Origin: Acidobacteriaceae bacterium
GTDB lineage: Bacteria; Acidobacteriota; Terriglobia; Terriglobales; Acidobacteriaceae
Direction: 5' to 3'
DNA: 64,000 bases
Assembly: GCA_021323655.1 (NCBI GenBank)
Contig: JAJPKO010000026.1
Span: 1 to 64,000 of the forward strand
Position 1 is the first letter of the stretch. Each line of letters starts with the position of its first letter. Made by a program: the position numbers and the translations under genes. Below, piece by piece: positions 1 through 64,000 of the stretch. The notes below the pieces were generated by a model. It did no database searches. It worked only from the letters and a program-made list of their open reading frames with translations, and had not been told where the DNA came from.

Positions 1-1161
1 GCGACTGACGCGTTCCCATCCCCATGGCTGAAGACTACGAATTCCGCATCGCAAACACCAGCATTTTCAACCACCATGCACCCGGACTTTAACCACAGGC
101 TGTTAGGCCACGATTACCTGGCTGAAAAAATAGCCAGCTACATCCTCAGCATAAGTCCCTCTCTTGCTCCACAGACATATCCATTGTTCAATCCTGCCGC
201 CATCGCAGGAACATATGACTACTCAGTATCTAACGGCACGCTCTTGTCCGCGGGACAGCACCAGGTAAGTGTCACCTTTACACCGCAGGACAGCGCAAAT
301 TATGCCACAGCCACGCAGAACGCTGTCATATCTGTAGTCAAGGCAAGTTCCAGTATTTCTGTTTCGGCCAATTCAGGAAGCATAGGTCCCGGAAACGTAG
401 TCACCATCACTGCCAAAGTCTCACCTCAGATTGGCGGTGTTCCCACCGGTACAGTGGCCTTTATTGAGAATGGAACGGTAGTAGGTAGCTCTCCTCTTGA
501 CTCGTCCGGAAGTGCATCCTTCACTGCAAGCTGGCCTGCAATTGGTACACACCAGATCAGCGCGACGTACTCCGGTGATGGGAATTTCTATGGCTCTGCT
601 ACTTCAGCAGCCATCCCGATCACGGTGATGAAGCCGGATTTCACCATGTCCATCAGCCCAACGAAGATCACGGTAGTTCCTGGGCAGTCGGCCACATTCG
701 CTCTTACTGTAACGCCCATCGCGGGTCTCTCTGCCAATCTCAACCTCACCTGCACCGGACTGCCTGCAAATACCTCGTGCGGTCTGCAAAATACGCAGCA
801 GCAGGCTGTAAATCAAAATACGCAGCAGGTGGCTGTAAATCAAAGGCCTACGACCGCTTCAGTTGTTATCCAGGCGTTCGCTTCGAGAGCAGAAAAGGAG
901 GACATCCTGAAATTCCCGGATGGCGTACAGCTTTGCGGACTGTTCGGCATTCTTCTCATATTCAGGCGTAAGAAGGTAATTCCAACGCTTATAGTCTCGG
1001 CGCTGCTCCTGGTTGTGGGGTTATCATTTGTCGGCGGCTGCGGTTCAGGAGCAAAAATCAGTACACCAGAACCTGGAACTTATAACGTAAATATCGTCCT
1101 GACCAGCGCAACGGATGCGTCGCTTACCCACTCTCAGAGTGTAACGGTCGTGATCCCGTAA
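1..1161 (+). CDS. Ig-like repeat surface protein, C-terminal part (5' end outside window or frameshifted)
   Basis: The frame is open from the first base to the stop at 1161, so the ATG at 76 is probably not the true start. From about base 185 the translation looks like an MBG/Ig-type repeat (AGTYDYS...SAGQHQVSVTFTP), followed at 330-620 by a second Ig-like domain (PTGTVAF, ATYSGDGNFYGS). The C-terminus is a stretch common in Acidobacteria exported proteins: a hydrophobic segment with RRKK, a second hydrophobic run ending VGGCGSG, then a short beta tail (PGTYNVNIVLTS). A 27-bp tandem duplication (787-840) inserts a QNTQQ-rich element. Codons before about base 150 do not fit the repeat family. 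A TITW motif is readable one frame over at 110-121, just before an A6 run, so an indel there is plausible. Function unknown; probably exported or surface associated. Confidence 0.6.
   Translation, partial: ATDAFPSPWLKTTNSASQTPAFSTTMHPDFNHRLLGHDYLAEKIASYILSISPSLAPQTYPLFNPAAIAGTYDYSVSNGTLLSAGQHQVSVTFTPQDSANYATATQNAVISVVKASSSISVSANSGSIGPGNVVTITAKVSPQIGGVPTGTVAFIENGTVVGSSPLDSSGSASFTASWPAIGTHQISATYSGDGNFYGSATSAAIPITVMKPDFTMSISPTKITVVPGQSATFALTVTPIAGLSANLNLTCTGLPANTSCGLQNTQQQAVNQNTQQVAVNQRPTTASVVIQAFASRAEKEDILKFPDGVQLCGLFGILLIFRRKKVIPTLIVSALLLVVGLSFVGGCGSGAKISTPEPGTYNVNIVLTSATDASLTHSQSVTVVIP
787..840 (+). repeat. 27-bp tandem duplication inside the Ig-like gene
   Basis: Two consecutive 27-base units (787-813 and 814-840) differ at only two positions, near the middle. 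They keep frame and encode two copies of a QNTQQ(Q/V)AVN peptide. The insertion lies directly after the conserved LTCTGLPANTSC segment of the terminal domain, so it is probably a recent slippage duplication. Confidence 0.8.
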
Positions 1162-1322
1162 AATCTTCCCGAGCACAGACCCCGTAATCCCTGGGAGTGC
1201 GGGGTCTGCCATCTGGATACACTCCATTAAGGTACAATCTTTATTTGGAGAGTTTTCCCGCGCGGCCAAGGCGCCCGCATCCGTAAAAATCCCAGAACCA
1301 CAAGAGTAAGGAGTTTTCTTTT

Positions 1323-1883
1323 ATGGCGATTCCCGCCACGCAAATGCGTCCGGGCATGATCATCCGGCACAATAATGAACTACACGCGGTATTTTCAGTG
1401 GAGCACCGCACGCCCGGCAACCTGCGCGCCTTTATCCAGGCCAAGCTGCGCAATCTGCGCTCCGGTGCCATGTTTGAGCACCGCTTTCGTTCGGCCGATG
1501 CGATTGACCGCGTTGTGGTGGATGAAATTCCGATGGAGTTTCTCTATAACGACGGCGACGACTACTACTTTATGAACACCGAAAACTACGAGCAGACCCA
1601 CCTGAAGCGCGAGACGCTCGGTGATGCCGTAGAGTACCTGACGCCAAATCTTCAGATAACGGTTTCATTCTTTGACGGAAAGGCCGTAGGCATTGAACTT
1701 CCTCAGACGGTAGAGCTGACCGTGGTAGAGACAGAACCAGGGCTTAAGTCTGCAACCGCCTCTTCTGTTACCAAGCCTGCCAGGACCGAGACCGGGCTGG
1801 TGGTGCAGGTGCCACCCTTCATCAATGAAGGCGAGAAGATCCGCGTGGATACAGCCGAGGGTGCGTATCTGTCGCGGGCATAG
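1323..1883 (+). CDS. efp: Elongation factor P
   Basis: EF-P (186 residues, normal length) binds the ribosome between P and E sites and relieves stalling at polyproline. All three beta-barrel domains are recognisable: N-terminal KOW-like (MRPGMIIRHNNELHAVF), central OB (FLYNDGDDYYFMNTENYEQ) and C-terminal OB ending GLVVQVPPFINEGEKIRVDT. The start is fixed by AAGGAG at 1308-1313, nine bases before the ATG. In the domain I loop the sequence is RTPGNLRAF, so the position that is Lys34 in E. coli or Arg32 in Pseudomonas is Asn33 here. Neither epmA/epmB-type nor earP-type modification genes are seen nearby. The gene stands alone and ends in a strong terminator. Confidence 0.97.
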   Translation: MAIPATQMRPGMIIRHNNELHAVFSVEHRTPGNLRAFIQAKLRNLRSGAMFEHRFRSADAIDRVVVDEIPMEFLYNDGDDYYFMNTENYEQTHLKRETLGDAVEYLTPNLQITVSFFDGKAVGIELPQTVELTVVETEPGLKSATASSVTKPARTETGLVVQVPPFINEGEKIRVDTAEGAYLSRA

Positions 1884-1908
1884 GATTTCCTCTAAGTCCG
1901 GCATTACG

Positions 1909-1943
1909 AATGATACGGCTTCATGCCGTATCATTTTTGTTTT
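1909..1943 (+). terminator. Rho-independent terminator after efp
   Basis: Perfect 11-bp stem (AATGATACGGC at 1909-1919 with GCCGTATCATT at 1925-1935) and a five-base loop, followed by TTTGTTTT. It closes efp 25 bases after its stop codon and separates it from the heat-shock operon. Confidence 0.93.
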
Positions 1944-2058
1944 CGCGGTCTTTTATCGGAGACATCTTCTTACAATAGAGACGAGTGAACCGCAAAGAGC
2001 TACGAAAACTGGCGCTGATACGCCTTCGAGAAGCTCAGATACGCCGCTTTGGGCTAAT

Positions 2059-2121
2059 CGCTTGATTCAAGCGCTTGCATCTCGAAACATCTCTGACCCT
2101 CTTGTTCCAATGCTTTAAAAT
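2059..2121 (+). promoter_or_regulatory. Candidate promoter and palindrome upstream of hrcA
   Basis: A perfect 7+1+7 palindrome, CGCTTGATTCAAGCG, lies at 2059-2073. About 20 bases further on a weak -35/-10 pair can be drawn: CTGACC (2093-2098), 17 bases, TAAAAT (2116-2121). No classical CIRCE (TTAGCACTC-N9-GAGTGCTAA) was found between the efp terminator and hrcA, so the palindrome is only a candidate operator. Confidence 0.3.
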
Positions 2122-2157
2122 AAGTATAGGAGACCACCTCTATAGGAGGTGGTGCAT

Positions 2158-3225
2158 GTGCCGATGTCTTCCGAGATGCGGATCAGCCCGCGTGACCGGC
2201 TGGTGCTAACGGCTGTGATCGAAATCTATATCGCCACCTGCGAACCGGTGGCGTCACAGGCGGTTGCGCGTCAGTTTGCCGAAAAAGAAGGCATGAGTTC
2301 GGCCACAATCCGCAATGTCATGGCTTCTCTCGATAAAGCAGGGCTTCTGGAACAGCCGCATACCTCAGCCGGGCGCATCCCGACCGCAAAGGCCTTCCGG
2401 TTTTACGTAAACCAGTTGAATAGATCAACACCGCTGCCCAGGCTGCCGCAGGAGCAGCGCGAGCAGATTGATGACAGCTTTGCCGGAGTAACCAGCAGCC
2501 AGCAATTTCTGGAGCGCACTTCGCATGTGCTGGCCGTAATTTCAAGCGGCGTAGGGGTGGCGCTCGCCCCGGTCACCGAGGTCCACGCGCTGGAACACAT
2601 TCATTTCAGCCGGCTTACGGCGCGTCGTGTGCTCGCAGTGGTAGTAACAAAAGCCGGAATGGTGCTGGACCGCGTCCTGACGCTGGACCGCGACCTGAGC
2701 CAGACAGAACTTGAGGTTTCAGCGCGATTTCTGAACGAGAACTTCCACGGCTGGTCCATTGAGCGCATCCGCGCGGAGCTAAGCCGCCGCATGGAGCAGG
2801 AACGCAACGAATATGACCGTCTGATGCACTCAATCCATGAGCTTTGCCGGAAAGGCGCCCTCCATACAGAGAACAGTGGGCAGACCATCTTTATGGAAGG
2901 CGTGGCCAATCTGCTGGCCAGCGAACTGGACCGTGAGCGATTGCAGCAGATGCTGCGCGCGCTTGAGGCCAAGCAACGCATGATTGAGCTGCTGAACGCT
3001 TATGTGGATGCGCGCCAGCAGATGGTACGCGTGGTCGTCGGACTGGAAGAGGCAATCCCGGAGATGCAGGACCTGGTGCTGATTGGCGCACCAGCACGCC
3101 TGGATGGCAGCAATTTTGGCGCAGTGGCTGTGATTGGCCCAACGCGCATGCGTTATCAGGAGACGATGAATGCCGTCTCGTATATTGCCCAGCTTTCAGA
3201 CAGGCTGTTTCAGCCTCTGCAATAG
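2158..3225 (+). CDS. hrcA: Heat-inducible transcription repressor HrcA
   Basis: HrcA represses class I heat-shock genes by binding CIRCE operators and senses GroEL. The N-terminal winged helix is clear (SPRDRLVLTAVIEIYI, EPVASQAVA, SSATIRNVMASLDKAGLLEQPHTSAGRIPT). The effector domain follows, with the usual C-terminal IGPTRMRYQETMNAVSYI. I prefer the GTG at 2158 because AGGAGG (2144-2149) lies eight bases upstream; GTG at 2149 would overlap that site and ATG at 2164 is 14 bases away. It is the first gene of hrcA-grpE-dnaJ; dnaK is not in the window. About 355 residues, normal for the family. Confidence 0.95.
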   Translation: MPMSSEMRISPRDRLVLTAVIEIYIATCEPVASQAVARQFAEKEGMSSATIRNVMASLDKAGLLEQPHTSAGRIPTAKAFRFYVNQLNRSTPLPRLPQEQREQIDDSFAGVTSSQQFLERTSHVLAVISSGVGVALAPVTEVHALEHIHFSRLTARRVLAVVVTKAGMVLDRVLTLDRDLSQTELEVSARFLNENFHGWSIERIRAELSRRMEQERNEYDRLMHSIHELCRKGALHTENSGQTIFMEGVANLLASELDRERLQQMLRALEAKQRMIELLNAYVDARQQMVRVVVGLEEAIPEMQDLVLIGAPARLDGSNFGAVAVIGPTRMRYQETMNAVSYIAQLSDRLFQPLQ

Positions 3226-3255
3226 CATCTGAACATTCGTAGGGTGGTGATTTAC

Positions 3256-3291
3256 ATGGGCGCATTAGACGCGTCCGGAATAGGTTTGTAA
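3256..3291 (+). CDS. 11-codon minicistron preceding grpE (putative translational coupler)
   Basis: ATG at 3256 is preceded by AGGGTGGTG (3241-3249) at good spacing and opens an 11-codon frame (MGALDASGIGL) whose TAA ends at 3291, two bases before the grpE ATG. The grpE start itself has no recognisable Shine-Dalgarno sequence. The simplest reading is that ribosomes load on this minicistron and re-initiate on grpE. The peptide need not have a function. The role is inferred only from spacing. Confidence 0.4.
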   Translation: MGALDASGIGL

Positions 3292-3293
3292 GT

Positions 3294-3863
3294 ATGAGCA
3301 GAAAAACAGTCGAACAGGAAATTTCAGAAGAAAAAACTACGCCTGACGCTGAGAATGCACAGGCTGAACCCCTCGTGCCCGTCGAAACATCCAATGTTCC
3401 GCAGGAAGAATACGACCGTTTGAAGGCCGAGCGGGACATGCTGGTAGACCGGCTGGCGCGCCTCCAGGCTGAATTTGATAATTACCGCAAGCGCGAGGCA
3501 CGGGAACGTAGTGATTTCCGCGACTTTGCCACGGCGAACACGGTAGAGCAGTTTCTGCCGGTGCTCGACAACTTCCAGCTTGCGCTCAACTCAAGCGGTT
3601 CTGCCGAGCAGCTTCGCACCGGCGTCGAGCTGATTGTCAAACAGATGGAAGAGGCCCTGCGGTCGCTGAATGTCCAGCCGGTGGAAACCGTTGGAGTGGA
3701 GTTCGATCCCAGGGTGCATGAGGCGCTGGAGATGGTAGAAAGACCGGATTTGCCCGACCATCAGGTATTTGAGGAAGTCCGCCGCGGATACCGCATTAAG
3801 GAGCGGCTGCTGCGGCCTGCCCTGGTCCGCGTCGTCAGCAACCCGCAGCAGAAAGAAGCATGA
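3294..3863 (+). CDS. grpE: Nucleotide exchange factor GrpE
   Basis: GrpE dimers release ADP from DnaK. The 189-residue protein has an acidic, disordered N-terminus, then the long dimerisation helix ([29 protein letters not shown]), the [11 protein letters not shown] four-helix region and the C-terminal beta-wing ([15 protein letters not shown]...[16 protein letters not shown]). The [10 protein letters not shown] stretch is the family hallmark. It lies between hrcA (69-bp gap holding a minicistron) and dnaJ, with which it overlaps by four bases. The partner DnaK must be encoded elsewhere. Confidence 0.96.
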
Positions 3864-4996
3864 GCAGTACAGCAAACGTGACGAAAGCTGATTATTACGA
3901 AATTCTGGGCGTTTCGCGCTCGGCCTCCGAGCAGGAGCTGAAGGCTGCCTACCGCAAGCTCGCCATGCAATACCATCCCGACCGCAATCCTGGAAACAAG
4001 GACGCGGAGGAGAAGTTCAAGGAATGCAGCGAGGCGTATCAGGTCCTGACAGACCCGCAGAAACGCGCCGCCTATGATCGCTACGGACATGCAGGCGTCA
4101 GCGGCGTTGGCGCTTCAAACGGCGACCCGTTCGCCGGAATGCCGGACCTTGGCGACATCTTCGGAGACTTCTTCGGCGAAGTCTTCAACATGGGTGGAAG
4201 CAGCCGCAGGGGCTCCCGGGCGCAGCGCGGCCGGGATGTCCGCATAGACCATCTGGTTGATTTCGAAGATGCGGTCTTCGGCAAGGAAGTGCAGGTCACA
4301 ATCCGCCGCATGGAGCCCTGCACTGATTGTCATGGAACCGGCACTGCGAGCGGCCGTGGTCCTGCGACCTGCCCACAATGCCAGGGACGCGGTCAGGTGC
4401 GGTTCCAGCAGGGGTTCTTCTCGATTGCCCGTACCTGCTCGGCATGCAATGGAACAGGTACTGTCATTTCTGATCCGTGCCGGACATGCCGCGGCGATGG
4501 CCGCGTAGAACGCCAGCGCACCATTCAGGTTACGATTCCCGCGGGCGTGGAAGAAGGCACGCGTATTCGTTACCAGGGTGAGGGCGATGCGGGCCGACTG
4601 GGTGGCCCGGCGGGCGATCTCTATATTGTGCTCGCAGTAAAGCCACATGCCTTTTTTGAGCGCGATGGCAATGACCTGCACTGCGTGGTGCCTGTCTCGT
4701 TCCCTCAGGCGGCGCTTGGAGACGAAATCACCATCCCAACGCTCGAGGGCGACACTGTCCTGAAAATTCCTGAAGGCACCCAGAGCGGCAGGGAGTTCCG
4801 GATTCGCGGCAAGGGCGTTCCCTACCTGAATGAACATGGACGCGGCGATCTGGTAGTACAAGTCGTGGTGCAGACGCCAAAAAAGCTGACCAAAGTGCAG
4901 AAAGAACTGCTGCGCCAGCTTTCTGAATCTATGGCGATCGAAAACAAGCCTACATCCAGAAGCCTTTTCTCAAAAATGAAAGAAATGTTCAGCTAG
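3860..4996 (+). CDS. dnaJ: Chaperone DnaJ (type I Hsp40)
   Basis: DnaJ stimulates DnaK ATPase and delivers unfolded clients. The J-domain is intact (residues about 8-75) with the HPD motif in [10 protein letters not shown]. It is followed by a G/F-rich linker ([24 protein letters not shown]), four zinc-binding CxxCxGxG-type repeats ([32 protein letters not shown]) and the two-barrel C-terminal substrate domain. Length of 378 residues is typical. The start overlaps the grpE stop in an ATGA context, so the pair is translationally coupled. The stop overlaps the end of the convergent GNAT gene by four bases. Confidence 0.97.
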
Positions 4997-5484
4997 CTTG
5001 GCGCCCCCGGGCGGTGGCCCAGCTCTTTCGACATGGTGATGAAGTGGACGAGGTGGGTGAAGTGCTGTTTCGCCTCGGCTGATACCTCTTCCCTTCCCGT
5101 CACTTCGTATCCAAACTTCCGGTAAATGACAGGCAGTTCCTCGCGCAGATTGACTACGCGCAGGTCCATGTAGCGGCAACCTGACTCTCGCGCAAATTCC
5201 TCAGCAGCAGCAGTAAGGCGCGAACCGATTCCGGAACGCTGTTTTGACGGCTCAATGGACAACAGGCCAAGATACGCGCGCTCTCCGCGCAGTTCAACGT
5301 ACACGCTTCCCTGGATCTGGCCATCTTCTTCGATCACGAGAAAACGTCCGCTTTTGAAGAGCTGATTTACTTCTTCCTGCGTGATGCGGTCACCCACCTT
5401 GAAAAAAAGCTCAACAGAAAATGCCTGATTAATGAGCTGCGTGATGGCACACAAATCGGCAGGGGTGGCAAAACGGAGTTCCAT
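4993..5484 (-). CDS. GNAT-family N-acetyltransferase
   Basis: A 163-residue GNAT protein beginning [19 protein letters not shown], the usual first strand and helix of the fold. The acetyl-CoA pyrophosphate loop is visible as [10 protein letters not shown], and the C-terminal [13 protein letters not shown] fits strand 6/7. I chose the ATG at 5484 because the fold starts there; an in-frame start at 5550 would add 22 unrelated residues and neither start has a clear ribosome site. Substrate unknown. It is divergent from the downstream permease and tail-to-tail with dnaJ. Confidence 0.85.
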
Positions 5485-5571
5485 AAATATCAGTATCGCA
5501 AACCTGACTTGTGGAACATGCTTTGCACCATTTCCGTATTTGCCTATCATCAGGCGAACAGAAGGTGGGCC

Positions 5572-7977
5572 ATGGAAACTTTTCTGTATGATCTTCGCTA
5601 CGCGGCGCGGCAGTTGTGGAAGTATCCGGTATTTGCTCTAACGGCCATCCTGACACTGGCTTTAGGAATCGGCGCGAATACGGCCATTTTTACCGTGGTC
5701 CAGTCGGTACTGCTCGCACCGCTGCCCTACGCGGACGCGAACCGCATCGTAGGGCTGGACACGTACTTTACCAATAAAAGCCGCGTTCATACACGAGTGA
5801 CGGGACCGGATGCCGTGGATGTCCGCACCCAGGCCCACAGCCTGGAGGCCGTAAGCCTGTACAATGAAGGCCTGCAGGGCGTGCAGTTACGCGACCATGC
5901 CGTGTTTACTCCCGTGGCCATCATTGATTCCGGTTTTGCACGCGTCTTCGGACTGAAGCCCATCGCGGGCCGCACCTTCACCGAGCAGGAGATTGGCCGG
6001 GCAGCGCTGGTGAGCGAGCAGTTTGCCCGCGAACAGTTCGGCAGCGCACAGGCCGCGCTTGGGCAAACAGTGGGCTTTCAAAATCAGCCCTTGCAGATTA
6101 CAGGCGTCCTGCCCGCATCGTTTGACTTTCCCGGCAAGACGCAGGTCTGGGCCACCTATCCCTCTCATCCCGCGGCAGAGGACCGCACCGCCTACAATTA
6201 CAAGGCCGTTGCCAGGCTGCGAACCGGAGTTTCTGTCCAGGCGGCCAGGGCAGAACTGAAAACACTGTCTCAGCATCTTGCCGTGGCATATCCGGATTCC
6301 AACAAGAACAAACAAATGATTGTGGTACCACTGCGGGAAGAGCTTACGGGCAAGGTGCGTCCGATGCTCATGCTGCTGCTCGCAGCCGTTGGCATGATTC
6401 TGCTGATTGCCTGCGTCAACGTGACGCATCTGATGCTGGCACGCTCCATTGACCGGCAGCGTGAACTGGCGGTGCGTACTGCGCTCGGGTCTTCTCGCTG
6501 GAAGCTCGCCCGGATCGTACTTTCCGAAAGTTTTCTCATCTCTTTTTCCGGTGCGGTGCTGGGAATCGTGCTTGCTGTTCCGGCCTTGCATCTATTGCTC
6601 ACCATGGCTCCAGCCGACCTGCCCCGTGCGGGGGAAATCCACCTGAATGGATGGGTGCTGGCCTTTACGATGCTGCTCTCTCTGCTGGCTACTGTTGTGG
6701 CCTCCCTGGTACCGGCACGAAAGGCCACGAAAATTGATCCTGCGGAGGCGCTGAAGGCAGACAGCTCCCGCGGAATCTCTGCGAAGAGCGCCTCAGCCCT
6801 CCGCAATGGTTTGGTCATAGCGGAAGTCGCAGCGACGTTTCTTCTGGCCATTGGCGCAACTCTGCTGCTGAGGACCATGATGACGTTAATGGACCGCGAC
6901 CTGGGCTACCAGCCCGGCAATTTGCTGGTGGTGAATGCGGAAGCGCCTGGAGACGACATCAAGTCCGGGCAGGAAGTCGCGCGGAAATATGACGACATTC
7001 TGGTCCAGTTGAAGGCATTGCCGGGAGTCGAAAACGTTGCCGGCATTTATGGACTTCCAACCGCGAGCAGCGGCTCCAATGGCGGATACAGCATCAGAGG
7101 CGTTCCCACCGACAATTACCACATGCCGTGGGCGTATTTTAATGTTGTCACCCCGGAATACTTCTCAACCATGAAGGTCCGCCTGCTGCAAGGCCGGGAT
7201 TTCGGCCCGCAGGACAGCTTCCATGGACAGATGGTCGCCATCATCAGCGAGGCTGTAGCGAAGCAGAGCTTTGGCAATGCTGACCCGATCGGGAAGCAGA
7301 TTCAACTTGGCCTCGATCTTGAGAGTCTCAATAAATGGATCACCATCGTCGGGGTTGTGGCGGATGTGCGTCAGGATTCGCCTGCGCAACAGCCCGGTCC
7401 TGCGATATACATGCCGATGGCGCAGCATCCGTCGCGCGCGCCGGAGATCAGCATCGTCCTGCGGACCAGGGTGCCTCCATTGTCCCTGATGAATACCGTC
7501 CAGTCGAAGATACAGCGCGTCAACCCGCAGATTGCGATGCGCTTCACCACCATGGACGAGATGGTAGGGGAGTCTATTGCGGCAGAGCGCTTCCGCTCCG
7601 CATTGTTCGCTGCCTTCGCCGGGATTGGATTATTGCTGGCGATGCTGGGCATCTATGGAACGATGGCCTATTCCGTCGCGCAACGGCGCTTTGAAATTGG
7701 CGTGCGCATGGCCTTTGGCGCTGAACCGCAAGCAGTTCTGCGTATGGTGTTGTGGAATGCAGCCAGACTGGCCTGCTGGGGCATCGTGGTTGGGCTGGGA
7801 TTAAGCTTCGCGTTGACACGTCTGATGAGCGGAATGCTGGTTGGCGTCCATCCCGTGGATCCACTAAGCCTGGCGGTAGCGACTGTCCTGTTACTGGCTA
7901 CGGCCCTGATGGCTGCTTTTACCCCCGCGCGGAGAGCGGCCCAGGTGGATCCCATGGTGGCGCTGCGGATAGAGTGA
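5572..7977 (+). CDS. ADOP-type orphan ABC permease (MacB/FtsX-like, duplicated)
   Basis: Membrane protein of 801 residues with two FtsX/MacB permease modules. Each has a periplasmic MacB_PCD-type domain after the first helix ([30 protein letters not shown] near residues 20-47) and three further helices ([27 protein letters not shown]; a second set ends the protein at [17 protein letters not shown]). This is the architecture of the acidobacterial duplicated orphan permease family (ADOP). As usual for that family no ATPase or fusion protein lies alongside, so substrate and energy source are unknown. ATG 5572 has AAGGTGG upstream and begins [11 protein letters not shown], the family start. Confidence 0.9.
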
Positions 7978-8017
7978 TTGCAGGGTGTTTCAGATAGGCT
8001 TTCCAGGACGACGACGT

Positions 8018-9152
8018 CTACTCCAGCCCATCATCGGTGTCTGCTGCGACAACGGCTCCGCCGTTTCTCTTCATCCGCAGATATCCGCGGATAAACGGCT
8101 CCAGATACCCGTCCAGAACGCGGTCCACGTCCCCTACCTCCACCTTTGTTCGGTGGTCTTTGGCCATGCGGTAGGGTTGCAGCACGTACGAGCGAATCTG
8201 TGAGCCAAAGTTGATGTCGAGCTTGGAGTCTTCAAGCTTCTTGGTTTCCGCTTTCTTTTTCTCCAGCTCATACTCGTAGAGGCGCGAGCGCAGCATCTTC
8301 ATCGCCTTCTCGCGGTTCTTGTGCTGCGAGCGTTCGTTCTGGCATTGGACCACGATCCCCGTAGGCATATGCGTAATACGCACAGCCGAGTCGGTGGTGT
8401 TGACGTGCTGTCCGCCTTTGCCGCCGGAACGGTACGTGTCCACGCGAATGTCTTCAGGCTTGATTGCGACTTCAATGGAATCGTCAATCTCAGGAGAGAC
8501 GAAGACGGAAGCGAACGACGTATGCCTGCGCTTGGCAGCATCGAATGGCGAGATGCGCACGAGACGGTGCACTCCGCTTTCACCGGAAAGCAGGCCAAAG
8601 GCATATTCGCCGGAAATGGTGAAGGTGGCTGATTTTATGCCCGCTTCTTCGCCATCCTGATAGTCGTTGATTTCAGTTTTAAAGCCCTGCTGCTCGGCCC
8701 AGCGCAGATACATGCGCGTCAGCATCTCGGCCCAGTCTTGGCTTTCGGTTCCGCCTGCCCCCGGGTGCACGGTAACAATGGCATTCATCGCGTCCGTTTC
8801 ACCGGAAAGCATGGTGCGCTCTTCGAGCTTGCTCGCATATTCGTCGAGCGCTTTGATTTCTCGCGACAGGTCTTCTTCGACGGCTTCGCCTTCCCGCGCC
8901 AGGTCAAAATATGCTTCCACGTCTCCGGTCCGCCGGGTAAGTTCTTCATCTGCAGCAAGCTGCTCTTCAATACGCTTGCGGTCGCGCATTAAGGGCTGTG
9001 AAACGGTTGCGTTTGACCACACGCCGGGGTCAGAGAGTTTGCTTTCAATTTCAGCTAGTTGTTTGCGGAGCCCGTTCGGGTCAAAGATACTCCCGCAGGT
9101 CGCGCACTTTGTCGCGGATGGGAGCGTAGGCGAATTCGAGATCGTTCAGCAC
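8018..9152 (-). CDS. prfB: Peptide chain release factor 2, with programmed +1 frameshift
   Basis: RF2 terminates translation at UGA/UAA. The main frame (8018-9082) has the SPF stop-codon recognition tripeptide (VRISPFDAAKRRHTSF) and the catalytic GGQ (RSGGKGGQHVNTTDSAV). The first 23 codons are in another frame: GTG at 9152 starts VLNDLEFAYAPIRDKVRDLREYL, then comes an in-frame TGA at 9083-9081 preceded by CTT. Shifting +1 on CTT-T gives LDPNGLRKQLAEIESKLSDPGVW, the expected continuation. Total product about 377 residues. The start lies one base after the lnt stop, so prfB is probably coupled to lnt. Normal autoregulation by RF2 level is expected from the family. Confidence 0.96.
9080..9095 (-). 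promoter_or_regulatory. RF2 programmed frameshift signal
   Basis: Read on the minus strand the site is C-GGGAG-TAT-CTT-TGA-C. An internal Shine-Dalgarno-like GGGAG sits three bases before the CTT slippery codon, which is followed by UGA and a C. Spacing and order match the E. coli prfB site, where low RF2 makes the ribosome pause at the poorly read UGAC and slip forward one base. Confidence 0.93.
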
Positions 9153-9153
9153 C

Positions 9154-10770
9154 TTACGAGACCTGTCTTTTTCTTGAAGATCGCAGGGCAATGGCAATCG
9201 CCCCTACTGAGATTATCCCACAGAGATAGGCGAAGACGTCGCCGTGACGCGAGTAGTAAGTCAGATCATCTTCGTATCCATAGCGGACCGCCAGCGAAGT
9301 GTTTACGTGACGCGGTGCGCTCAGGGTCACGCGGCCTTCCGGATCAATGGCAGTGGTCACGCCATTGTTCGTATCGCGAAGGACCCAGCGATGGTTTTCA
9401 ATGGCGCGCATCCGGGCCATGTTCAGGTGTTGCCAGGGGGCGCTGGTGTCACCATACCAGCCATCGTCGGAGATGTTGACGAAGACCTGTGCGCCATGGA
9501 CCGCAAATTGCCGCACCTCATCGGCAAAGATGGATTCATAGCAGATGAAGACACCAAAGTAATGGCCATTGGCGCGGAAGACTTTGCGGTAAGTGCCGCG
9601 ATTGAAGTCGCTGACCTGCTGGGTCAGATGTTTCGCGAAAAAGAAGACGTTGCGGTATGGTACAAATTCGCCGAAGGGTACGAGATGGATCTTGTCGTAG
9701 CGCCCGATAATATCGCCATCTGGCGCGGCAACCACAGCGGAATTGTATTCGCCCGTCTGGTCGCGTCCAATGGCCCCTGCGACAACCGGAGCATGGTTGG
9801 TCGTGGCAATGTCATGCATCAGGACGATAAATCGCGGGTCATCACTGCGGAAGGGCGAAGGTGCTTCGGGCCACGCCACCAGTCCAGGCGTGGAGTGCTG
9901 CTGTAGACAATCCGAAAAAAACATCTGCTTCTGCGGAGAGGGCATTCCGTTGTAGGCAGGGGCGCAGTATCGTCGGCTCAGTTCCAGAATGTGCGCTGCG
10001 TTCTCGTCCCACTCCGGGCCGGCCCATAGGTTCGGAACTCCTACGTCAAGATTGGGCTGGAGCAGTACCGCGAAATCAGAAGTTGGCTCAGATTTCGGTG
10101 GGATGAAAGAACCTGCCTGAAGCAGGAGGATGAGAAGTACCGTACCCGTGCCAATTCGCAGCTTTGTATGAATGGATCGGCCCAGGAATGCCGCAGTGAG
10201 CAAAGCATTACCAGCCACCAGCACGAAGGAGATGCCGTATACGCCAGTGACAGGAGCAAGTTTTGTAAGAAGGAAATTATCTACCTGAGAGTAGCCGAGC
10301 TGGTCCCAGGGAACGCTGGTGATGCGCGATGCTGCGACTTCGATGGCGGCCCAGAAGAATGGGGCCAGAAGCAAAGGAACTGTGCAGGTCCTGAATCTCT
10401 TTCTGCAAAGCGCAATCAGCCATGCAAACAGTGCGAAATACAGGCCCAGCACCAAGCTGTACAACACCAGAATGCCTACCGAACCCGGTCCCGGCACATT
10501 GCCGTAGATGTGCATCGTGTCGTAAATCCAGTAGCAGTTCAGCACGTACCAGAGGACCCCGCAGGCATGTCCCGCGAGGGCACTGCGGCGCAGATAGCGC
10601 GGCGCCTCCACGCTGCACTCCTGGAGCAGCCCGTAGAACAGAGGGACCAGCGCGATCCACGCAAAGGCAGCACGCCAGGGCGGCATAGGCCCTGCAATGG
10701 GGAATGGCAGATCGAGTAAAAGTCCTGAAATCAGCCCCAGAAGAATGGGGCGCCGGGTTAAAAAGCGCAT
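9154..10770 (-). CDS. lnt: Apolipoprotein N-acyltransferase
   Basis: Lnt N-acylates the diacylglyceryl-cysteine of lipoproteins at the inner membrane. The 538-residue protein has an N-terminal block of about seven membrane segments (1-220) and a periplasmic nitrilase domain. The catalytic triad is visible: Glu302 in LVAWPEAPSPF, Lys360 in GRYDKIHLVPFGEF and Cys410 in GVFICYESIF. A last helix near the C-terminus (FAYLCGIISVGAIAIAL) completes the topology. It is the first gene of a lnt-prfB pair. The many lipoproteins expected in this organism, including the large glycosidase lipoprotein in this window, would be substrates. Confidence 0.95.
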   Translation of the reverse strand: MRFLTRRPILLGLISGLLLDLPFPIAGPMPPWRAAFAWIALVPLFYGLLQECSVEAPRYLRRSALAGHACGVLWYVLNCYWIYDTMHIYGNVPGPGSVGILVLYSLVLGLYFALFAWLIALCRKRFRTCTVPLLLAPFFWAAIEVAASRITSVPWDQLGYSQVDNFLLTKLAPVTGVYGISFVLVAGNALLTAAFLGRSIHTKLRIGTGTVLLILLLQAGSFIPPKSEPTSDFAVLLQPNLDVGVPNLWAGPEWDENAAHILELSRRYCAPAYNGMPSPQKQMFFSDCLQQHSTPGLVAWPEAPSPFRSDDPRFIVLMHDIATTNHAPVVAGAIGRDQTGEYNSAVVAAPDGDIIGRYDKIHLVPFGEFVPYRNVFFFAKHLTQQVSDFNRGTYRKVFRANGHYFGVFICYESIFADEVRQFAVHGAQVFVNISDDGWYGDTSAPWQHLNMARMRAIENHRWVLRDTNNGVTTAIDPEGRVTLSAPRHVNTSLAVRYGYEDDLTYYSRHGDVFAYLCGIISVGAIAIALRSSRKRQVS

Positions 10771-10810
10771 CCCAGGGTGAGTCTACCATCCGGGCGTTAC
10801 AATATTTGCT

Positions 10811-10936
10811 GTGAGCGCACTCATCTACCTGGGAATGCACCTGCTGACCATCCTCTTTCTGATCGGCCTTTGTGGCTCGTCCATTGTCATCATCATTAGT
10901 TTTATTGAGGACTTGCGGGAGCTCTTGGGGGAATGA
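10811..10936 (+). CDS. 41-residue single-pass membrane microprotein
   Basis: GTG at 10811 opens a 41-codon frame, VSALIYLGMHLLTILFLIGLCGSS..., ending EDLRELLGE at TGA 10934-10936. It is one long hydrophobic helix with a short, acidic/basic amphipathic tail, a coherent membrane microprotein rather than random sequence. It is divergent from lnt (40-bp gap). A TACAAT-like -10 (10798-10803) lies only about eight bases before the GTG, so the transcript may be leaderless. ATG at codon 9 is an alternative start. I do not know the function; a regulatory subunit of a membrane complex is possible. The antisense frame at 10825-11031 is a shadow. Confidence 0.6.
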   Translation: MSALIYLGMHLLTILFLIGLCGSSIVIIISFIEDLRELLGE

Positions 10937-11050
10937 GCGGTACACACTATTTGACTGTGTTCGGGTCTGGACATACACTCAGCGCTGAGCGTCCTTGCCG
11001 AGGCAGATGTTCGCCCTGCGGTGGGTAGCAAGAGATTTCACCCATACACC

Positions 11051-13429
11051 ATGCCTGTTGGTCAAACCTTTTCCGCTCCACAATCGAACCGGGTACGGCT
11101 GGTCGTTGCCTCCTCGGTCATGCTTACATTCATTTCCTTCTGGCGAGCGGCAGCGGTCGTCCTGAATGACCTCGGATCATCGGCCTTTTACGCCGGAGGA
11201 ATTGCCGAAGAAGCGGTAGGAAAAGCAGCGCCATGGTTCATTCTGGGCGTCATGCTCTTTTCCTTCGCCGTTCGTGCCGTATACGTCGAAAGCTGTTCGA
11301 TGTTCACGCGCGGCGGCGTTTATCGTGTGGTGAAAGAGGCGCTGGGCGGGACCTTCGCAAAGCTGAGCGTCTCGGCCCTGATGTTCGATTACATCCTCAC
11401 CGGACCCATCTCAGGCGTGTCCGCCGGCCAGTACATCACCGGGCTTCTGAACGAATTAATGCAGGTAGGCGCACTACACGGATGGCTGCCGCCCGTCCTG
11501 ATGAATGCCGCCCATTCTGCGCGCCAACTGCCGATGGATGCCACCTCCGCGGTCTTCTGCGCATCTGTCACCATCTATTACTGGTGGCAAAACATCAAGG
11601 GCATTGAGGAGTCCAGCGATAAGGCCCTTGATGTAATGAAGATCACCACGGTCATGGTGGTGCTGCTGCTGGGCTGGGGCATCTTCACGGCCTTCCACAT
11701 GGGCGCTGCTTTGCCGCCCCTCCCCGTACCGGCGAATCTGCACTTCTCGAAAGACGCGCTGGGCTTCCTGGGCGGAACAAAATTCGCGACTTCGCTCGGC
11801 CTCTTCGGTATTGTGATGGCCTTCGGGCACTCGATTCTGGCCATGAGCGGCGAAGAGACCCTCGCCCAGGTCAATCGCGAAATCGAACACCCGAAGCTGA
11901 AGAACCTGAAGCGCGCCGCGATTGTTATCGCCATCTACAGCTTCGTTTTCACAGGAATTGTCTCGCTGCTGGCAGTGATGATTATTCCTGATTCGGTGCG
12001 CGTTCCGGTCTATCGTGACAACCTGATTGCGGGACTTGCCATGTACATGGTCGGGCCCCTTTCACTGCGCATTGTCTTCCGCGTATTCGTTGTCATCGTC
12101 GGGTTCCTGATCCTATCCGGTGCCATTAACACTTCAATCATCGGCTCAACCGGCGTGCTGATGCGCATTTCAGAAGATGGCGTGCTCACCGACTGGTTCC
12201 GCAAGCCGCACCGGAAATTTGGCACCAGCTATCGCATCGTCAATCTGGTGACTGCCCTCCAGCTTTTTACCATCATTGCCAGCCGCGGAAATGTCATCAC
12301 GCTGGGCGAGGCCTATGCCTTTGGCGTGATCTGGAGCTTTACCTTCAACTCGCTGGCCATGCTTGTCCTGCGCTGGAAATACAAGGGCGAGCGCGGCTGG
12401 AAAGTCCCCCTCAATATTCGGATTGGCAAAACCGAGCTGCCTATCGGCCTGTTCTGCATTTTTCTTAGCCTGCTGAGTATTGCGGTTGTAAACCTCTTTA
12501 CCAAGAGTGTCGCCACCGAAAGCGGCGTTGCATTCGCTGCCGCTTTCTACGCCATCTTTTCTGTTTCAGAGCGCCGGAACAAGAAGAAACATGCGGCCAC
12601 CGTCAAGCAGATGAAGGAGCACTTCCAGCTTGAGAACCAGGACACGATTGGCCGCGAAGCACTGCAAATCCGCCCCGGCGGCGTGCTGGTCACCATGCGC
12701 GATGCTACCAATCCCTTTGCCCTGAAATGGGCGCTTTCGCGCACGAATACAGATGATCAGGACATCGTCGTGCTCACTGCGCGCATGATGGGCGCAGGCG
12801 GCCCCGAGTACATTGATGCTTCTGACCAGCTCTTCAGCGAGCACGAGCAGATGCTCTTCACCAAGGCCGTCTCCATCGCGGAAAGTTTCGGCAAGCACAT
12901 TTCCCTCTTGGTGGTTCCTGCCGGAGATATCTTTGCTGCACTTGTTCAGACAGCAAATTCTCTGGAAGTCTCAGCGCTGGTTTCCGGCCTCTCCACCAAA
13001 ATGTCCGCGCAGGAACAGGCTTATCACGTGGGCCAGGCGTGGGAAAATCTTCCGGAACCAAAGCGGCAATTTACTTTCTACGTCGTAATGCCGAATGGCG
13101 AAGCCCAGGGCTTCCATATCGGGCCGCATGCGCCTACTCTCCAGGCCGAAGATGTGCAGCTCGTGCACCGTTTGTGGCTGAATTTCCGCCGCGATCCGGA
13201 GATGCAGGACCTGCACCACAGCGACATCGTGACGTACGCACTCACGCGGCTCGCAGTGGAATATGCGCGCGATAAGCAGGAAACCTTGCGCGACCTGCGC
13301 CGGTACACCAGCGATGGCCGGAAAAATGCCGGCTTAGGACCAGCCTACCTCCGCACAAATAAATCCGCAGCCGATTATCCCATACCCACACCTGGTCCAT
13401 CGTCGCGCCAGGCAGAGACGGAAAAATAA
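11051..13429 (+). CDS. APC-superfamily permease with large C-terminal cytosolic domain
   Basis: Amino acid/polyamine/organocation-type transporter of 792 residues. The first ~505 residues contain about twelve hydrophobic helices with APC-like features (broken first helix region, FTRGGVYRVVKEALGG, GHSILAMSGEETLAQVNREIEHPK). After SVSERRNKKKH comes a soluble domain of roughly 285 residues with alternating strand/helix pattern (GVLVTMRDATNPFALKWAL, DIVVLTARMMG, ISLLVVPAGDIF) suggestive of a universal-stress-protein-like sensor. A GTG at 11021 would add ten residues; neither start has a convincing ribosome site. Substrate not determined. Stands alone. Confidence 0.8.
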   Translation: MPVGQTFSAPQSNRVRLVVASSVMLTFISFWRAAAVVLNDLGSSAFYAGGIAEEAVGKAAPWFILGVMLFSFAVRAVYVESCSMFTRGGVYRVVKEALGGTFAKLSVSALMFDYILTGPISGVSAGQYITGLLNELMQVGALHGWLPPVLMNAAHSARQLPMDATSAVFCASVTIYYWWQNIKGIEESSDKALDVMKITTVMVVLLLGWGIFTAFHMGAALPPLPVPANLHFSKDALGFLGGTKFATSLGLFGIVMAFGHSILAMSGEETLAQVNREIEHPKLKNLKRAAIVIAIYSFVFTGIVSLLAVMIIPDSVRVPVYRDNLIAGLAMYMVGPLSLRIVFRVFVVIVGFLILSGAINTSIIGSTGVLMRISEDGVLTDWFRKPHRKFGTSYRIVNLVTALQLFTIIASRGNVITLGEAYAFGVIWSFTFNSLAMLVLRWKYKGERGWKVPLNIRIGKTELPIGLFCIFLSLLSIAVVNLFTKSVATESGVAFAAAFYAIFSVSERRNKKKHAATVKQMKEHFQLENQDTIGREALQIRPGGVLVTMRDATNPFALKWALSRTNTDDQDIVVLTARMMGAGGPEYIDASDQLFSEHEQMLFTKAVSIAESFGKHISLLVVPAGDIFAALVQTANSLEVSALVSGLSTKMSAQEQAYHVGQAWENLPEPKRQFTFYVVMPNGEAQGFHIGPHAPTLQAEDVQLVHRLWLNFRRDPEMQDLHHSDIVTYALTRLAVEYARDKQETLRDLRRYTSDGRKNAGLGPAYLRTNKSAADYPIPTPGPSSRQAETEK

Positions 13430-13722
13430 GGCCGCTAACATGAAAGTCATCAGGTAACCTCCCGTATCCGGCCAGTAACCTGCTTTTAGCATCACTCTGA
13501 TGACCTAAGAGTATCCTGGTAAATATTACCTTTTTGATGAGGAAATTTAGGCCTTGTTCGCTATAGACTTCTTGCTTAGTAAGAATGTCGCATTTTGACT
13601 CTGCTATCTGCTAAAGGATAGGCCCCCATTGTGCGGGTGCTAAGCTCCATGCTGTTGCGACCGGCAGACCTGTAGGTAAGCAAGCCTGAGAATGCCGCAA
13701 AGACACTAGAAAGGTTCCATGT
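13430..13722. other. Intergenic region upstream of LuxR-type regulator
   Basis: No coding frame is supported in this 293-bp stretch. It contains the palindrome GGTAA-ATA-TTACC (13518-13530) next to CTAAGAGTAT (13505-13514). A related GTAAGAGTAT occurs at 14568-14577, upstream of the glycosidase lipoprotein. These may be binding sites of the adjacent LuxR-type regulator. Confidence 0.35.
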
Positions 13723-14406
13723 ATGCATACTCCTTCTACTCAGCCGAGGATATCCGTCGTGATTGTGGACTCAACCAGGATCACGTCTGAACTTCTGGAG
13801 CAGGCCTTTCTGAAGCATCCGCAGTTCTCCATACTTGGCTGCATAAGGAACCTGGAAGAACTTACCAGGCTTTTGTCTCAAAAACAGCCGGATGTTGTTC
13901 TTATCCAATGCTCAGACAAAAAAGACCAGCCACAAGCCATTGCCATGCTGGACAAGGTATCGGACATGTGCCCCTCCGCGCGGTGCATTGTGCTTTCCTC
14001 AAACCTTACCAAGGAGCACGTTGTCGGATTCTTTCGCGCACAGGCCAGGGGAGTTCTGGCCGCCGATCTTACCGACTTCGCGACGCTGTGCAAGTGCATC
14101 GTTTGTGTCCACAAAGGGCAAATCTGGGCGAACAGTGAGCAGCTCGGCTACCTCATCGAATCGTTGTCCGGTTCAAAGGCACTCCGAATCGTGGATTCCA
14201 AGGGCGACGCCATCTTGAGCGCACGCGAAGAGGAGGTCCTTCACTTGCTTTCCGAAGGGCTTACCAACCGCGAGATGGCTGCGTCACTCAACCTGAGCGA
14301 GCATACGATTAAGAACCACCTGTTTCATATCTTCGATAAGCTTGGCGTATCCAGCAGGACCGAAGCCATCCTCTATGCCATGAGCCGCCGCATGGTTGCG
14401 CGTTAA
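13723..14406 (+). CDS. LuxR-family regulator with degenerate (pseudo-)receiver domain
   Basis: 227 residues, NarL/LuxR layout: an N-terminal Rossmann-like receiver (about 8-130) and a C-terminal LuxR helix-turn-helix (LSAREEEVLHLLSEGLTNREMA...SEHTIKNHLFHIFDKLGVSSRTEAI). The HTH is intact, so DNA binding is expected. The receiver has lost its chemistry. The acidic pair is VDST instead of DD, the phospho-acceptor position in DVVLIQCSD is Gln62, and the conserved Lys after strand 5 is replaced in ARGVLAADL. It is therefore probably phosphorylation independent. No histidine kinase is adjacent. It sits directly upstream of the large glycosidase lipoprotein, a likely target. A similar regulator is at 24927. 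Confidence 0.85.
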   Translation: MHTPSTQPRISVVIVDSTRITSELLEQAFLKHPQFSILGCIRNLEELTRLLSQKQPDVVLIQCSDKKDQPQAIAMLDKVSDMCPSARCIVLSSNLTKEHVVGFFRAQARGVLAADLTDFATLCKCIVCVHKGQIWANSEQLGYLIESLSGSKALRIVDSKGDAILSAREEEVLHLLSEGLTNREMAASLNLSEHTIKNHLFHIFDKLGVSSRTEAILYAMSRRMVAR

Positions 14407-14740
14407 AGCCAATCGAATCAGCCCTGCACCTCTTCGCCAAAAAAGGGACTATCTACCTGCATCACAGCTTCGCGATGCAGGTGGGCAGCATACTATTTTG
14501 CACCTATAACTATGCACTTATGACCCGCCTGCGCCACTCATGCCATGTGAGAATAACTTACTACTCGGTAAGAGTATAGTAATCGCCTATTTTATTACTA
14601 AATAACTGATGATTATGGAAGTTATCGGATAGTAGGATAGGTCTGTCTTGTCTGTTAAGACTTCGTTAAAACAATGCAGTGCGTTTTCTTGTTCCTAACC
14701 CCAATCCGATTTCGAGTCCTGTGAAATTGAAGAGGTCTAT
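14407..14740. other. Long intergenic leader of the glycosidase lipoprotein
   Basis: 334 bp without a gene. It holds a hairpin (ACCTGCATC 14455-14463 with GATGCAGGT 14474-14482) that may end the luxR transcript though its T-run is poor. It also holds an inverted pair TAGTAAT (14577-14583) / ATTACTA (14594-14600) in an AT-rich stretch. GAAGAGG before ATG 14741 is the ribosome site of the next gene. Confidence 0.5.
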
Positions 14741-17700
14741 ATGCGACGCAACCAACATGCACGTTCAATCAGCCAGCCTGCTCCCCCGAGATTGTTCCGA
14801 CATGTGAGAATGGCCCTCCTTTTGCCGGCTTTGTTGCTGTCTCTTATGGCCTTCGGAATCAGCGGATGCGGTATCCATCCGAACCCTTTCGCGCAGCTCT
14901 CTATTTCTCCTTCTACGCTGGCATGGCATAGCGTGAACGTGGGCCAGACCTCTGGCTCGAAAACTGTGACCATTACGAACACGAGCACGACACTGGGTGT
15001 AACTTTCTCTGCCATCAAACTAAGCGATGGCTTTCTGGTAACAGGCAATACTTGCCCTATCGGTACTTCAACACTGGCCCCCAAAGCGTCCTGCACAGTT
15101 TCGGTTGCGTTTCGGCCCATGACAACAGGAGACCAAAGCGGGTCTCTGACGCTGAATGACTCAGCATGGGGCAGTCCTCATAGTGTTTCTCTCAGCGCAA
15201 AAGGATCTACCGGATCATTGATCTTCCAGCCTGCCTCTCTCTCGTTCCCCGGAGTTGCTGCGGGCACGGTCAGCCAGCCACAGAATGCGACACTTACAAA
15301 CAAGCAATCTACACCAATCACGATCCAAAGCTTTACCGTAAGCGGGCAATTTATAGAAGGTACTAACTGCCCGGTAGCTCCGAGTGCTCTTGGCGCCGGC
15401 GAGAGCTGCACAGTGACGGTAGCATCCAGCCCGAAGACAAGTGGGGGATTTACTGGATCCGTCAATGTAAAAGATGAGTTCGGCAATGTTACTCAGTTAT
15501 ATCTATCCGGAGCAGATAACGGCCAGCCAGTTCAGGGCCCTGTAAGCTTCTCGCCAGCGTCGCTAACCTGGGGGACCGTCACCGTCGGGCAGACCTCCGG
15601 CGCAAAAACTATTACCGTGACTAACAACCAAAGTAATTCGCTGGCCATTTCCAACATCACCACAGGCCCGGATTTTATTCAGACGGGAGGCACCTGCCCG
15701 CTTGCTCCCGCCACAGTGCCTGCTGGCGCTTCCTGCACCATCTCTGTCGCGTTTCGCCCCACGTCTGTCGGAGCAAAGACCGAATTAATTTCGCTCACCG
15801 ACAATGCCTCGGGCAGCCCGCATTCTGCGCTTCTGAACGCAACCGGTTCCAGCGGATCGCTTCTGTTCTCTCCCGTTTCCCTCACCTTTGCTGGCGTCAA
15901 TCCAGGCTCGACGAGCGCTGCACAACAGGCAACACTTACAAACCAGTCATCAGGAACAATCGCGCTTGCAGGGATTACCGTAAGCGGCCACTTTGCGCAG
16001 ACCAACAACTGCCCTGCCAGCCTGGCCCCGCAGGCAAGCTGCACGTTCAACGTAACATCCAACCCTGTCGCTACCGGATCATTTACCGGGTCCGTGAACG
16101 TAAGGGATGGGTCAGGACATACAACTCAGCTTTATCTGAAGGGACTGGGTGGCACGTCAGAGCAGATAACTTTCTCTCCGGATTCACTGCTGTGGGGCAA
16201 GATTGCAGTAGGCCAAACCTCCGGCTCAAAGACGGTTACACTTACGAACAATCAAACTTCCCCTCTTACCATCTCTTCCATCTCGATCGGGCAGGACTTT
16301 GTTCTGTCCTCCACCACGTGCCCGACAGCACCGACAACAGTGGCGGCCGGGGCCTCCTGCTCCATGAATGTATCGTTCCGGCCACTTTCTGCTGGGATCA
16401 AGAATGAAGACCTCACCATCATGGACGATGCAGCCGGCGGCGTACAGAACGTCACCCTGCAGGGAACAGGCGTTATAGGGTCTTTGCTCTTCAATCCCAC
16501 TTCGCTCTCGTTTGCCGGTGTACAGCCAAATACCGTCAGCCCGCCGCAAACAGCAACGTTGACGAATGAGACAGCCTCTTCTGACATTACTCTGGCAAGC
16601 ATCACCGTCAGCGGACATTTTGCGCAGACGAATGATTGCCCTGGCACTCTGTCCGCAGGGCAGCACTGCACCGTCACGGTTACGTCCAATCCAGTGACTT
16701 ATGGCGCCACGGCCGGCTCCATCAACGTAAAGGATGGTTTGAATAACACTACGCAGCTTTATCTAAGCGGCATGGGTGGAATACCTGCCAGCACAACAAG
16801 TAACAGTACTCGCAACAGCAGCGATGCGACAGCCAATTCCGCTTCTCCGGCAGATAGCAGCCCGGTCTATGCCTCTCCTGCAAACCTGTCATGGGGCACC
16901 GTGGCAGTCGGCCAAACGTCCAGCGGCAAGAGCATTACGCTGAACAACAACCAGACAACGCCACTTACAATCACATCCATTACATCTGGACAGGATTTTG
17001 TACAAACCGCGAATACCTGCCCGATCTCGCCAAACACGCTGCCTGCTGGAGCAAGCTGCTCCGTCACCATGGCATTCCGGCCGCTTTCCAGCGGCGCCAA
17101 AAGCGAATCGGTGACGTTTGCATACAGCGGTTCCGGCGCGCCTCTTTCCGTTCCTCTCACAGCCACTGGAACAGTCGGCTCACTGCTGTATAACAATTCA
17201 TCACTCACATTTGCCGCCGTTGCGCCTGGGTCCGTCAGTCCATCACAAACCTCCACGCTCACAAACCAGACATCGAACTCTGTGACACTCACCAGCATCA
17301 CGGTCAACGGACATTTTGCTCAGACCAACAACTGCCCCATCAGCCCGAATACGCTCGGTGCAGGTGCGAGTTGCACCGTAACTGTCACCGCGAATCCGGT
17401 GGCCAGTGGTACATTTACAGGCGCGGTGAATGCAAAAGACAGCACAGGTGCGGTGACGCAGCTTTACCTCACTGGCAGCGGTTCAGGCGGAAGCACCGGA
17501 GGCGGAGGTGGCAGTGTCACTGTGTCGCCCAGGCAATATACATTTGCCAGCCAGGCCGTCGGCACAGTCAGTTCACCTGAAGTCATTACGCTGACAAATG
17601 GCCAGTCCACGGCACTGAATGTTTCGTCTGTGCAGATCGCAGCTCCTTTCCAGCAAACCAATAACTGCGTGGGCACAGTGGCCGCAGGCGCCAGCTGCAC

Positions 17701-20086
17701 CATCTCGGTCACATACGCTCCAACTGCTGTGGGATATACGAGCAGGACACTCACGATCACAGACAACGCCAGCAATTCACCGCAAACTGTGGCGATTGCC
17801 GGAAATGCGTATGCTCCTGTGAAGTTGAGCAACAGCAGCTTTGGATTCAGCAACCAGGTGGTTGGCCGCTCCAGCACGGCACAGACCGTCACCCTGACGA
17901 ACCAGCAGCCCTCGCCTCTCACCATCACGTCCATTACCACTGCAGGTAGCAACGAGTTCCACGTCAACAATACCTGCATTCCGGCTGGCAGGAGCAGCGG
18001 AACTGTACCCGGAAATTCCAGCTGCTATATCAGCGTAGTGTTCTCTCCCACCGCCACCGGATTCGTTACAGGATCGTTCACGGTCAACTTTAATGCGTAC
18101 GGTAGTCCTGCCACCGTTACCTATACCGGGACCGGCATTGAGGGCGACACAGGAACAAGTGTGCAGATTACGCCAAGATCAGCATGCGTGCTGCCTTCAG
18201 GACAACAGCAGTTTGCTGCAAATGTCCGCAACAACTCCAATCAGGCAGTCACCTGGTATGTGGACAATTTCAAGAACGGAAACAATGGAGTCGGCACCAT
18301 TTCGCCTTCCGGTCTTTATACTGCGCCGTCAGCAACCGGCACGCATACTATCAAGGCCGTCAGTCAGGCTGTCACTTCCGCCTATGCGACCACTACCATC
18401 AGCGTAACCAGCAACCCACTGTTTGCAATCAACCCTTTTGTTTCGTCTATCCCTGTCAACGGGCAGCAGGCATTCCAGGGACTGGTATGCAATGTTCCTG
18501 ACAACAATGTCATGTTCTCCGTGGACAATATTGCAGGCGGCAATGCCACAGTTGGAACCATTTCGAGCGATGGCTTGTATACGGCGCCAAATACCGCAGG
18601 CAAGCACACGGTCCGAGTCACTGATCCGACGCTGAACAAGACCAGCGGCGCGATTGTGAATGTCTTCTCTGGCGTGTCGGTGGATTTCGGCTCGCGTACA
18701 AATACGAAATATCCTGTTCCAGCAGGCATTCTCGCGGTCAACCATGTGGATGGGCTGCACAACCCAACCGACATGGCCATGATCGCAACCATGGGCACGA
18801 AGGTATCGCGTACTTATGCGTTGATACCACAGGTCTATGCCACGCAAACGCCCGACTGGTCGAAACTTGATCCATTGATTGCAAACCTGCAGTCACTGGG
18901 CATGCACATCATCCTTCAGGTTGCATACACGCCGGCGTGGCTGCAGCCCAACCCCAATCCATGTGGCGCTGGAAATACAACCGTCGCCCCTACTGACGTG
19001 AACAAGTGGGGACAGATTGCCGCATCCTATGTTGCCCACATGGACCAGAAGTTCCCCGGCGTTGTCACAGATTACGAAATCTGGAACGAGCCGGACACCG
19101 GTGGACTGTGCGGCAACACCAACCGCCTGAATACCTACCTTGCCATCTACGCTGCCGCAGCGCCGCTCATGAAGCAGCAGGCTGCCGCAGACGGCGTGAG
19201 CATTCGCATAGGCGGCCCAACCACCGCAGGCATGAACTCAAGCTGGTTTACTGCTCTGCTCACGAATTCTTCAACAGCACCGTATGTAGACTTTGTGAGC
19301 TACCACAACTACATCATGTCCATCACCGACGTGAACGCCACGTGGGACAGCTACAACGGAAACAACTCTCTCTACCAGAGGACACAAATGCCGGGCGGCG
19401 CGGCTTCCATGTACGCAAAAGCTGCTGGTCTGGTCGCTGCAGGGCATCAGCCCGGAGGCGCGCTCACACCCATCTATGTGGACGAGTACAACACCAACTG
19501 GTCCTTCGTGCAGGACTGCTGCAGGAATGACCCCACCTACTCACCGCTGTGGAACGCAATGTATGTCAGCGATCTGCTGAATACGGTGTACACAGGCACA
19601 GCCGCCGTTCCAGGCGACATGGCCTACTATGCCGCCATCAACTATCCATATTTCTGCCTCATCGGCACCTGGGACAGCAATATGGATTGCCAATACACGC
19701 AGAACAGCACGCCGCAGCCCTATCCGCAGTACTACGCCTATCAATTGATGGGGTCGCCCAATTACCTTGACTTGAACTCTGGCGGATACATGGCTGCTTC
19801 GATTTCCCCGCCATCAGGTGGCGGAGGTCTGGTCACTACCGCCTTCTACACGCCGAACCAGGATTCCGTGCTGATCGTGAATCCGACGTCCACCAACTAC
19901 CCGTTCATCACCATAAACCTGCAGAACACAGGCTTCTCTTCTCCGCATGCTGTGCTCTATCAGGTGGAGAACGGTCAAAGCATCAATAGCCAGACACTGG
20001 CCCTCACGCAAGCGAATGGGGTATACAGCGCAACCATTCAGGTGCCGGCCTATACAGTACTCGGCATCGCGGTCCAGGGGCCATAA
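14741..20086 (+). CDS. Giant lipoprotein: ten choice-of-anchor D repeats, two Ig-like domains, clan GH-A glycosidase domain
   Basis: 1781 residues. The signal ends in a lipobox (FGISGC, Cys43), so the protein is lipid anchored. Residues ~53-1135 are ten ~100-residue HYDIN/ASPM-like (choice-of-anchor D) repeats. The first eight alternate two types: A (WGxVxVGQTSGxKT...DFxxxxxTCP) and B (SLLFxPxSLxFAGV...SGHFAQTNNCP...TQLYLxG). Nearly every repeat keeps a Cys pair, probably a disulfide. Two Ig-like modules follow (GTISPSGLYTAP; GTISSDGLYTAP). The last ~470 residues resemble a (beta/alpha)8 glycosidase: EIWNEPD gives the acid/base Glu1450, and IYVDEYNTNW gives the probable nucleophile Glu1582. 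Substrate unknown; a cell-surface polysaccharidase displayed on a stalk is the inference. GAAGAGG supports the start. Confidence 0.85.
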   Translation: MRRNQHARSISQPAPPRLFRHVRMALLLPALLLSLMAFGISGCGIHPNPFAQLSISPSTLAWHSVNVGQTSGSKTVTITNTSTTLGVTFSAIKLSDGFLVTGNTCPIGTSTLAPKASCTVSVAFRPMTTGDQSGSLTLNDSAWGSPHSVSLSAKGSTGSLIFQPASLSFPGVAAGTVSQPQNATLTNKQSTPITIQSFTVSGQFIEGTNCPVAPSALGAGESCTVTVASSPKTSGGFTGSVNVKDEFGNVTQLYLSGADNGQPVQGPVSFSPASLTWGTVTVGQTSGAKTITVTNNQSNSLAISNITTGPDFIQTGGTCPLAPATVPAGASCTISVAFRPTSVGAKTELISLTDNASGSPHSALLNATGSSGSLLFSPVSLTFAGVNPGSTSAAQQATLTNQSSGTIALAGITVSGHFAQTNNCPASLAPQASCTFNVTSNPVATGSFTGSVNVRDGSGHTTQLYLKGLGGTSEQITFSPDSLLWGKIAVGQTSGSKTVTLTNNQTSPLTISSISIGQDFVLSSTTCPTAPTTVAAGASCSMNVSFRPLSAGIKNEDLTIMDDAAGGVQNVTLQGTGVIGSLLFNPTSLSFAGVQPNTVSPPQTATLTNETASSDITLASITVSGHFAQTNDCPGTLSAGQHCTVTVTSNPVTYGATAGSINVKDGLNNTTQLYLSGMGGIPASTTSNSTRNSSDATANSASPADSSPVYASPANLSWGTVAVGQTSSGKSITLNNNQTTPLTITSITSGQDFVQTANTCPISPNTLPAGASCSVTMAFRPLSSGAKSESVTFAYSGSGAPLSVPLTATGTVGSLLYNNSSLTFAAVAPGSVSPSQTSTLTNQTSNSVTLTSITVNGHFAQTNNCPISPNTLGAGASCTVTVTANPVASGTFTGAVNAKDSTGAVTQLYLTGSGSGGSTGGGGGSVTVSPRQYTFASQAVGTVSSPEVITLTNGQSTALNVSSVQIAAPFQQTNNCVGTVAAGASCTISVTYAPTAVGYTSRTLTITDNASNSPQTVAIAGNAYAPVKLSNSSFGFSNQVVGRSSTAQTVTLTNQQPSPLTITSITTAGSNEFHVNNTCIPAGRSSGTVPGNSSCYISVVFSPTATGFVTGSFTVNFNAYGSPATVTYTGTGIEGDTGTSVQITPRSACVLPSGQQQFAANVRNNSNQAVTWYVDNFKNGNNGVGTISPSGLYTAPSATGTHTIKAVSQAVTSAYATTTISVTSNPLFAINPFVSSIPVNGQQAFQGLVCNVPDNNVMFSVDNIAGGNATVGTISSDGLYTAPNTAGKHTVRVTDPTLNKTSGAIVNVFSGVSVDFGSRTNTKYPVPAGILAVNHVDGLHNPTDMAMIATMGTKVSRTYALIPQVYATQTPDWSKLDPLIANLQSLGMHIILQVAYTPAWLQPNPNPCGAGNTTVAPTDVNKWGQIAASYVAHMDQKFPGVVTDYEIWNEPDTGGLCGNTNRLNTYLAIYAAAAPLMKQQAAADGVSIRIGGPTTAGMNSSWFTALLTNSSTAPYVDFVSYHNYIMSITDVNATWDSYNGNNSLYQRTQMPGGAASMYAKAAGLVAAGHQPGGALTPIYVDEYNTNWSFVQDCCRNDPTYSPLWNAMYVSDLLNTVYTGTAAVPGDMAYYAAINYPYFCLIGTWDSNMDCQYTQNSTPQPYPQYYAYQLMGSPNYLDLNSGGYMAASISPPSGGGGLVTTAFYTPNQDSVLIVNPTSTNYPFITINLQNTGFSSPHAVLYQVENGQSINSQTLALTQANGVYSATIQVPAYTVLGIAVQGP
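14897..18147 (+). repeat. Ten tandem choice-of-anchor D repeats in A-B alternation
   Basis: About 300-bp units encoding ten domains. The order is ABABABAB followed by two less regular units. A and B units are each more like their own type than like each other (for example SGHFAQTNNCP recurs only in B), so the array grew by duplication of an A-B pair of about 600-630 bp. Low-complexity linkers (Ser/Asn-rich at 16790-16860, Gly-rich at 17480-17515) separate later units. Confidence 0.85.
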
Positions 20087-20089
20087 GTT

Positions 20090-20155
20090 TTAAATCCTGC
20101 TTAGGATTTTTTATGAGCGGTAGCATTGTGGAACCTGCTACCGCTTCTTTTTTTT
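20090..20155 (+). terminator. Strong (bidirectional) terminator after the glycosidase lipoprotein
   Basis: Perfect 10-bp stem AGCGGTAGCA (20116-20125) / TGCTACCGCT (20136-20145), with a ten-base loop and a long T-run to 20155. A smaller hairpin AAATCC/GGATTT followed by T6 precedes it at about 20091-20112. On the minus strand the same stem is followed by ATAAAAAAT, so it can also end the convergent glycosyltransferase transcript. Confidence 0.9.
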
Positions 20156-20164
20156 AGGGATGGT

Positions 20165-21331
20165 TTATCGCAAGGGTTGCGCCTGTTTCCGCAACTCCGC
20201 CAGAGGATAAAACGTACCCCGCCACACAACTCCTCCGCGCACCAGAGTCACTGCCATCGAGCGGACCAGCGCATACAGGACGAGGCAGACCGCAACAGGA
20301 AATGTCGCGACATACGCTGCACGAATGCCGTTTGACCTGCGACTGAGGTTGCGGTACATCGCAAAAGCACAGGCCACGACAACAAGAAAAGAAATGCGCG
20401 CGGGCCACGGTCCGCCAAGAGCAAGCAGCGGCATAAAACAAAACACTGCAAGCGCAACACAGGCCCCCAAAAGCATGGGTGGATTAAACCGAAACACAGC
20501 AAAAATGTTCTTGGTCAGGTTCCGCACAATGCCGAACGCGCCTTCCGCCCAGTGGATCCGTATCAGATCGCGCCCAAATACAAATCGCTGGCGAAGCTTT
20601 TGCTGTTTGGTGAGAAACCCAAAGCGAAGGTCCTCGAGCACCTCCAGCGGCAGTGCCTCGAAGCCACCGATGGCGTCATATGCCTCGCGCCGCACCAGAT
20701 TAAATGCGCCTACACCAATGGATTCCCTGCTCTTCGCATCCGCAATCTTCCAGGGGCGCCACGTGAGAAACGTCAACACCTGGATGGCGGAAAGCATCAT
20801 GCGCTCGCCAAAGTCTTTGCAGATCAGCGTTGGAAAAAGCACCAGATGGTCCGCTTCCCGCTCGGCATACGAGAGCGCGCGTCGCAAGCAGTCTTCTCCA
20901 AAGACCACATCTCCATCTGTAAACAATAGCCAGGGAGCGCTGGCCTGCCGTGCCGCAACCGCCATGGCGTGCGTCTTGCCCATCCAGCCGGGCGGCAGCG
21001 TCTCAATATGGAGAACTCGCACGTTCCCGGCATTTGCAGCAACTCGCTCCATAATGTCACCCGTCGCATCCTTCGAGCGATCGTTTACGGCAATAATTTC
21101 AAGGGAGACATCCTGCTGGGCCAGCAGCGAGCGCAGCGTCTGCTCAATCGCTCGTTCTTCATTCCTCGCGGGAACAATGACTGAGATGTACGGCTTCGTA
21201 CCGGATAAATTTGTTTCTGGTTCTCGTAACAGGTCAGGCAGATACGGAAGATTGCGCAGCGCAACGATGGTCCGCCAGAGCCACAGCAAAGCAATGACCC
21301 ATGCCGCGACGATCACAAAAAGCGAAGGCAT
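20165..21331 (-). CDS. Membrane-bound family 2 glycosyltransferase
   Basis: 388 residues: an N-terminal membrane helix, a GT-A domain (YISVIVPARNEERAIEQTL, EIIAVNDRSKDATGDI, metal-binding WLLFTDGDVVF, acceptor-side GGFEALPLEVLEDLRFG), then three or more C-terminal helices and a closing GGVVWRGTFYPLAELRK. LPPGWMGKTHAM after the donor region is typical of the HpnB/CrtQ-like branch acting on lipid-linked acceptors, so a hopanoid or carotenoid substrate is possible but unproven. It lies directly downstream of the kinase/flavoprotein pair on the same strand, with no gap to the kinase stop, and may be their co-transcribed partner. Confidence 0.85.
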   Translation of the reverse strand: MPSLFVIVAAWVIALLWLWRTIVALRNLPYLPDLLREPETNLSGTKPYISVIVPARNEERAIEQTLRSLLAQQDVSLEIIAVNDRSKDATGDIMERVAANAGNVRVLHIETLPPGWMGKTHAMAVAARQASAPWLLFTDGDVVFGEDCLRRALSYAEREADHLVLFPTLICKDFGERMMLSAIQVLTFLTWRPWKIADAKSRESIGVGAFNLVRREAYDAIGGFEALPLEVLEDLRFGFLTKQQKLRQRFVFGRDLIRIHWAEGAFGIVRNLTKNIFAVFRFNPPMLLGACVALAVFCFMPLLALGGPWPARISFLVVVACAFAMYRNLSRRSNGIRAAYVATFPVAVCLVLYALVRSMAVTLVRGGVVWRGTFYPLAELRKQAQPLR

Positions 21332-22780
21332 TTATCCGCAGGTCTTGTCCATCGGCAGCTTGACAATGAACTCAGTCTTCCCAGGGACACTCGTAAAGCC
21401 TACATGCCCGCCATAATGACCGGTAACCACACGGTTCGCAATGTCCAGCCCCAGACCCGTACCAATGCCCAGCGGTTTTGTTGTAAAGAACGGCTCAAAG
21501 ACCTTGTCGCGATGCTCCGGCGGAATGCCCGGCCCCTGGTCAGCAATGCCGACGCAGGCCCACTTGCCTTCCACCCAGGTACGCACAGTAATCTTCCCAC
21601 CTTCCGGCGAAGCATCAATGGCGTTGTCCAGCAGATTGGTCCATACCTGGCTGATGCCAGTGCCGCAGCTCGTCAACACGGGAACATCGGCTGAGAGCTG
21701 CTTTTCAATCGTGATTTGCTTGTGCCGGAATTTGTGACCGAGGATGGTAAGGGTGCTGCGGAGAGTGTCGTGAATGTCGAGCTTATGTTCCTTGTTCTTG
21801 TCTTCGTATGCGTATTTCTTGACCGCCATTACCAGATCACTAACTCGGGTCAGACTTTCTTCAATCGTGCCCACCAGCTGTATGTTGGAAACGAGCGCTT
21901 CAAGCCAGTTCAGCGCATCCGAAAGGATGTCCGGGGAAAAAGCATGCTGGGTGCACTCAATGTCCTGCTGGCGCCATCCCGCGGCAACGAGTGTGGGAGC
22001 AAGTTTCCATCCGTTGGTCACTCCGATCTGTTCCAGCCACTCGCCGAGTGCGTCCTGCGCATCGGCTTCCTCAAGAGAATTGAGGGTCTGCGGCTTTTTC
22101 TGCGCTGCAAAGGCTTCTGCCAGCAACTGATGAAGGCACTGGATCTGCTCATCACTTAGCCGGGTATGCGCCATGCGCAGGCTGATTTCCTGCAATCGCG
22201 TCATGTTCTCACGCAACTGCGAGGCAGCACGTTTGGCTGCCGTCCCCGGATTATTCAATTCATGCATTAATCCGGCCGCCAGAGTGCCCAGCGAGATAAG
22301 CTTTTCCCGATGCAGCGTGAGCACCGTATACGCTTCCAGACGGCGCGACATATTCGTCAGAACTACATTGCGCACCGTTGGGCAGGTCGCCATCAATTGC
22401 CAGAAGTTTTCCTGCCGGATGCGTGCCAGTGTGCTGCCCTTGGTCGCTTCACACGCCACATTCACATGCGCGGTTCCTGCAAGAATGGGGACCTCGCCAA
22501 ATGTATCGCCTTCTTTCCCAGCAGCTACAAAGATCACAGACCCATCTTTTTCTGTCTTGAAGGCCCGGACCGCGCCTTTCAGAATGATCCAGAAGTGCTC
22601 AGGAGCGTCCCCCGGCTGCATCAGCACCGTTCCGGCGGGCACTTCCAGAATTTCAACATCGCCAAGACAGTCAAGGTCCTGCTCTGAAGTATTTGAAAAA
22701 GTGGGAATCTTCTTCAGCTCAGGATAAAGGTCCCGTACAGAAACAATTCGGGCATTGGCGATGGTTGTCGGTTCTGGCAT
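21332..22780 (-). CDS. Histidine kinase with N-terminal cyclic-nucleotide-binding domain
   Basis: 482 residues. Residues 25-150 form a cNMP-binding fold ([37 protein letters not shown]), then a dimerisation/phospho-acceptor region with His173 in [18 protein letters not shown], a ~100-residue helical insert, and a HATPase domain ([35 protein letters not shown]). No membrane segment, so it is cytosolic. ATG 22780 is preceded by AGGAC, seven bases after the stop of the upstream fusion gene, so the two form an operon. The phosphoryl target is probably the receiver domain of that fusion. Ligand of the cNMP fold is unknown; the arginine of the phosphate-binding cassette is not obvious. Confidence 0.88.
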
Positions 22781-22787
22781 TGAAGTC

Positions 22788-24440
22788 CTAAAAACGCGCA
22801 AGATACTGATGCATAAACTGCACAGAAATGGAGCCTTCTCCTACCGCGGAGGCCACTCGCTTGACTGACCCGTGCCGGACATCTCCGGCCACAAAGACCC
22901 CCGGGGTACTGGTTTCCAGCAGAAATGGCTGACGGCTTTCTTTCCAGACTTTAGGCACCCTGCCCTCAATCAGAAGATCAGGGCCGGAAAGCACGAATCC
23001 ATGCGGGTCTCTCATAACATTTTCAGGGAGCCATTCCGTCTTCGGCTCAGCGCCAATAAAGATAAACAAAGCGCTGGCCTGACACACCGTTTCTCCCTGT
23101 TTGCTTTTCACCTTCAGGCACTCCAGGCGACCATTCCCTGCAACTTCCTGCACTTCAGCCCCAGTTTGCACCTCAATATTGGATGTGCCAGCTATCTGAT
23201 TGATTAAATATTTTGACATGCTCTTTTCAAGAGAATCTCCCCTGACGAGCATCGTCACTTTCCGGGCATACCGGGCAAAATGGACGGCAGCCTGCCCCGC
23301 AGAATTCGCCCCGCCCACGATATAAACGTCCTCATCGCGGCAGGAAAGCGCCTCCGTCAGCGCGGCTCCGTAATACACGCCGGCTCCGGTAAACTGGTCC
23401 ATTCCGGGAATACTCAGCTTCCGGTAGTCCACGCCAGTGGCAATTAGCACAATGTGACAGGAGATTTCACGCCCATCCGCCAGTTGCACAAAATGGTAAG
23501 GCGCTTCTGTGCGGAGCCCCGTGGCACGCTGGGTCAGAAATTCCGTGCCAAATCTGGACGCCTGCGCATAGGCCCGGCGCGCCAGGTCCGCCCCACTCAG
23601 TCCAGAAGGAAAACCGAGATAGTTCTCAATCCGCGAGCTGCTGCCTGCCTGTCCTCCCGGCGCATCCGGCTCAATCACAATCGGTTTCAACCCCTCAGAA
23701 GCCGCGTAAACGGCTGCTGCCAGGCCTGCCGGGCCGGCTCCGATGATGGCCACGTCGTAAAACTCTTTCTCCGCCTGGATCCGTAGTCCAATCCGCGCAG
23801 CCAGGTCTATCAAATTAGGCTGGGTCAGAGCAGACCCGTCCGGGAACAGGACTGCCGGCAATCTCTGATCATCCAGCTTGTACCGTTCCAGCAGTTGGAC
23901 AGCTTCATCGCTGCGCTCCGGATCAAGCCATACATATGGAACCTGATTGCGGGAGAGAAAACCGCGCACTTCATGATCGCGCGCCGACCAGCGCGGGCCC
24001 ACCACGCGCAGTCCCTCAAAAGGAGGCTTATAGCCCTCCTTCCAGTTTTCCAGCAGGTCATCCAGCACCGGGTACAGCTTCTCCTCCGGCGGGTCCCAGG
24101 GCTTGGTCAGATAGTAGTTAATTTTTGCTGTATTGATGGCCTTGATGGCGGCCTCAGTATCTGCATAGGCCGTCAGCAGGGCGCGCTTGGCATCTGGATA
24201 AATGGTCTGCGCTTTCTCCAGAAACTCTACGCCGCTCATTCCTGGCATGCGTTGGTCCGAAAGAAAGAGCGCAACCGCATCCCCTCTCTGCTGGAGCTGC
24301 GAGCACGTGTCCAGTGCCGCCTGCCCGGAACCGGCGCGCAGGATACGATAGTTGGTCCCGTACTGTCGGCGGAGGTCCTGGATCACCGCCTCAAGAACGC
24401 TGATGTCATCATCTACTGCGAGAATGACCGGCTTTGCCAT
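22788..24440 (-). CDS. Fused response regulator / thioredoxin-fold / thioredoxin-reductase-like flavoprotein
   Basis: 550 residues in three parts. Receiver domain 1-120: DDD near residue 10, phospho-acceptor Asp62 in FLSDQRMPGMSG, Lys113 in YLTKPW. Middle 140-222: a thioredoxin/glutaredoxin-like fold (VPYVWLDPERSDEAVQLL, LPAVLFPDGS) with no CxxC. From 225: a TrxB-like FAD/NAD domain (IIGAGPAGLAAAVYAA, ENYLGFPSGLSGADL, VGGANSAGQAAVHFAR, VFVAGDVRHG). The position of the redox-active CxxC in TrxB reads GAGVYYGAALTEALSC, so the disulfide centre is missing. It probably works as a flavin- or pyridine-nucleotide-sensing output controlled by phosphorylation, not as a classic thioredoxin reductase. 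Operon with the downstream kinase. Confidence 0.9.
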   Translation of the reverse strand: MAKPVILAVDDDISVLEAVIQDLRRQYGTNYRILRAGSGQAALDTCSQLQQRGDAVALFLSDQRMPGMSGVEFLEKAQTIYPDAKRALLTAYADTEAAIKAINTAKINYYLTKPWDPPEEKLYPVLDDLLENWKEGYKPPFEGLRVVGPRWSARDHEVRGFLSRNQVPYVWLDPERSDEAVQLLERYKLDDQRLPAVLFPDGSALTQPNLIDLAARIGLRIQAEKEFYDVAIIGAGPAGLAAAVYAASEGLKPIVIEPDAPGGQAGSSSRIENYLGFPSGLSGADLARRAYAQASRFGTEFLTQRATGLRTEAPYHFVQLADGREISCHIVLIATGVDYRKLSIPGMDQFTGAGVYYGAALTEALSCRDEDVYIVGGANSAGQAAVHFARYARKVTMLVRGDSLEKSMSKYLINQIAGTSNIEVQTGAEVQEVAGNGRLECLKVKSKQGETVCQASALFIFIGAEPKTEWLPENVMRDPHGFVLSGPDLLIEGRVPKVWKESRQPFLLETSTPGVFVAGDVRHGSVKRVASAVGEGSISVQFMHQYLARF

Positions 24441-24926
24441 GCCATAACAGTGTAAGGCGTTTTATGCAAAGTGGCCAAAAACAGCGGTTGTGCCACAGTT
24501 TGGGTTTGTCTTGAAGGGCACAGCTTCCATCTGTGCCGATAATAAAAGTGAAAAATGAAAGGTCTTTGACCCGAGGGAAATTCGAAATTCTACAGCCACC
24601 CATCATCGTCGAAACATCCAGGCAAAATTCTGGCGAATTTGAATCATTCGATTTACCGCGAAGAGGGCCACGCAGGCAAGATGACGAAAGGCACCCCGTG
24701 ATTACCGTAGAAATCTCTTTCCCAATATAGGACTTTTCTGTAATCTATGTTCACTTATCAGACACATTTGCTTCTTTAGTTTCCGGAGTGTATCCGTACG
24801 ACACATTCCGGAGCTAAATTTTTCTCTGCCTTGTGGAACGAAAGTAGTTGCACGTGACAGTAACTTTTAAACCTGCGCACCTACTCAAAGCTATGGCGCA
24901 GCGCACTCGGGGGACGACGCGCTTGT
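24441..24926. other. Intergenic region between divergent signalling genes
   Basis: 486 bp between the flavoprotein gene (minus) and the LuxR-type gene (plus). It must contain both promoters, but I could not place a convincing -35/-10 pair or operator. The short open frames inside lack coding character and ribosome sites. Confidence 0.4.
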
Positions 24927-25589
24927 ATGTTCAAAGTAATTCTTGGCGATAACCAGGCCGTCTTTCGTGCAGGTATAGCAAAAATCCTTGCGATGGAAGA
25001 CGACTTTCGCATTGTTGCTCAGTGTCCGGACAGCGAACGCCTGTACCAGACACTCGATGCTTTTCGCAACGCGGTCATTTTGTTCAGTTCCACCCTGAAC
25101 GTAGAAGTATCACTCTTAAAAGGGCGCGTCACCAGTTCCGGCTGCCGTGCCATTATCATTCTGGAAAACCATGAATCTCCTAAACCTTGGCTGGAACAAG
25201 AGATACAGGGAATCCTGTACCGTTCCGTAACAGGATCTACCTTAATAGATTGTGTCCGCAAAGTAGCTATGGGCGGGCAGTATCTCCAACCCGCTCTCGA
25301 CGTTTTGAGGCGCGCACAAGACGAAGATGAAGTCGGCGCGCGGGTGCGCGACCGTCTCACGCCCAAAGAGCTCAGGATTGTTTCCCTCATTGTTCAGGGC
25401 TGCAAAAACAAAGAGATCGCCATCCGGCTCGGAACCACTGAGCAGGTCGTTAAGAATTATCTTCGTAGTATCTATGACAAGACGGGCGTTTCTGATCGTC
25501 TGGAACTGGCCCTCTTCACCATCCATCACCGAATGCTGGCGGAGGCAGCCGAAGCAATGGCAAACGAAATACTGCTTCAGGCTTGCTAG
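24927..25589 (+). CDS. LuxR-family regulator with degenerate (pseudo-)receiver domain
   Basis: 220 residues, same layout as the regulator at 13723. The LuxR HTH is intact (LTPKELRIVSLIVQGCKNKEIAIRLGTTEQVVKNYLRSIYDKTGVSDRLELAL). The receiver is degenerate: one acidic residue only in VILGDNQAV, the phospho-acceptor site reads AVILFSSTLN with no Asp, and the strand-5 Lys is gone (GILYRSVTG). It is divergent from the redox fusion operon and could regulate it or respond to it through protein contact. No clear Shine-Dalgarno before ATG 24927. Confidence 0.83.
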   Translation: MFKVILGDNQAVFRAGIAKILAMEDDFRIVAQCPDSERLYQTLDAFRNAVILFSSTLNVEVSLLKGRVTSSGCRAIIILENHESPKPWLEQEIQGILYRSVTGSTLIDCVRKVAMGGQYLQPALDVLRRAQDEDEVGARVRDRLTPKELRIVSLIVQGCKNKEIAIRLGTTEQVVKNYLRSIYDKTGVSDRLELALFTIHHRMLAEAAEAMANEILLQAC

Positions 25590-26206
25590 AAACTTGCTGC
25601 GAAAATTGCATGCAAACTTACAGAAGGCATGAATCCATTCCAGGGATCATGCCTTCCGCAAAACGATCGAACTGCCCCTATGGAAAATTTCTGTCAAGAT
25701 CCTCCAAACCCATTTCCGCTCTAAATTATACAAAATAAAGAGTTTAATTCGTCAACAGGACGGCCGGTTATTTATGACCCATTTGCTATCCTGAACATAA
25801 GGGCTAAGTTTTTGAGAAGCGCCCGCGCAATGCAGACGCTTTCTTCAGATCCCCTCGTAAGTGATTGAAAACACTAGGTTGAATCTAAGTCTTTTGTAAT
25901 CAAAAGGATAGCGGGGGATGATCCCCCGCTAAGTCATTGAAAATAAAGGAAACCCTCCGCAACGGGGGAGGGGGCCCCCTCAGAGTTCCCTCCCCCAGAA
26001 CTGCGTCTCAGTCGAAAGTGCCTGGAAAAAACAGCTTTGCTGAAAACTGCAACTGCCTCGCACCATACAGAGGACTGCTGGTCGAAGTGGGAGTTCCGAT
26101 GGGAGCAATACAGCCTCCCGTAATCGCGCTGCTCGAATCACTCTGGCAGACACCTGCCTTCCCCGCAGTCAGCAGGGAGAATCCCGTTGTGCTCACAGCC
26201 TGGTTG
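25590..26206. other. Intergenic region before the DppC-type permease
   Basis: 617 bp. Near its start an imperfect hairpin, GAAGGCATGA (25623-25632) / TCATGCCTTC (25647-25656), may follow luxR. Most of the rest is repeat copy 1. The frame upstream of the permease is open back to a TTG at 25937 inside the repeat, but this stretch has no family resemblance and is probably not translated. Confidence 0.5.
25680..25980 (+). repeat. ~300-bp dispersed repeat, copy 1
   Basis: Aligns over its whole length with the reverse complement of 41901-42198. Shared blocks in order: TGGAAAA, CTGTCAAG, CCCATTTC, ACAAAATAAAG, CCGGTTATTTATG, TATCCTGAA, GCTAAGTTTT, CGTAAG, TGAAAACACTAGG, TTTGTAATCAAAA, GATGATCCCCCGCTAAGT, TTGAAAATAAAGG, and a terminal G-run/C-run palindrome (GAGGGGGCCCCCTC, 25968-25981). 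It contains a perfect hairpin AGCGGGGGA-TGA-TCCCCCGCT (25910-25930). No protein is encoded and no terminal inverted repeats are evident. It starts 91 bp after the luxR stop and ends ahead of the permease gene. Confidence 0.88.
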
Positions 26207-27088
26207 ATGCATGGGTGCTATTTGCTACCCTTTTCTTTGGCCGACTTTTCCATTAGACACCCCTTCCGCCGTCAGCCTCTGGCGATGATTGGCGCACTCC
26301 TGCTTGTTCTGTTTGTTGGAATCGCCCTGTTTGCTCCCTGGATTTCCCCGTTCAATCCTGCAGCGATTGACCTGAATCACCGCCTGGTACGGCCTGACCA
26401 TATCCATTGGTTCGGCACGGATGAGTTAGGGCGGGACATCTTCTCCCGAACGCTTTACGGTGCAAGACTTTCGCTGCTGGTGGCTACATCCGTGGTGGCC
26501 TGCTCGCTCTTTCTTGGACTCATCTTCGGTGGCCTCGCTGGATATTACGGTGGCGCTGTTGATACGGCGCTGAATACTTTCCTGATGAACGCGTTCCTGG
26601 CCTTACCGGGAATTCTGTTGGCCATAGCATTTGTTGCGTTTCTTGGGCCTGGAATTATCAACCTGGTCCTGGCACTCTCAATTGGCGGATGGGTCGGCTA
26701 TGCGCGGCTAGTACGCGCGCAGGTGTTGGCCGCGCGTGAGCGCGAGTTTGTAGAAGCAGCCAGAGCGTTGGGGGCAAGCGATCTGCGCATCTTTGTGCGG
26801 CACATCTTGCCCAACATCATGCAGCCAGTCATTGTGCAGGCGGCCATTGGCATGGCGGGGGCCGTGTTGGCCGAAGCCACACTCAGCTTTCTGGGACTCG
26901 GCGTGCCTCCGCCGGCTGCAAGCTGGGGCGCGATGCTGAACGATGCGCGGTCACATCTGTTTGACGCACCGCATCTGGTGGTCTTTCCTGCAATTGCAGT
27001 GATGCTCTGCGTGCTCTCGTTTAATTTTCTCGGAGACGCTCTGCGAGACTATCTCGACCCCAGAACGCGCATGAGCGTGGGCCTCTAA
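26207..27088 (+). CDS. DppC/OppC-type peptide/nickel ABC transporter permease (orphan)
   Basis: Second permease subunit of a dipeptide/oligopeptide-type ABC importer, 293 residues from ATG 26207. It shows the family N-terminal helix (MIGALLLVLFVGIALFAPWISPFNP), HWFGTDELGRDIFSRTLYGARLSL, and the EAA loop contacting the ATPase (EFVEAARALGASDLRIFVRHILPN), ending GDALRDYLDPR. The start is uncertain: no ribosome site precedes any candidate, and TTG at SLADFSIRHPF is possible. The partner permease (DppB), ATPases and binding protein are all absent nearby. Repeat copy 1 lies just upstream, so the gene may be a rearranged remnant of a larger operon. Tail-to-tail overlap with the MFS gene. Confidence 0.82.
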   Translation: MHGCYLLPFSLADFSIRHPFRRQPLAMIGALLLVLFVGIALFAPWISPFNPAAIDLNHRLVRPDHIHWFGTDELGRDIFSRTLYGARLSLLVATSVVACSLFLGLIFGGLAGYYGGAVDTALNTFLMNAFLALPGILLAIAFVAFLGPGIINLVLALSIGGWVGYARLVRAQVLAAREREFVEAARALGASDLRIFVRHILPNIMQPVIVQAAIGMAGAVLAEATLSFLGLGVPPPAASWGAMLNDARSHLFDAPHLVVFPAIAVMLCVLSFNFLGDALRDYLDPRTRMSVGL

Positions 27089-28332
27089 GTTTTGCTTTCA
27101 GGCAACAATGGCGCGAAGCGCGAGCCGATGAAAAGTACCGCGGATGCGACGCCTAAAGCAATCAATGTCACACCCATCCCGGCACGCAGTGAGGATGTGG
27201 CGTCGGAAACCCGGCCAATCAGCCGTGGAGAAAAGGCATCGCCAAGCGCGTGAATCATAAAAAGATTGATGGCAATGGCAGAAGATCGGATAGAAGCAGA
27301 CACAGAATTGACTAGGCAGGCGTTCAGAGGGCCATTGTTCAGAAAGAGCAGCAACTCCGCAATCAGCGCTCCGGGCACGAGCCATGAGTGAGGACCGAAG
27401 ATCGTTGCGGCGCAAGCCGGTATCGCTGCAGCCATACTGCACGCTGAAATCAAATAGAGCGCACGATGGTTCCTGCGCACCCAGCGATGACCGGCCCATC
27501 CGCCAACAATGGTTCCGACCAGGCCATCCACTGCCGTGATGGCTCCGGTAACGATTCCTGCGGCGGCGACGGTGTATCCGCCAAAACGAACGAAAAAGGT
27601 TGGCAAAAATGTAGAAATTCCTCCGACGGCAAACGTCCACATGGCCATGCCAAGGGTAGCGGTCCAGAAAGCAGGATTCCGCACGAGTCCGCTCAGGGTG
27701 GCGCGGTCAAAGGTGGGCTTAAGTTCATCGCTTGCTCCACGCGGCGGTTCCTTTACAAAGAACCAGAAGGCGGCTGCGATCAGCACTCCGGGCAGAGCGG
27801 CAATAAAGAAGGGCACGCGCCAACCGTAATGCTGACCTAACACACCTCCGGAAAGATATCCGAGGGCTGCGCCAACTGGAATGGTGATGTAGAAGATGCT
27901 GAGGACGCGGTTGCGGTCAACTTCCGGATAAAAATCGGAAAGCAGCGCGGGCGCGAAAATGCTGAAAGTTGCTTCCCCGATGCCCACAAGTGCGTGGCGA
28001 ATCAAAAGCGTCTCATAACTATGGACAGTCGCGGTAAGGAGAGTAGCAGCGCTCCAGATAAGCGCTCCAGCAACGATCAGTGGACGGCGAGGAAAGCGGT
28101 CTCCCAGCCATCCCGTGAGCGGAGCAGCGATCATGTAGGTAAAGAAGAAGGCCGACGTCAACAACCCGATTTGCGCATCATTGGCCGAAAACTCTTTTTG
28201 GATGAGCGGCTGCACGCCCGGTAGTACGTAGCGGTCAATAAAGTTAAACAGGTTCAGGCAAGTCAGCAGGAAGAGGGCCATGCCTGCGGTCTGCGCAGTG
28301 GTGGCTCGTCCGGTTTGCTGAAGGGCCTTCAT
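27085..28332 (-). CDS. Spinster-like MFS transporter
   Basis: 415 residues, twelve hydrophobic segments. N-terminal LLTCLNLFNFIDRYVLPGVQPLIQKEF followed by GLLTSAFFFTYMIAAPLTGWLGDRFPRRP is the hallmark of the spinster-like branch of the major facilitator superfamily (NFIDR in TM1, GxLxDRxPRR in loop 2-3). The final segment ends GSRFAPLLPE. Start ATG 28332 begins MKALQQTG; the in-frame extension upstream would overlap queF and is unlikely. Bacterial members often carry small organic acids or sugars, but the substrate here is not inferable. It is 50 bp downstream of queF, possibly co-transcribed. Confidence 0.85.
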   Translation of the reverse strand: MKALQQTGRATTAQTAGMALFLLTCLNLFNFIDRYVLPGVQPLIQKEFSANDAQIGLLTSAFFFTYMIAAPLTGWLGDRFPRRPLIVAGALIWSAATLLTATVHSYETLLIRHALVGIGEATFSIFAPALLSDFYPEVDRNRVLSIFYITIPVGAALGYLSGGVLGQHYGWRVPFFIAALPGVLIAAAFWFFVKEPPRGASDELKPTFDRATLSGLVRNPAFWTATLGMAMWTFAVGGISTFLPTFFVRFGGYTVAAAGIVTGAITAVDGLVGTIVGGWAGHRWVRRNHRALYLISACSMAAAIPACAATIFGPHSWLVPGALIAELLLFLNNGPLNACLVNSVSASIRSSAIAINLFMIHALGDAFSPRLIGRVSDATSSLRAGMGVTLIALGVASAVLFIGSRFAPLLPESKT

Positions 28333-28382
28333 GCAATGACGGCAGGATATTAGGACGACAGGACATAGACCGCAGTATTCAC

Positions 28383-28781
28383 TTATTCTCTGGGCCGGGG
28401 CCAGCGTGCTTCTACTGTAGTGGAGATTCCGCCACGCGGCCGAAATTCGCCTTTTACGACGGCCCACACCGGATTACAGGACTTCACAACATCTTCGAGC
28501 ACCTGATTCACAACGTTTTCCTGAAAGATCCCGAGATTACGGTAGCAGAAGAGATACTCTTTGTACGATTTCAGTTCCAGACAAAGGTCACGCGGCATGT
28601 AGCGCAGAGTAATCACTCCGAAGTCAGGTAACCCCGTCTTAGGGCAAACTGAAGTGAACTCGGGATCGTCAATCACAATTTCGTACGCGGGAAACTGGTT
28701 CTTCCATGTCTCGATCTCAGGGAATTTGGTATCGAGTCCCGCTTTTGCATGCTCATCAGTGTAACGCTCGGAAAGGGCCAT
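28383..28781 (-). CDS. queF: NADPH-dependent 7-cyano-7-deazaguanine reductase QueF
   Basis: Reduces preQ0 to preQ1 in queuosine synthesis (cytosolic, T-fold family). At 132 residues it is the single-domain YkvM type. The covalent-catalysis cysteine is in FTSVCPKTGLPDFG, followed by the QueF NADPH motif region ELKSYKEYLFCYRNLGIFQENVVN; the usual C-terminal RGGISTTVEARW is present. Other que genes are not in the window, and no preQ1-type riboswitch was recognised in the 87-bp upstream region, which it shares divergently with the HlyD gene. Confidence 0.95.
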   Translation of the reverse strand: MALSERYTDEHAKAGLDTKFPEIETWKNQFPAYEIVIDDPEFTSVCPKTGLPDFGVITLRYMPRDLCLELKSYKEYLFCYRNLGIFQENVVNQVLEDVVKSCNPVWAVVKGEFRPRGGISTTVEARWPRPRE

Positions 28782-28868
28782 GTTTCTATTTTAGAGCACG
28801 ATGTGCAGAACATATTTCTGCCACCAATCCGCATCTTATTGAGTCTTATATACTGACCTCTGTTACGG

Positions 28869-30113
28869 ATGGCAACGCAACGAACAGCACCGACCCGCAA
28901 TGGCTGGATATGGACAGGCGTAGTGATTGCGCTTCTGCTGGTGTTCTATATTGCGCACCGCCTTACGCGCACCACGCTTCCTGTGCGCGCAGCGACCGTG
29001 GTGCGCAGCAGCCTTAAGAGCACCACCAGTACGAATGGTGTGGTTGAACCCGTTTCTAATTTTGAGGCCACCGCCCCGTTTCCGGGTGTTGTAAAAGGAC
29101 TCTATGTGCATGAGGGCGATCAGGTCCCGGCCGGAAAATTGTTGCTTTCAATGGATGATGCCGATGCGCGGGCCAAACTGGCCACTGCTCTGGCAAATCT
29201 CAAAGGAGCACAGGCGGCTTATGATGCGACGGTAAAAGGCGGCACACAGGAAGAACTGCTATCGCTCAATGGGCAAATCCAATCGGCCATACTGGATCGC
29301 GAACAGGCCCAGAACAGTCTGGCCACCCTGGAAAAACTCCAGATGCAGGGTGCGGCGTCGGCCTCCGAGGTGGCCGCAGCAAAAGACCGCCTGATTGCAG
29401 CCAACAATTCTTTGGGTGTGCTTGAGAAGAAAAAGACATCACGCTATGGATCACCCGATGTGGCCCATGCAAAGGCATCCCTGGAAGACGCGCAGGCCGC
29501 ATATGCTGCAGCGCAGCAATCCGTCAATCAGGCAAACGTAAAAGCGCCGTTTGCAGGAACGGTCTACTCGATCCCTGTTTCCAGAACAGAGTTTGTAGAG
29601 CAGGGTAAGACCCTTTTGGAAATGGCAGACCTGGACAAGCTTCAGGTGCGTGCCTATTTTGATGAGCCAGAAATTGGCCGGTTGAGAGAAGGCATGCCGG
29701 TTACGATCACGTGGGATGCCAGGCCCAATCTGGAATGGCATGGACATATTGAGCGTGTACCTTCCACCATTATTCGCTACCAGACCACGCGTAACGTCGG
29801 CCAGGCAGTCATAGCCATGGATCACACAGATGGCGTGCTGTTGCCTAATACCAACGTGACCGTGACAGTTATAATCTCTGATTCGACAAATGCACTGAAT
29901 GTCCCCCGAGATGCACTGCATACGGAGCAAGGCAGGTTTTACGTCTATCGCATTGCAGATGGCGTGCTTCGCCGCACCGAAGTGAAAACAGGTGCGTCCA
30001 ACCTTACACAAATAGAAATTCTCTCCGGACTGAATGAAGGCGACAGTGTCGCGCTGGGAACCACCAACGGCCAGCCGCTCAGCGACGGCGCCTCAGTCAG
30101 TGTTGTGCGATAA
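28869..30113 (+). CDS. HlyD-family periplasmic adaptor (membrane fusion protein)
   Basis: 414 residues. N-terminal membrane anchor (WIWTGVVIALLLVFYIAHRL), biotinyl-lipoyl-like half-motif (GVVKGLYVHEGDQVPAGKLLLSMDD), a long coiled-coil hairpin (~90-220, Ala/Gln-rich with heptads), the second lipoyl half (KAPFAGTVYSIPVSRTEFVEQGKTLLEMADL) and C-terminal beta-barrel/MP domains (LPNTNVTVTVIIS, VPRDALHTEQGRFYVYRI). It would bridge an inner-membrane pump to TolC. First of a tight three-gene set with a TPR protein and a TolC homologue; no pump gene is beside them. Confidence 0.9.
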   Translation: MATQRTAPTRNGWIWTGVVIALLLVFYIAHRLTRTTLPVRAATVVRSSLKSTTSTNGVVEPVSNFEATAPFPGVVKGLYVHEGDQVPAGKLLLSMDDADARAKLATALANLKGAQAAYDATVKGGTQEELLSLNGQIQSAILDREQAQNSLATLEKLQMQGAASASEVAAAKDRLIAANNSLGVLEKKKTSRYGSPDVAHAKASLEDAQAAYAAAQQSVNQANVKAPFAGTVYSIPVSRTEFVEQGKTLLEMADLDKLQVRAYFDEPEIGRLREGMPVTITWDARPNLEWHGHIERVPSTIIRYQTTRNVGQAVIAMDHTDGVLLPNTNVTVTVIISDSTNALNVPRDALHTEQGRFYVYRIADGVLRRTEVKTGASNLTQIEILSGLNEGDSVALGTTNGQPLSDGASVSVVR

Positions 30114-31082
30114 ATGAAACCAATTTGCCGCATCCTGCAGTTCAGTTTCCTGTTGTGCGCCATGGTGACAGCGCATGCTGATGTGCTCGACTCTGTGCGC
30201 GGCGACCTGGAGCATGGCCGCGCAAATCAGGCGCTGGACACCTTAAGTCAGGTGTTGGCACAGCAACCCCAAAACGCCGAAGCCTATAACCTGCAATGCC
30301 GTATCTACATGCAGGAAGAACGCTGGGACAACGCCGTGGATGCCTGTAAAGCCGCAGTCAGGCTCGTACCGGGCAGCAGCAATTACCACCTGTGGCTGGG
30401 CCGTGCTCTCGGTGAAAAGGCAGACCGGGTCAGTTTTATTACTGCATTTAAGCTGGCGCGGCAGGTGCGGCAGGAATTTGGGACTGCTGCCAGACTTGAC
30501 CCACATAACGCGGATACACTGTCTGATCTCGGCGAGTTTTATGTAGATGCTCCTGCAATCGTAGGCGGCGGATTCGATAAGGCCGGTGTAGTCGCGCAGC
30601 AGTTAGATGGCTTTGCACCTGATCGAGCTCACTACATACGCGCTCGGATCGCCGAAGGCCAGAAGGACTACGCTACTGCAGAACAGGAGTACAAAGCAGC
30701 CATCTCAGGCGCGAAATACCCTGGCGATGCATGGATGGATCTTGCCTCCTTTTATCGTCGCAGGCAACGCTGGGATGACATGGTACAGGCGGTGCGGTCT
30801 GGTTCCGCAACGGACACAAAACACGGTGTTGCACTCGCTGATGGTGCTTCCGTTCTGATTCGGGCCCAACGCGATCTGCCACTCGCGCGTCAGTTGATGG
30901 AGCAGTACCTGGCCTCTCCTAATAAATCAGAAGAGGCCCCGGCCTTCCGTGTGCACGTGCAGCTTGGTAAACTGCTGGCCGCTCTCGGCAATAAGCAGGG
31001 CGCGCAGCAGCAGATTGCGGCGGCACAGGAACTCGCGCGAGATTACCAACCAGCTACACAGGCCACCAACAGCGGCAGGTGA
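30114..31082 (+). CDS. Exported TPR-repeat protein in efflux operon
   Basis: 322 residues. Signal peptide (FSFLLCAMVTAHA) then about six tetratricopeptide repeats, e.g. LEHGRANQALDTLSQVLAQQPQNAEAYNLQCRIY and WDNAVDACKAAVRLVPGSSNYHLWLGRAL, with a middle insert DLGEFYVDAPAIVGGGFDKA. The ATG follows the TAA of the HlyD gene with no gap, so translation is coupled. A periplasmic scaffold role for the export complex is inferred from context only. Confidence 0.8.
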   Translation: MKPICRILQFSFLLCAMVTAHADVLDSVRGDLEHGRANQALDTLSQVLAQQPQNAEAYNLQCRIYMQEERWDNAVDACKAAVRLVPGSSNYHLWLGRALGEKADRVSFITAFKLARQVRQEFGTAARLDPHNADTLSDLGEFYVDAPAIVGGGFDKAGVVAQQLDGFAPDRAHYIRARIAEGQKDYATAEQEYKAAISGAKYPGDAWMDLASFYRRRQRWDDMVQAVRSGSATDTKHGVALADGASVLIRAQRDLPLARQLMEQYLASPNKSEEAPAFRVHVQLGKLLAALGNKQGAQQQIAAAQELARDYQPATQATNSGR

Positions 31083-31120
31083 GCGGATAAAATCGGAGTT
31101 TGCAACACTTGCGAGGGTAA

Positions 31121-32434
31121 TTGCGGTTGAAATGCTTACAAGCCGGATGGTTGGCCTTGGGGCTTTCATTGGCCCCCATCCGGGCCTCAGCCCAGATTTC
31201 GCTCTATACGGTAGTGGATCTTGCTTTGCGCAACAGCGCATCGGTTCGCATGGCACAGGCAAACGTGGTGCGTGCAGCCGCCGGTCTGGCTGAAGCGAAG
31301 GACGCTTATATACCGAGCTTCCAGTTCGGCGTTGAGCCAGGATATTCCTATGGATTTCCTTTGGGGCAGCCTTCAATTTTTAACTTTCAGTCCCAGTCGC
31401 TGCTCTTCTCTTTTTCGCAGCCTTATTACATCCGCTCTGCTCGCGCAGCATTGCAGGCCGCGCAATACAACCTGCAGGATAGCCGCGAGCAGGTCGTGCT
31501 CGACTCTGCACTGCACTACATTGAGCTCGACAAGACCGTGAAAGAGATCAACGCCCTGGAGCAGGAAAAGCAGTTCGCAGACAAACTCGTCTCTATTGAA
31601 CAAGACCGGGTCATCGCCGGTGTGGACAATCGCTCGGAAGTACTTCGCGCAGAGCTTGTGGCCGCGCAGGTTGATTTAAAGGAAATCCATCTTCGCCAGG
31701 CCGCTCGTCTTCTCAGAGAACAGCTCTCTCACCTGACTGGATTGCCTGCCGACAGCTTTGTGACAGAGAGCGGAAGCATTCCTGCCCCGCCGGACCTCCG
31801 CTCAGCGGAAAATCTCCTGCGCGCGGTAGTGACAAACAATCCGGGACTGCTTGCGGCGTCAGCCAACGCCAAGTCAAAGGCATACCTTGCCTTTGGAGAT
31901 GAGCGGCAGAATTACCGCCCACAATTTGCTCTGGGCGCAGAATACAGCCGCTTCGCAAAGTTCAATAATTACCAGGAATATTACAGCCACTTCCAGCACA
32001 ATAACTTCGGTATTGCGGTCCAGATCACGATTCCGCTTTTTGATGCCAGCAGGCGATCCAAAGCTAAAGGATCGGAAGCGGACGCTACCCATGCGCGGGC
32101 ACAGGCAGACCAGGACCGGGACGCCGCCCAGGAGCAGGTCCTTCAATTACAGGGCAGCCTCGAAGAGCTGGCCGCCCAGCGACGAGTTGCCCAATTGCAG
32201 GCAGAGCTGGCAGAGGAGCAGTTGAATGCGATCAGCACTCAGCTGCAAAGCGCAAACGGTTCCGCAAACGGTCCGGCCCTGACTCCGAAGGATGAACAGA
32301 AGGCTCACATTGAGGAGCGGGAGCGCTATGAAGATGTCCTGGACGCGGATTTTTCTGTTATCCGCACCGAATTGAGCCTGCTCCGCTCTATCGGAGCTGT
32401 CGAAGATTGGGCGAAAACCGGCCCGCAAAAGTAA
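31121..32434 (+). CDS. TolC-family outer-membrane efflux protein
   Basis: 437 residues, OEP/TolC family. Signal peptide (LQAGWLALGLSLAPIRASA), then two repeats of paired long helices: LYTVVDLALRNSASVRMAQANVVRAAAGLAEAKD, and AENLLRAVVTNNPGLLAASANAKSKAYLAFGDERQNYRPQ. Beta-strand insertions such as FQFGVEPGYSYGFPLG and ALGAEYSRF would form the barrel. The start is a TTG at 31121 with GAGGG four to five bases upstream. It is 38 bp after the TPR gene and is the outer-membrane exit duct of this set. Confidence 0.88.
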   Translation: MRLKCLQAGWLALGLSLAPIRASAQISLYTVVDLALRNSASVRMAQANVVRAAAGLAEAKDAYIPSFQFGVEPGYSYGFPLGQPSIFNFQSQSLLFSFSQPYYIRSARAALQAAQYNLQDSREQVVLDSALHYIELDKTVKEINALEQEKQFADKLVSIEQDRVIAGVDNRSEVLRAELVAAQVDLKEIHLRQAARLLREQLSHLTGLPADSFVTESGSIPAPPDLRSAENLLRAVVTNNPGLLAASANAKSKAYLAFGDERQNYRPQFALGAEYSRFAKFNNYQEYYSHFQHNNFGIAVQITIPLFDASRRSKAKGSEADATHARAQADQDRDAAQEQVLQLQGSLEELAAQRRVAQLQAELAEEQLNAISTQLQSANGSANGPALTPKDEQKAHIEERERYEDVLDADFSVIRTELSLLRSIGAVEDWAKTGPQK

Positions 32435-32520
32435 GTGAATCAATGCATTGTGGGCAGTCGCTGCAAAAGCACCTTTTCGACAGGGAAACCTTCGCCGGAT
32501 GTTACACTTAAGAGGACGTC

Positions 32521-33996
32521 ATGCCCTTAAAAACACTGTTTCTGAACCCGCCCTCGTTCGCGAATTTTGATGGTGGCGCCAGTTCGCGCTGGCCTGCCAC
32601 GCGTGAGATTGAGTCGTACTGGTATCCAGTGTGGCTTGCCTATCCGGCAGGGATGCTCGAAAGCTCGCGGTTGCTGGATGCACCGCCCCATCACATCTCG
32701 GCGCAGGAAACCATTGAGATTGCGAAAGGCTATGAGTTTCTCGTACTATTCACCAGCACCCCGGGCTGGACGGGCGACCAGAAACTCGCCGAAGCCATCA
32801 AGCGGGCCAACCCTTCGATCCGCATCGCATTTGTCGGACCTCCGGTGACGACCTCACCCGACCGCGCATTGAAAGAATGCGAAGTGATTGATTTTGTCTG
32901 CCGCCGCGAATTTGACTACTCGGTGGTGGAATACGCGAACGGCAAGCCGCTCGACGAAATTCTGGGCATCAGCTACCGCAAAGACGGGAAAGTCGTCCAC
33001 AATCCGGACCGCCCGCAGGTTGAAAACCTGGACGCGATGCCATGGGTAACGGACGTCTACGCGCGCGATCTCGACGTAACGAAATACAATGTGCCCTTCC
33101 TGCTGCATCCGTATGTTTCGCTTTACTCCACTCGCGGATGCCCGGCACAATGCACCTTCTGCCTCTGGCCGCAGACCCTTTCCGGTCATGCCTGGCGAAA
33201 GCGTTCCACTGATGACGTCGCGGCGGAAATGGCACATGCCAGAGAACTCTTCCCGCATGTGAAGGAGTTTTTCTTTGATGACGATACGTTCAACATCCAG
33301 AAGGCGCGAACCATCGAGCTTTGCTCCAAGTTGAAGCCGCTCGGGTTGACCTGGTCCTGCACTTCGCGCGTCACGACAGACCGCGAAACACTGAAGGCCA
33401 TGCGTGAAGCCGGATGCCGTCTGCTGATCGTCGGCTATGAGTCCGGCGACCCTCAGATACTCAAGAACATCAAGAAGGGTGCAACCGTGGAACGGGCCCG
33501 CGATTTTACACGCGATTGCCACGACCTCGGCCTGACCATCCACGGTGACTTCATTCTTGGTCTGCCCGGGGAAACGAAGGAGTCCATTCGCAATACCATC
33601 AATTTTGCGAAAGGCCTGGATGTGGAAACCATTCAGGTGTCCATTGCCCACGCGTATCCCGGAACGGAATTCTACGAGTTCGCAAAGGAACATGGCTTCA
33701 TCATCAACAACGGGCAGATGGTGGACGACCAGGGCCATCAGCTCGCGCATATTGAATATCCTGGCTTGCCAAAGGAATACGTACTCGAGATGGTGCACCG
33801 CTTCTATGACGAGTATTATTTCCGTCCAAAGGCGGCATGGCGCGTTGTCAGCAAGGCCATTGTGAACCGCGATCTGCCCCGCCTCTATCAAGAGGCAAAG
33901 TCGTTCCTGAAATTGCGTGCGCAGCGTAATAAGATCGTTAAGGAAAGCAAGCAGCAGAAATCGAACGAGTCGCAACCTGTAAGCGCGGAAGTTTAA
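32521..33996 (+). CDS. hpnJ: Hopanoid biosynthesis radical SAM protein HpnJ
   Basis: 491 residues: N-terminal B12-binding-like domain (TLFLNPPSFANFDGGASSR; LVLFTSTPGWTGDQKLAEAIK) and radical SAM barrel with the cluster motif CPAQCTFC (CxxxCxxC), then GYESGDPQILKNIKKG and HGDFILGLPGETKESI. The opening NPPSF.NFDGGAS and WYP.WLAYPAGML are characteristic of HpnJ, which family work links to formation of the cyclitol-ether head group of C35 hopanoids. Squalene-hopene cyclase and other hpn genes are not in the window. Two small membrane proteins follow on the same strand. Confidence 0.92.
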   Translation: MPLKTLFLNPPSFANFDGGASSRWPATREIESYWYPVWLAYPAGMLESSRLLDAPPHHISAQETIEIAKGYEFLVLFTSTPGWTGDQKLAEAIKRANPSIRIAFVGPPVTTSPDRALKECEVIDFVCRREFDYSVVEYANGKPLDEILGISYRKDGKVVHNPDRPQVENLDAMPWVTDVYARDLDVTKYNVPFLLHPYVSLYSTRGCPAQCTFCLWPQTLSGHAWRKRSTDDVAAEMAHARELFPHVKEFFFDDDTFNIQKARTIELCSKLKPLGLTWSCTSRVTTDRETLKAMREAGCRLLIVGYESGDPQILKNIKKGATVERARDFTRDCHDLGLTIHGDFILGLPGETKESIRNTINFAKGLDVETIQVSIAHAYPGTEFYEFAKEHGFIINNGQMVDDQGHQLAHIEYPGLPKEYVLEMVHRFYDEYYFRPKAAWRVVSKAIVNRDLPRLYQEAKSFLKLRAQRNKIVKESKQQKSNESQPVSAEV

Positions 33997-34012
33997 GAAT
34001 ATGGCTCTTTTG

Positions 34013-34040
34013 GGCTGGCCGAGGCCAGCCTTACATTTTC
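34013..34040 (+). terminator. Hairpin between hpnJ and the DMT pair
   Basis: GGCTGGC (34013-34019), loop CGAG, GCCAGCC (34024-34030), then TTACATTTTC. Stable stem with a mediocre T-run, so it could be a weak terminator or attenuator reducing expression of the downstream pair. Confidence 0.45.
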
Positions 34041-34112
34041 TTCCACTCCCATTCAAGGAATAACCCGCATCGTTGGAAGATGTGGGCTCTTTCTTTCATG
34101 ACGCGAAGCACA

Positions 34113-34547
34113 ATGACATTCCGGCGCTACCTGGTCCTGGCCTTTGTCACAGTATCGGCCCCACTGGGCGATTCTTTTCTTGATAAAGGAATGAAGCAGG
34201 TCGGACCGGTTTCCCTTACGCACGTTACGACACTTTTTCATGCGGTGGCCACACCGTGGATTGCCGGCGGGATTCTGTTGCTCATTGGCTTCTTCGCTTC
34301 ATGGCTAACCGCCCTCTCCTGGGCAGACCTTACGTATGTTCTCCCAGTTACATCATTTGCCAATGTGATTGTGGCGTTGCTGGCAAAGTTCTGGCGGCAT
34401 GAGAACATTTCGCTTTCCCGCTGGTTTGGCATCTTCCTCATCACTGCGGCCGTGGGATTTGTGATGCGGGGACCTTCTTACACCGAGCACGAGAGACCGC
34501 AACCGGCCCCTGCTTCCACCAAATCCGCGGAAGGAGCATGCCTGTGA
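34113..34547 (+). CDS. Small 4-TM DMT/EamA-type protein, first of a pair
   Basis: About 144 residues, four hydrophobic helices (YLVLAFVTVSAPLGDSFLDKGM; WIAGGILLLIGFFASWLTALSW; LTYVLPVTSFANVIVALLAKFW; WFGIFLITAAVGFVMRG), with the EamA-like WADLTYVLPV and HENIS...GIFLI pattern. Half-size relative to standard EamA carriers, like EmrE or ArnE/ArnF. In-frame ATGs also occur at 34080 and 34098; 34113 has CGAAG upstream. It overlaps the next gene by ten bases. Together they could form a heterodimeric flippase, possibly for a hopanoid or polyprenyl-linked head group because of the adjacent hpnJ. Substrate is inference. Confidence 0.7.
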   Translation: MTFRRYLVLAFVTVSAPLGDSFLDKGMKQVGPVSLTHVTTLFHAVATPWIAGGILLLIGFFASWLTALSWADLTYVLPVTSFANVIVALLAKFWRHENISLSRWFGIFLITAAVGFVMRGPSYTEHERPQPAPASTKSAEGACL

Positions 34548-34939
34548 CAGTTGCTCATCATGTCGGGCTGGCGAATGCCGCAATGATTGCGAGCATCATT
34601 GTCGCGGCCACAACGGGAGACGTTCTGATCGCATCAGCCATGCGCCAGATTGGCGACCTAGATGAGATCAAGGCCCACTCGGGGTTGAAGGGTGCCATTG
34701 TGGCCGTCCTTACCAATGCCCGCTTTTTTAGTGGTGTCGCCGCTATGGCGGTCAGCTTCTTCTCCTTACTTTTTGCGCTCAGTCATGCGGACTTGAGCCT
34801 TGTTGCCCCGGCTTCAGCCTCTCTTACGGTAGTGACCAACACCATCGCCGCAAAGTTTTTTTTGAAAGAGAATGTAGATAAGCGCCGCTGGATTGCCGCT
34901 GCGTGTGTCTGCGCAGGGGTTGTTCTGCTGGCGCATTAA
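34538..34939 (+). CDS. Small 4-TM DMT/EamA-type protein, second of a pair
   Basis: 133 residues, four hydrophobic helices (AAMIASIIVAATTGDVLIASAM; FFSGVAAMAVSFFSLLFALSHA; LSLVAPASASLTVVTNTIAAKFF; WIAAACVCAGVVLLAH) and the motif ADLSLVAPASAS...FLKENVDKRRW, parallel to WADLTYVLPVTS...WRHENISLSRW in its partner. So the two are diverged paralogues with the same topology plan. Its ATG lies inside the upstream gene (ten-base overlap), implying coupled, stoichiometric synthesis. Confidence 0.75.
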   Translation: MPVTVAHHVGLANAAMIASIIVAATTGDVLIASAMRQIGDLDEIKAHSGLKGAIVAVLTNARFFSGVAAMAVSFFSLLFALSHADLSLVAPASASLTVVTNTIAAKFFLKENVDKRRWIAAACVCAGVVLLAH

Positions 34940-34952
34940 GAAGCATCGGCTT

Positions 34953-36686
34953 TCAATATCCGGCAGCTTTCCCATAATGGTGCCGATGGTCTTGCCCTCC
35001 TTCGATGTCGCCCGTCTCGGGGTCTACTGCGATGCATTCGCCATCACTCCAATGACCTTTGCTGACTTTAATCTGATAGCCCATGGATCGCAATGCATCT
35101 ACAGTAGCGTCAGGAAAACCTGGTTCAAGATAGAGAACGTCGGGCAGATACTGATGATGAAAGCGTGGCGCATCTACTGCTTCCTGGATATTCAGCCCCT
35201 GGTCCGCCACGCTCAGGAAGATGTTGGCTACCGTGGTGATAATGCGTCCACCGCCCGGCGAACCGAGCACCATGGCTACTTTTCCATCCTTGAGCACGAT
35301 AGTGGGCGTCATGCTGGAGAGCGGACGCTTACCCGGAGCGATGGAGTTTGCCGGCCCCTGAATCAATCCGAACATGTTCGGCTTGCCTTGCTTGGAGGCG
35401 AAGTCATCCATCTCATCATTCAGCAGGAATCCGAGCCCCTTCGCTGTCACGTAAGAACCGAAGCTGTTATTGAGAGTGGTGGTCACGGCGACAGCGTTGC
35501 CGTCTGCGTCCATAACGGAGTAGTGTGTGGTCTGCGGTGATTCATGCCGCACCTCGCTCATAGTTGGCGGAGGCGGCACGAGCCCGGCTGGGCGTTTCAG
35601 GTCGGTCGACGGCGTTGACTGGTCTTCCTGAATACTGGCGCGCCATACCGCGGCGTATTTCTTGTCTATGAGTTGCTCGACTGGGATCTTCACGTAGTCG
35701 GGGTCGCCGAGATAGTCAGAGCGATCCATGTACGCGCGGCGAAATGCCTCAGTAATCAGGTGCATCTCTGGCGCGGTGCGGTCGCCAAAGCGCTTGAGGT
35801 TATAGCCTTCAAGAATGTTAAGAGTTTCGAGCAGCGCGACTCCTCCTGATGATGGCGGCGGAGCAGAGATGACAGTGTAGTCCCTGTAAGTACCCTCGAG
35901 CGGGTCACGCTCTTTCACTTCGTAGCTGGCCAGGTCCTTTTCGGTAAGAAGGCCGCCGCCTTTCTGGATGTCCGCAGCCAGCTGCTTTGCAATTTCTCCA
36001 TGGTAGAAGTCGTCCGGATCTTTCGCGATACGGCGCAATGTTGCCGCCAATTCTGGTTGCTTGAAGAGTTCTCCCGTGTGGTAGTAATTGCCATCGCGCT
36101 GAAAAACATGCTTTGATTCCGGAAATTCAGCAAGGCCGGACTCATGGAGCTCGTCTGCCTCTTCTTCTGAAAGGACAAAGCCATCGGATGCAAGCCGGAT
36201 CGCAGGTTCCATCACTTTCGCCAGGGTCAGCTTGCCGTACTTCTTCTCGGCGTAAGCCATTCCCGCAACCGAGCCGGGAACGCCGATGGCCTTATACCCC
36301 ACAATGCTCATGTTCGGAATGACATTCCCTTCGCCGTCGAGATACATATTGACGGAAGCGGCCAGCGGCGCCCTCTCGCGATAATCCAAAAAGGTGGATT
36401 TTCCATCATGGAGATGAATAAGCATGAAACCGCCGCCGCCAATATTGCCTGCAATGGGATGCACAACGGCCAGAGCGAAGCCGGTTGCCACAGCAGCATC
36501 CACGGCATTACCGCCCTCTTTCAGTATCTCGACACCCGCATCAGTTGCCAGATGATGAACACTGACCACCATGGCATGCTTTGTCCGGGCCGGCGTCTCA
36601 TGCGGCGCAGGTTGGACAGGCTGGGCTTGTAACGAAAAAGAACAGAGACAGACAATTGCAGAAAAGACAAAGGCGCGTTGAATCAT
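34953..36686 (-). CDS. ggt: Gamma-glutamyltransferase
   Basis: Cleaves the gamma-glutamyl bond of glutathione and related peptides in the periplasm; an Ntn-hydrolase that self-processes. 577 residues, the usual length. Signal peptide (AFVFSAIVCLCSFSLQA), large-subunit start VVSVHHLATDAGVEILKEGGNAVDAA, and the maturation site TTHYSVMDADGNAVAVTTTLN, whose second Thr would be the nucleophile. The small subunit includes SSMTPTIVLKDGKVAMVLGSPGG. Divergent from the biotin carboxylase gene, with only 38 bp between the starts. Confidence 0.95.
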   Translation of the reverse strand: MIQRAFVFSAIVCLCSFSLQAQPVQPAPHETPARTKHAMVVSVHHLATDAGVEILKEGGNAVDAAVATGFALAVVHPIAGNIGGGGFMLIHLHDGKSTFLDYRERAPLAASVNMYLDGEGNVIPNMSIVGYKAIGVPGSVAGMAYAEKKYGKLTLAKVMEPAIRLASDGFVLSEEEADELHESGLAEFPESKHVFQRDGNYYHTGELFKQPELAATLRRIAKDPDDFYHGEIAKQLAADIQKGGGLLTEKDLASYEVKERDPLEGTYRDYTVISAPPPSSGGVALLETLNILEGYNLKRFGDRTAPEMHLITEAFRRAYMDRSDYLGDPDYVKIPVEQLIDKKYAAVWRASIQEDQSTPSTDLKRPAGLVPPPPTMSEVRHESPQTTHYSVMDADGNAVAVTTTLNNSFGSYVTAKGLGFLLNDEMDDFASKQGKPNMFGLIQGPANSIAPGKRPLSSMTPTIVLKDGKVAMVLGSPGGGRIITTVANIFLSVADQGLNIQEAVDAPRFHHQYLPDVLYLEPGFPDATVDALRSMGYQIKVSKGHWSDGECIAVDPETGDIEGGQDHRHHYGKAAGY

Positions 36687-36724
36687 GGTTGGCGGTAGTG
36701 TAACGCGATAGAATCCTTTCTGGA

Positions 36725-38233
36725 ATGAGCTTTGGGAAAATCCTGATCGCCAACCGGGGTGAAATTGCTCTGCGTATCATTCGGGCGTGCCGCGAGCTTG
36801 GAATCCGCACGGTTGCCCTCTACTCGGATGCAGATCGCGCAGCACTTCATGTACTGGAAGCCGACGAAGCATACAGGCTCGGGCCCGCTCCTGCAACGGA
36901 ATCATATCTGCGCGGCGATCTGATTCTTGACATAGCGCACAGGACAGAAGCGGATGCGATTCATCCGGGCTACGGTTTTCTCTCTGAAAATGCGGATTTT
37001 GCTGAAGCCTGCGGGAAGGCTGGTGTCAAGTTCATTGGGCCGCCGCCTTCAGCCATGCGCGCACTGGGTTCAAAAACGAGTGCCCGTCAGGTTGCGGATT
37101 CTGTAGGAATGCCGCGTACTCCCGGCTCTGTGAAGGGCCTGGCCTCGCTTGAAGAAGCGCGCACTGTTGCTGCGCAGATTGGCTACCCGGTCATGCTGAA
37201 GGCCGCAGCCGGTGGAGGTGGCAAAGGAATGCGCGCGGTCTTCTCCGCCGATGAGCTGGCCTCGGCGTTTAGCGCTGCATCCAGCGAAGCAGAGCGCGCC
37301 TTTGGTTCGGGTGAAGTCTATCTGGAAAAGCTGATTGAGCGGCCCCGGCATATTGAGATTCAGGTGTTGGCCGACGAGCACGGAAACTGCGTTTCGTTGG
37401 GCGAGCGCGAATGCTCGGTGCAGAGACGACACCAGAAAGTCATTGAGGAAGCGCCATCGGCGGTTGTGGATGAAGACCTGCGCCGCAGGATGGACGAAGC
37501 TGCGGTGCGGCTGGCGAAATCGGCGGGATACACCAATGCGGGCACGGTCGAGTTTTTGGTAGATGAGGCAAAAAATTTTTACTTCCTCGAGATGAACACG
37601 CGCCTTCAGGTGGAACACCCGGTCACAGAGCTTGTAACCGGGCTCGATCTTGTTCACTTGCAGATACATATTGCGCAGGGCGGAAGGCTGCCATTCAGGC
37701 AGGCAGATGTTCGCCTTCGGGGACACGCAATGGAATGCCGCATTTACGCTGAAGACCCTGAGAATGGCTTCTTTCCATCGCCGGGAGAAATTACGCGGTT
37801 GCTTCAGCCGGGAGGACCGGGTATCCGCGAAGACTCTGGCGTGTACGAAGGATGGGTTGTGCCGATGGAATACGATCCGATGCTGTCCAAGCTCATTGCG
37901 TATGCTCCGGACAGGATGCTGGCCGTTCACCGCCTGCTTCGGGCGCTCGATGAATATGTGATTGGCGGCATCCGCTCAAATCTCAATCTGTTTCGCACGA
38001 TCCTGCGCGATCCCGATTTCCAGAAAGCGAACATAGACACAGGATATCTCGACCGTCTGCTTGTTGTGAAAGGCATTGCGCCGGAAACTTCTCCGGAAAG
38101 AGTGGAGATTGCTGCCATTGCTGCCGCTGTGTTTGAGTCCATGCGTTCGACGAGCACTGGCCAGAACCAGCCGACGAACGGGTCGTCCAGCAACTGGAAG
38201 AAGATGGCGCGACGGGAGGCGCTACACGCATGA
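36725..38233 (+). CDS. Biotin carboxylase subunit (acyl-/acetyl-CoA carboxylase type)
   Basis: ATP-dependent carboxylation of biotin on BCCP. 502 residues: N-terminal FGKILIANRGEIALRIIRACRELGI, ATP-grasp with glycine-rich loop KAAAGGGGKGMRA, the signature ECSVQRRHQKVIEEAPS, FLEMNTRLQVEHPVTE and the C-terminal domain (HAMECRIYAEDP). The stop overlaps the start of a BCCP gene. No carboxyltransferase lies adjacent, so whether it serves acetyl-, propionyl- or methylcrotonyl-CoA cannot be said; the closely coupled short BCCP favours an acyl-CoA carboxylase alpha chain split in two rather than the housekeeping accBC pair. Confidence 0.92.
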   Translation: MSFGKILIANRGEIALRIIRACRELGIRTVALYSDADRAALHVLEADEAYRLGPAPATESYLRGDLILDIAHRTEADAIHPGYGFLSENADFAEACGKAGVKFIGPPPSAMRALGSKTSARQVADSVGMPRTPGSVKGLASLEEARTVAAQIGYPVMLKAAAGGGGKGMRAVFSADELASAFSAASSEAERAFGSGEVYLEKLIERPRHIEIQVLADEHGNCVSLGERECSVQRRHQKVIEEAPSAVVDEDLRRRMDEAAVRLAKSAGYTNAGTVEFLVDEAKNFYFLEMNTRLQVEHPVTELVTGLDLVHLQIHIAQGGRLPFRQADVRLRGHAMECRIYAEDPENGFFPSPGEITRLLQPGGPGIREDSGVYEGWVVPMEYDPMLSKLIAYAPDRMLAVHRLLRALDEYVIGGIRSNLNLFRTILRDPDFQKANIDTGYLDRLLVVKGIAPETSPERVEIAAIAAAVFESMRSTSTGQNQPTNGSSSNWKKMARREALHA

Positions 38234-38736
38234 TTCTGCAGCTGGAGATTCACGGCGAATTGCGCCGGATTGAGCTTACGCCTGATAAGTTGCCGAATCG
38301 TTTCCGGGTCGCGCTGAACGATGGAGCGGAGCAGGAGATTGAGGCCCGGCTGCTGCGTCCGGGAGTGCTTTCGCTGCAAATTGCCGGGAAAACCTGTCGC
38401 TGCGTGCTTGAGGAAGGCCCGGAGGGCACGGTGATTCACTTTGCTGGCTCGCGCTTCCCCTATCAGATGGATGATCCGCGATCGCTGAAGTCGCGCCGCA
38501 GCCGTACTGGCGGACACGATGGACCCAAGCCTGTCTCGGCGCCGATGCCGGGAAGAGTGGTTCGGGTCCTCGTCCAAAAAGGAGATGAGGTGCAGGCGCA
38601 GCAAGGCATCATAGTGATTGAAGCCATGAAGATGCAAAACGAGCTGAAATCTCCCAAGGCCGGAAAAATCGCTGGCCTGCGAGTGCAGCCGGGCGGAACT
38701 GTCGCTGCTGGCGAGGTGCTGGCTGTGGTAGAGTAA
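38230..38736 (+). CDS. Biotin carboxyl carrier protein
   Basis: 168 residues. The C-terminal biotinyl domain is complete: APMPGRVVRVLVQKGDEVQAQQGIIVIEAMKMQNELKSPKAGKI, with the biotinylated Lys in EAMKM. The N-terminal ~85 residues are a beta-rich region resembling the linker part of acyl-CoA carboxylase alpha chains. It overlaps the biotin carboxylase stop by four bases (ATGA), so the pair is translationally coupled. Confidence 0.93.
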   Translation: MILQLEIHGELRRIELTPDKLPNRFRVALNDGAEQEIEARLLRPGVLSLQIAGKTCRCVLEEGPEGTVIHFAGSRFPYQMDDPRSLKSRRSRTGGHDGPKPVSAPMPGRVVRVLVQKGDEVQAQQGIIVIEAMKMQNELKSPKAGKIAGLRVQPGGTVAAGEVLAVVE

Positions 38737-38789
38737 CTTTTCCCTCTCGTTTTGCTCGGCAACCTTTTCTGCTCTATATTCAAGACAGG

Positions 38790-39104
38790 ATGCGTGTATT
38801 CCATTTTCATAAGCGCGCGCACGGTTCCTGGGCCAGTTGGCTCGGGGTGTTGTGCATTGCGCTTGTTTTACTGACCGGATTCATTCAGGTCACGCACACG
38901 CATACTTATGGACACGCTGACCATGAAGGCTGCTCCCTCTGCGTTACGGCGCACCATGTGGTGCAGACCGTTGGGCTGGTCATGGTGTCCATCTCCATCC
39001 AACCTGTTCTGCAGCTTGCTCCTGAAAAAGACACGCAGCTGTCGCGCCAGCGATTTTTATTAAAGCTGGCCAACCGTCCTCCGCCCGCGATCCAGAACGC
39101 GTAA
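38790..39104 (+). CDS. Small His/Cys-rich membrane protein upstream of TonB receptor
   Basis: 104 residues. One hydrophobic segment (WLGVLCIALVLLTGFIQV) leads directly into a metal-site-like cluster, THTHTYGHADHEGCSLCVTAHH (two Cys as CxxC with seven surrounding His), then a second hydrophobic stretch (VQTVGLVMVSISIQPVLQLA) and a basic/Pro-rich tail. This recalls small DUF2946-like proteins seen near metal uptake genes, but I would not assign the family firmly. Placement 58 bp before an outer-membrane TonB-dependent receptor suggests a role in metal (for example copper) sensing or relay. Confidence 0.65.
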   Translation: MRVFHFHKRAHGSWASWLGVLCIALVLLTGFIQVTHTHTYGHADHEGCSLCVTAHHVVQTVGLVMVSISIQPVLQLAPEKDTQLSRQRFLLKLANRPPPAIQNA

Positions 39105-39162
39105 ATAGCGTTCTGGCTTTTGCAGGTTTTACAGGGTCAAAAAAATTGCGGAGGTCTTTTCC

Positions 39163-41877
39163 ATGCGCGCATATTTGCGTAGCGTTTTTCTTTCTTCTTT
39201 GCTGCTTGGCATCTCCTCCTTTGGATTTGCGGCGCAGTCTACCAGCAGCTCGGGCACGATTACTGGCACGGTCACTGATCCGACCGGAGCTGTCATTCCG
39301 GGTGCTGCCATCACGATCCACAATGCTGTGAGTGAATATAAGCAGACCGTCAAATCAGACAACGATGGGCATTTTCAATTCACGAATGTGCCGTTCAATC
39401 TTTATCATCTGTCGGTTACAGCTTCCGGGTTCAATGCCTATGCCCAGGACGTGAATGTGCGATCGTCGGTGCCGGTTGCAGTCAATGTGAGCATGCAGGT
39501 GGCGACTGCTTCGAATACCGTCGTGGTCGAGGGTGGAAGCGACCTTCTTGAAACCGACTCCACAATGCATACTGATGTGGATCGAAATCTGATTCAGAAG
39601 CTGCCTCTGGAGAGTGCGACATCTGCCGTCAGCTCACTGATCACCCTTTCCTCTCCGGGAGTCACGGCCGATTCCAACGGAATGTTTCATGGAATGGGAG
39701 ACCACGCGGAGAACTCCTTTTCCGTAGACGGGCAGCCTATTACCGATCAGCAGAGCAAGGTCTTCTCTAATCAGATTCCGTCAGGCTCCATTCAATCCAT
39801 GGAAGTGATTGATGGGGCGCCTCCGGCTGAATACGGAGACAAGACCAGCCTTGTTGTGAAAGTCACGACGCGCTCCGGGCAAGGAGTCAACCGGCCGACA
39901 GGCTCCATCAATACCTCCTATGGAACTTTCGGAACAATCAACAGCGGCTTTGATCTTGCATATGGGAAAAACAACTGGGGCAACTTCATTTCTGCCAATG
40001 GCCTGAATACCAGCCGGTTTCTGGATCCGCCGGAGTTCAAGGTCTTTCATGACAGGGGCAATGAACAGAACATCTTTGATCGAATGGATTATCAGCTTAC
40101 ACAGAATGACTCCATCCATTTGAACCTGAACTATACGCGGTCCTGGTTTCAGACGCCCAATGCCTATGACAATCTGAATGTCTTCGACCAGAACGGCAAC
40201 AGCATAGGCCAGACGGACCAGAAATCGAAGATTGAGACATTCAATATTTCTCCCACGTATACGCGGCTGATCAATGATTATTCGGTCTTTAACTTTGGCG
40301 CGTATGCGCGGAAAGATGCCTACAACTACTTCCCGAGCAGCAATCCTTTTGCCGACCTGGGGCCGATCCAGTCTGAAACCATAGGACAGCGGCGCACACT
40401 CCTGAACACTGGTGCGCACTCGGACATCTCATACGTGAAAGGCGCCCAGAACTTCAAGGCAGGCGCCATTTATGAACAAACGATTCTCCGCGAAAACGAC
40501 ACGCTCGGCATTATCAATCCGGTGCTGAATGCGCCCTGCGTGGATGCAAATGGCAATCCGGTGAAGGGTTTCATGGGCCCGGCAGAGTGTGCGACGGCCG
40601 GATATCTGCCGAATCCCAAATTCAATGATGTGCTGTTGCCGTATGACTTGACGCGCAGCGGCGGACGCTTCGGGTTCCACGGACACACTGATGTAAAACA
40701 GTTGGCGATGTATGCCGAAGACCAGATTACGAAGGGCAATTGGCTCTTCAATGTTGGCATTCGCGGCGATCTTTACAATGGTTTGACCATCGCCCGCGCG
40801 CCGCAGCCACGCGTCGGAATTTCTTACAACATCAAGAAGACGAATACTGTGTTACGCGTGTCCTACGGACGCATGATGGAGACTCCGTTCAATGAGAACC
40901 TGGTGCTTTCCAGCCAGGGATGCGTGAATCCGGTACTCTCTTCGCTTCTTTCCTGCACGCCGGGCGTTTCAGACAAGCTGAACCCTGGCTTCCGCAATGA
41001 ATTTCATGCCGGCCTGCAGCAGGCCTTCGGAAAGGGCTTTGTCATCAGCGGTGAGTATGTATGGAAGTACACGCATAATGCGTATGACTTCAGCGTGCTG
41101 GGGAATACGCCGATTACTTTTCCGATCAATTGGCACAACTCGAAGATTCCGGGCTTGGCATTACGCGCCAACCTGCCCAATTTTCATAACATCAGTGCAT
41201 TTGTCGTAATGTCTTCAGTTTCGGCACGCTTTTTCCCGCCGCAGGTGGGCGGCGCGGGAGCCACCATCGGGCAGAGTGGGTATCCTTTCCGCATTGACCA
41301 TGATGAGCGGTTTAACCAGACCACACACCTGCAATATCAGCTGCCCTGGAGCAAGTTCAAAAACACATGGTTTGGCTTTAACTGGCGTTTTGACAGCGGC
41401 GCTGTGGCCGGTTCGGTACCTTGCTATAACGTGAACGATCCGAACAGCCGGTGTAATCCGCTGAACGGCGGTCCTTCGATCACGCTACCGAATGGGCAGC
41501 CGGGAATTGACCTGAGTGGGCTGACTCCGGACCAGCAGTTCCAGGCAGGGCTTACGTGCGATGGAGTGCGGGCCACACCAACTTCCGGCTTTACAGCCTG
41601 CGATGCCAGGGGCCTGACTTCCACTCTGGTGAAGATCCCTGCTCCGGGAACGGAGAACGATGACAAGAATCCCGCGCGCATCCAGCCGAGGAGCCTGTTT
41701 GATATGGCCATGGGCGATGACAATCTGTTCAACGGGGACCGCTACAAGTGGGGGCTGCGGCTTACCGCAGTCAACGTGACAGACAAGTATGCGCTGTACA
41801 ACTTCCTCTCAACCTTCAGCGGCACGCATTATGTGACGCCGCGAACGGTGACAGGAGAGATCAACTTTTCGTTCTGA
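39163..41877 (+). CDS. Oar-like TonB-dependent receptor with carboxypeptidase-regulatory-like domain
   Basis: 904 residues. Signal peptide (LSSLLLGISSFGFAAQ), N-terminal beta-sandwich (GTITGTVTDPTGAVIPGAAITIHN...GHFQFTNVPFNLYHLSVTASGF), a plug region (NSFSVDGQPITDQQSKVFSNQIPSGSIQSMEVIDGAPPAEYGDKTSLVVKVTTRSG) and a long C-terminal barrel ending in EINFSF with the terminal Phe typical of BAM substrates. This architecture is greatly expanded in Acidobacteria and usually imports glycans or metal chelates. Lacks an obvious N-terminal TonB box in the visible linker. The small His/Cys protein precedes it. Confidence 0.9.
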   Translation: MRAYLRSVFLSSLLLGISSFGFAAQSTSSSGTITGTVTDPTGAVIPGAAITIHNAVSEYKQTVKSDNDGHFQFTNVPFNLYHLSVTASGFNAYAQDVNVRSSVPVAVNVSMQVATASNTVVVEGGSDLLETDSTMHTDVDRNLIQKLPLESATSAVSSLITLSSPGVTADSNGMFHGMGDHAENSFSVDGQPITDQQSKVFSNQIPSGSIQSMEVIDGAPPAEYGDKTSLVVKVTTRSGQGVNRPTGSINTSYGTFGTINSGFDLAYGKNNWGNFISANGLNTSRFLDPPEFKVFHDRGNEQNIFDRMDYQLTQNDSIHLNLNYTRSWFQTPNAYDNLNVFDQNGNSIGQTDQKSKIETFNISPTYTRLINDYSVFNFGAYARKDAYNYFPSSNPFADLGPIQSETIGQRRTLLNTGAHSDISYVKGAQNFKAGAIYEQTILRENDTLGIINPVLNAPCVDANGNPVKGFMGPAECATAGYLPNPKFNDVLLPYDLTRSGGRFGFHGHTDVKQLAMYAEDQITKGNWLFNVGIRGDLYNGLTIARAPQPRVGISYNIKKTNTVLRVSYGRMMETPFNENLVLSSQGCVNPVLSSLLSCTPGVSDKLNPGFRNEFHAGLQQAFGKGFVISGEYVWKYTHNAYDFSVLGNTPITFPINWHNSKIPGLALRANLPNFHNISAFVVMSSVSARFFPPQVGGAGATIGQSGYPFRIDHDERFNQTTHLQYQLPWSKFKNTWFGFNWRFDSGAVAGSVPCYNVNDPNSRCNPLNGGPSITLPNGQPGIDLSGLTPDQQFQAGLTCDGVRATPTSGFTACDARGLTSTLVKIPAPGTENDDKNPARIQPRSLFDMAMGDDNLFNGDRYKWGLRLTAVNVTDKYALYNFLSTFSGTHYVTPRTVTGEINFSF

Positions 41878-41900
41878 GGGTCTGCGCCAAGGGATATGGA

Positions 41901-42198
41901 AGGGGGGTCCCCCCTCCCCTCTGTCCAGGTACCTTCCCTTTATTTTCAACAACTTAGCGGGGGATCATCTCCCGCTATCTTTTTGATTACAAAGTACTTA
42001 AGTTGACCTAGTGTTTTCAGTCGCTTACGAAGGGGGTCTCAACAGCCCCCGTGGCGCTACTCACAAAACTTAGCTCTTAGATTCAGGATATCAAAAGGGC
42101 CATAAATAACCGGCTGCCCTGCAAATAAATTAAAAGCTTTATTTTGTGTTGTTACGTCTGAAATGGGCAAGTAGAAGCTTGACAGGAGTTTTCCACAG
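41901..42198 (-). repeat. ~300-bp dispersed repeat, copy 2 (inverted)
   Basis: Reverse-strand copy of the element at 25680-25980, with the same order of conserved blocks. The internal hairpin has one mismatch in this copy (AGCGGGAGATGATCCCCCGCT), and the end palindrome is AGGGGGG-T-CCCCCCT (41901-41915). The middle section is diverged and about ten bases shorter. It begins 24 bases after the TonB receptor stop. Both copies are intergenic and bracket a 16-kb segment in opposite orientation. Confidence 0.88.
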
Positions 42199-42275
42199 AT
42201 CGGAGAGCTGTGCGCCAGACTGGCTCCAGGGGGAGAACGGCTTTGCGGGCCTCCGAGCACATTCTTTTTTCCCGC

Positions 42276-42308
42276 AAAAAGGCCGCTCGTGCTAAATGCA
42301 CGGCGGCC
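42276..42308 (-). terminator. Rho-independent terminator after korB
   Basis: On the minus strand a GC-rich stem, GGCCGCCGTGCA (42308-42297) with GCACGAGCGGCC (42292-42281; one bulged base), is followed by five T (complement of 42276-42280). It lies 27 bases after the korB stop. Confidence 0.88.
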
Positions 42309-42334
42309 CTGAATGAATGATGGAGCGGTAAGCC

Positions 42335-43381
42335 TTATTTCAGCTTTGCCATGATCTCGTCGAGAACCTGCCTGGACGGCCGGACACGCTCCTGCGGAAG
42401 GGTGCCGAGTGGCTCGTCCACGAGATTGAGCAGCTCGGTGAAGCTGGGCCTTTGTGTGTCAATGTAGAAGACGCCGGTCAGGACTTCACCCCGCGCGTTG
42501 GCTTCCATCAGTAACTTTACAGCAGCAACACGATCGGTAGGGTTGTACTCGTCGTGCAGCTTGCGCAGGCGGAGATGTGATCCATCGTGCATGGTTACGT
42601 CGTAGGTAGAACCTGGATCGTAGTCCACGCTGATGTCTTCAAAGTGGGGGACAAAGCCGACTTCGCTGATGGCCTCTTCGTGCTCCTGCATGTATTTGTA
42701 GCTCTTGGTGGAGCCTTCGTGGTCATTGAAGGTGACGCAGGGCGAGATGACATCGAGCATCACCGTGCCTTTGTGCGCGATGGCTGCCTTCAGCATGGCG
42801 AGCAGCTGCTTCTTGTCGCCGGAGAAGGAGCGGCCCACAAAGGTAGCGCCGAGCTGGATGGCCAGCGCGCAGGTGTCAATCGCGGGAAGATCATTGATGA
42901 CTCCGGTCTTGAGCTTGGAGCCGATGTCGGCGGTAGCCGAGAACTGGCCTTTGGTGAGACCGTAGACGCCGTTGTTCTCAATGATGTAAATGAGCGGCAG
43001 ATTGCGGCGCAGCAGGTGTACGTACTGCCCCATCCCGATGGAGGCGGTGTCGCCGTCACCAGAGACGCCGAGGGCGAGCATGGTCTTGTTGGCCAGCAGC
43101 GCGCCGGTGGCGACGGAAGGCATACGTCCGTGGACGCTGTTGAAGCTGTGCGCACGAGAGAGGAAGTAGGCCGGGCTTTTTGAGGAGCAGCCGATGCCGG
43201 AGAGCTTCATGACGCGCTCAGGCTGCACGCCCATTTCATACATCGCATCAATAATGCGCTCAGAGATGGCGTTGTGACCGCATCCGGCGCAAAGCGTGGT
43301 TTTGCCGCCGCGATATTCAAGAATAGGCAGTCCGAGCCGGTTCGTCTTGGGCGCGGGAGCTGGAGTTGCTGTCGTTGCCAT
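42335..43381 (-). CDS. korB: 2-oxoacid:ferredoxin oxidoreductase subunit beta
   Basis: TPP-binding subunit, 348 residues. CAGCGHNAISERII is the conserved Cys-containing start, GDGDTASIGMGQYVHLLRRN...IENNGVYGLTKGQ the TPP/Mg motif (GDG...N), followed by FVGRSFSGDKKQLLAMLKAAIAHKG. With the alpha subunit five bases upstream it forms the two-subunit enzyme converting a 2-oxoacid (commonly 2-oxoglutarate) and CoA to acyl-CoA, CO2 and reduced ferredoxin. No extra 4Fe-4S ferredoxin domain is present, as in the aerobic Kor-type enzymes. Confidence 0.92.
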   Translation of the reverse strand: MATTATPAPAPKTNRLGLPILEYRGGKTTLCAGCGHNAISERIIDAMYEMGVQPERVMKLSGIGCSSKSPAYFLSRAHSFNSVHGRMPSVATGALLANKTMLALGVSGDGDTASIGMGQYVHLLRRNLPLIYIIENNGVYGLTKGQFSATADIGSKLKTGVINDLPAIDTCALAIQLGATFVGRSFSGDKKQLLAMLKAAIAHKGTVMLDVISPCVTFNDHEGSTKSYKYMQEHEEAISEVGFVPHFEDISVDYDPGSTYDVTMHDGSHLRLRKLHDEYNPTDRVAAVKLLMEANARGEVLTGVFYIDTQRPSFTELLNLVDEPLGTLPQERVRPSRQVLDEIMAKLK

Positions 43382-43386
43382 GATGA

Positions 43387-45237
43387 TTAGATTCCCTCCT
43401 GCAGCACGAATTCGTCAGTGACGGAACGGGCGTCTATCGGCAGTCCGTTGAAGTGCCGAATGGAGCGCAGTTTGACCGCGTCTTCAGCGGGCAGATCGAG
43501 CTTGAGCAGGCTGAGCATCTGTGCGTCGCGGTTCTGTTCCACGATGTACACACGGTCGTGCGAGGCAACAAACTCGTGTATTTCTTTGGTGAAGGGGAAG
43601 GCGCGAATCCGGAGGTAGTCGGTTTCTACGCTGTACTCCTTCCTGAGCTGGTCGCGGCTTTCCTGTACGGCAAAGTCCGAGGTGCCATAGGCGATGATGC
43701 CGATCTTCGATTTGCCGTTCTGGACGACAATGGGCTGCGGCACCTGTGTACGCGCCGTCTCAAACTTGCGGTTGAGGCGCTCCATCAGGTTCTGGTAATC
43801 GTCAGGCCGCTCGGTGTAGAGGGCCCTTTCGTTGTGTCCGCTGCCGCGGGTGAAGTAAGCGGCCTTGGGATGGTCGGTGCCGGGAAGCGTGCGGTATGGG
43901 ATGCCGTCGCCGTCCACATCTTTGTAGCGGGCAAATTCGCCAAGCCGCTTCAGGTCTTCCGCTGTGAGCACCTTTCCACGGTCGAGAGGCTTTTCCGGAT
44001 ACTCGAAGGGCTCAGACATCCAGTTGTTCATACCGAGGTCGAGGTCGCTGACAACGAAGACCGGGGTCTGGAAGCGCTCGGCGAGATCAAAGGCTGCGAT
44101 GGAAAATTCATAGCACTCCTTCACGCTGCCGGGCAGAAGCATGATGTGCTTCGTGTCGCCGTGAGAGAGGTAGGCAATGGAAAGGATGTCACCCTGCGCG
44201 GTGCGTGTAGGCAGGCCGGTGGAAGGGCCGACACGCTGAATGTCATAGATGACGCCGGGCAGCTCAGAGAAGTAGCCCAGACCAGCGAACTCGGCCATGA
44301 GCGAGATACCGGGGCCTGAGGTGGCGGTCATGGAACGGGCGCCGGCCCATCCTGCGCCGAGTACCATACCGACGGCAGCGAGCTCATCTTCGGCCTGGAC
44401 CACGGCGAAGGAGGCTTTTCCGTCAGGCTCGATGCGGTATTTCTTCAGGTAATCAATGAGCGTTTCAACGACCGAGGAAGATGGGGTAATGGGATACCAG
44501 GTGACGACAGTGACGCCAGCGAACATTGCGCCGAGCGCGGCGGCGGCGTTGCCATCAATGATGATCTTGCCTTCGGTCTCGTGCATGCGCTCGAGAACGT
44601 AGGGATCCTGCTTGGTAATGGATTGAGCAGCGTAATCGTATCCGGCATGGACAGCGGCCATGTTCAGGTCAGCAGCCTTCTGCTTTTTGGCGAACTGGCG
44701 GCGCAGAGCAGCCTCGACGGCAGCCATGTCCATGGAGAGCAACTGGGCCACGACGCCGACGTAGACCATGTTTTTTACGAGCTTGCGAAGGCGTGCCTCA
44801 GGACAGACGGCGGCGGTCAGCTTGTCAAAGGGAACGGGATAACAGATGACGTCTTCGCGATACTGCCTGAGATTCAGCGCCTCTTCATAGATGGCCACAG
44901 AGCCGGCAGGCAGAGAGAGGATGTCTTCTTTCGCCGTCTCGGGATTCATCGCAACCAGAAGGTCAATCTCCTTCTTGCGGGCGATGTAGCCATGCTTGCT
45001 GGCGCGAATGGTGTACCAGGTGGGTAGTCCTGCAATGTTGGAGGGGAAAAGGTTCTTGCCGCTAACGGGAATGCCCATAGCAAAAATGCTCTTGAGCAAT
45101 ACATTGTTGGCAGACTGCGAACCTGAACCGTTGACTGTCGCTACCTGGATGCTGAAATCATTGACGATACGCCTGGAAGCGTCGCGTGCGGGTGCGCCTG
45201 CGGCCTGATGGCCTAGCGCAACATCTCCTGTCGCCAT
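43387..45237 (-). CDS. korA: 2-oxoacid:ferredoxin oxidoreductase subunit alpha (gamma-alpha fusion)
   Basis: 616 residues. N-terminal gamma-type domain (TVNGSGSQSANNVLLKSIFAMGIPVSGKNLFPSN; PTWYTIRASKHGYIARK) fused to the alpha pyrimidine-binding domain (GNAAAALGAMFAGVTVVTWYPITPSSSVVETL; SGPGISLMAEFAGLGYFSELPGVIYDIQRVGPSTGLPTRT) and domain II (IGIIAYGTSDFAVQE). This is the KorA/OorA organisation. ATG 45237 has GAAGGGA upstream. A promoter with an exact TATAAT and a large inverted repeat lies just upstream, suggesting regulated expression of korAB. Confidence 0.93.
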   Translation of the reverse strand: MATGDVALGHQAAGAPARDASRRIVNDFSIQVATVNGSGSQSANNVLLKSIFAMGIPVSGKNLFPSNIAGLPTWYTIRASKHGYIARKKEIDLLVAMNPETAKEDILSLPAGSVAIYEEALNLRQYREDVICYPVPFDKLTAAVCPEARLRKLVKNMVYVGVVAQLLSMDMAAVEAALRRQFAKKQKAADLNMAAVHAGYDYAAQSITKQDPYVLERMHETEGKIIIDGNAAAALGAMFAGVTVVTWYPITPSSSVVETLIDYLKKYRIEPDGKASFAVVQAEDELAAVGMVLGAGWAGARSMTATSGPGISLMAEFAGLGYFSELPGVIYDIQRVGPSTGLPTRTAQGDILSIAYLSHGDTKHIMLLPGSVKECYEFSIAAFDLAERFQTPVFVVSDLDLGMNNWMSEPFEYPEKPLDRGKVLTAEDLKRLGEFARYKDVDGDGIPYRTLPGTDHPKAAYFTRGSGHNERALYTERPDDYQNLMERLNRKFETARTQVPQPIVVQNGKSKIGIIAYGTSDFAVQESRDQLRKEYSVETDYLRIRAFPFTKEIHEFVASHDRVYIVEQNRDAQMLSLLKLDLPAEDAVKLRSIRHFNGLPIDARSVTDEFVLQEGI

Positions 45238-45254
45238 TGGGCGATGTTCCCTTC

Positions 45255-45297
45255 AATGTGAAAGTGGAAAGATGCAAATCTTTCACATTCCATTATA
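45255..45297 (-). promoter_or_regulatory. korA promoter with operator-like inverted repeat
   Basis: On the minus strand an exact -10 hexamer TATAAT (45297-45292) is followed directly by a perfect 10-bp inverted repeat, AATGTGAAAG (45289-45280) / CTTTCACATT (45264-45255), with a 15-base spacer. The repeat would start at about +1 to +5. Either a repressor operator or a 5'-leader hairpin is plausible. The -35 is weak. Confidence 0.55.
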
Positions 45298-45422
45298 GAC
45301 TCCGCACTCGGCAAAGCATGCGCTGAAGTCCCTTAATGGAGAATTTGCTACTTAAGCGGGTAAAAACACGGCGTAAATGGAAGGACAACAGGACGATATC
45401 ACTTTCTTGAACGAAATCGCCC

Positions 45423-46478
45423 TCAGTTCCTGAGATCCGCCATGGCTTTCACCACAAGGGACTGCTCTTCTGCGTTGAGTGGAAGCAGCGGGACGCGCGG
45501 CACCCCGCCATAGTATCCGTTGAGGTCGCAGGCAAATTTGATGCCGGGGATGCCGAATTTTCCGGCGACGGTGCGCGATGCTTCGCGCAGGCGTTCCTGC
45601 TTGAGCGCGGCCAGTGCAGGGTCGTTGTCTTTCCAGGCCATGTAAATTTCCTGGCAGGCCTGCGGAGCGCATGCGCCAAAGGCGAGCACAGCGCCGCTGG
45701 CGCCCGCATCGAGCGCTTCTTTCACGTTTTCCGTCGAGCCGGTCAGGACCTGGAAGCCCACCTCTTTTGTTCGCGTGGCTGCTCTGATGACCGGAGGAGC
45801 TACGACGGCGGGAGCGCCTGGCCCGAGGACATCGGCAGGGACAAAAGTAGCGTCAGCCAAAGCCTGCTCCAGCAACATGCGGTTGGTGAATGCGGTGAAG
45901 ACGTTGGTGACAACGGTTGTGCGTTTCGGCGCGTTTCGGGTTGCGGCCACGAGCTGCGCGATGCGCTCTGTGTTGCCACTTGAGTCCTTGATGCCGATGA
46001 TGTTCGGGTGCTGCGCCAGTTCTGCGACAAGCTCAACGGGGAGCTCATACTTTGTAAACTTAGGGATGCTGTAGAGCACGACAGGGAGCGGAGAGCGGTC
46101 GGCGATCATCCGGAAATAGGTGAGCATTTCCAGGGGGCGCATCAGCGGTCCGTAATAATTTGGCGTGCGCACCAGCAGGGCATCATACTGCTGCTCGGCA
46201 GCAAACTCGGCCAGCTTCAGCGTGGAGACGGCGCTTTCGCGGCCCACTCCGGCGAGCAGGACTTTCTGCGGAGATGCGGCTTCCCGCGCTGTTCGCAGGG
46301 TCTCGCGCGATTCCTCGTCGTCGAGCATGACGGCCTCTCCGTTGGAACCGAGAACGGTGATCCCGGAGATCGGCGCGCGTGAATAACGCTCCACGTTTAC
46401 TTCCAGTTTGCGCAAATAAAGACTGCCGTCGGGATGAAAGGGCGTAGTGACGGCGGGGAAAATGCCTTCCAGCAACAT
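45423..46478 (-). CDS. DapA-family aldolase/lyase (dihydrodipicolinate synthase-like)
   Basis: 351 residues, class I aldolase (beta/alpha)8 barrel: GIFPAVTTPFHPDGSL, SNGEAVMLDDEE, the proton-relay Tyr in PVVLYSIPKFTKYELP and the Schiff-base Lys in NIIGIKDSSGN. The substrate-pocket sequence differs from true DapA (SNGEAVML instead of TTGE), which fits the 4-hydroxy-2-oxoglutarate aldolase/KDG-aldolase branch better than lysine synthesis. It lies ten bases downstream of a TPR gene on the same strand. Confidence 0.85.
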   Translation of the reverse strand: MLLEGIFPAVTTPFHPDGSLYLRKLEVNVERYSRAPISGITVLGSNGEAVMLDDEESRETLRTAREAASPQKVLLAGVGRESAVSTLKLAEFAAEQQYDALLVRTPNYYGPLMRPLEMLTYFRMIADRSPLPVVLYSIPKFTKYELPVELVAELAQHPNIIGIKDSSGNTERIAQLVAATRNAPKRTTVVTNVFTAFTNRMLLEQALADATFVPADVLGPGAPAVVAPPVIRAATRTKEVGFQVLTGSTENVKEALDAGASGAVLAFGACAPQACQEIYMAWKDNDPALAALKQERLREASRTVAGKFGIPGIKFACDLNGYYGGVPRVPLLPLNAEEQSLVVKAMADLRN

Positions 46479-46487
46479 AGGTTTATT

Positions 46488-47237
46488 TTACGAATTCTCG
46501 CCGGGAAACGGCGTGCTCTGCGCGTTGAGAATGCGCATGATTCTTGCCTTGATGGAATCGTAGGCGGGCTTGCCGGAAAACATCTCATAATCCACGCTTT
46601 TGCCGTTGCCTTCGCCGGTGATCTGGAACTGACGCTCACCGTCGGCGGCCTCCTGTGCATGTGCCTGCTCCCAGGACTTCTCGTCAAAGTCGTTGCTCTC
46701 CACGTTGAAGACCCAGACGCGTTTGCCTTGCGCATCTCGTACCAGAAAGCGATAGTACACATTGAATTTTCCGACGGGCCGGAAGAACTCTACGGCTTCG
46801 ATGCCGTATTGCTTCACCGGAAACATGTCGAGCAGGAAACCGTTGGTCTGCATTGCGTCCGGTGCTTTCGGGTCAGCGTGCAATTTGCGGAGCTGCTCGC
46901 GTTCGGCATCGCGCTCATGTATCTTCCCTGCCATGGCATAAGCGACGACGAGCGTGGTGTGTACCTTCCAGTTGTCCGGGGCCAGTTGCTTCGCCTTTTC
47001 CGCGTACTGCACGGCGAGATTGCCCTGATAGAGTTCGAGGGCAGCGCCTGCTGCATACAGATTGGCGGCCATGTCATTGGGATTCGACTGCAATGCCTGC
47101 TGGAACGCTGCCAGTGCCTGCTGCGGCTGATGGTTTTTCAACGCGGCCAGGCCCTCGCCTACAGGAGAAGACTGGCTATAGGCGAATGGGACAGCGATGG
47201 CCGAGAGGGCCAGGCAAAGGTGACGCAGTAGTCTCAC
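46488..47237 (-). CDS. Exported TPR-repeat protein
   Basis: 249 residues: signal peptide (CLALSAIAVPFAYS), three TPRs (VGEGLAALKNHQPQQALAAFQQALQSNPNDMAANLYAAGAAL; GNLAVQYAEKAKQLAPDNWKVHTTLVVAY) and a C-terminal domain of unknown type (EFFRPVGKFNVYYRFLVRDAQGKRVWVFNVES). Found directly upstream of the aldolase gene; no functional link is obvious. Confidence 0.8.
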   Translation of the reverse strand: MRLLRHLCLALSAIAVPFAYSQSSPVGEGLAALKNHQPQQALAAFQQALQSNPNDMAANLYAAGAALELYQGNLAVQYAEKAKQLAPDNWKVHTTLVVAYAMAGKIHERDAEREQLRKLHADPKAPDAMQTNGFLLDMFPVKQYGIEAVEFFRPVGKFNVYYRFLVRDAQGKRVWVFNVESNDFDEKSWEQAHAQEAADGERQFQITGEGNGKSVDYEMFSGKPAYDSIKARIMRILNAQSTPFPGENS

Positions 47238-47313
47238 CCTGTCAAATTAGCACATAAATACAGTGGTCCTTTTTGAGGGTGCCTCTGTTACAATCCCGCC
47301 AACACTAAAACCT

Positions 47314-48624
47314 ATGAAAATTCGATCCCTTGTTGCCTTGCTGGTCGCATCTGCACTTCCATTGGCCGCCCAGGCCTCCTCGCAAAGAACTGTGAAAAAG
47401 CACACGGTTGATCCGCTTACCGTCCATCGCAACGCCATTGTGATTGACACCCACGCTGACACCACGCAGCGGCTGGTGGATGAGAATTACGACCTGGCTG
47501 ATCCACTGAATGGCGGGAACCTGAATTTTGAGTCGGCCAAAGAAGGCAACCTTGGGGCAGAGTTCTTCTCTATCTGGGTGGAACCTACCTTATACAAAGG
47601 CCAGTATGCGAAACGCACTCTGGAGCTGATTGATGCCGTCTACCAGCAGGCGTCGAAGCATCCTGACAAGATGCGCATGGCCTTCACCGCCGATGACATT
47701 GTGACCGCGCACCGCGAGCACAAACTGGCAGCGCTGATGGGGATTGAAGGGGGACATTCGATTGAAGACTCCCTGGCGCTGCTGCGCGATTATTACCGGC
47801 TGGGCGTCCGCTATATGACGCTCACCTGGTCCAATTCGAATGACTGGGCGGACTCCTCCGGGGACATTAACAACACCAACGTGAAGCATACGCAGGACGG
47901 CCTGACGGATTTTGGCAAAGACGTGGTGTATGAGATGAACCGCCTGGGGATGATGGTGGACATCTCCCATGTGGCAGACAAGACCTTCTACCGCGCGGTG
48001 ATTACCTCACGTGCGCCTGTGATTGCGTCACATTCTTCTGCCCGCGCACTGTGTAATGCGCCGCGGAACATGACGGACGACATGCTCCGCGCGGTGGCGC
48101 GCAGCGGCGGCCCTAACAGCAAAGGCGGGGTGGTGATGGTGAATTACTATGCCGCATTCATCAGCCAGAAATATAGAGACGCTATGCTTGCCGCAGAGCC
48201 CGAAGTTGCGAAAGCAAAGCAAGCGCTGAAGGAGCAATACGCAAAAGAGGGCAAGCAGGTCACTTATGGGGACCTGGACAAAGTAGAGCAGCAGATTCTG
48301 GATCGCATACCTCGTCCTCCCCTCAGCGATCTGATTGACAATATTGACCACATCGCCAAGGTTGCAGGAATTGATCATGTTGGGCTCGGCTCGGATTTTG
48401 ATGGCGTTTCCAATCAGCTTCCGCAAGGGATTGACTCGGCGGCAGACCTGCCGAAGATTACGCAGGCGCTGATGGCCCGTGGTTATTCGGCGGAAGACTG
48501 CGACAAGGTCCTGGGTGGCAATCTTCTGCGAGTAATGCGTGAAGTAGAAGCGACAGCCAAACAGTTGCAGGCTGAATCAGCCACCCGGCCGAGAATTACA
48601 GATCAACAGCCGTTTAAGAAATGA
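47314..48624 (+). CDS. Membrane dipeptidase (peptidase family M19)
   Basis: Zinc dipeptidase, renal-dipeptidase family, 436 residues. Signal peptide (SLVALLVASALPLAAQA), metal ligands HAD in VIDTHADTTQ, bridging Glu in MGIEGGHSIEDSLALL, His in MVDISHVADKTFYRA and HSSARAL, and DHVGLGSDFDGV. ATG 47314 follows a TACAAT-type -10 (47289-47294), and an upstream GTG (47263) is disfavoured because the signal peptide begins MKIRSL. Probably hydrolyses dipeptides in the periplasm. Confidence 0.93.
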   Translation: MKIRSLVALLVASALPLAAQASSQRTVKKHTVDPLTVHRNAIVIDTHADTTQRLVDENYDLADPLNGGNLNFESAKEGNLGAEFFSIWVEPTLYKGQYAKRTLELIDAVYQQASKHPDKMRMAFTADDIVTAHREHKLAALMGIEGGHSIEDSLALLRDYYRLGVRYMTLTWSNSNDWADSSGDINNTNVKHTQDGLTDFGKDVVYEMNRLGMMVDISHVADKTFYRAVITSRAPVIASHSSARALCNAPRNMTDDMLRAVARSGGPNSKGGVVMVNYYAAFISQKYRDAMLAAEPEVAKAKQALKEQYAKEGKQVTYGDLDKVEQQILDRIPRPPLSDLIDNIDHIAKVAGIDHVGLGSDFDGVSNQLPQGIDSAADLPKITQALMARGYSAEDCDKVLGGNLLRVMREVEATAKQLQAESATRPRITDQQPFKK

Positions 48625-48631
48625 GGATGAA

Positions 48632-49090
48632 TTGAAGACACAGAAAAGCGCATGGACGGCCTTTCCGTCATTTCGCGAGGTCCGCGAAGCGGTGGAAAGC
48701 GACCCATCCGCTCAGGCACATAAGCCGGGCATTGTGAAATGCCTGGTTCTTTATGCGCTGGTTTCCGGTGCCTACGTTTTTCATGTGATTTCTTCGGTGG
48801 ACCGTCGCGGGCGCAGAATTGCGCGGCAGCTCATGTCGTTTCCGGAAGGCAGCTATCTGCATCTTGTCTTTAAGGACAAGACAGATTGCTTCGGTCATCT
48901 CGGCCCGCTGGCCACAACTTCCTTTGCCTTTACCGAGGCGACAACCAACAGTGTCACGCAGATTCCCTATAACGACATTGAATCGGTTGCGGAAGCGAGT
49001 CCTTCCATACACCGTCCGCTGCTGTCCTGGGCCATTGTGGCGATGGCGACTGCTGTAACGCTTGCGGTAATGGGAAGGGCTGGAATTTAG
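48632..49090 (+). CDS. Hypothetical membrane protein
   Basis: 152 residues, TTG start at 48632 with GAGGA four bases upstream, seven bases after the dipeptidase stop. Two hydrophobic stretches (VKCLVLYALVSGAYVFHVI; LLSWAIVAMATAVTLAVMG) flank a soluble segment. Middle segment GSYLHLVFKDKTDCFGHLGPL. I do not recognise a family. Possibly co-transcribed with the dipeptidase. Confidence 0.6.
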   Translation: MKTQKSAWTAFPSFREVREAVESDPSAQAHKPGIVKCLVLYALVSGAYVFHVISSVDRRGRRIARQLMSFPEGSYLHLVFKDKTDCFGHLGPLATTSFAFTEATTNSVTQIPYNDIESVAEASPSIHRPLLSWAIVAMATAVTLAVMGRAGI

Positions 49091-49148
49091 GCCGTTCCGG
49101 GTTTCCAGCACGGGTGGCCATGCGATACCCTACCTTTTGGGATTCTGC

Positions 49149-49880
49149 ATGAACGCCATTTTTCGTTTCGCATCACTCGCTGCCCTTTCATCGCTTCTGG
49201 CCGTTTCCGGATTTGCGCAGCAGAGTACGCCGGACTCTTCGTCATCAGCATCGTCGTCTCAGAACCTGCCTGACTCGCCTGGGACACAGGCGCACGTAAG
49301 CCCACAGCCTACGGGACCCACGGTCCTTTTTGATACAAGCATGGGCCGCATCACCTGCAAGCTGTTTGATAAGCAGGCGCCCAAGACGGTGGCCAACTTC
49401 ATCGGGCTGGCAGAAGGCACAAAGGACTGGACGGACCCGGCAACACACCAGAAAATGCACAACAAGCGTTTTTATGATGGCACCGCCTTCCACCGGGTGA
49501 TTCCTGAATTCATGATCCAGGGCGGCGACCCGACGGGAACAGGAACCGGAGACCCAGGCTATATGTTTGAAGATGAGCTTGATCCGGACCTGAACTTCGA
49601 TGTGCCCGGACGCCTGGCGATGGCCAACTCCGGCCCGAACACCAACGGATCACAGTTCTTCATTACAGAAGTGCCGACCGAGTGGCTCAACCAGAAGCAC
49701 ACGATCTTTGGACAGTGTGATGACTCCGGCATTCTGGTGGTCAAATCCATCGCCCGTGTTGCACGCGATGACAATGACAAGCCGATGGAGCCGGTGACCC
49801 TGAAGAAGGTCACCATTGTTCCCGCAGGACAGCCTGTGCCGCCCGCGCCGCAGCCGTCCGATTCAACCACGAAGCAGTAA
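49149..49880 (+). CDS. Exported cyclophilin-type peptidyl-prolyl isomerase
   Basis: 243 residues. Signal peptide (FASLAALSSLLAVSGFAQ), a Ser-rich linker and a cyclophilin domain: FDTSMGRITCKLFDKQAPKTVANFIGLAEG, the catalytic-site stretch FYDGTAFHRVIPEFMIQGGDPTGTG with the conserved FHR Arg, and NSGPNTNGSQFFIT. Short Pro-rich tail. Acts in the periplasm. A second, cytosolic-type copy follows 67 bp downstream; the two arose by duplication. Confidence 0.93.
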   Translation: MNAIFRFASLAALSSLLAVSGFAQQSTPDSSSSASSSQNLPDSPGTQAHVSPQPTGPTVLFDTSMGRITCKLFDKQAPKTVANFIGLAEGTKDWTDPATHQKMHNKRFYDGTAFHRVIPEFMIQGGDPTGTGTGDPGYMFEDELDPDLNFDVPGRLAMANSGPNTNGSQFFITEVPTEWLNQKHTIFGQCDDSGILVVKSIARVARDDNDKPMEPVTLKKVTIVPAGQPVPPAPQPSDSTTKQ

Positions 49881-49947
49881 CAACACTCCTGGCCTTCGTT
49901 GCGCGAAGGACGGGACCCACCAGAGTTTCACCTAAAAGGAGTCAAGC

Positions 49948-50478
49948 ATGGCCCATACTACCGGAACATACGCCATTTTCAATACCAGCGAAGGCACAAT
50001 TGTGTGCCGCCTTTTTGAGAAAGAAGCGCCGAAGACCGTCACCAATTTTATCGAGCTTGCGGAAGGGTCGCGCGAGTGGACCCATCCTGTGACCAGCAAG
50101 AAGAGCAAGGACAAGCTCTATGACGGGACCATCTTCCATCGCGTCATTCCTGATTTCATGATCCAGGGCGGCGATCCGGCAGGTTCAGGTTTTGGCGGTC
50201 CCGGCTACCGTTTTGAAGATGAGACCAAAGGTTCTCCACACAGCTTTGATAAACCGGGCAAGCTGGCCATGGCGAATGCTGGACCGAATACCAATGGCTC
50301 CCAGTTTTTCATCACCGTGGCGCCTACGCAATGGCTGACCGGCAAGCACACTATTTTCGGTGAAGTTGTCGAAGGTCAGGACGTGGCCAATAAGATTTCA
50401 CGCGTGGCCCGTGGCGCGCAGGACAAACCAGTAAAGCCCGTTGTCATTGAATCGCTTGTGATTGAGCGGGTAGCCTAG
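49948..50478 (+). CDS. Cyclophilin-type peptidyl-prolyl isomerase (cytosolic)
   Basis: 176 residues and no signal peptide: starts MAHTTGTYAIFNTSEGTIVCRLFEKEAPKTV. Same catalytic motif as its neighbour (YDGTIFHRVIPDFMIQGGDPAGSG, NAGPNTNGSQFFIT). AAGGAG is present before the ATG. Paralogue of the exported copy directly upstream, giving one isomerase per compartment. Confidence 0.93.
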   Translation: MAHTTGTYAIFNTSEGTIVCRLFEKEAPKTVTNFIELAEGSREWTHPVTSKKSKDKLYDGTIFHRVIPDFMIQGGDPAGSGFGGPGYRFEDETKGSPHSFDKPGKLAMANAGPNTNGSQFFITVAPTQWLTGKHTIFGEVVEGQDVANKISRVARGAQDKPVKPVVIESLVIERVA

Positions 50479-50533
50479 ACCCCTTTTCTTGCAGATTGTC
50501 CATGTCTCGCGAAGGCATGGGTGCTCCATCGCT

Positions 50534-51214
50534 CTATCTTCCGGCGCCGTTTCCCAGACTTGTCTTGTGCCGGACATCGTATCCCTGGACCCAGAAAATC
50601 ACATCTTCCGCGATGTTTGTGGCATGGTCGGCGACGCGCTCCAGGCTGCGTGCAATCACGAGTGCACCCAGCGCCTGGGGTGTGTATTGCGGCGTGTCGC
50701 GCATCACATTCAGCAGCGCGTAATGGATGGTCTCATTCAATTTGTCCACACTGTCGTCCATGGCAAGCACAGAGTCAGCCATGCGGGCATCGGCTTCAAT
50801 AAACGATTGCAGTGCCTTGCGCACCATGGCAGCGGCCAGGTCAGCCATGCGGGGAATATCAATCGGCAGGTCGCATACGGGATAGGCCTGAAGCTCACGC
50901 ACCCGCTCAATGATATTGACGGCCGAGTCCCCTACTCTCTCGATGTCCGCATTGATCTTGATGACGGCGAGAATAAATCGCAGATCAATGGCCATGGGCT
51001 GCTCCATCGCGAGCAGGTCCAGCGCCATCTGATCAATCTCGCGCTCAAGCCGGTTGATGGCCATCTCGCCGCGATCCACCAGGTCGCAGATGGAAAGATC
51101 GCGCGTACGATACGCCTCTACAGCGCGCTGGATGGACTGCTCGGCCATGCCTGCCACGACCAGCAGCTTCTCCTTCAATTCATCGAGGCTTTTATGAAAG
51201 CGTAGGCGCGTCAT
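50534..51214 (-). CDS. phoU: Phosphate transport regulator PhoU
   Basis: 226 residues, two repeats of a three-helix bundle with the metal-cluster E/DxxxD patterns (e.g. [70 protein letters not shown]). PhoU conveys PstSCAB status to PhoR and dampens phosphate uptake. Its start overlaps the pstB stop by four bases; last gene of the seven-gene phosphate cluster. Confidence 0.95.
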
Positions 51215-51969
51215 CCGAACCTGCCTGTGATGTAATCTTCCGTCCGCTTGTCTCCGGGGTTTGTAAATATCTTGTGGGTCGTATCAAACTCGACAAGTTT
51301 TCCGCTCAGGAAGAAGCCTGTACGTTCTGCGACACGCGCGGCCTGCTGCATGTTGTGAGTCACAATCACGATGGTGTATTGCGACTTGAGCTGGAAGATC
51401 AGGTCTTCAATTTTCGCGGTGGAAACCGGATCGAGCGCGGATGCAGGCTCATCCATCAGCAGGACTTCCGGGTCTACAGCAAGTGCGCGGGCAATACAGA
51501 GGCGCTGCTGCTGACCACCGGACAGGCTTGCGCCGGACTTCTTCTTCAGGTCGTCCTTGACTTCGTCCCACAAGGCGGCATGCTTCAGCGAGCGCTCGAC
51601 GACTTCATCCAGAACGCGGCGGTTGCGAAACCCGTTCAGCCTGAGACCCGATGCCACGTTGTCATAGATGGACATGGTGGGAAACGGATTGGGCCGCTGG
51701 AAGACCATACCTACACGGCGGCGAATCTCCACAGGGGAAGCATCGTTATAGACGTCGAGATCGCCGATATGCACTGAGCCTTCCACTTTGGCGATTGGAT
51801 TGGTCTCGTGCATGCGGTTCAGGCAGCGTACAAACGTGGATTTGCCGCATCCTGAAGGGCCAATGAGGGCCGTCGCCTGGTTCGCTGGAATGTGCAGATT
51901 GATGTCCTGCAACGTATGGTTATTGCCATACCAGGCGTTCAGGTTCTTGACTTCAATTCCAACACCCAC
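51211..51969 (-). CDS. pstB: Phosphate ABC transporter ATPase PstB
   Basis: 252 residues, full ABC ATPase: Walker [11 protein letters not shown]-loop [15 protein letters not shown] (PstB-typical), signature [16 protein letters not shown], Walker [14 protein letters not shown] and switch His in IVTHNMQQA. The C-terminus [18 protein letters not shown] is the PstB ending. Adjacent to pstA (no gap) and overlapping phoU. Confidence 0.97.
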
Positions 51970-52851
51970 TTAACTTGCTCCCTTCAAAACGCCGCGCGTG
52001 GTGACGTAGCGCACCAATGCGACGGAGACAACGATCAATACGATGAGGACCAGTGCTCCTGCCCAGGCAAGGCGGTGCCACTCGTCATAAGGCGAAATGG
52101 CGTAGACGTAAATCTGGAGCGGCAGTGCGGCAATCGGTTCGTTTACGCTGGTACTCCAGAAGTTGTTGCCAAATGCAGTAAAGAGCAGCGGTGCTGTCTC
52201 ACCAGCCACACGGGCAAAGGCCAGCATGCAGCCGGTAATCACGCCAGGGGAGGCCGTTTTGAGTGTGATCGAAAGCACCGAGCGCCAGTTGGGAACACCC
52301 AGCCCGAGGGCCGCTTCGCGAATCGAGTTCGGAACCATCAGCAGCATCTCTTCGGTTGTGCGCGTAATGGTCGGGATCATCATGATACCGAGCGCTACTC
52401 CGCCGGAGAGCGCGGAGAAGTGCTTCTGCGGCAGGACAATCAGCGCATAGACGGAGATGCCCATCACGATGGACGGCACGCCGTTGAGCACGTCTGCGGT
52501 GAAGCGCACAAAATTTGCCAGCCTGCCGCCACGCCCGAACTCAGCCAGATAGATGCCGGCTGCTATTCCGAGCGGCACGCCGAGAAGGCTGCCCAGCCCG
52601 AGGAGCACAGCCGAGCCGACAATGGCGTTTGCCATGCCGCCGCCGCTCTCGCCGACTGGCCTGGGAATTTGAGTAAAGAAATTCAGATTCAGCGAGCTGG
52701 CGCCCTTGTAAATGAGATAGAGAAGAATGGCCACGAGCGGCGCCACTACGATAATCGTGCTGGCAACGGCCAACCCGCTTGCCAGATGGTTTGCGAGGAA
52801 GCGGCGCCAATGGTTGGCTTTTCCTGCTTTGTACTGGGTGTTCGCCATCAT
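51970..52851 (-). CDS. pstA: Phosphate ABC transporter permease PstA
   Basis: 293 residues from ATG 52851 (an ATG at 52848 is equally possible; an in-frame GTG further upstream would overlap pstC). Six helices, with ESGGGMANAIVGSAVLLGLGSLLGVPLGIAAGIYLAEFG and the EAA loop LMVPNSIREAALGLGVPNWRSVLSITLKTA. Pairs with PstC to form the phosphate channel. Starts two bases after the pstC stop. Confidence 0.95.
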   Translation of the reverse strand: MMANTQYKAGKANHWRRFLANHLASGLAVASTIIVVAPLVAILLYLIYKGASSLNLNFFTQIPRPVGESGGGMANAIVGSAVLLGLGSLLGVPLGIAAGIYLAEFGRGGRLANFVRFTADVLNGVPSIVMGISVYALIVLPQKHFSALSGGVALGIMMIPTITRTTEEMLLMVPNSIREAALGLGVPNWRSVLSITLKTASPGVITGCMLAFARVAGETAPLLFTAFGNNFWSTSVNEPIAALPLQIYVYAISPYDEWHRLAWAGALVLIVLIVVSVALVRYVTTRGVLKGAS

Positions 52852-52853
52852 GA

Positions 52854-53909
52854 CTAGACCACCCTCGCCGGAGCGCCACGCGTGACCGCCCATACCAGCA
52901 CACGGGCCAGGGCATTCACAATGATTGTGACAACAAAGAGGGCTAGGCCAATCTCGATGAGCGCGCTCAGGTAGAGATCGTCCGAGGCTTCACTGAACTC
53001 ATTCGCAATGACGCTGGACATGCTGTAGCCCAGCGACAGCAGCGATTTTACAATCTCAGGCCGGTTACCGATCACCATGGTGACAGCCATCGTCTCGCCG
53101 AGCGCGCGCCCGAGCCCGAGAATGATTGCGCCCACGATACCGATGCGGGCATTGCGCAGCACACCCATCCGGATCATTTCCCACCGGGTGGCGCCCAGGG
53201 CCAGCACCGCTTCACGCTGCGAATGCGGCACGGCGGTCATGACCTCGCGCGTCAACGATGAGATGATGGGCAGGATCATGATAGCGAGAATGACTCCGGC
53301 AGCCAGTATGCCAATGCCAAAGTTCGGCCCGGCGAAAAGGCCAGTCCATCCGAGCGCCTTCATCAGAAATGGGTTCACGTGCTCGCGCAGGATTGGCACC
53401 AGCACAAAGACGGCCCACAGACCGTAAACCACGCTGGGAATTGCCGCCAACAACTCAGTCAGGAAGGACAACGGGCCGCGCAGAAATTTGGGGCACATCT
53501 CCGTAAGAAAAACGGCCACGCCAACGGCCAGCGGAACTGCGATGACCAGTGCTACCAGCGAGGAGACCAACGTTCCGTAGATAAACGGCAGTGCGCCGAA
53601 GTCGCCCGAAACCGGGTCCCACGCACTCTTGAAGAAAAAGCTGAGGCCGAACTTGGAGATGGTAAGCTGCGAGCGCAGAATGAGCTGCCAGGCAATCAGC
53701 GCAACAATAAAGAAGACGCTCAACGCGCAAATGAACATCAGCCATTTGAAGGCACGGTCGCTCCAGGCCGAGTTGCCGCGTGAGAGCAAAAAGGAGCGGA
53801 CCGCCGACGGCGGCTGGTTCTCGTTTGCCGGAGCAGGGCTCTTCGATGCTGGATCTGAGGTTACAGGCAGACCGGACACACGAGGTTCCTGGACTTTAAG
53901 GTTCACCAC
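52854..53909 (-). CDS. pstC: Phosphate ABC transporter permease PstC
   Basis: 351 residues. Cytosolic Pro/Ser-rich N-terminus, then six helices; PstC-type features include FGALPFIYGTLVSSLVALVIAVPLAVGVAVFLTE, ELLAAIPSVVYGLWAVFVLVP and the EAA loop VPHSQREAVLALGATRWEMIRMGVLRNA. Starts at one of two adjacent GTG codons (53909 or 53906) without a clear ribosome site. 208 bp downstream of pstS, with a hairpin between. Confidence 0.95.
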   Translation of the reverse strand: MVNLKVQEPRVSGLPVTSDPASKSPAPANENQPPSAVRSFLLSRGNSAWSDRAFKWLMFICALSVFFIVALIAWQLILRSQLTISKFGLSFFFKSAWDPVSGDFGALPFIYGTLVSSLVALVIAVPLAVGVAVFLTEMCPKFLRGPLSFLTELLAAIPSVVYGLWAVFVLVPILREHVNPFLMKALGWTGLFAGPNFGIGILAAGVILAIMILPIISSLTREVMTAVPHSQREAVLALGATRWEMIRMGVLRNARIGIVGAIILGLGRALGETMAVTMVIGNRPEIVKSLLSLGYSMSSVIANEFSEASDDLYLSALIEIGLALFVVTIIVNALARVLVWAVTRGAPARVV

Positions 53910-54069
53910 AGAATACGCTAAACACTTTATTTGAATAGGATGTTAAACACCTTGAAAAATAAGAAGTAAATCTCAGATTAAAGGTGCAGGCGGCCGATTT
54001 CGCCGATGGCGTTATCGCGCAGGAAGGCCAATGGCTCGGCGGCGGAACGTTTGTATCGTTTGACAAGAG

Positions 54070-54097
54070 GGCCGTTTCCTTTTTACGAAAAACGGCC
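54070..54097 (-). promoter_or_regulatory. Hairpin between pstS and pstC
   Basis: Perfect 8-bp inverted repeat GGCCGTTT (54070-54077) / AAACGGCC (54090-54097) with a 12-base loop, 20 bases after the pstS stop. No T-run follows on the minus strand. A 3' stabilising or processing hairpin that lets pstS mRNA exceed pstCAB is the likely role, as in many binding-protein operons. Confidence 0.55.
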
Positions 54098-54117
54098 ACT
54101 CTGCCCATCTGCCTTAG

Positions 54118-55125
54118 CTACTTTAACTGCGCAATGGTGGCCTTTACCTTTGCCGCTACACTTTCGGGAAGCGGAGCATAGTAGAGGGCGCTCGTTTCGG
54201 ACTCGCCGTGTTCCAGCATCCAGTTCAGGAAGTCCTTGATGATTTTCCCGTTCTCCGGGTTTGGTGCCGGGGTCGGAATGAGCAGCCAGGTGAAGCTGGC
54301 GATGGGATAGGCATTTTTTCCGGGAGCATTGGTGATGGAGACCCGGTAATCCGCCGGCATCTGCTTTACGCTTGCAGCGGCTTCCGTCACGCCTTCAATG
54401 CTGGCCTTGACCCAGTTCCCGGCTGCGTTCTTCACATATCCGTAGGGGATTTTGTTCTGGAGCGCGTAGATCAGCTCAACGTAGCCGATAGCCCCTGGCA
54501 TCTGACGGACCAGTCCGGCGACGCCTTCATTTCCCTTGCCGCCGATCCCCTTGGGCCATGCTACGGCAGTGTTGCGGCCCACGGAGTTCTTCCAATCATT
54601 GCTGACCTTCGAGAGATAGTCGGTAAAGATGTATGTGGTTCCACTGCCATCGGAGCGGTGGGCCACGATGATGTCCGTGTTCGGCAGCTTTACGCCCGGA
54701 TTGTCTTTCGCAATGCGCGCATCGCTCCAGTTCGTGATTTTACCGAGGTAGATATCGGCCAGAACGTCCGGGGAAAACTTCAGTTCCGCACTGACTCCGG
54801 GAATGTTATAGACAGGCACAACCGCGCCCAGAACAGTGGGAATGTGGATGATTTTGACCTTCGATGCTTTGAGCTGCTCATCGCTCATCGGGCCGTCGCT
54901 CGCCCCGAAATCCACCGTTCCGCTGGTGACCTGGCGGATTCCGCCACCGCTGCCGATGGGCTGATAATTGATCTGGATTCCGGGATGCTGGGCGCTATAC
55001 TCGTTAAACCATTTTGAATAAATGGGATACGGAAAAGTGGCGCCAGCCCCGTTGATCTTCTGGGCATAACCTGCAACCGCTGAACACACGGCGAACACAG
55101 CAACTAATAACGTGCTTTTTTTCAC
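54118..55125 (-). CDS. pstS: Phosphate-binding periplasmic protein PstS
   Basis: 335 residues. Signal peptide (TLLVAVFAVCSAVAGYAQ), phosphate-site motifs INGAGATFPYPIYSKWF, GSGGGIRQVTSGTVDFGASDGPM and VAHRSDGSGTTYIFTDYLS. GTG start at 55125 with a strong AGGGGGGAG ribosome site. It delivers phosphate to PstCA. Located between phoR and pstC in the phosphate cluster. I could not find a convincing Pho box in the 103-bp upstream gap. Confidence 0.96.
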   Translation of the reverse strand: MKKSTLLVAVFAVCSAVAGYAQKINGAGATFPYPIYSKWFNEYSAQHPGIQINYQPIGSGGGIRQVTSGTVDFGASDGPMSDEQLKASKVKIIHIPTVLGAVVPVYNIPGVSAELKFSPDVLADIYLGKITNWSDARIAKDNPGVKLPNTDIIVAHRSDGSGTTYIFTDYLSKVSNDWKNSVGRNTAVAWPKGIGGKGNEGVAGLVRQMPGAIGYVELIYALQNKIPYGYVKNAAGNWVKASIEGVTEAAASVKQMPADYRVSITNAPGKNAYPIASFTWLLIPTPAPNPENGKIIKDFLNWMLEHGESETSALYYAPLPESVAAKVKATIAQLK

Positions 55126-55228
55126 AAACTCCCCCCTCTTTTGGGCAAGACTACAGATGATTTTTGCCGGGAATTGTTACAGGGGCTTTACGCGTGTGTG
55201 AATTGGTCGAGAAAGCGATTCTGCCGCT

Positions 55229-56653
55229 TTATTTCGTGATCATCTGCCCGGAAGGACCCGCGGGGACCGGTTTCTTTTCAGGAGCCAGTGGAAGAGTGAA
55301 GAAGAAAGTCACTCCGGAGCCGAGTTCGCTTTCAGCGCGGATGGTACCACCATGGGCGAGGATGATGTGTTTGACGATGGCCAGTCCCAGGCCGGTGCCG
55401 CCGGATTCGCGGGAGCGGGCCTTGTCTACGCGATAGAAGCGCTCGAAGATGCGGTCAAGGTGCTCAGAGGCGATTCCCGGACCAAAATCGCGGACGAAGA
55501 ATTCAACCTGGTTCGGCTCTTCCAGCAGGCGTGCGCCTACGACGATGCGCTTGCCGGATTTTGCGTATTTTACGGCGTTTTCAATGAGATTTCCGAAGAC
55601 TTGATTGAGCGCGTCAGGATCGGCCTGGATGTAGGCGTCCGTCGTTTCGGCGGCTTCAAGGACCACGTCGGAATCAAGTACGATTCCCGTCAGCGAGTCT
55701 ATGGCATCCTGAACCAGCGAAGAAGCGCGAATCGCCTGAAGCACAGGCTTGTAATCGCCTGACTCGACACTGGCAAGCGCGAGCAGGTCTTCCGTCAGGC
55801 GGTTCATGCGCGTTGCATTTTTCAGAATGATGGCGAGAAATTCGCGTGCCTGTGGAGACAGCTTCTCGCCACCATCCAACAGGGTTTCCACATAGCCGGA
55901 AATGGAAGTCAGCGGAGTGCGCAGCTCGTGCGAGACGTTGGCGATGAAGTCGCGGCGTGTCTTCTCTGCCCGCTCGATGCTGGTGACATCGTGCAGCACG
56001 GCAACTGCTCCGCCTTCCGGAGTGGGGGCAGCGTTGACTTCAAATATCTTTGCCGGAGCCACGCTCAGTGCCCTTCCGGTGAAATTCTGCCGCTGGCGCA
56101 AGGCGCCTTCCACGCAGGCGAGCACCTCAGGGTCGCGCAGCAGTTCCACCAGAGGGCGGCCTTCTCGAACAGTGCTGGAGCAGATGCGCTGCATGACACT
56201 GTTGGACCAGATGACCTGGCCCTGCGCGTTGACGGCCACGACGGCCTCCTGCATGCTGTCAAGGAGTGCAGTCAGCTCGCGCCGGCTGGATTCAAGCTCG
56301 CGAAAGCTCTGTTCCAGGCGGGTCGCGGTCATGTCCAGAGCGCGCGCCACTTCAGAGAGCTCGTCGAGATCTTCTTCCTGCAGGCGGGCGGCGAGGTCGC
56401 CAGCTGCGATGCGGTTGGCGAAGAGAACAATGCGATCGAGCCTCTGCGTCATGCGGCGCGCCAGCCAGGCGGCCAGTAAAATGGCCACGGCCAAGGCGAG
56501 CGCGGAGGCAAGGACCAGGTCAATGGCGCCGTGCGGCTGCTCATGGATGGTGCGCTCAAGAATCGGGCGCAGAGCGAGGTCAAAGATGGCCGTTCCGGCC
56601 AACAAGACCAACACAAACGAGAAAAGCAGCTTGGTAAATACTTTGCCCGTCAT
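55229..56653 (-). CDS. phoR: Phosphate sensor histidine kinase PhoR-type
   Basis: 474 residues: two membrane helices (LLFSFVLVLLAGTAIFDLAL; DLVLASALALAVAILLAAWLA) with a very short periplasmic loop, HAMP (FANRIAAGDLAARLQEED), PAS (LLDSMQEAVVAVNAQGQVIWSN), HisKA with RRDFIANVSHELRTPLTSI, and HATPase (NLIENAVKYAKSGKR, VRDFGPGIASEHLDRIFERFYRVD, GTGLGLAIVKHI). The small periplasmic part fits PhoR, which senses phosphate through PstSCAB-PhoU. It overlaps phoB by four bases. Confidence 0.92.
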   Translation of the reverse strand: MTGKVFTKLLFSFVLVLLAGTAIFDLALRPILERTIHEQPHGAIDLVLASALALAVAILLAAWLARRMTQRLDRIVLFANRIAAGDLAARLQEEDLDELSEVARALDMTATRLEQSFRELESSRRELTALLDSMQEAVVAVNAQGQVIWSNSVMQRICSSTVREGRPLVELLRDPEVLACVEGALRQRQNFTGRALSVAPAKIFEVNAAPTPEGGAVAVLHDVTSIERAEKTRRDFIANVSHELRTPLTSISGYVETLLDGGEKLSPQAREFLAIILKNATRMNRLTEDLLALASVESGDYKPVLQAIRASSLVQDAIDSLTGIVLDSDVVLEAAETTDAYIQADPDALNQVFGNLIENAVKYAKSGKRIVVGARLLEEPNQVEFFVRDFGPGIASEHLDRIFERFYRVDKARSRESGGTGLGLAIVKHIILAHGGTIRAESELGSGVTFFFTLPLAPEKKPVPAGPSGQMITK

Positions 56654-57351
56654 TGCACAGGCCGCGGAATCTCAAAGCGATATCCGGCACCGCGAACGGT
56701 CTTGAGATAGCGAGGATTTTCCGGGTCGGTTTCGATTTTCTCACGAATACGGCGCACGTAGACATCCACCGAGCGTGGCGTCACAAAGCGGGCATCGCCC
56801 CAGACCGCATCGAGCAGATGGTCGCGGCTGAAGACGCGTCCGGGATGGCGGGCAAGATAATCAAGCAGCCGAAACTCGGTGGCGGTGGTGGTGGCGAGTT
56901 CTCCGCGGACCTTGAGCTGCATGGCCCCGGCATCAATCAAAATATCTTCAAAGCTGATGACCGAAGGAGTGGATGGACGCTCAAAACGGCGCAGAACAGC
57001 TTTCACACGTGCCAGAAGTTCTCTTGGAGCAAAGGGCTTGGTGATGTAGTCGTCGGCACCGAGTTCGAGACCCAGAACGCGATCGTTTTCCGATGCGCGC
57101 GCGGTGAGGAAGATGATGGGAACGGTGCTCAACGCGGCGTGGTTGCGCAAGCGGCGGCAGAGGTCTAGGCCATCCCCACCGGGAACCATAATGTCGAGCA
57201 GGAACAACGACGGCGGCTGCCGTTCGGCATCGGCGATAACATTGGACGGGTTTGCGTAAACGCGGACACCAAATCCCGCAGCTTCCAGATGATGCTGTAC
57301 CAGGCGGGAGATATCTGCATCATCCTCAAGAACGAATATGGTCTGGCTCAA
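56650..57351 (-). CDS. phoB: Phosphate response regulator PhoB-type
   Basis: 233 residues, OmpR/PhoB family: receiver with acidic EDD at 9-11, phospho-acceptor Asp53 in LFLLDIMVPGGDGL and ITKPFAPRELLARVKAVLRR. The winged helix has TEFRLLDYLARHPGRVFSRDHLLDAVWG and VDVYVRRIREKIETDPENPRYLKTVRGAGYRF. The start is a TTG at 57351 with AAGGA seven to eight bases upstream. First gene of the cluster. Confidence 0.93.
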   Translation of the reverse strand: MSQTIFVLEDDADISRLVQHHLEAAGFGVRVYANPSNVIADAERQPPSLFLLDIMVPGGDGLDLCRRLRNHAALSTVPIIFLTARASENDRVLGLELGADDYITKPFAPRELLARVKAVLRRFERPSTPSVISFEDILIDAGAMQLKVRGELATTTATEFRLLDYLARHPGRVFSRDHLLDAVWGDARFVTPRSVDVYVRRIREKIETDPENPRYLKTVRGAGYRFEIPRPVQ

Positions 57352-57882
57352 GCTGGTTCCTTACCTCACTAGCTTCCCGCCTTCAGCTTACTCCATGTCT
57401 GCGAAGCGATTGCTAATGTTTTGTTAATTGAAGGATTGTCCGGTGGAGGGCGCCCCGTCCTTCGGTCGTAAAGTCTTCTTACCAAAGATGTTAGAAGATA
57501 CAGGAGATTCGCCTGGTGGCCTTCGTCTAGGAGTGCAGGAATATCAGGCAGAACCCCTACTTTGCTGATACAGTATCTTGCTAAAGAAGTTAGAGTGCTT
57601 TTGAGAGGAAAGCCGCCGCCTTCTTTCCTGCAAGACAGGTGTCGTAGCTCCTTATTGTTTATTTTATTGCAGCATTGTTTATTGCAGCAATTTTTCGGAA
57701 TGCTTTCCGGAAAATGGTCGTTATAACGAATTCTGCTGGATTCATTGCCACTGCTGGCTCTGTCCGGAAGGTATTTATCCATCGGCCAATGTATGCAGCC
57801 TGGGCGCGAATCTACACAATCCTTATTAATGCTATACTCTGGCAGCAACTCCCTTTGCATTAACTAGCTTTGGCCTCAGACA
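57352..57882. other. Intergenic region between phoB and receiver gene
   Basis: 531 bp, AT-rich. No supported gene: a 163-codon minus-strand frame (57369-57860) lacks recognisable domains or coding bias. It contains a 12-bp direct repeat TTTATTGCAGCA at 57663-57674 and 57678-57689 (15-bp period), which could be a two-site regulator target. Promoters for both flanking operons should be here. Confidence 0.45.
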
Positions 57883-58275
57883 ATGGAAATGAGCGCACAA
57901 TTCACGGTCCTTTGTGTGGATGATGAGGCCATCGGGCTACAGATCAGAAAGGCCCTCCTGGAACATGCCGGATACCACGTTCTGACGGCCCTGAGCGGAG
58001 AAGAGGGGCTTGTTCTGCTGGAAGGGCATGCCGTAGATGTGGTGCTTCTTGATTACCTGATGCCAGGGATGAATGGCGGCGAAGTGGCCGCCAGGATGCG
58101 CGCAATGCGACCGGGAATTCCTATCCTGCTGCATTCTGCCTGTGTGGACCTGCCTGCTGATATTCGTGATTTGGTGGACGATGTTCTGGCCAAGGGCGAA
58201 GGCCCGCATGCCCTGCTCCAGAGACTGCGCCAGATCCTGGAGGCAGCGAAACTGGCCGTGAAGAGGGAGATGTGA
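57883..58275 (+). CDS. Single-domain response regulator (receiver only)
   Basis: 130 residues, a CheY-like receiver with all catalytic residues: Asp13/Asp14 in CVDDEA, phospho-acceptor Asp57 in VVLLDYLMPGMNGGE, Ser85 in LLHSAC and Lys104 in VLAKGEGP. No output domain, so it must act by protein contact or in a phosphorelay. Its stop overlaps the GTG start of the kinase downstream (GTGA), making a coupled pair. Confidence 0.9.
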   Translation: MEMSAQFTVLCVDDEAIGLQIRKALLEHAGYHVLTALSGEEGLVLLEGHAVDVVLLDYLMPGMNGGEVAARMRAMRPGIPILLHSACVDLPADIRDLVDDVLAKGEGPHALLQRLRQILEAAKLAVKREM

Positions 58276-60038
58276 ACCTTCAGGAATTCCAGAGGGTCCT
58301 TCGGCAGGCCTTTTTTGTTCCCATCCTGGCACTTCTGGCGCTGGCCGGTGTTCTTTTGTGGCAGATTACCAGCGCCCAGAAAGCACAGCAATGGCTGGAC
58401 CACAGCGATGAGGTCAGCGCGGGAATCGCCGAACTCGAAGGACTGATTATGGATCAGGAGACGGGGCTGCGCGGTTATGAGCTGACGGGCGACGCTGCCA
58501 TGCTCGCTCCTTACAAGGCCGCCGTCCCGCTGATTGCCCGCCGTTTTGCATCGTTGCGGGAGATGGTTTCTGACAACCCGGCACAGGAAACAAACCTGTT
58601 GCACATCGAGAAACGGTATGATCAATGGCTTTCTTTTGCGGAAGGCCTGCTGGCCCGGCCTGACACGTTTTCTGATCGCGCTCTGAACCGCCACGGCGGC
58701 GATCTGATGTATGCCGTGCGGAGTTCGATTCGCCAGATGAGACAGGTGGAAGAGCGGCTGAGGCAAGGGCGGCTGGAACACTCGATTGTCCTGGAGCGGC
58801 GTGAAATTACGGTGCTGCTGGGCGGGGCGCTGCTGGTCGGGATTCTGCTGAGTCTTTTTTCGCTCTCGCGGCTGCAGAGGGTTTCAGATGTTTATCAGAA
58901 ATCACTGGGCGAGATCCACGAAGGCAGAGAGTGGCTGCGCACTACGTTGCGTTCGATTGGTGATGCGGTGATTGTGTGCGAGGCCGATGGTTCTGTGGAA
59001 TTCATGAACCCGGTGGCCGAGCAACTGACAGGGTGGCCAAAGGAAGAGGCAGCGGGCCATCCACTCAGCGAAGTATTTCGCATTGTGAATGAATTCACGA
59101 ATGAAGAAGCGGAAAATCCGGTGGAGAAGGTCCGGCGGCTCAACAAAGTGATTGCGTTGGCAAACCATACGGTCCTCATTGCCCGGAATGAATTGCGCCA
59201 CATTATTGATGACAGCGCTGCGCCGATCTTTGGAAAAGCAGGAGAACTTGCCGGGGTGGTGCTGGTCTTCCGCGATGTGACGGAGAAACGACGCGCCGAA
59301 GCGGCACTTACCGCCAGCGAAAAACTGGCAGTCGCGGGCCGGCTTGCGGCCAGCATCGCCCATGAGATCCATAATCCGCTGGACTCCATTGGAAACCTGC
59401 ATTATCTGCTGGCCGAGGAAACGGACCCGGTACGTCGCGCGGAGTATCTGAAACTGGCGCAGCAGGAGCTGGACCGTACGCTCCAGATCAGCCGCAGCCT
59501 TCTGAATCTTTACCGGGAGCCGAATGCTCCGGTACAGATAGACATTGCGGATCTGATTGGCAGTGTACTGCTGCTGTTGAAACGGAGACTTGATAACCAG
59601 AGCGTTTCCGTAGCGTATAGACCGGCGGATTTGGCAATAATTGAAGGCTTCCCCGCGGAGCTGCGGCAGGTGTTTACCAACCTGATCATCAATGCCGCCG
59701 AGGCCACCGGAGCACAGGGAAAAATTCAAATCAGCATACACGAAGCGCCCTCAGAAGAACTTCGCGGCTCCGGAGTGATCGTAGAAATACTCGATAGCGG
59801 CCCGGGCATACCGGCCGCGATTGCGCAGAAATTGTTCCAACCTTTCTTTACGACCAAAGGAAACCATGGCACCGGACTTGGACTGTGGATCAGCATGGGG
59901 ATTGTGCAGAAACATGGTGGCTCGATTCAGATAAGCAACAGCACCCATCCAGAATTGCACGGCGCGTGTGTGCGGGTCTTTTTGCCCACACGCACGCTGA
60001 TGACTTCTCTGTCGCGGACGACGGCGTATACAGGTTAA
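58272..60038 (+). CDS. CHASE3/PAS histidine kinase
   Basis: 588 residues: TM1 (FFVPILALLALAGVLLWQI), periplasmic CHASE3 domain (SAGIAELEGLIMDQETGLRGYELTGDAAMLAPYKAA), TM2 (EITVLLGGALLVGILLSLFSL), PAS (LRSIGDAVIVCEADGSVEFMNPVAEQLTGW), HisKA with AASIAHEIHNPLDSIGNL and HATPase (FTNLIINAAEATGAQG, ILDSGPGIP, FFTTKGNHGTGLGLWI). GTG start overlapping the receiver gene. Signal unknown; CHASE3 domains sense unidentified extracytoplasmic cues. Confidence 0.9.
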   Translation: MNLQEFQRVLRQAFFVPILALLALAGVLLWQITSAQKAQQWLDHSDEVSAGIAELEGLIMDQETGLRGYELTGDAAMLAPYKAAVPLIARRFASLREMVSDNPAQETNLLHIEKRYDQWLSFAEGLLARPDTFSDRALNRHGGDLMYAVRSSIRQMRQVEERLRQGRLEHSIVLERREITVLLGGALLVGILLSLFSLSRLQRVSDVYQKSLGEIHEGREWLRTTLRSIGDAVIVCEADGSVEFMNPVAEQLTGWPKEEAAGHPLSEVFRIVNEFTNEEAENPVEKVRRLNKVIALANHTVLIARNELRHIIDDSAAPIFGKAGELAGVVLVFRDVTEKRRAEAALTASEKLAVAGRLAASIAHEIHNPLDSIGNLHYLLAEETDPVRRAEYLKLAQQELDRTLQISRSLLNLYREPNAPVQIDIADLIGSVLLLLKRRLDNQSVSVAYRPADLAIIEGFPAELRQVFTNLIINAAEATGAQGKIQISIHEAPSEELRGSGVIVEILDSGPGIPAAIAQKLFQPFFTTKGNHGTGLGLWISMGIVQKHGGSIQISNSTHPELHGACVRVFLPTRTLMTSLSRTTAYTG

Positions 60039-60062
60039 AAGATCGGACGCGACCTACGCTTG

Positions 60063-63000
60063 CTAATCGCCCGTTGCAGTTTCGGGGCGGGTGCGGCTGA
60101 CTTCTCCTTTTTCAAAGCGCTTGCCGAAGCGCTGCACGCGCAGTTGCAGCTTGTCAAAGAAGAGATAGACCACCGGCGTGGTAAACAATGTCATCATCTG
60201 AGAAACGATCAGGCCGCCAACGATGGTGATGCCGAGCGGCTGACGAAGTGCTGATCCCGTTCCGCGGCCCAGCGCCAGCGGAAGCCCGCCAAAGAGCGCA
60301 GCCAGGGTCGTCATCATAACGGGGCGGAAGCGCAGGATGCAGGCCTCGTAGATCGCCTCGTCGCTGCTCTTCCCTGCCTGTCGCTCCTGCATCAGCGCAA
60401 AGTCAATCATCATGATGGCGTTCTTCTTCACTATGCCAATCAGCAGAATGATGCCGATGATGGCAATCACGCTCAGGTCCGTGTGCGTGATCAGCAGCGC
60501 AAGAATCGCGCCCACGCCCGCAGAAGGCAGCGTGGAAAGAATGGTAATGGGATGGATGTAACTCTCATACAAAATGCCCAGCACAATGTAGACCGCGGCC
60601 AGCGCTGTGATGATGAGGAACGGCTCGCTCGAAAGTGAGGACTGGAAGGCCTGCGCTGTGCCCTGAAAACTGCCGTGCACGCTGGAGGGCATGCCAATAT
60701 CGGCTTCAGCATTTTGCAGCGCGGTCACCGCCTGTCCCAGCGAGACCCCGGGTGCCAGATTAAAGCTGAGCGTTACGGCCGGGAACTGTCCCTGATGGTT
60801 GACCGCCAGCGACGTACGCCCGGGTTCAAATTTGGTGACTGCGGTTAACGGAACGCTCGTGCCGTTGGAGGATTTGATGTAGATGTTGCTGAGCGCCTGC
60901 GGATCACGCTGATACTGCGGGGCCACTTCCATCACCACGTGGTACTGGTTGAGCGACGTGTACATGGTAGAGACCTGCCGCTGTCCAAAAGCGTCGTACA
61001 ACACGTTGTCAATCGTGGTAGGCGAAAGGGCGAGCCGCGCGGCGGTATCGCGATCAATCACCAGATTGGCGGCGAGGCCCTGGTCCTGCTGGTCGGTCGA
61101 AGCATCGCGCAATTCAGGCATGGTGCGCATCTTTTCGAGCAGCTTCGGCGCCCACTCGTTCAGCTCCTTGATGTCCTGGTCTTCCAGCGTGTACTGGTAT
61201 TGTGCGTCGCTCATGCGCGCGCCCACGCTCAGGTCCTGGGATGCCTGAAGAATGAGCGTGACGCCGGGAATGTGCGCAAGCTTTGGACGCAGCCGGTTGA
61301 TGATCTGGTCGGCGCTCACGCCGTTTCGCTCGCTCAGCGGCTTGAGCGTAATGAACATGCGGCCCACGTTGGTAGTGGCGCCGCCCCCGCTGCCTCCGGC
61401 AAAGGCCACAACCGATTGCACGCCGGGATCGCGCTGGACAATATCTGCGAGCTGCGCCTGCTTCTGCTGCATGTCCTCAAAAGATATGTCCTGCGAAGCG
61501 CGCGTGATGCCCATCATGCGGCCGGTGTCCTGCTGCGGGAAGAAGCCCTTGGGCACGAGGATGAAGAGATAAATATTCAGGAAGAATGTCGCGATTGTGA
61601 TGAGCAACACCGGAACTTTATGCGCGATGACCCAGCGCAGTCCGTGGCCATACATCTTCAGCATCCCGGTAAAGAAGCGCTCGCTCAGCATATAAATACG
61701 GCCATGCCGTTGCCCGGTGTACGGCTTCAGGAACTTCGCGCACATCATCGGCGTTGTGGTGAGCGAGACCATCAGAGACATGGCGATGGCCACGCTCAGC
61801 GTGACGGCGAATTCGCGGAAGAGCCTGCCCACGATGCCACCCATCAACAGAATAGGAATGAAGACGGCGATGAGAGACGTGCTCATCGAGAGCACCGTGA
61901 AACCGATCTCCTTTGAGCCTTTCATCGCGGCCTCATAGGGCGAGAGGCCCATCTCGAGATAGCGCGTGATGTTCTCGATCACAACAATGGCGTCGTCCAC
62001 CACAAAGCCGGTAGAGATAGTCAGCGCCATCAGCGAAAGATTGTCCAGCGAATAGCCCAGCAGATACATCACGCCGAAGGTGCCCACCAGCGACAGCGGC
62101 ACGGCGACGCTGGGAATGATGGTGGCCCATACATTGCGCAGAAAAAGGAAGACCACCAGCACCACCAGCGTCACGCTGATGAGCAGCGAGATTTCTACAT
62201 CGAGAACAGAGGCCCGGATCGTAATCGTGCGATCAAGAACAACCTGAAAGTGGATCAGCGGCGAGATGGATGCCTCCAGTTCAGGAAGCGCAGCGTAAAG
62301 GCGGTCTACCGTGTCAATCACGTTCGCGCCGGGCACCTTAAAGACGATGACCAGCACCGAAGGCTTGCCATTGGCGAGACCAGCAGTGTGAATGTCTGCG
62401 ACCGAATCTTCCACCCGGGCAATGTCACTCAGCCGCACCGCTGCCCCGGTTGCAGGATTGTAGCCGATGACCAGCGGAGCATACTCATCGGCCTTCATGA
62501 GCTGGTCGTTGTCCGCAATGGTGGACATGCGGCCGCCCGCCTTCAGATATCCTTTCGCCAGATTCATGTTCACCTGGCCCAGAGCAGTACGCACGCCTTC
62601 CAGACCAATGCCGTAGGAGCTTAACTGCATCGGGTTCAGCTCCACGCGCACGGCGGGCTGCGCGCTGCCACCCACAAAGACCTGCCCTACTCCGGTTATT
62701 TGCGAAAGCTTCTGCGCCAGAATGGAGTCCGCGGCATCGTACATCTGCCCCTTCGTCAGCACGTCCGACGTAAGCGCGAGGATCATGATCGGCGCGTCCG
62801 ATGGATTGATCTTGCGGTACGTCGGATTTTCCGGCATGTTCGCAGGCAGATTGCTGCGTGCCGCATTGATGGCGGCCTGCACATCGCGCGCTGCTCCGTC
62901 AATGTCGCGCGCAAGATCAAATTGCAGATTGACGTTGCTGCCGCCCAGCGAACTCGACGAGGTCATCTGCGTCACGCCCGCGATGCGTCCAAACTGGCGC

Positions 63001-63203
63001 TCCAGCGGCGTGGCAATCGCAGCGGCCACCGTCTCCGGACTCGCGCCCGGCAGTCCTCCATAGACGGAGATGGTGGGGAATTCAACTTCCGGCAGTGAAG
63101 CCACCGGCAGAAGATTGTAGGCCACCGCGCCCGCCATCAGCAGAGCAAGACTCAGCAGCGTGGTCGCCACTGGCCGTCGAATAAAAGGCGCGGAAAGATG
63201 CAT
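60063..63203 (-). CDS. RND-family multidrug efflux permease (MdtB/MdtC-like)
   Basis: 1046 residues, HAE-type inner-membrane RND pump. Starts MHLSAPFIRRPVATTLLSLALLMAG at ATG 63203. Proton-relay Asp pair in ISTGFVVDDAIVVIENITR (TM4) and the RND signature [15 protein letters not shown] near the C-terminus are intact. Conserved LPEVEFPTISVYGGLPGASPETV follows the first helix. Second of two tandem RND genes (eight-base gap), an arrangement like mdtBC where the two pumps form a mixed trimer. The adaptor gene is presumably beyond the right edge. Confidence 0.94.
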   Translation of the reverse strand: MHLSAPFIRRPVATTLLSLALLMAGAVAYNLLPVASLPEVEFPTISVYGGLPGASPETVAAAIATPLERQFGRIAGVTQMTSSSSLGGSNVNLQFDLARDIDGAARDVQAAINAARSNLPANMPENPTYRKINPSDAPIMILALTSDVLTKGQMYDAADSILAQKLSQITGVGQVFVGGSAQPAVRVELNPMQLSSYGIGLEGVRTALGQVNMNLAKGYLKAGGRMSTIADNDQLMKADEYAPLVIGYNPATGAAVRLSDIARVEDSVADIHTAGLANGKPSVLVIVFKVPGANVIDTVDRLYAALPELEASISPLIHFQVVLDRTITIRASVLDVEISLLISVTLVVLVVFLFLRNVWATIIPSVAVPLSLVGTFGVMYLLGYSLDNLSLMALTISTGFVVDDAIVVIENITRYLEMGLSPYEAAMKGSKEIGFTVLSMSTSLIAVFIPILLMGGIVGRLFREFAVTLSVAIAMSLMVSLTTTPMMCAKFLKPYTGQRHGRIYMLSERFFTGMLKMYGHGLRWVIAHKVPVLLITIATFFLNIYLFILVPKGFFPQQDTGRMMGITRASQDISFEDMQQKQAQLADIVQRDPGVQSVVAFAGGSGGGATTNVGRMFITLKPLSERNGVSADQIINRLRPKLAHIPGVTLILQASQDLSVGARMSDAQYQYTLEDQDIKELNEWAPKLLEKMRTMPELRDASTDQQDQGLAANLVIDRDTAARLALSPTTIDNVLYDAFGQRQVSTMYTSLNQYHVVMEVAPQYQRDPQALSNIYIKSSNGTSVPLTAVTKFEPGRTSLAVNHQGQFPAVTLSFNLAPGVSLGQAVTALQNAEADIGMPSSVHGSFQGTAQAFQSSLSSEPFLIITALAAVYIVLGILYESYIHPITILSTLPSAGVGAILALLITHTDLSVIAIIGIILLIGIVKKNAIMMIDFALMQERQAGKSSDEAIYEACILRFRPVMMTTLAALFGGLPLALGRGTGSALRQPLGITIVGGLIVSQMMTLFTTPVVYLFFDKLQLRVQRFGKRFEKGEVSRTRPETATGD

Positions 63204-63211
63204 GGCAATCT

Positions 63212-64000
63212 CTAGTCTGCGTGGACCGCGTGCTCTTCCAGGCTGCGGCGGCCGCGCCGCCGAGCCGACCACTGGCTCAGGCGATCAAAGTACAGATACA
63301 CAACCGGCGTGGTGTAGAGCGTCAGCACCTGCGAGAAGATCAAACCGCCGACAATCGTAATGCCCAGCGGCTGGCGCAGTTCCGCACCCATGCCGCTGCC
63401 GAATGCAAGCGGCAGCCCGCCGAGCAGCGCAGCCATCGTCGTCATCATGATCGGGCGGAAGCGCAGCAGGCAGGCCTGATATATGGACTCCTCCGGCGAC
63501 TTGCCTTCCCTGCGTTCGGCCTCCAGCGCGAAGTCAATCATCATAATGGCGTTTTTCTTCACAATGCCAATCAGCAAAATGATGCCGATGATACCGATCA
63601 CGTTAAGGTCGAGCTTGAACATCAGCAGTGCGAGAATCGCGCCCACACCCGCAGAGGGCAGCGTCGAAAGAATCGTGATGGGGTGGATGTAGCTCTCATA
63701 CAGCACGCCCAGCACAATGTAGACAGTGATGAGCGCGGCAAGAATCAGCAGCGGCTCATTCGAGAGCGACGCCTGGAACGACGCAGCCGTCCCCTGGAAG
63801 GTCGCGTTGATGCTGGCCGGCATCCCCATGCCCCGCTCGACAGATTTGATCGCATTTACCGCATCTCCCAGCGACGCGCCCGGCGCAAGATTAAAGGAGA
63901 TGGTCGCAACCGGGAACTGCCCGAGATGATTGATGGCCAGCGGCGTGTTGGTCTGCGAGATTTTTACGAACGCGCTCAGCGGCACCTGTGTCCCGGTGGA
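63212..64000 (-). CDS. RND-family multidrug efflux permease, C-terminal part (5' end outside window)
   Basis: The frame is open to the last base of the window, so only the final ~262 residues are visible. It covers the end of the second docking/porter region ([40 protein letters not shown]) and TM8-12, with [44 protein letters not shown]. Nearly parallel in sequence to the downstream paralogue (for example [13 protein letters not shown]), so the pair is a duplication. MdtB-like position in the operon. Confidence 0.92.

Follow-up and report, generated by a model that had tools for sequence, protein, structure and literature searches.

Two similar sequences of about 300 bp lie in inverted orientation at either end of a 16-kb block in the window analysed here (the whole stretch of 64,000 nucleotides from an Acidobacteriaceae bacterium), and they raise the question of whether such a repeat is a mobile element, a structured RNA, a substrate for inversion of the block, or part of a system of another kind. 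A preliminary description, made from the letters of the DNA, had aligned the two copies end to end; the homology was confirmed and the coordinates were correct (Table 1), a repeat search recovering the copies as inverted arms of 83 nt (82% identity) and 67 nt (90%) and BLAST aligning them with 77% identity over query positions 2 to 273 (E 2.2e-49). It was also right that both copies are noncoding and intergenic and that they carry a G-run at the same end. Reading frames starting at TTG extend into copy 1, the coding part (OppC-like) lying outside it, and the G-run of copy 2 is separated by 32 bp from the stop codon of a receptor gene at 39163-41877. Both copies are AT-rich, with a GC content of 45% compared with 56% in the window.

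Anatomy of the element

Alignments showed that the element is composite, with a conserved unit of about 300 bp whose parts occur in a fixed order: first the promoter-like module, next a variable stretch, then the core, which combines three iterons and a palindrome, and last the G-run. In the genome of the window, the 5′ module begins with TGTGGAAAA, followed by (C/T)TGTCAAG and ~60 nt that include an A/T tract, and continues through GGCCGGTTATTTCC..CAATTTG to the extended −10-like sequence TGnTATCCTGAA; where both were found, TGTCAA lies ~90 to 96 nt upstream of the −10-like site. The variable stretch 3′ of the module frequently holds a GC hairpin and a T-tract, resembling a terminator. The core starts with GACCCCC, iteron 1 (TAAGTnATTGAAAACACTAG) and iteron 2 (TTAACTCnnGCAGAATCAATAAGATAGC), and proceeds through an inner palindrome of 23 bp (TAGCGGGGGATnATCCCCCGCTA), iteron 3 (TAAGTnATTGAAAATAAAGG) and about 10 free bases to GGGGGAGGGGG.

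Table 1. Positions of the two copies of the element and of their parts in the window
Feature	Position	Strand	Basis
Copy 1 of the element	25680..25980	+	model match and BLAST
Copy 1, CTGTCAAG block of the 5′ module	25691..25698	+	
Copy 1, extended −10-like TATCCT (TTTGCTATCCTGAA)	25787..25792	+	
Copy 1, iteron 1 TAAGTGATTGAAAACACTAG	25858..25877	+	
Copy 1, central palindrome TAGCGGGGGATGATCCCCCGCTA	25909..25931	+	
Copy 1, iteron 3 TAAGTCATTGAAAATAAAGG	25930..25949	+	
Copy 1, G-run GGGGGAGGGGG	25964..25974	+	
Copy 2 of the element	41901..42198	-	model match and BLAST
Copy 2, CTGTCAAG block of the 5′ module	42178..42185	-	
Copy 2, extended −10-like TATCCT	42085..42090	-	
Copy 2, iteron 1 TAAGCGACTGAAAACACTAG	42008..42027	-	
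Copy 2, central palindrome	41955..41977	-	
Copy 2, iteron 3 TAAGTTGTTGAAAATAAAGG	41937..41956	-	
Copy 2, G-run GGGGAGGGGGG	41909..41919	-	

One copy in genome G086 (L151/L166) has an open reading frame of 198 aa between module and core. We considered whether the element might be a carrier of cargo or the edge of an island, given this reading frame and the varying left flanks, but rejected the idea, as no recombinase is linked to the copies in general.

Copy number and genomic setting

The preliminary description had taken the two copies for members of a dispersed, block-conserved repeat family, and the genome bore this out with far more than two. R1, a covariance model of 138 positions built from 23 copies of the 3′ core, found 27 matches there, every one spanning the model and the weakest (L077, 57 bits) being marginal; with copy 1 as the query, 34 matches were obtained, including split copies and matches to the palindrome on the reverse strand. 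In G134 and G086, two genomes of another genus in the same family, R1 gave 37 matches at 35 places and 31 matches at 30 places, respectively, one of the latter being weak and leaving about 29. R1 elements were found in 6 of 200 genomes of the family, namely the genome of the window, four of genus g78 and, weakly, G111, and none was found in G001, the only congener in the set that was searched. With a broader profile (R2), matches were obtained in 60 of the order's 397 genomes, in 15 of 80 genera, most of them being weak and all of those listed belonging to Acidobacteriaceae; in a sample of the phylum R2 matched 9 of 297 genomes, eight within the family and one, weakly, outside it. Distant copies, read by eye, largely keep the layout but have different iteron words.

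This patchy distribution would suit a miniature mobile element spread by transposition or some other copying route, in which the zinc-finger gene described below and the element together form the complete unit and the 300-bp copies are its offspring, much as REPs stand to RAYT genes; this reading comes close to an even chance. In its favor, the element is missing from G001, two sites there are contiguous and element free, and sites differ between relatives, only 9 of 35 G134 copies sharing a right neighbor (at least 75% identity) with a G086 copy. Against it, no transposase or recombinase is tied to the copies, the terminal inverted repeats and target duplications of a MITE in the strict sense were not established from ends that were read by eye, nearly all R1 matches in the three genomes are full length with few fragments, and the copies common to G134 and G086 keep their blocks. 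The likeness to MITEs is of the same kind: size, noncoding character, dispersal and patchy occurrence agree, whereas the conservation of common copies and the link to a gene that is not a recognized transposase do not. The earlier suggestion of a REP-like element held in part, in that intergenic repeats are dispersed and a dedicated protein gene adjoins one copy, as in REP/REPIN-RAYT (TnpA-REP) systems. It failed for the unit and the enzyme: REP units are palindromes of 20 to 40 bp (PMC3733652), whereas the element is ~300 bp long with a promoter-like module and iterons, and the partner protein described below has no Y1 transposase signature in Pfam and no Y1/HUH match in Pfam, NCBIfam or PHROGs. 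A published table of REP counts includes Granulicella aggregans (PMC12306157), and paper searches, confined to open-access work, turned up no account of the repeat or of the protein family, which is weak evidence of novelty.

The nine G134-G086 pairs, which were selected by their common right gene, include two that also match on the left; left neighbors alone were in common in none of the listed rows for these two genomes, and one left-only match of 70 aa was seen between G134 and G175. We take the shared right genes, by eye and without a family call, to resemble mnmG, aroA, a tRNA nucleotidyltransferase gene and tgt. In six pairs DNA similarity sets in between +1 and +12 of the core; in the other three it starts at −66, −163 and +208. 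To the left, five pairs become similar again within 10 kb, with indels. Between the genome of the window and genus g78, two copies have a right gene in common (83%; L063/L122 and L075/L132).

Could the copies be recombination substrates that invert or rearrange segments such as the 16-kb block, as had been proposed? Both window copies lie at synteny breaks relative to G001, and of 12 other copies in the same genome, eight were evaluable: five were broken (one with its flanks 48 kb apart on the same strand), one had 3.4 kb between the flanks, and two were contiguous and element free, the latter sites, read by eye, being too diverged to fix the borders of the element. The resulting 7 of 10 copies at breaks might fit such a role, as might the sharing of the right side between G134 and G086 where the left is often replaced. 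However, the 16-kb block is present in G001 as two pieces whose junction (34941-34952) is a break with no element found at it, the copies differ by ~25%, and no inverted orthologue was seen. Because there are 27 copies rather than two, the block is split and an inverted orthologue was not observed, inversion by the two copies is unsupported, and we consider a recombination substrate highly doubtful.

By simple ORF calling, 61 of 89 copies (19 of 26 in the genome of the window, 22 of 35 in G134 and 20 of 28 in G086) have a right-hand gene that points toward the element and so cannot be driven by it; this is not the arrangement of an ordinary regulon, whose sites are oriented toward the neighboring gene. 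In 50 of these 61 cases the stop codon of the facing gene lies −20 to 40 nt from the G-run, and gaps on the left are wider. Sites that organize the chromosome, bound by a protein acting like the chromosome-organizing proteins MatP or ParB, would account for ~30 sites scattered over the closed chromosome of G134 and for a dedicated protein gene, but the positions in G134 show no clustering or strand bias by eye, and a promoter-like module would be superfluous; this reading seems to us rather improbable.

Helical spacing of module and core

We measured how far iteron 1 lies from the −10 module in 99 copies from five genomes, L077 and L154 having been excluded beforehand. The statistics cover 85 of these, as no module could be assigned with confidence in six and the gap was 125 bp or more in eight; L093, in the latter group, is probably misanchored, as its module lies ~70 nt away in the alignment. 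The gaps peak near 36, 47, 58, 70, 81, 92 and 104 bp, with 27 copies at 57 to 60, one at 50 to 56 and none at 73 to 79, and the best period was 11.3 bp. The genome of the window (n = 23) and G134 (n = 29) each showed this helical phasing, as in a looped promoter, more strongly than all 2,000 jittered sets, whereas G086 alone (n = 25) did not reach significance (p 0.12). Since a single narrow peak might create periodicity, we removed the main peak (55 to 63) and found that the remaining 56 gaps were in phase with it, a result equaled by none of 3,000 jittered sets. Furthermore, in a lineage with a different iteron, where 17 of 19 loci were measurable, the gaps fell at 55 to 57 (14 loci) and 66 to 68 (3 loci), one turn apart.

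A comb of ~11 bp is consistent with DNA looping or with stacking in a nucleoprotein complex. It is also an argument against the RNA reading, in which a leader fold would pair GACCCCC with the G-run and hide the ribosome site, with the protein binding the RNA, since helical spacing is the expectation for DNA. An RNA duplex likewise has ~11 bp per turn, although no single duplex makes up the spaced region. CCCC/GGGG pairs do occur in the RNAalifold model, and before the zinc-finger genes the promoter-like module and G-run are placed as in a leader; yet the model holds 13 weak pairs of which one has a change on both sides, and most copies face their neighboring gene. Among 97 sequences (two rows dropped), the varying positions of the palindrome paired about as often as in shuffled data, three pairs reaching z values of 1.9 to 3.0, and we therefore interpret the core as a set of protein-binding sites in double-stranded DNA. 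No Rfam family reached its gathering score in the window, and when six loci were scanned permissively, two matches fell below that score, both in L038. With so little covariation, the structured RNA family offered as one option in the preliminary description is not supported, and such a riboregulator is unlikely.

A candidate zinc-finger-like partner and the iteron words

A recurrent neighbor of the element is a gene for a protein of 142 aa that starts directly behind the G-run; in the genome of the window (G000) this gene is at C56:69811-70236. The protein carries the motif CxH-x(7)-C-x(10)-C-x2-H and a helical LED..IQ..RA..LY.LQ segment. It had no significant match in Pfam, NCBIfam, PHROGs or PDB (a PDB profile search gave one chance-level match, E 1.9), and a single-sequence structure model (mean pLDDT 42.7) was too poor for a structure search; because of this, it is from the motif that we infer binding of zinc and DNA. 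Matches to this unannotated protein family were found in 106 of 200 genomes of Acidobacteriaceae. Close orthologues (E ≤1.5e-52, the next-best match being at 3.9e-26) are confined to G000, G134, G175, G086 and G157, the same five, out of 200, that have strong elements. These genomes represent two lineages, so the co-occurrence does not reflect many independent events; an association of gene and element was noted in the window's own and g78 lineages and in g39.

All six intact close orthologues that were fetched have an R2 match 14 to 37 nt upstream of the gene match. Among 14 diverged orthologues, weak R2 matches (E 0.001 to 0.004 in 66 kb) closely precede the gene, on its own strand, in three (G111, L259; G048, L267; G021, L262). 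Many paralogues elsewhere show the same upstream layout with other iterons, several parts of it being visible by eye in most of the regions read (16 of 20 and 21 of 23 loci). Under a rule-based count, 29 of 39 paralogues, compared with 5 of 45 other ORFs at the same loci, have a G-run in the 130 nt before the gene, whereas direct repeats of at least 9 nt separated the two sets weakly (15 of 39 and 10 of 45). Some paralogues lack iterons or a G-run (G001, G080, L310), iterons not being seen by eye upstream of the G001 gene, both G080 genes or L310; the region upstream of L307 was ambiguous.

If word and protein are paired, a lineage whose gene has a different iteron should contain scattered elements with that word, and other genomes should not. 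The zinc-finger-like gene of G110 has three copies of GAAAGACGATTTT upstream, from which we derived the search pattern AAGACGATTTTN{12,40}GACGATTTT. It gave 51 matches at 42 places in G110, one of them the gene's own, and 19 matches at 17 places in its congener G047; both genomes encode the partner protein. No match was found in G143, of the same genus, where the partner protein had no match either, or in G000, G001, G134, G048 or G050, and the reversed pattern gave 0 matches. The element layout was present at the 14 loci listed. Thus, in the two lineages tested (own/g78 and g39), dispersed copies carry the iteron found 5′ of the lineage's own gene.

Taken together, these results favor, as the probable explanation, a dispersed, protein-bound DNA element that acts with its cognate zinc-finger protein as a looped promoter/operator. 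The protein would bind the iterons and, from the same side of the helix, contact the promoter module, occupied by RNA polymerase or another protein; the small DNA loop so formed would control the promoter. For the gene of the protein itself this would amount to autoregulation, with the G-run as the ribosome site; scattered copies would be further sites of the protein, with a role as operators or as sinks for it, and may also form the control region of a downstream gene where there is one. In the simplest account, a looped, autoregulated promoter unit would have been copied to many sites and maintained there, and the mobile-element reading is compatible with this explanation.

Promoters of the LacI/AraC type are looped and autoregulated, and they share with the element the ~11-bp phasing of two sites around a promoter, fits to in vivo looping by LacI giving 11.08 to 11.60 bp per turn (PMC1762422). 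The element differs in that the control unit itself occurs in dozens of copies beside unrelated genes, mostly at gene tails, and in that the partner belongs to another protein family. Iteron clusters of plasmid origins also resemble the element, combining several spaced direct repeats with an adjoining AT-rich stretch and a gene for the presumed binding protein; the present elements, by contrast, are chromosomal and present in many copies.

More tentatively, and somewhat short of an even chance, we propose a new two-part system composed of a small zinc-finger family and 300-bp looped elements, in which one type per genome has been multiplied to ~17 to 42 sites, the word has been rewritten between lineages together with the protein, and the copies persist as protein-DNA loops, selfish or co-opted, rather than as an ordinary regulon, a transposon or an RNA. 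If so, many lineages, each with its own word and protein and with dozens of copies per genome revealing the permitted spacings, would amount to a natural experiment in protein-DNA recognition, a function would be suggested for the unannotated family, and the repeat family would be one whose dedicated partner is no recognized transposase. The comb would make in vivo DNA looping readable from the genomes of uncultured or little-studied bacteria.

An exact-pattern scan with GTAAGTNRTTGAAAAYACTAG matched eight stretches on genome contigs, where we estimate that a few matches would be expected by chance, and eight on viral contigs. L039 proved to be a real element, and the other fifteen gave R1 scores no better than E 0.2. 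A two-part pattern found nothing on viral contigs; one of these, L046, carries the GTAAGTNRTTGAAAAYACTAG motif together with an inverted partner.

Other repeats in the window

Besides the two element copies, a repeat search of the window returned the features listed below. Within the 1781-aa ORF, a 61-nt segment occurs five times and a 53-nt segment four times. The direct repeats near the window end are spaced 3131 nt apart and are probably tandem paralogous genes.

Further repeats found by the repeat search
Feature	Window position	Description
1781-aa ORF	14741-20086	internal repeats, ~640 nt
Two direct 300-nt repeat pairs	60154-60789 and 63285-63920	72-76% identity

Surroundings of element copies and related loci

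In one copy from the g78 genome G086 (L151/L166, G086:C27:452477), the promoter module is separated from the core by a 198-aa ORF, the start of which is signal-peptide-like and the stop codon of which abuts the core. Reading by eye, we noted a RAYT-like ORF together with REP-like words (GGTAGAAGCACCGGCCTTCAGGCCGGTGAA) to the left of several g78 element copies, among them L170 (-1122..-666). In the congener G001, a tRNA-Gln-like sequence followed by an integrase-like ORF, both likewise read by eye, adjoins the gene that flanks copy 2 (L183, G001:165280 region).

Iteron-like words elsewhere

On a viral contig (L046:878-970), GTAAGTCATTGAAAACACTAG is followed after ~55 nt by an inverted partner, AGAATCAATGACTTAC, and these words are similar to iterons 1 and 2 of the element; ORFs that by appearance are terminase-like adjoin the pair. 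A 21-nt word shared with L046 also lies at the center of an ~100-bp inverted-repeat element in a gp18 acidobacterium (L038 and L042), which the pattern scan placed in two contigs of one MAG.
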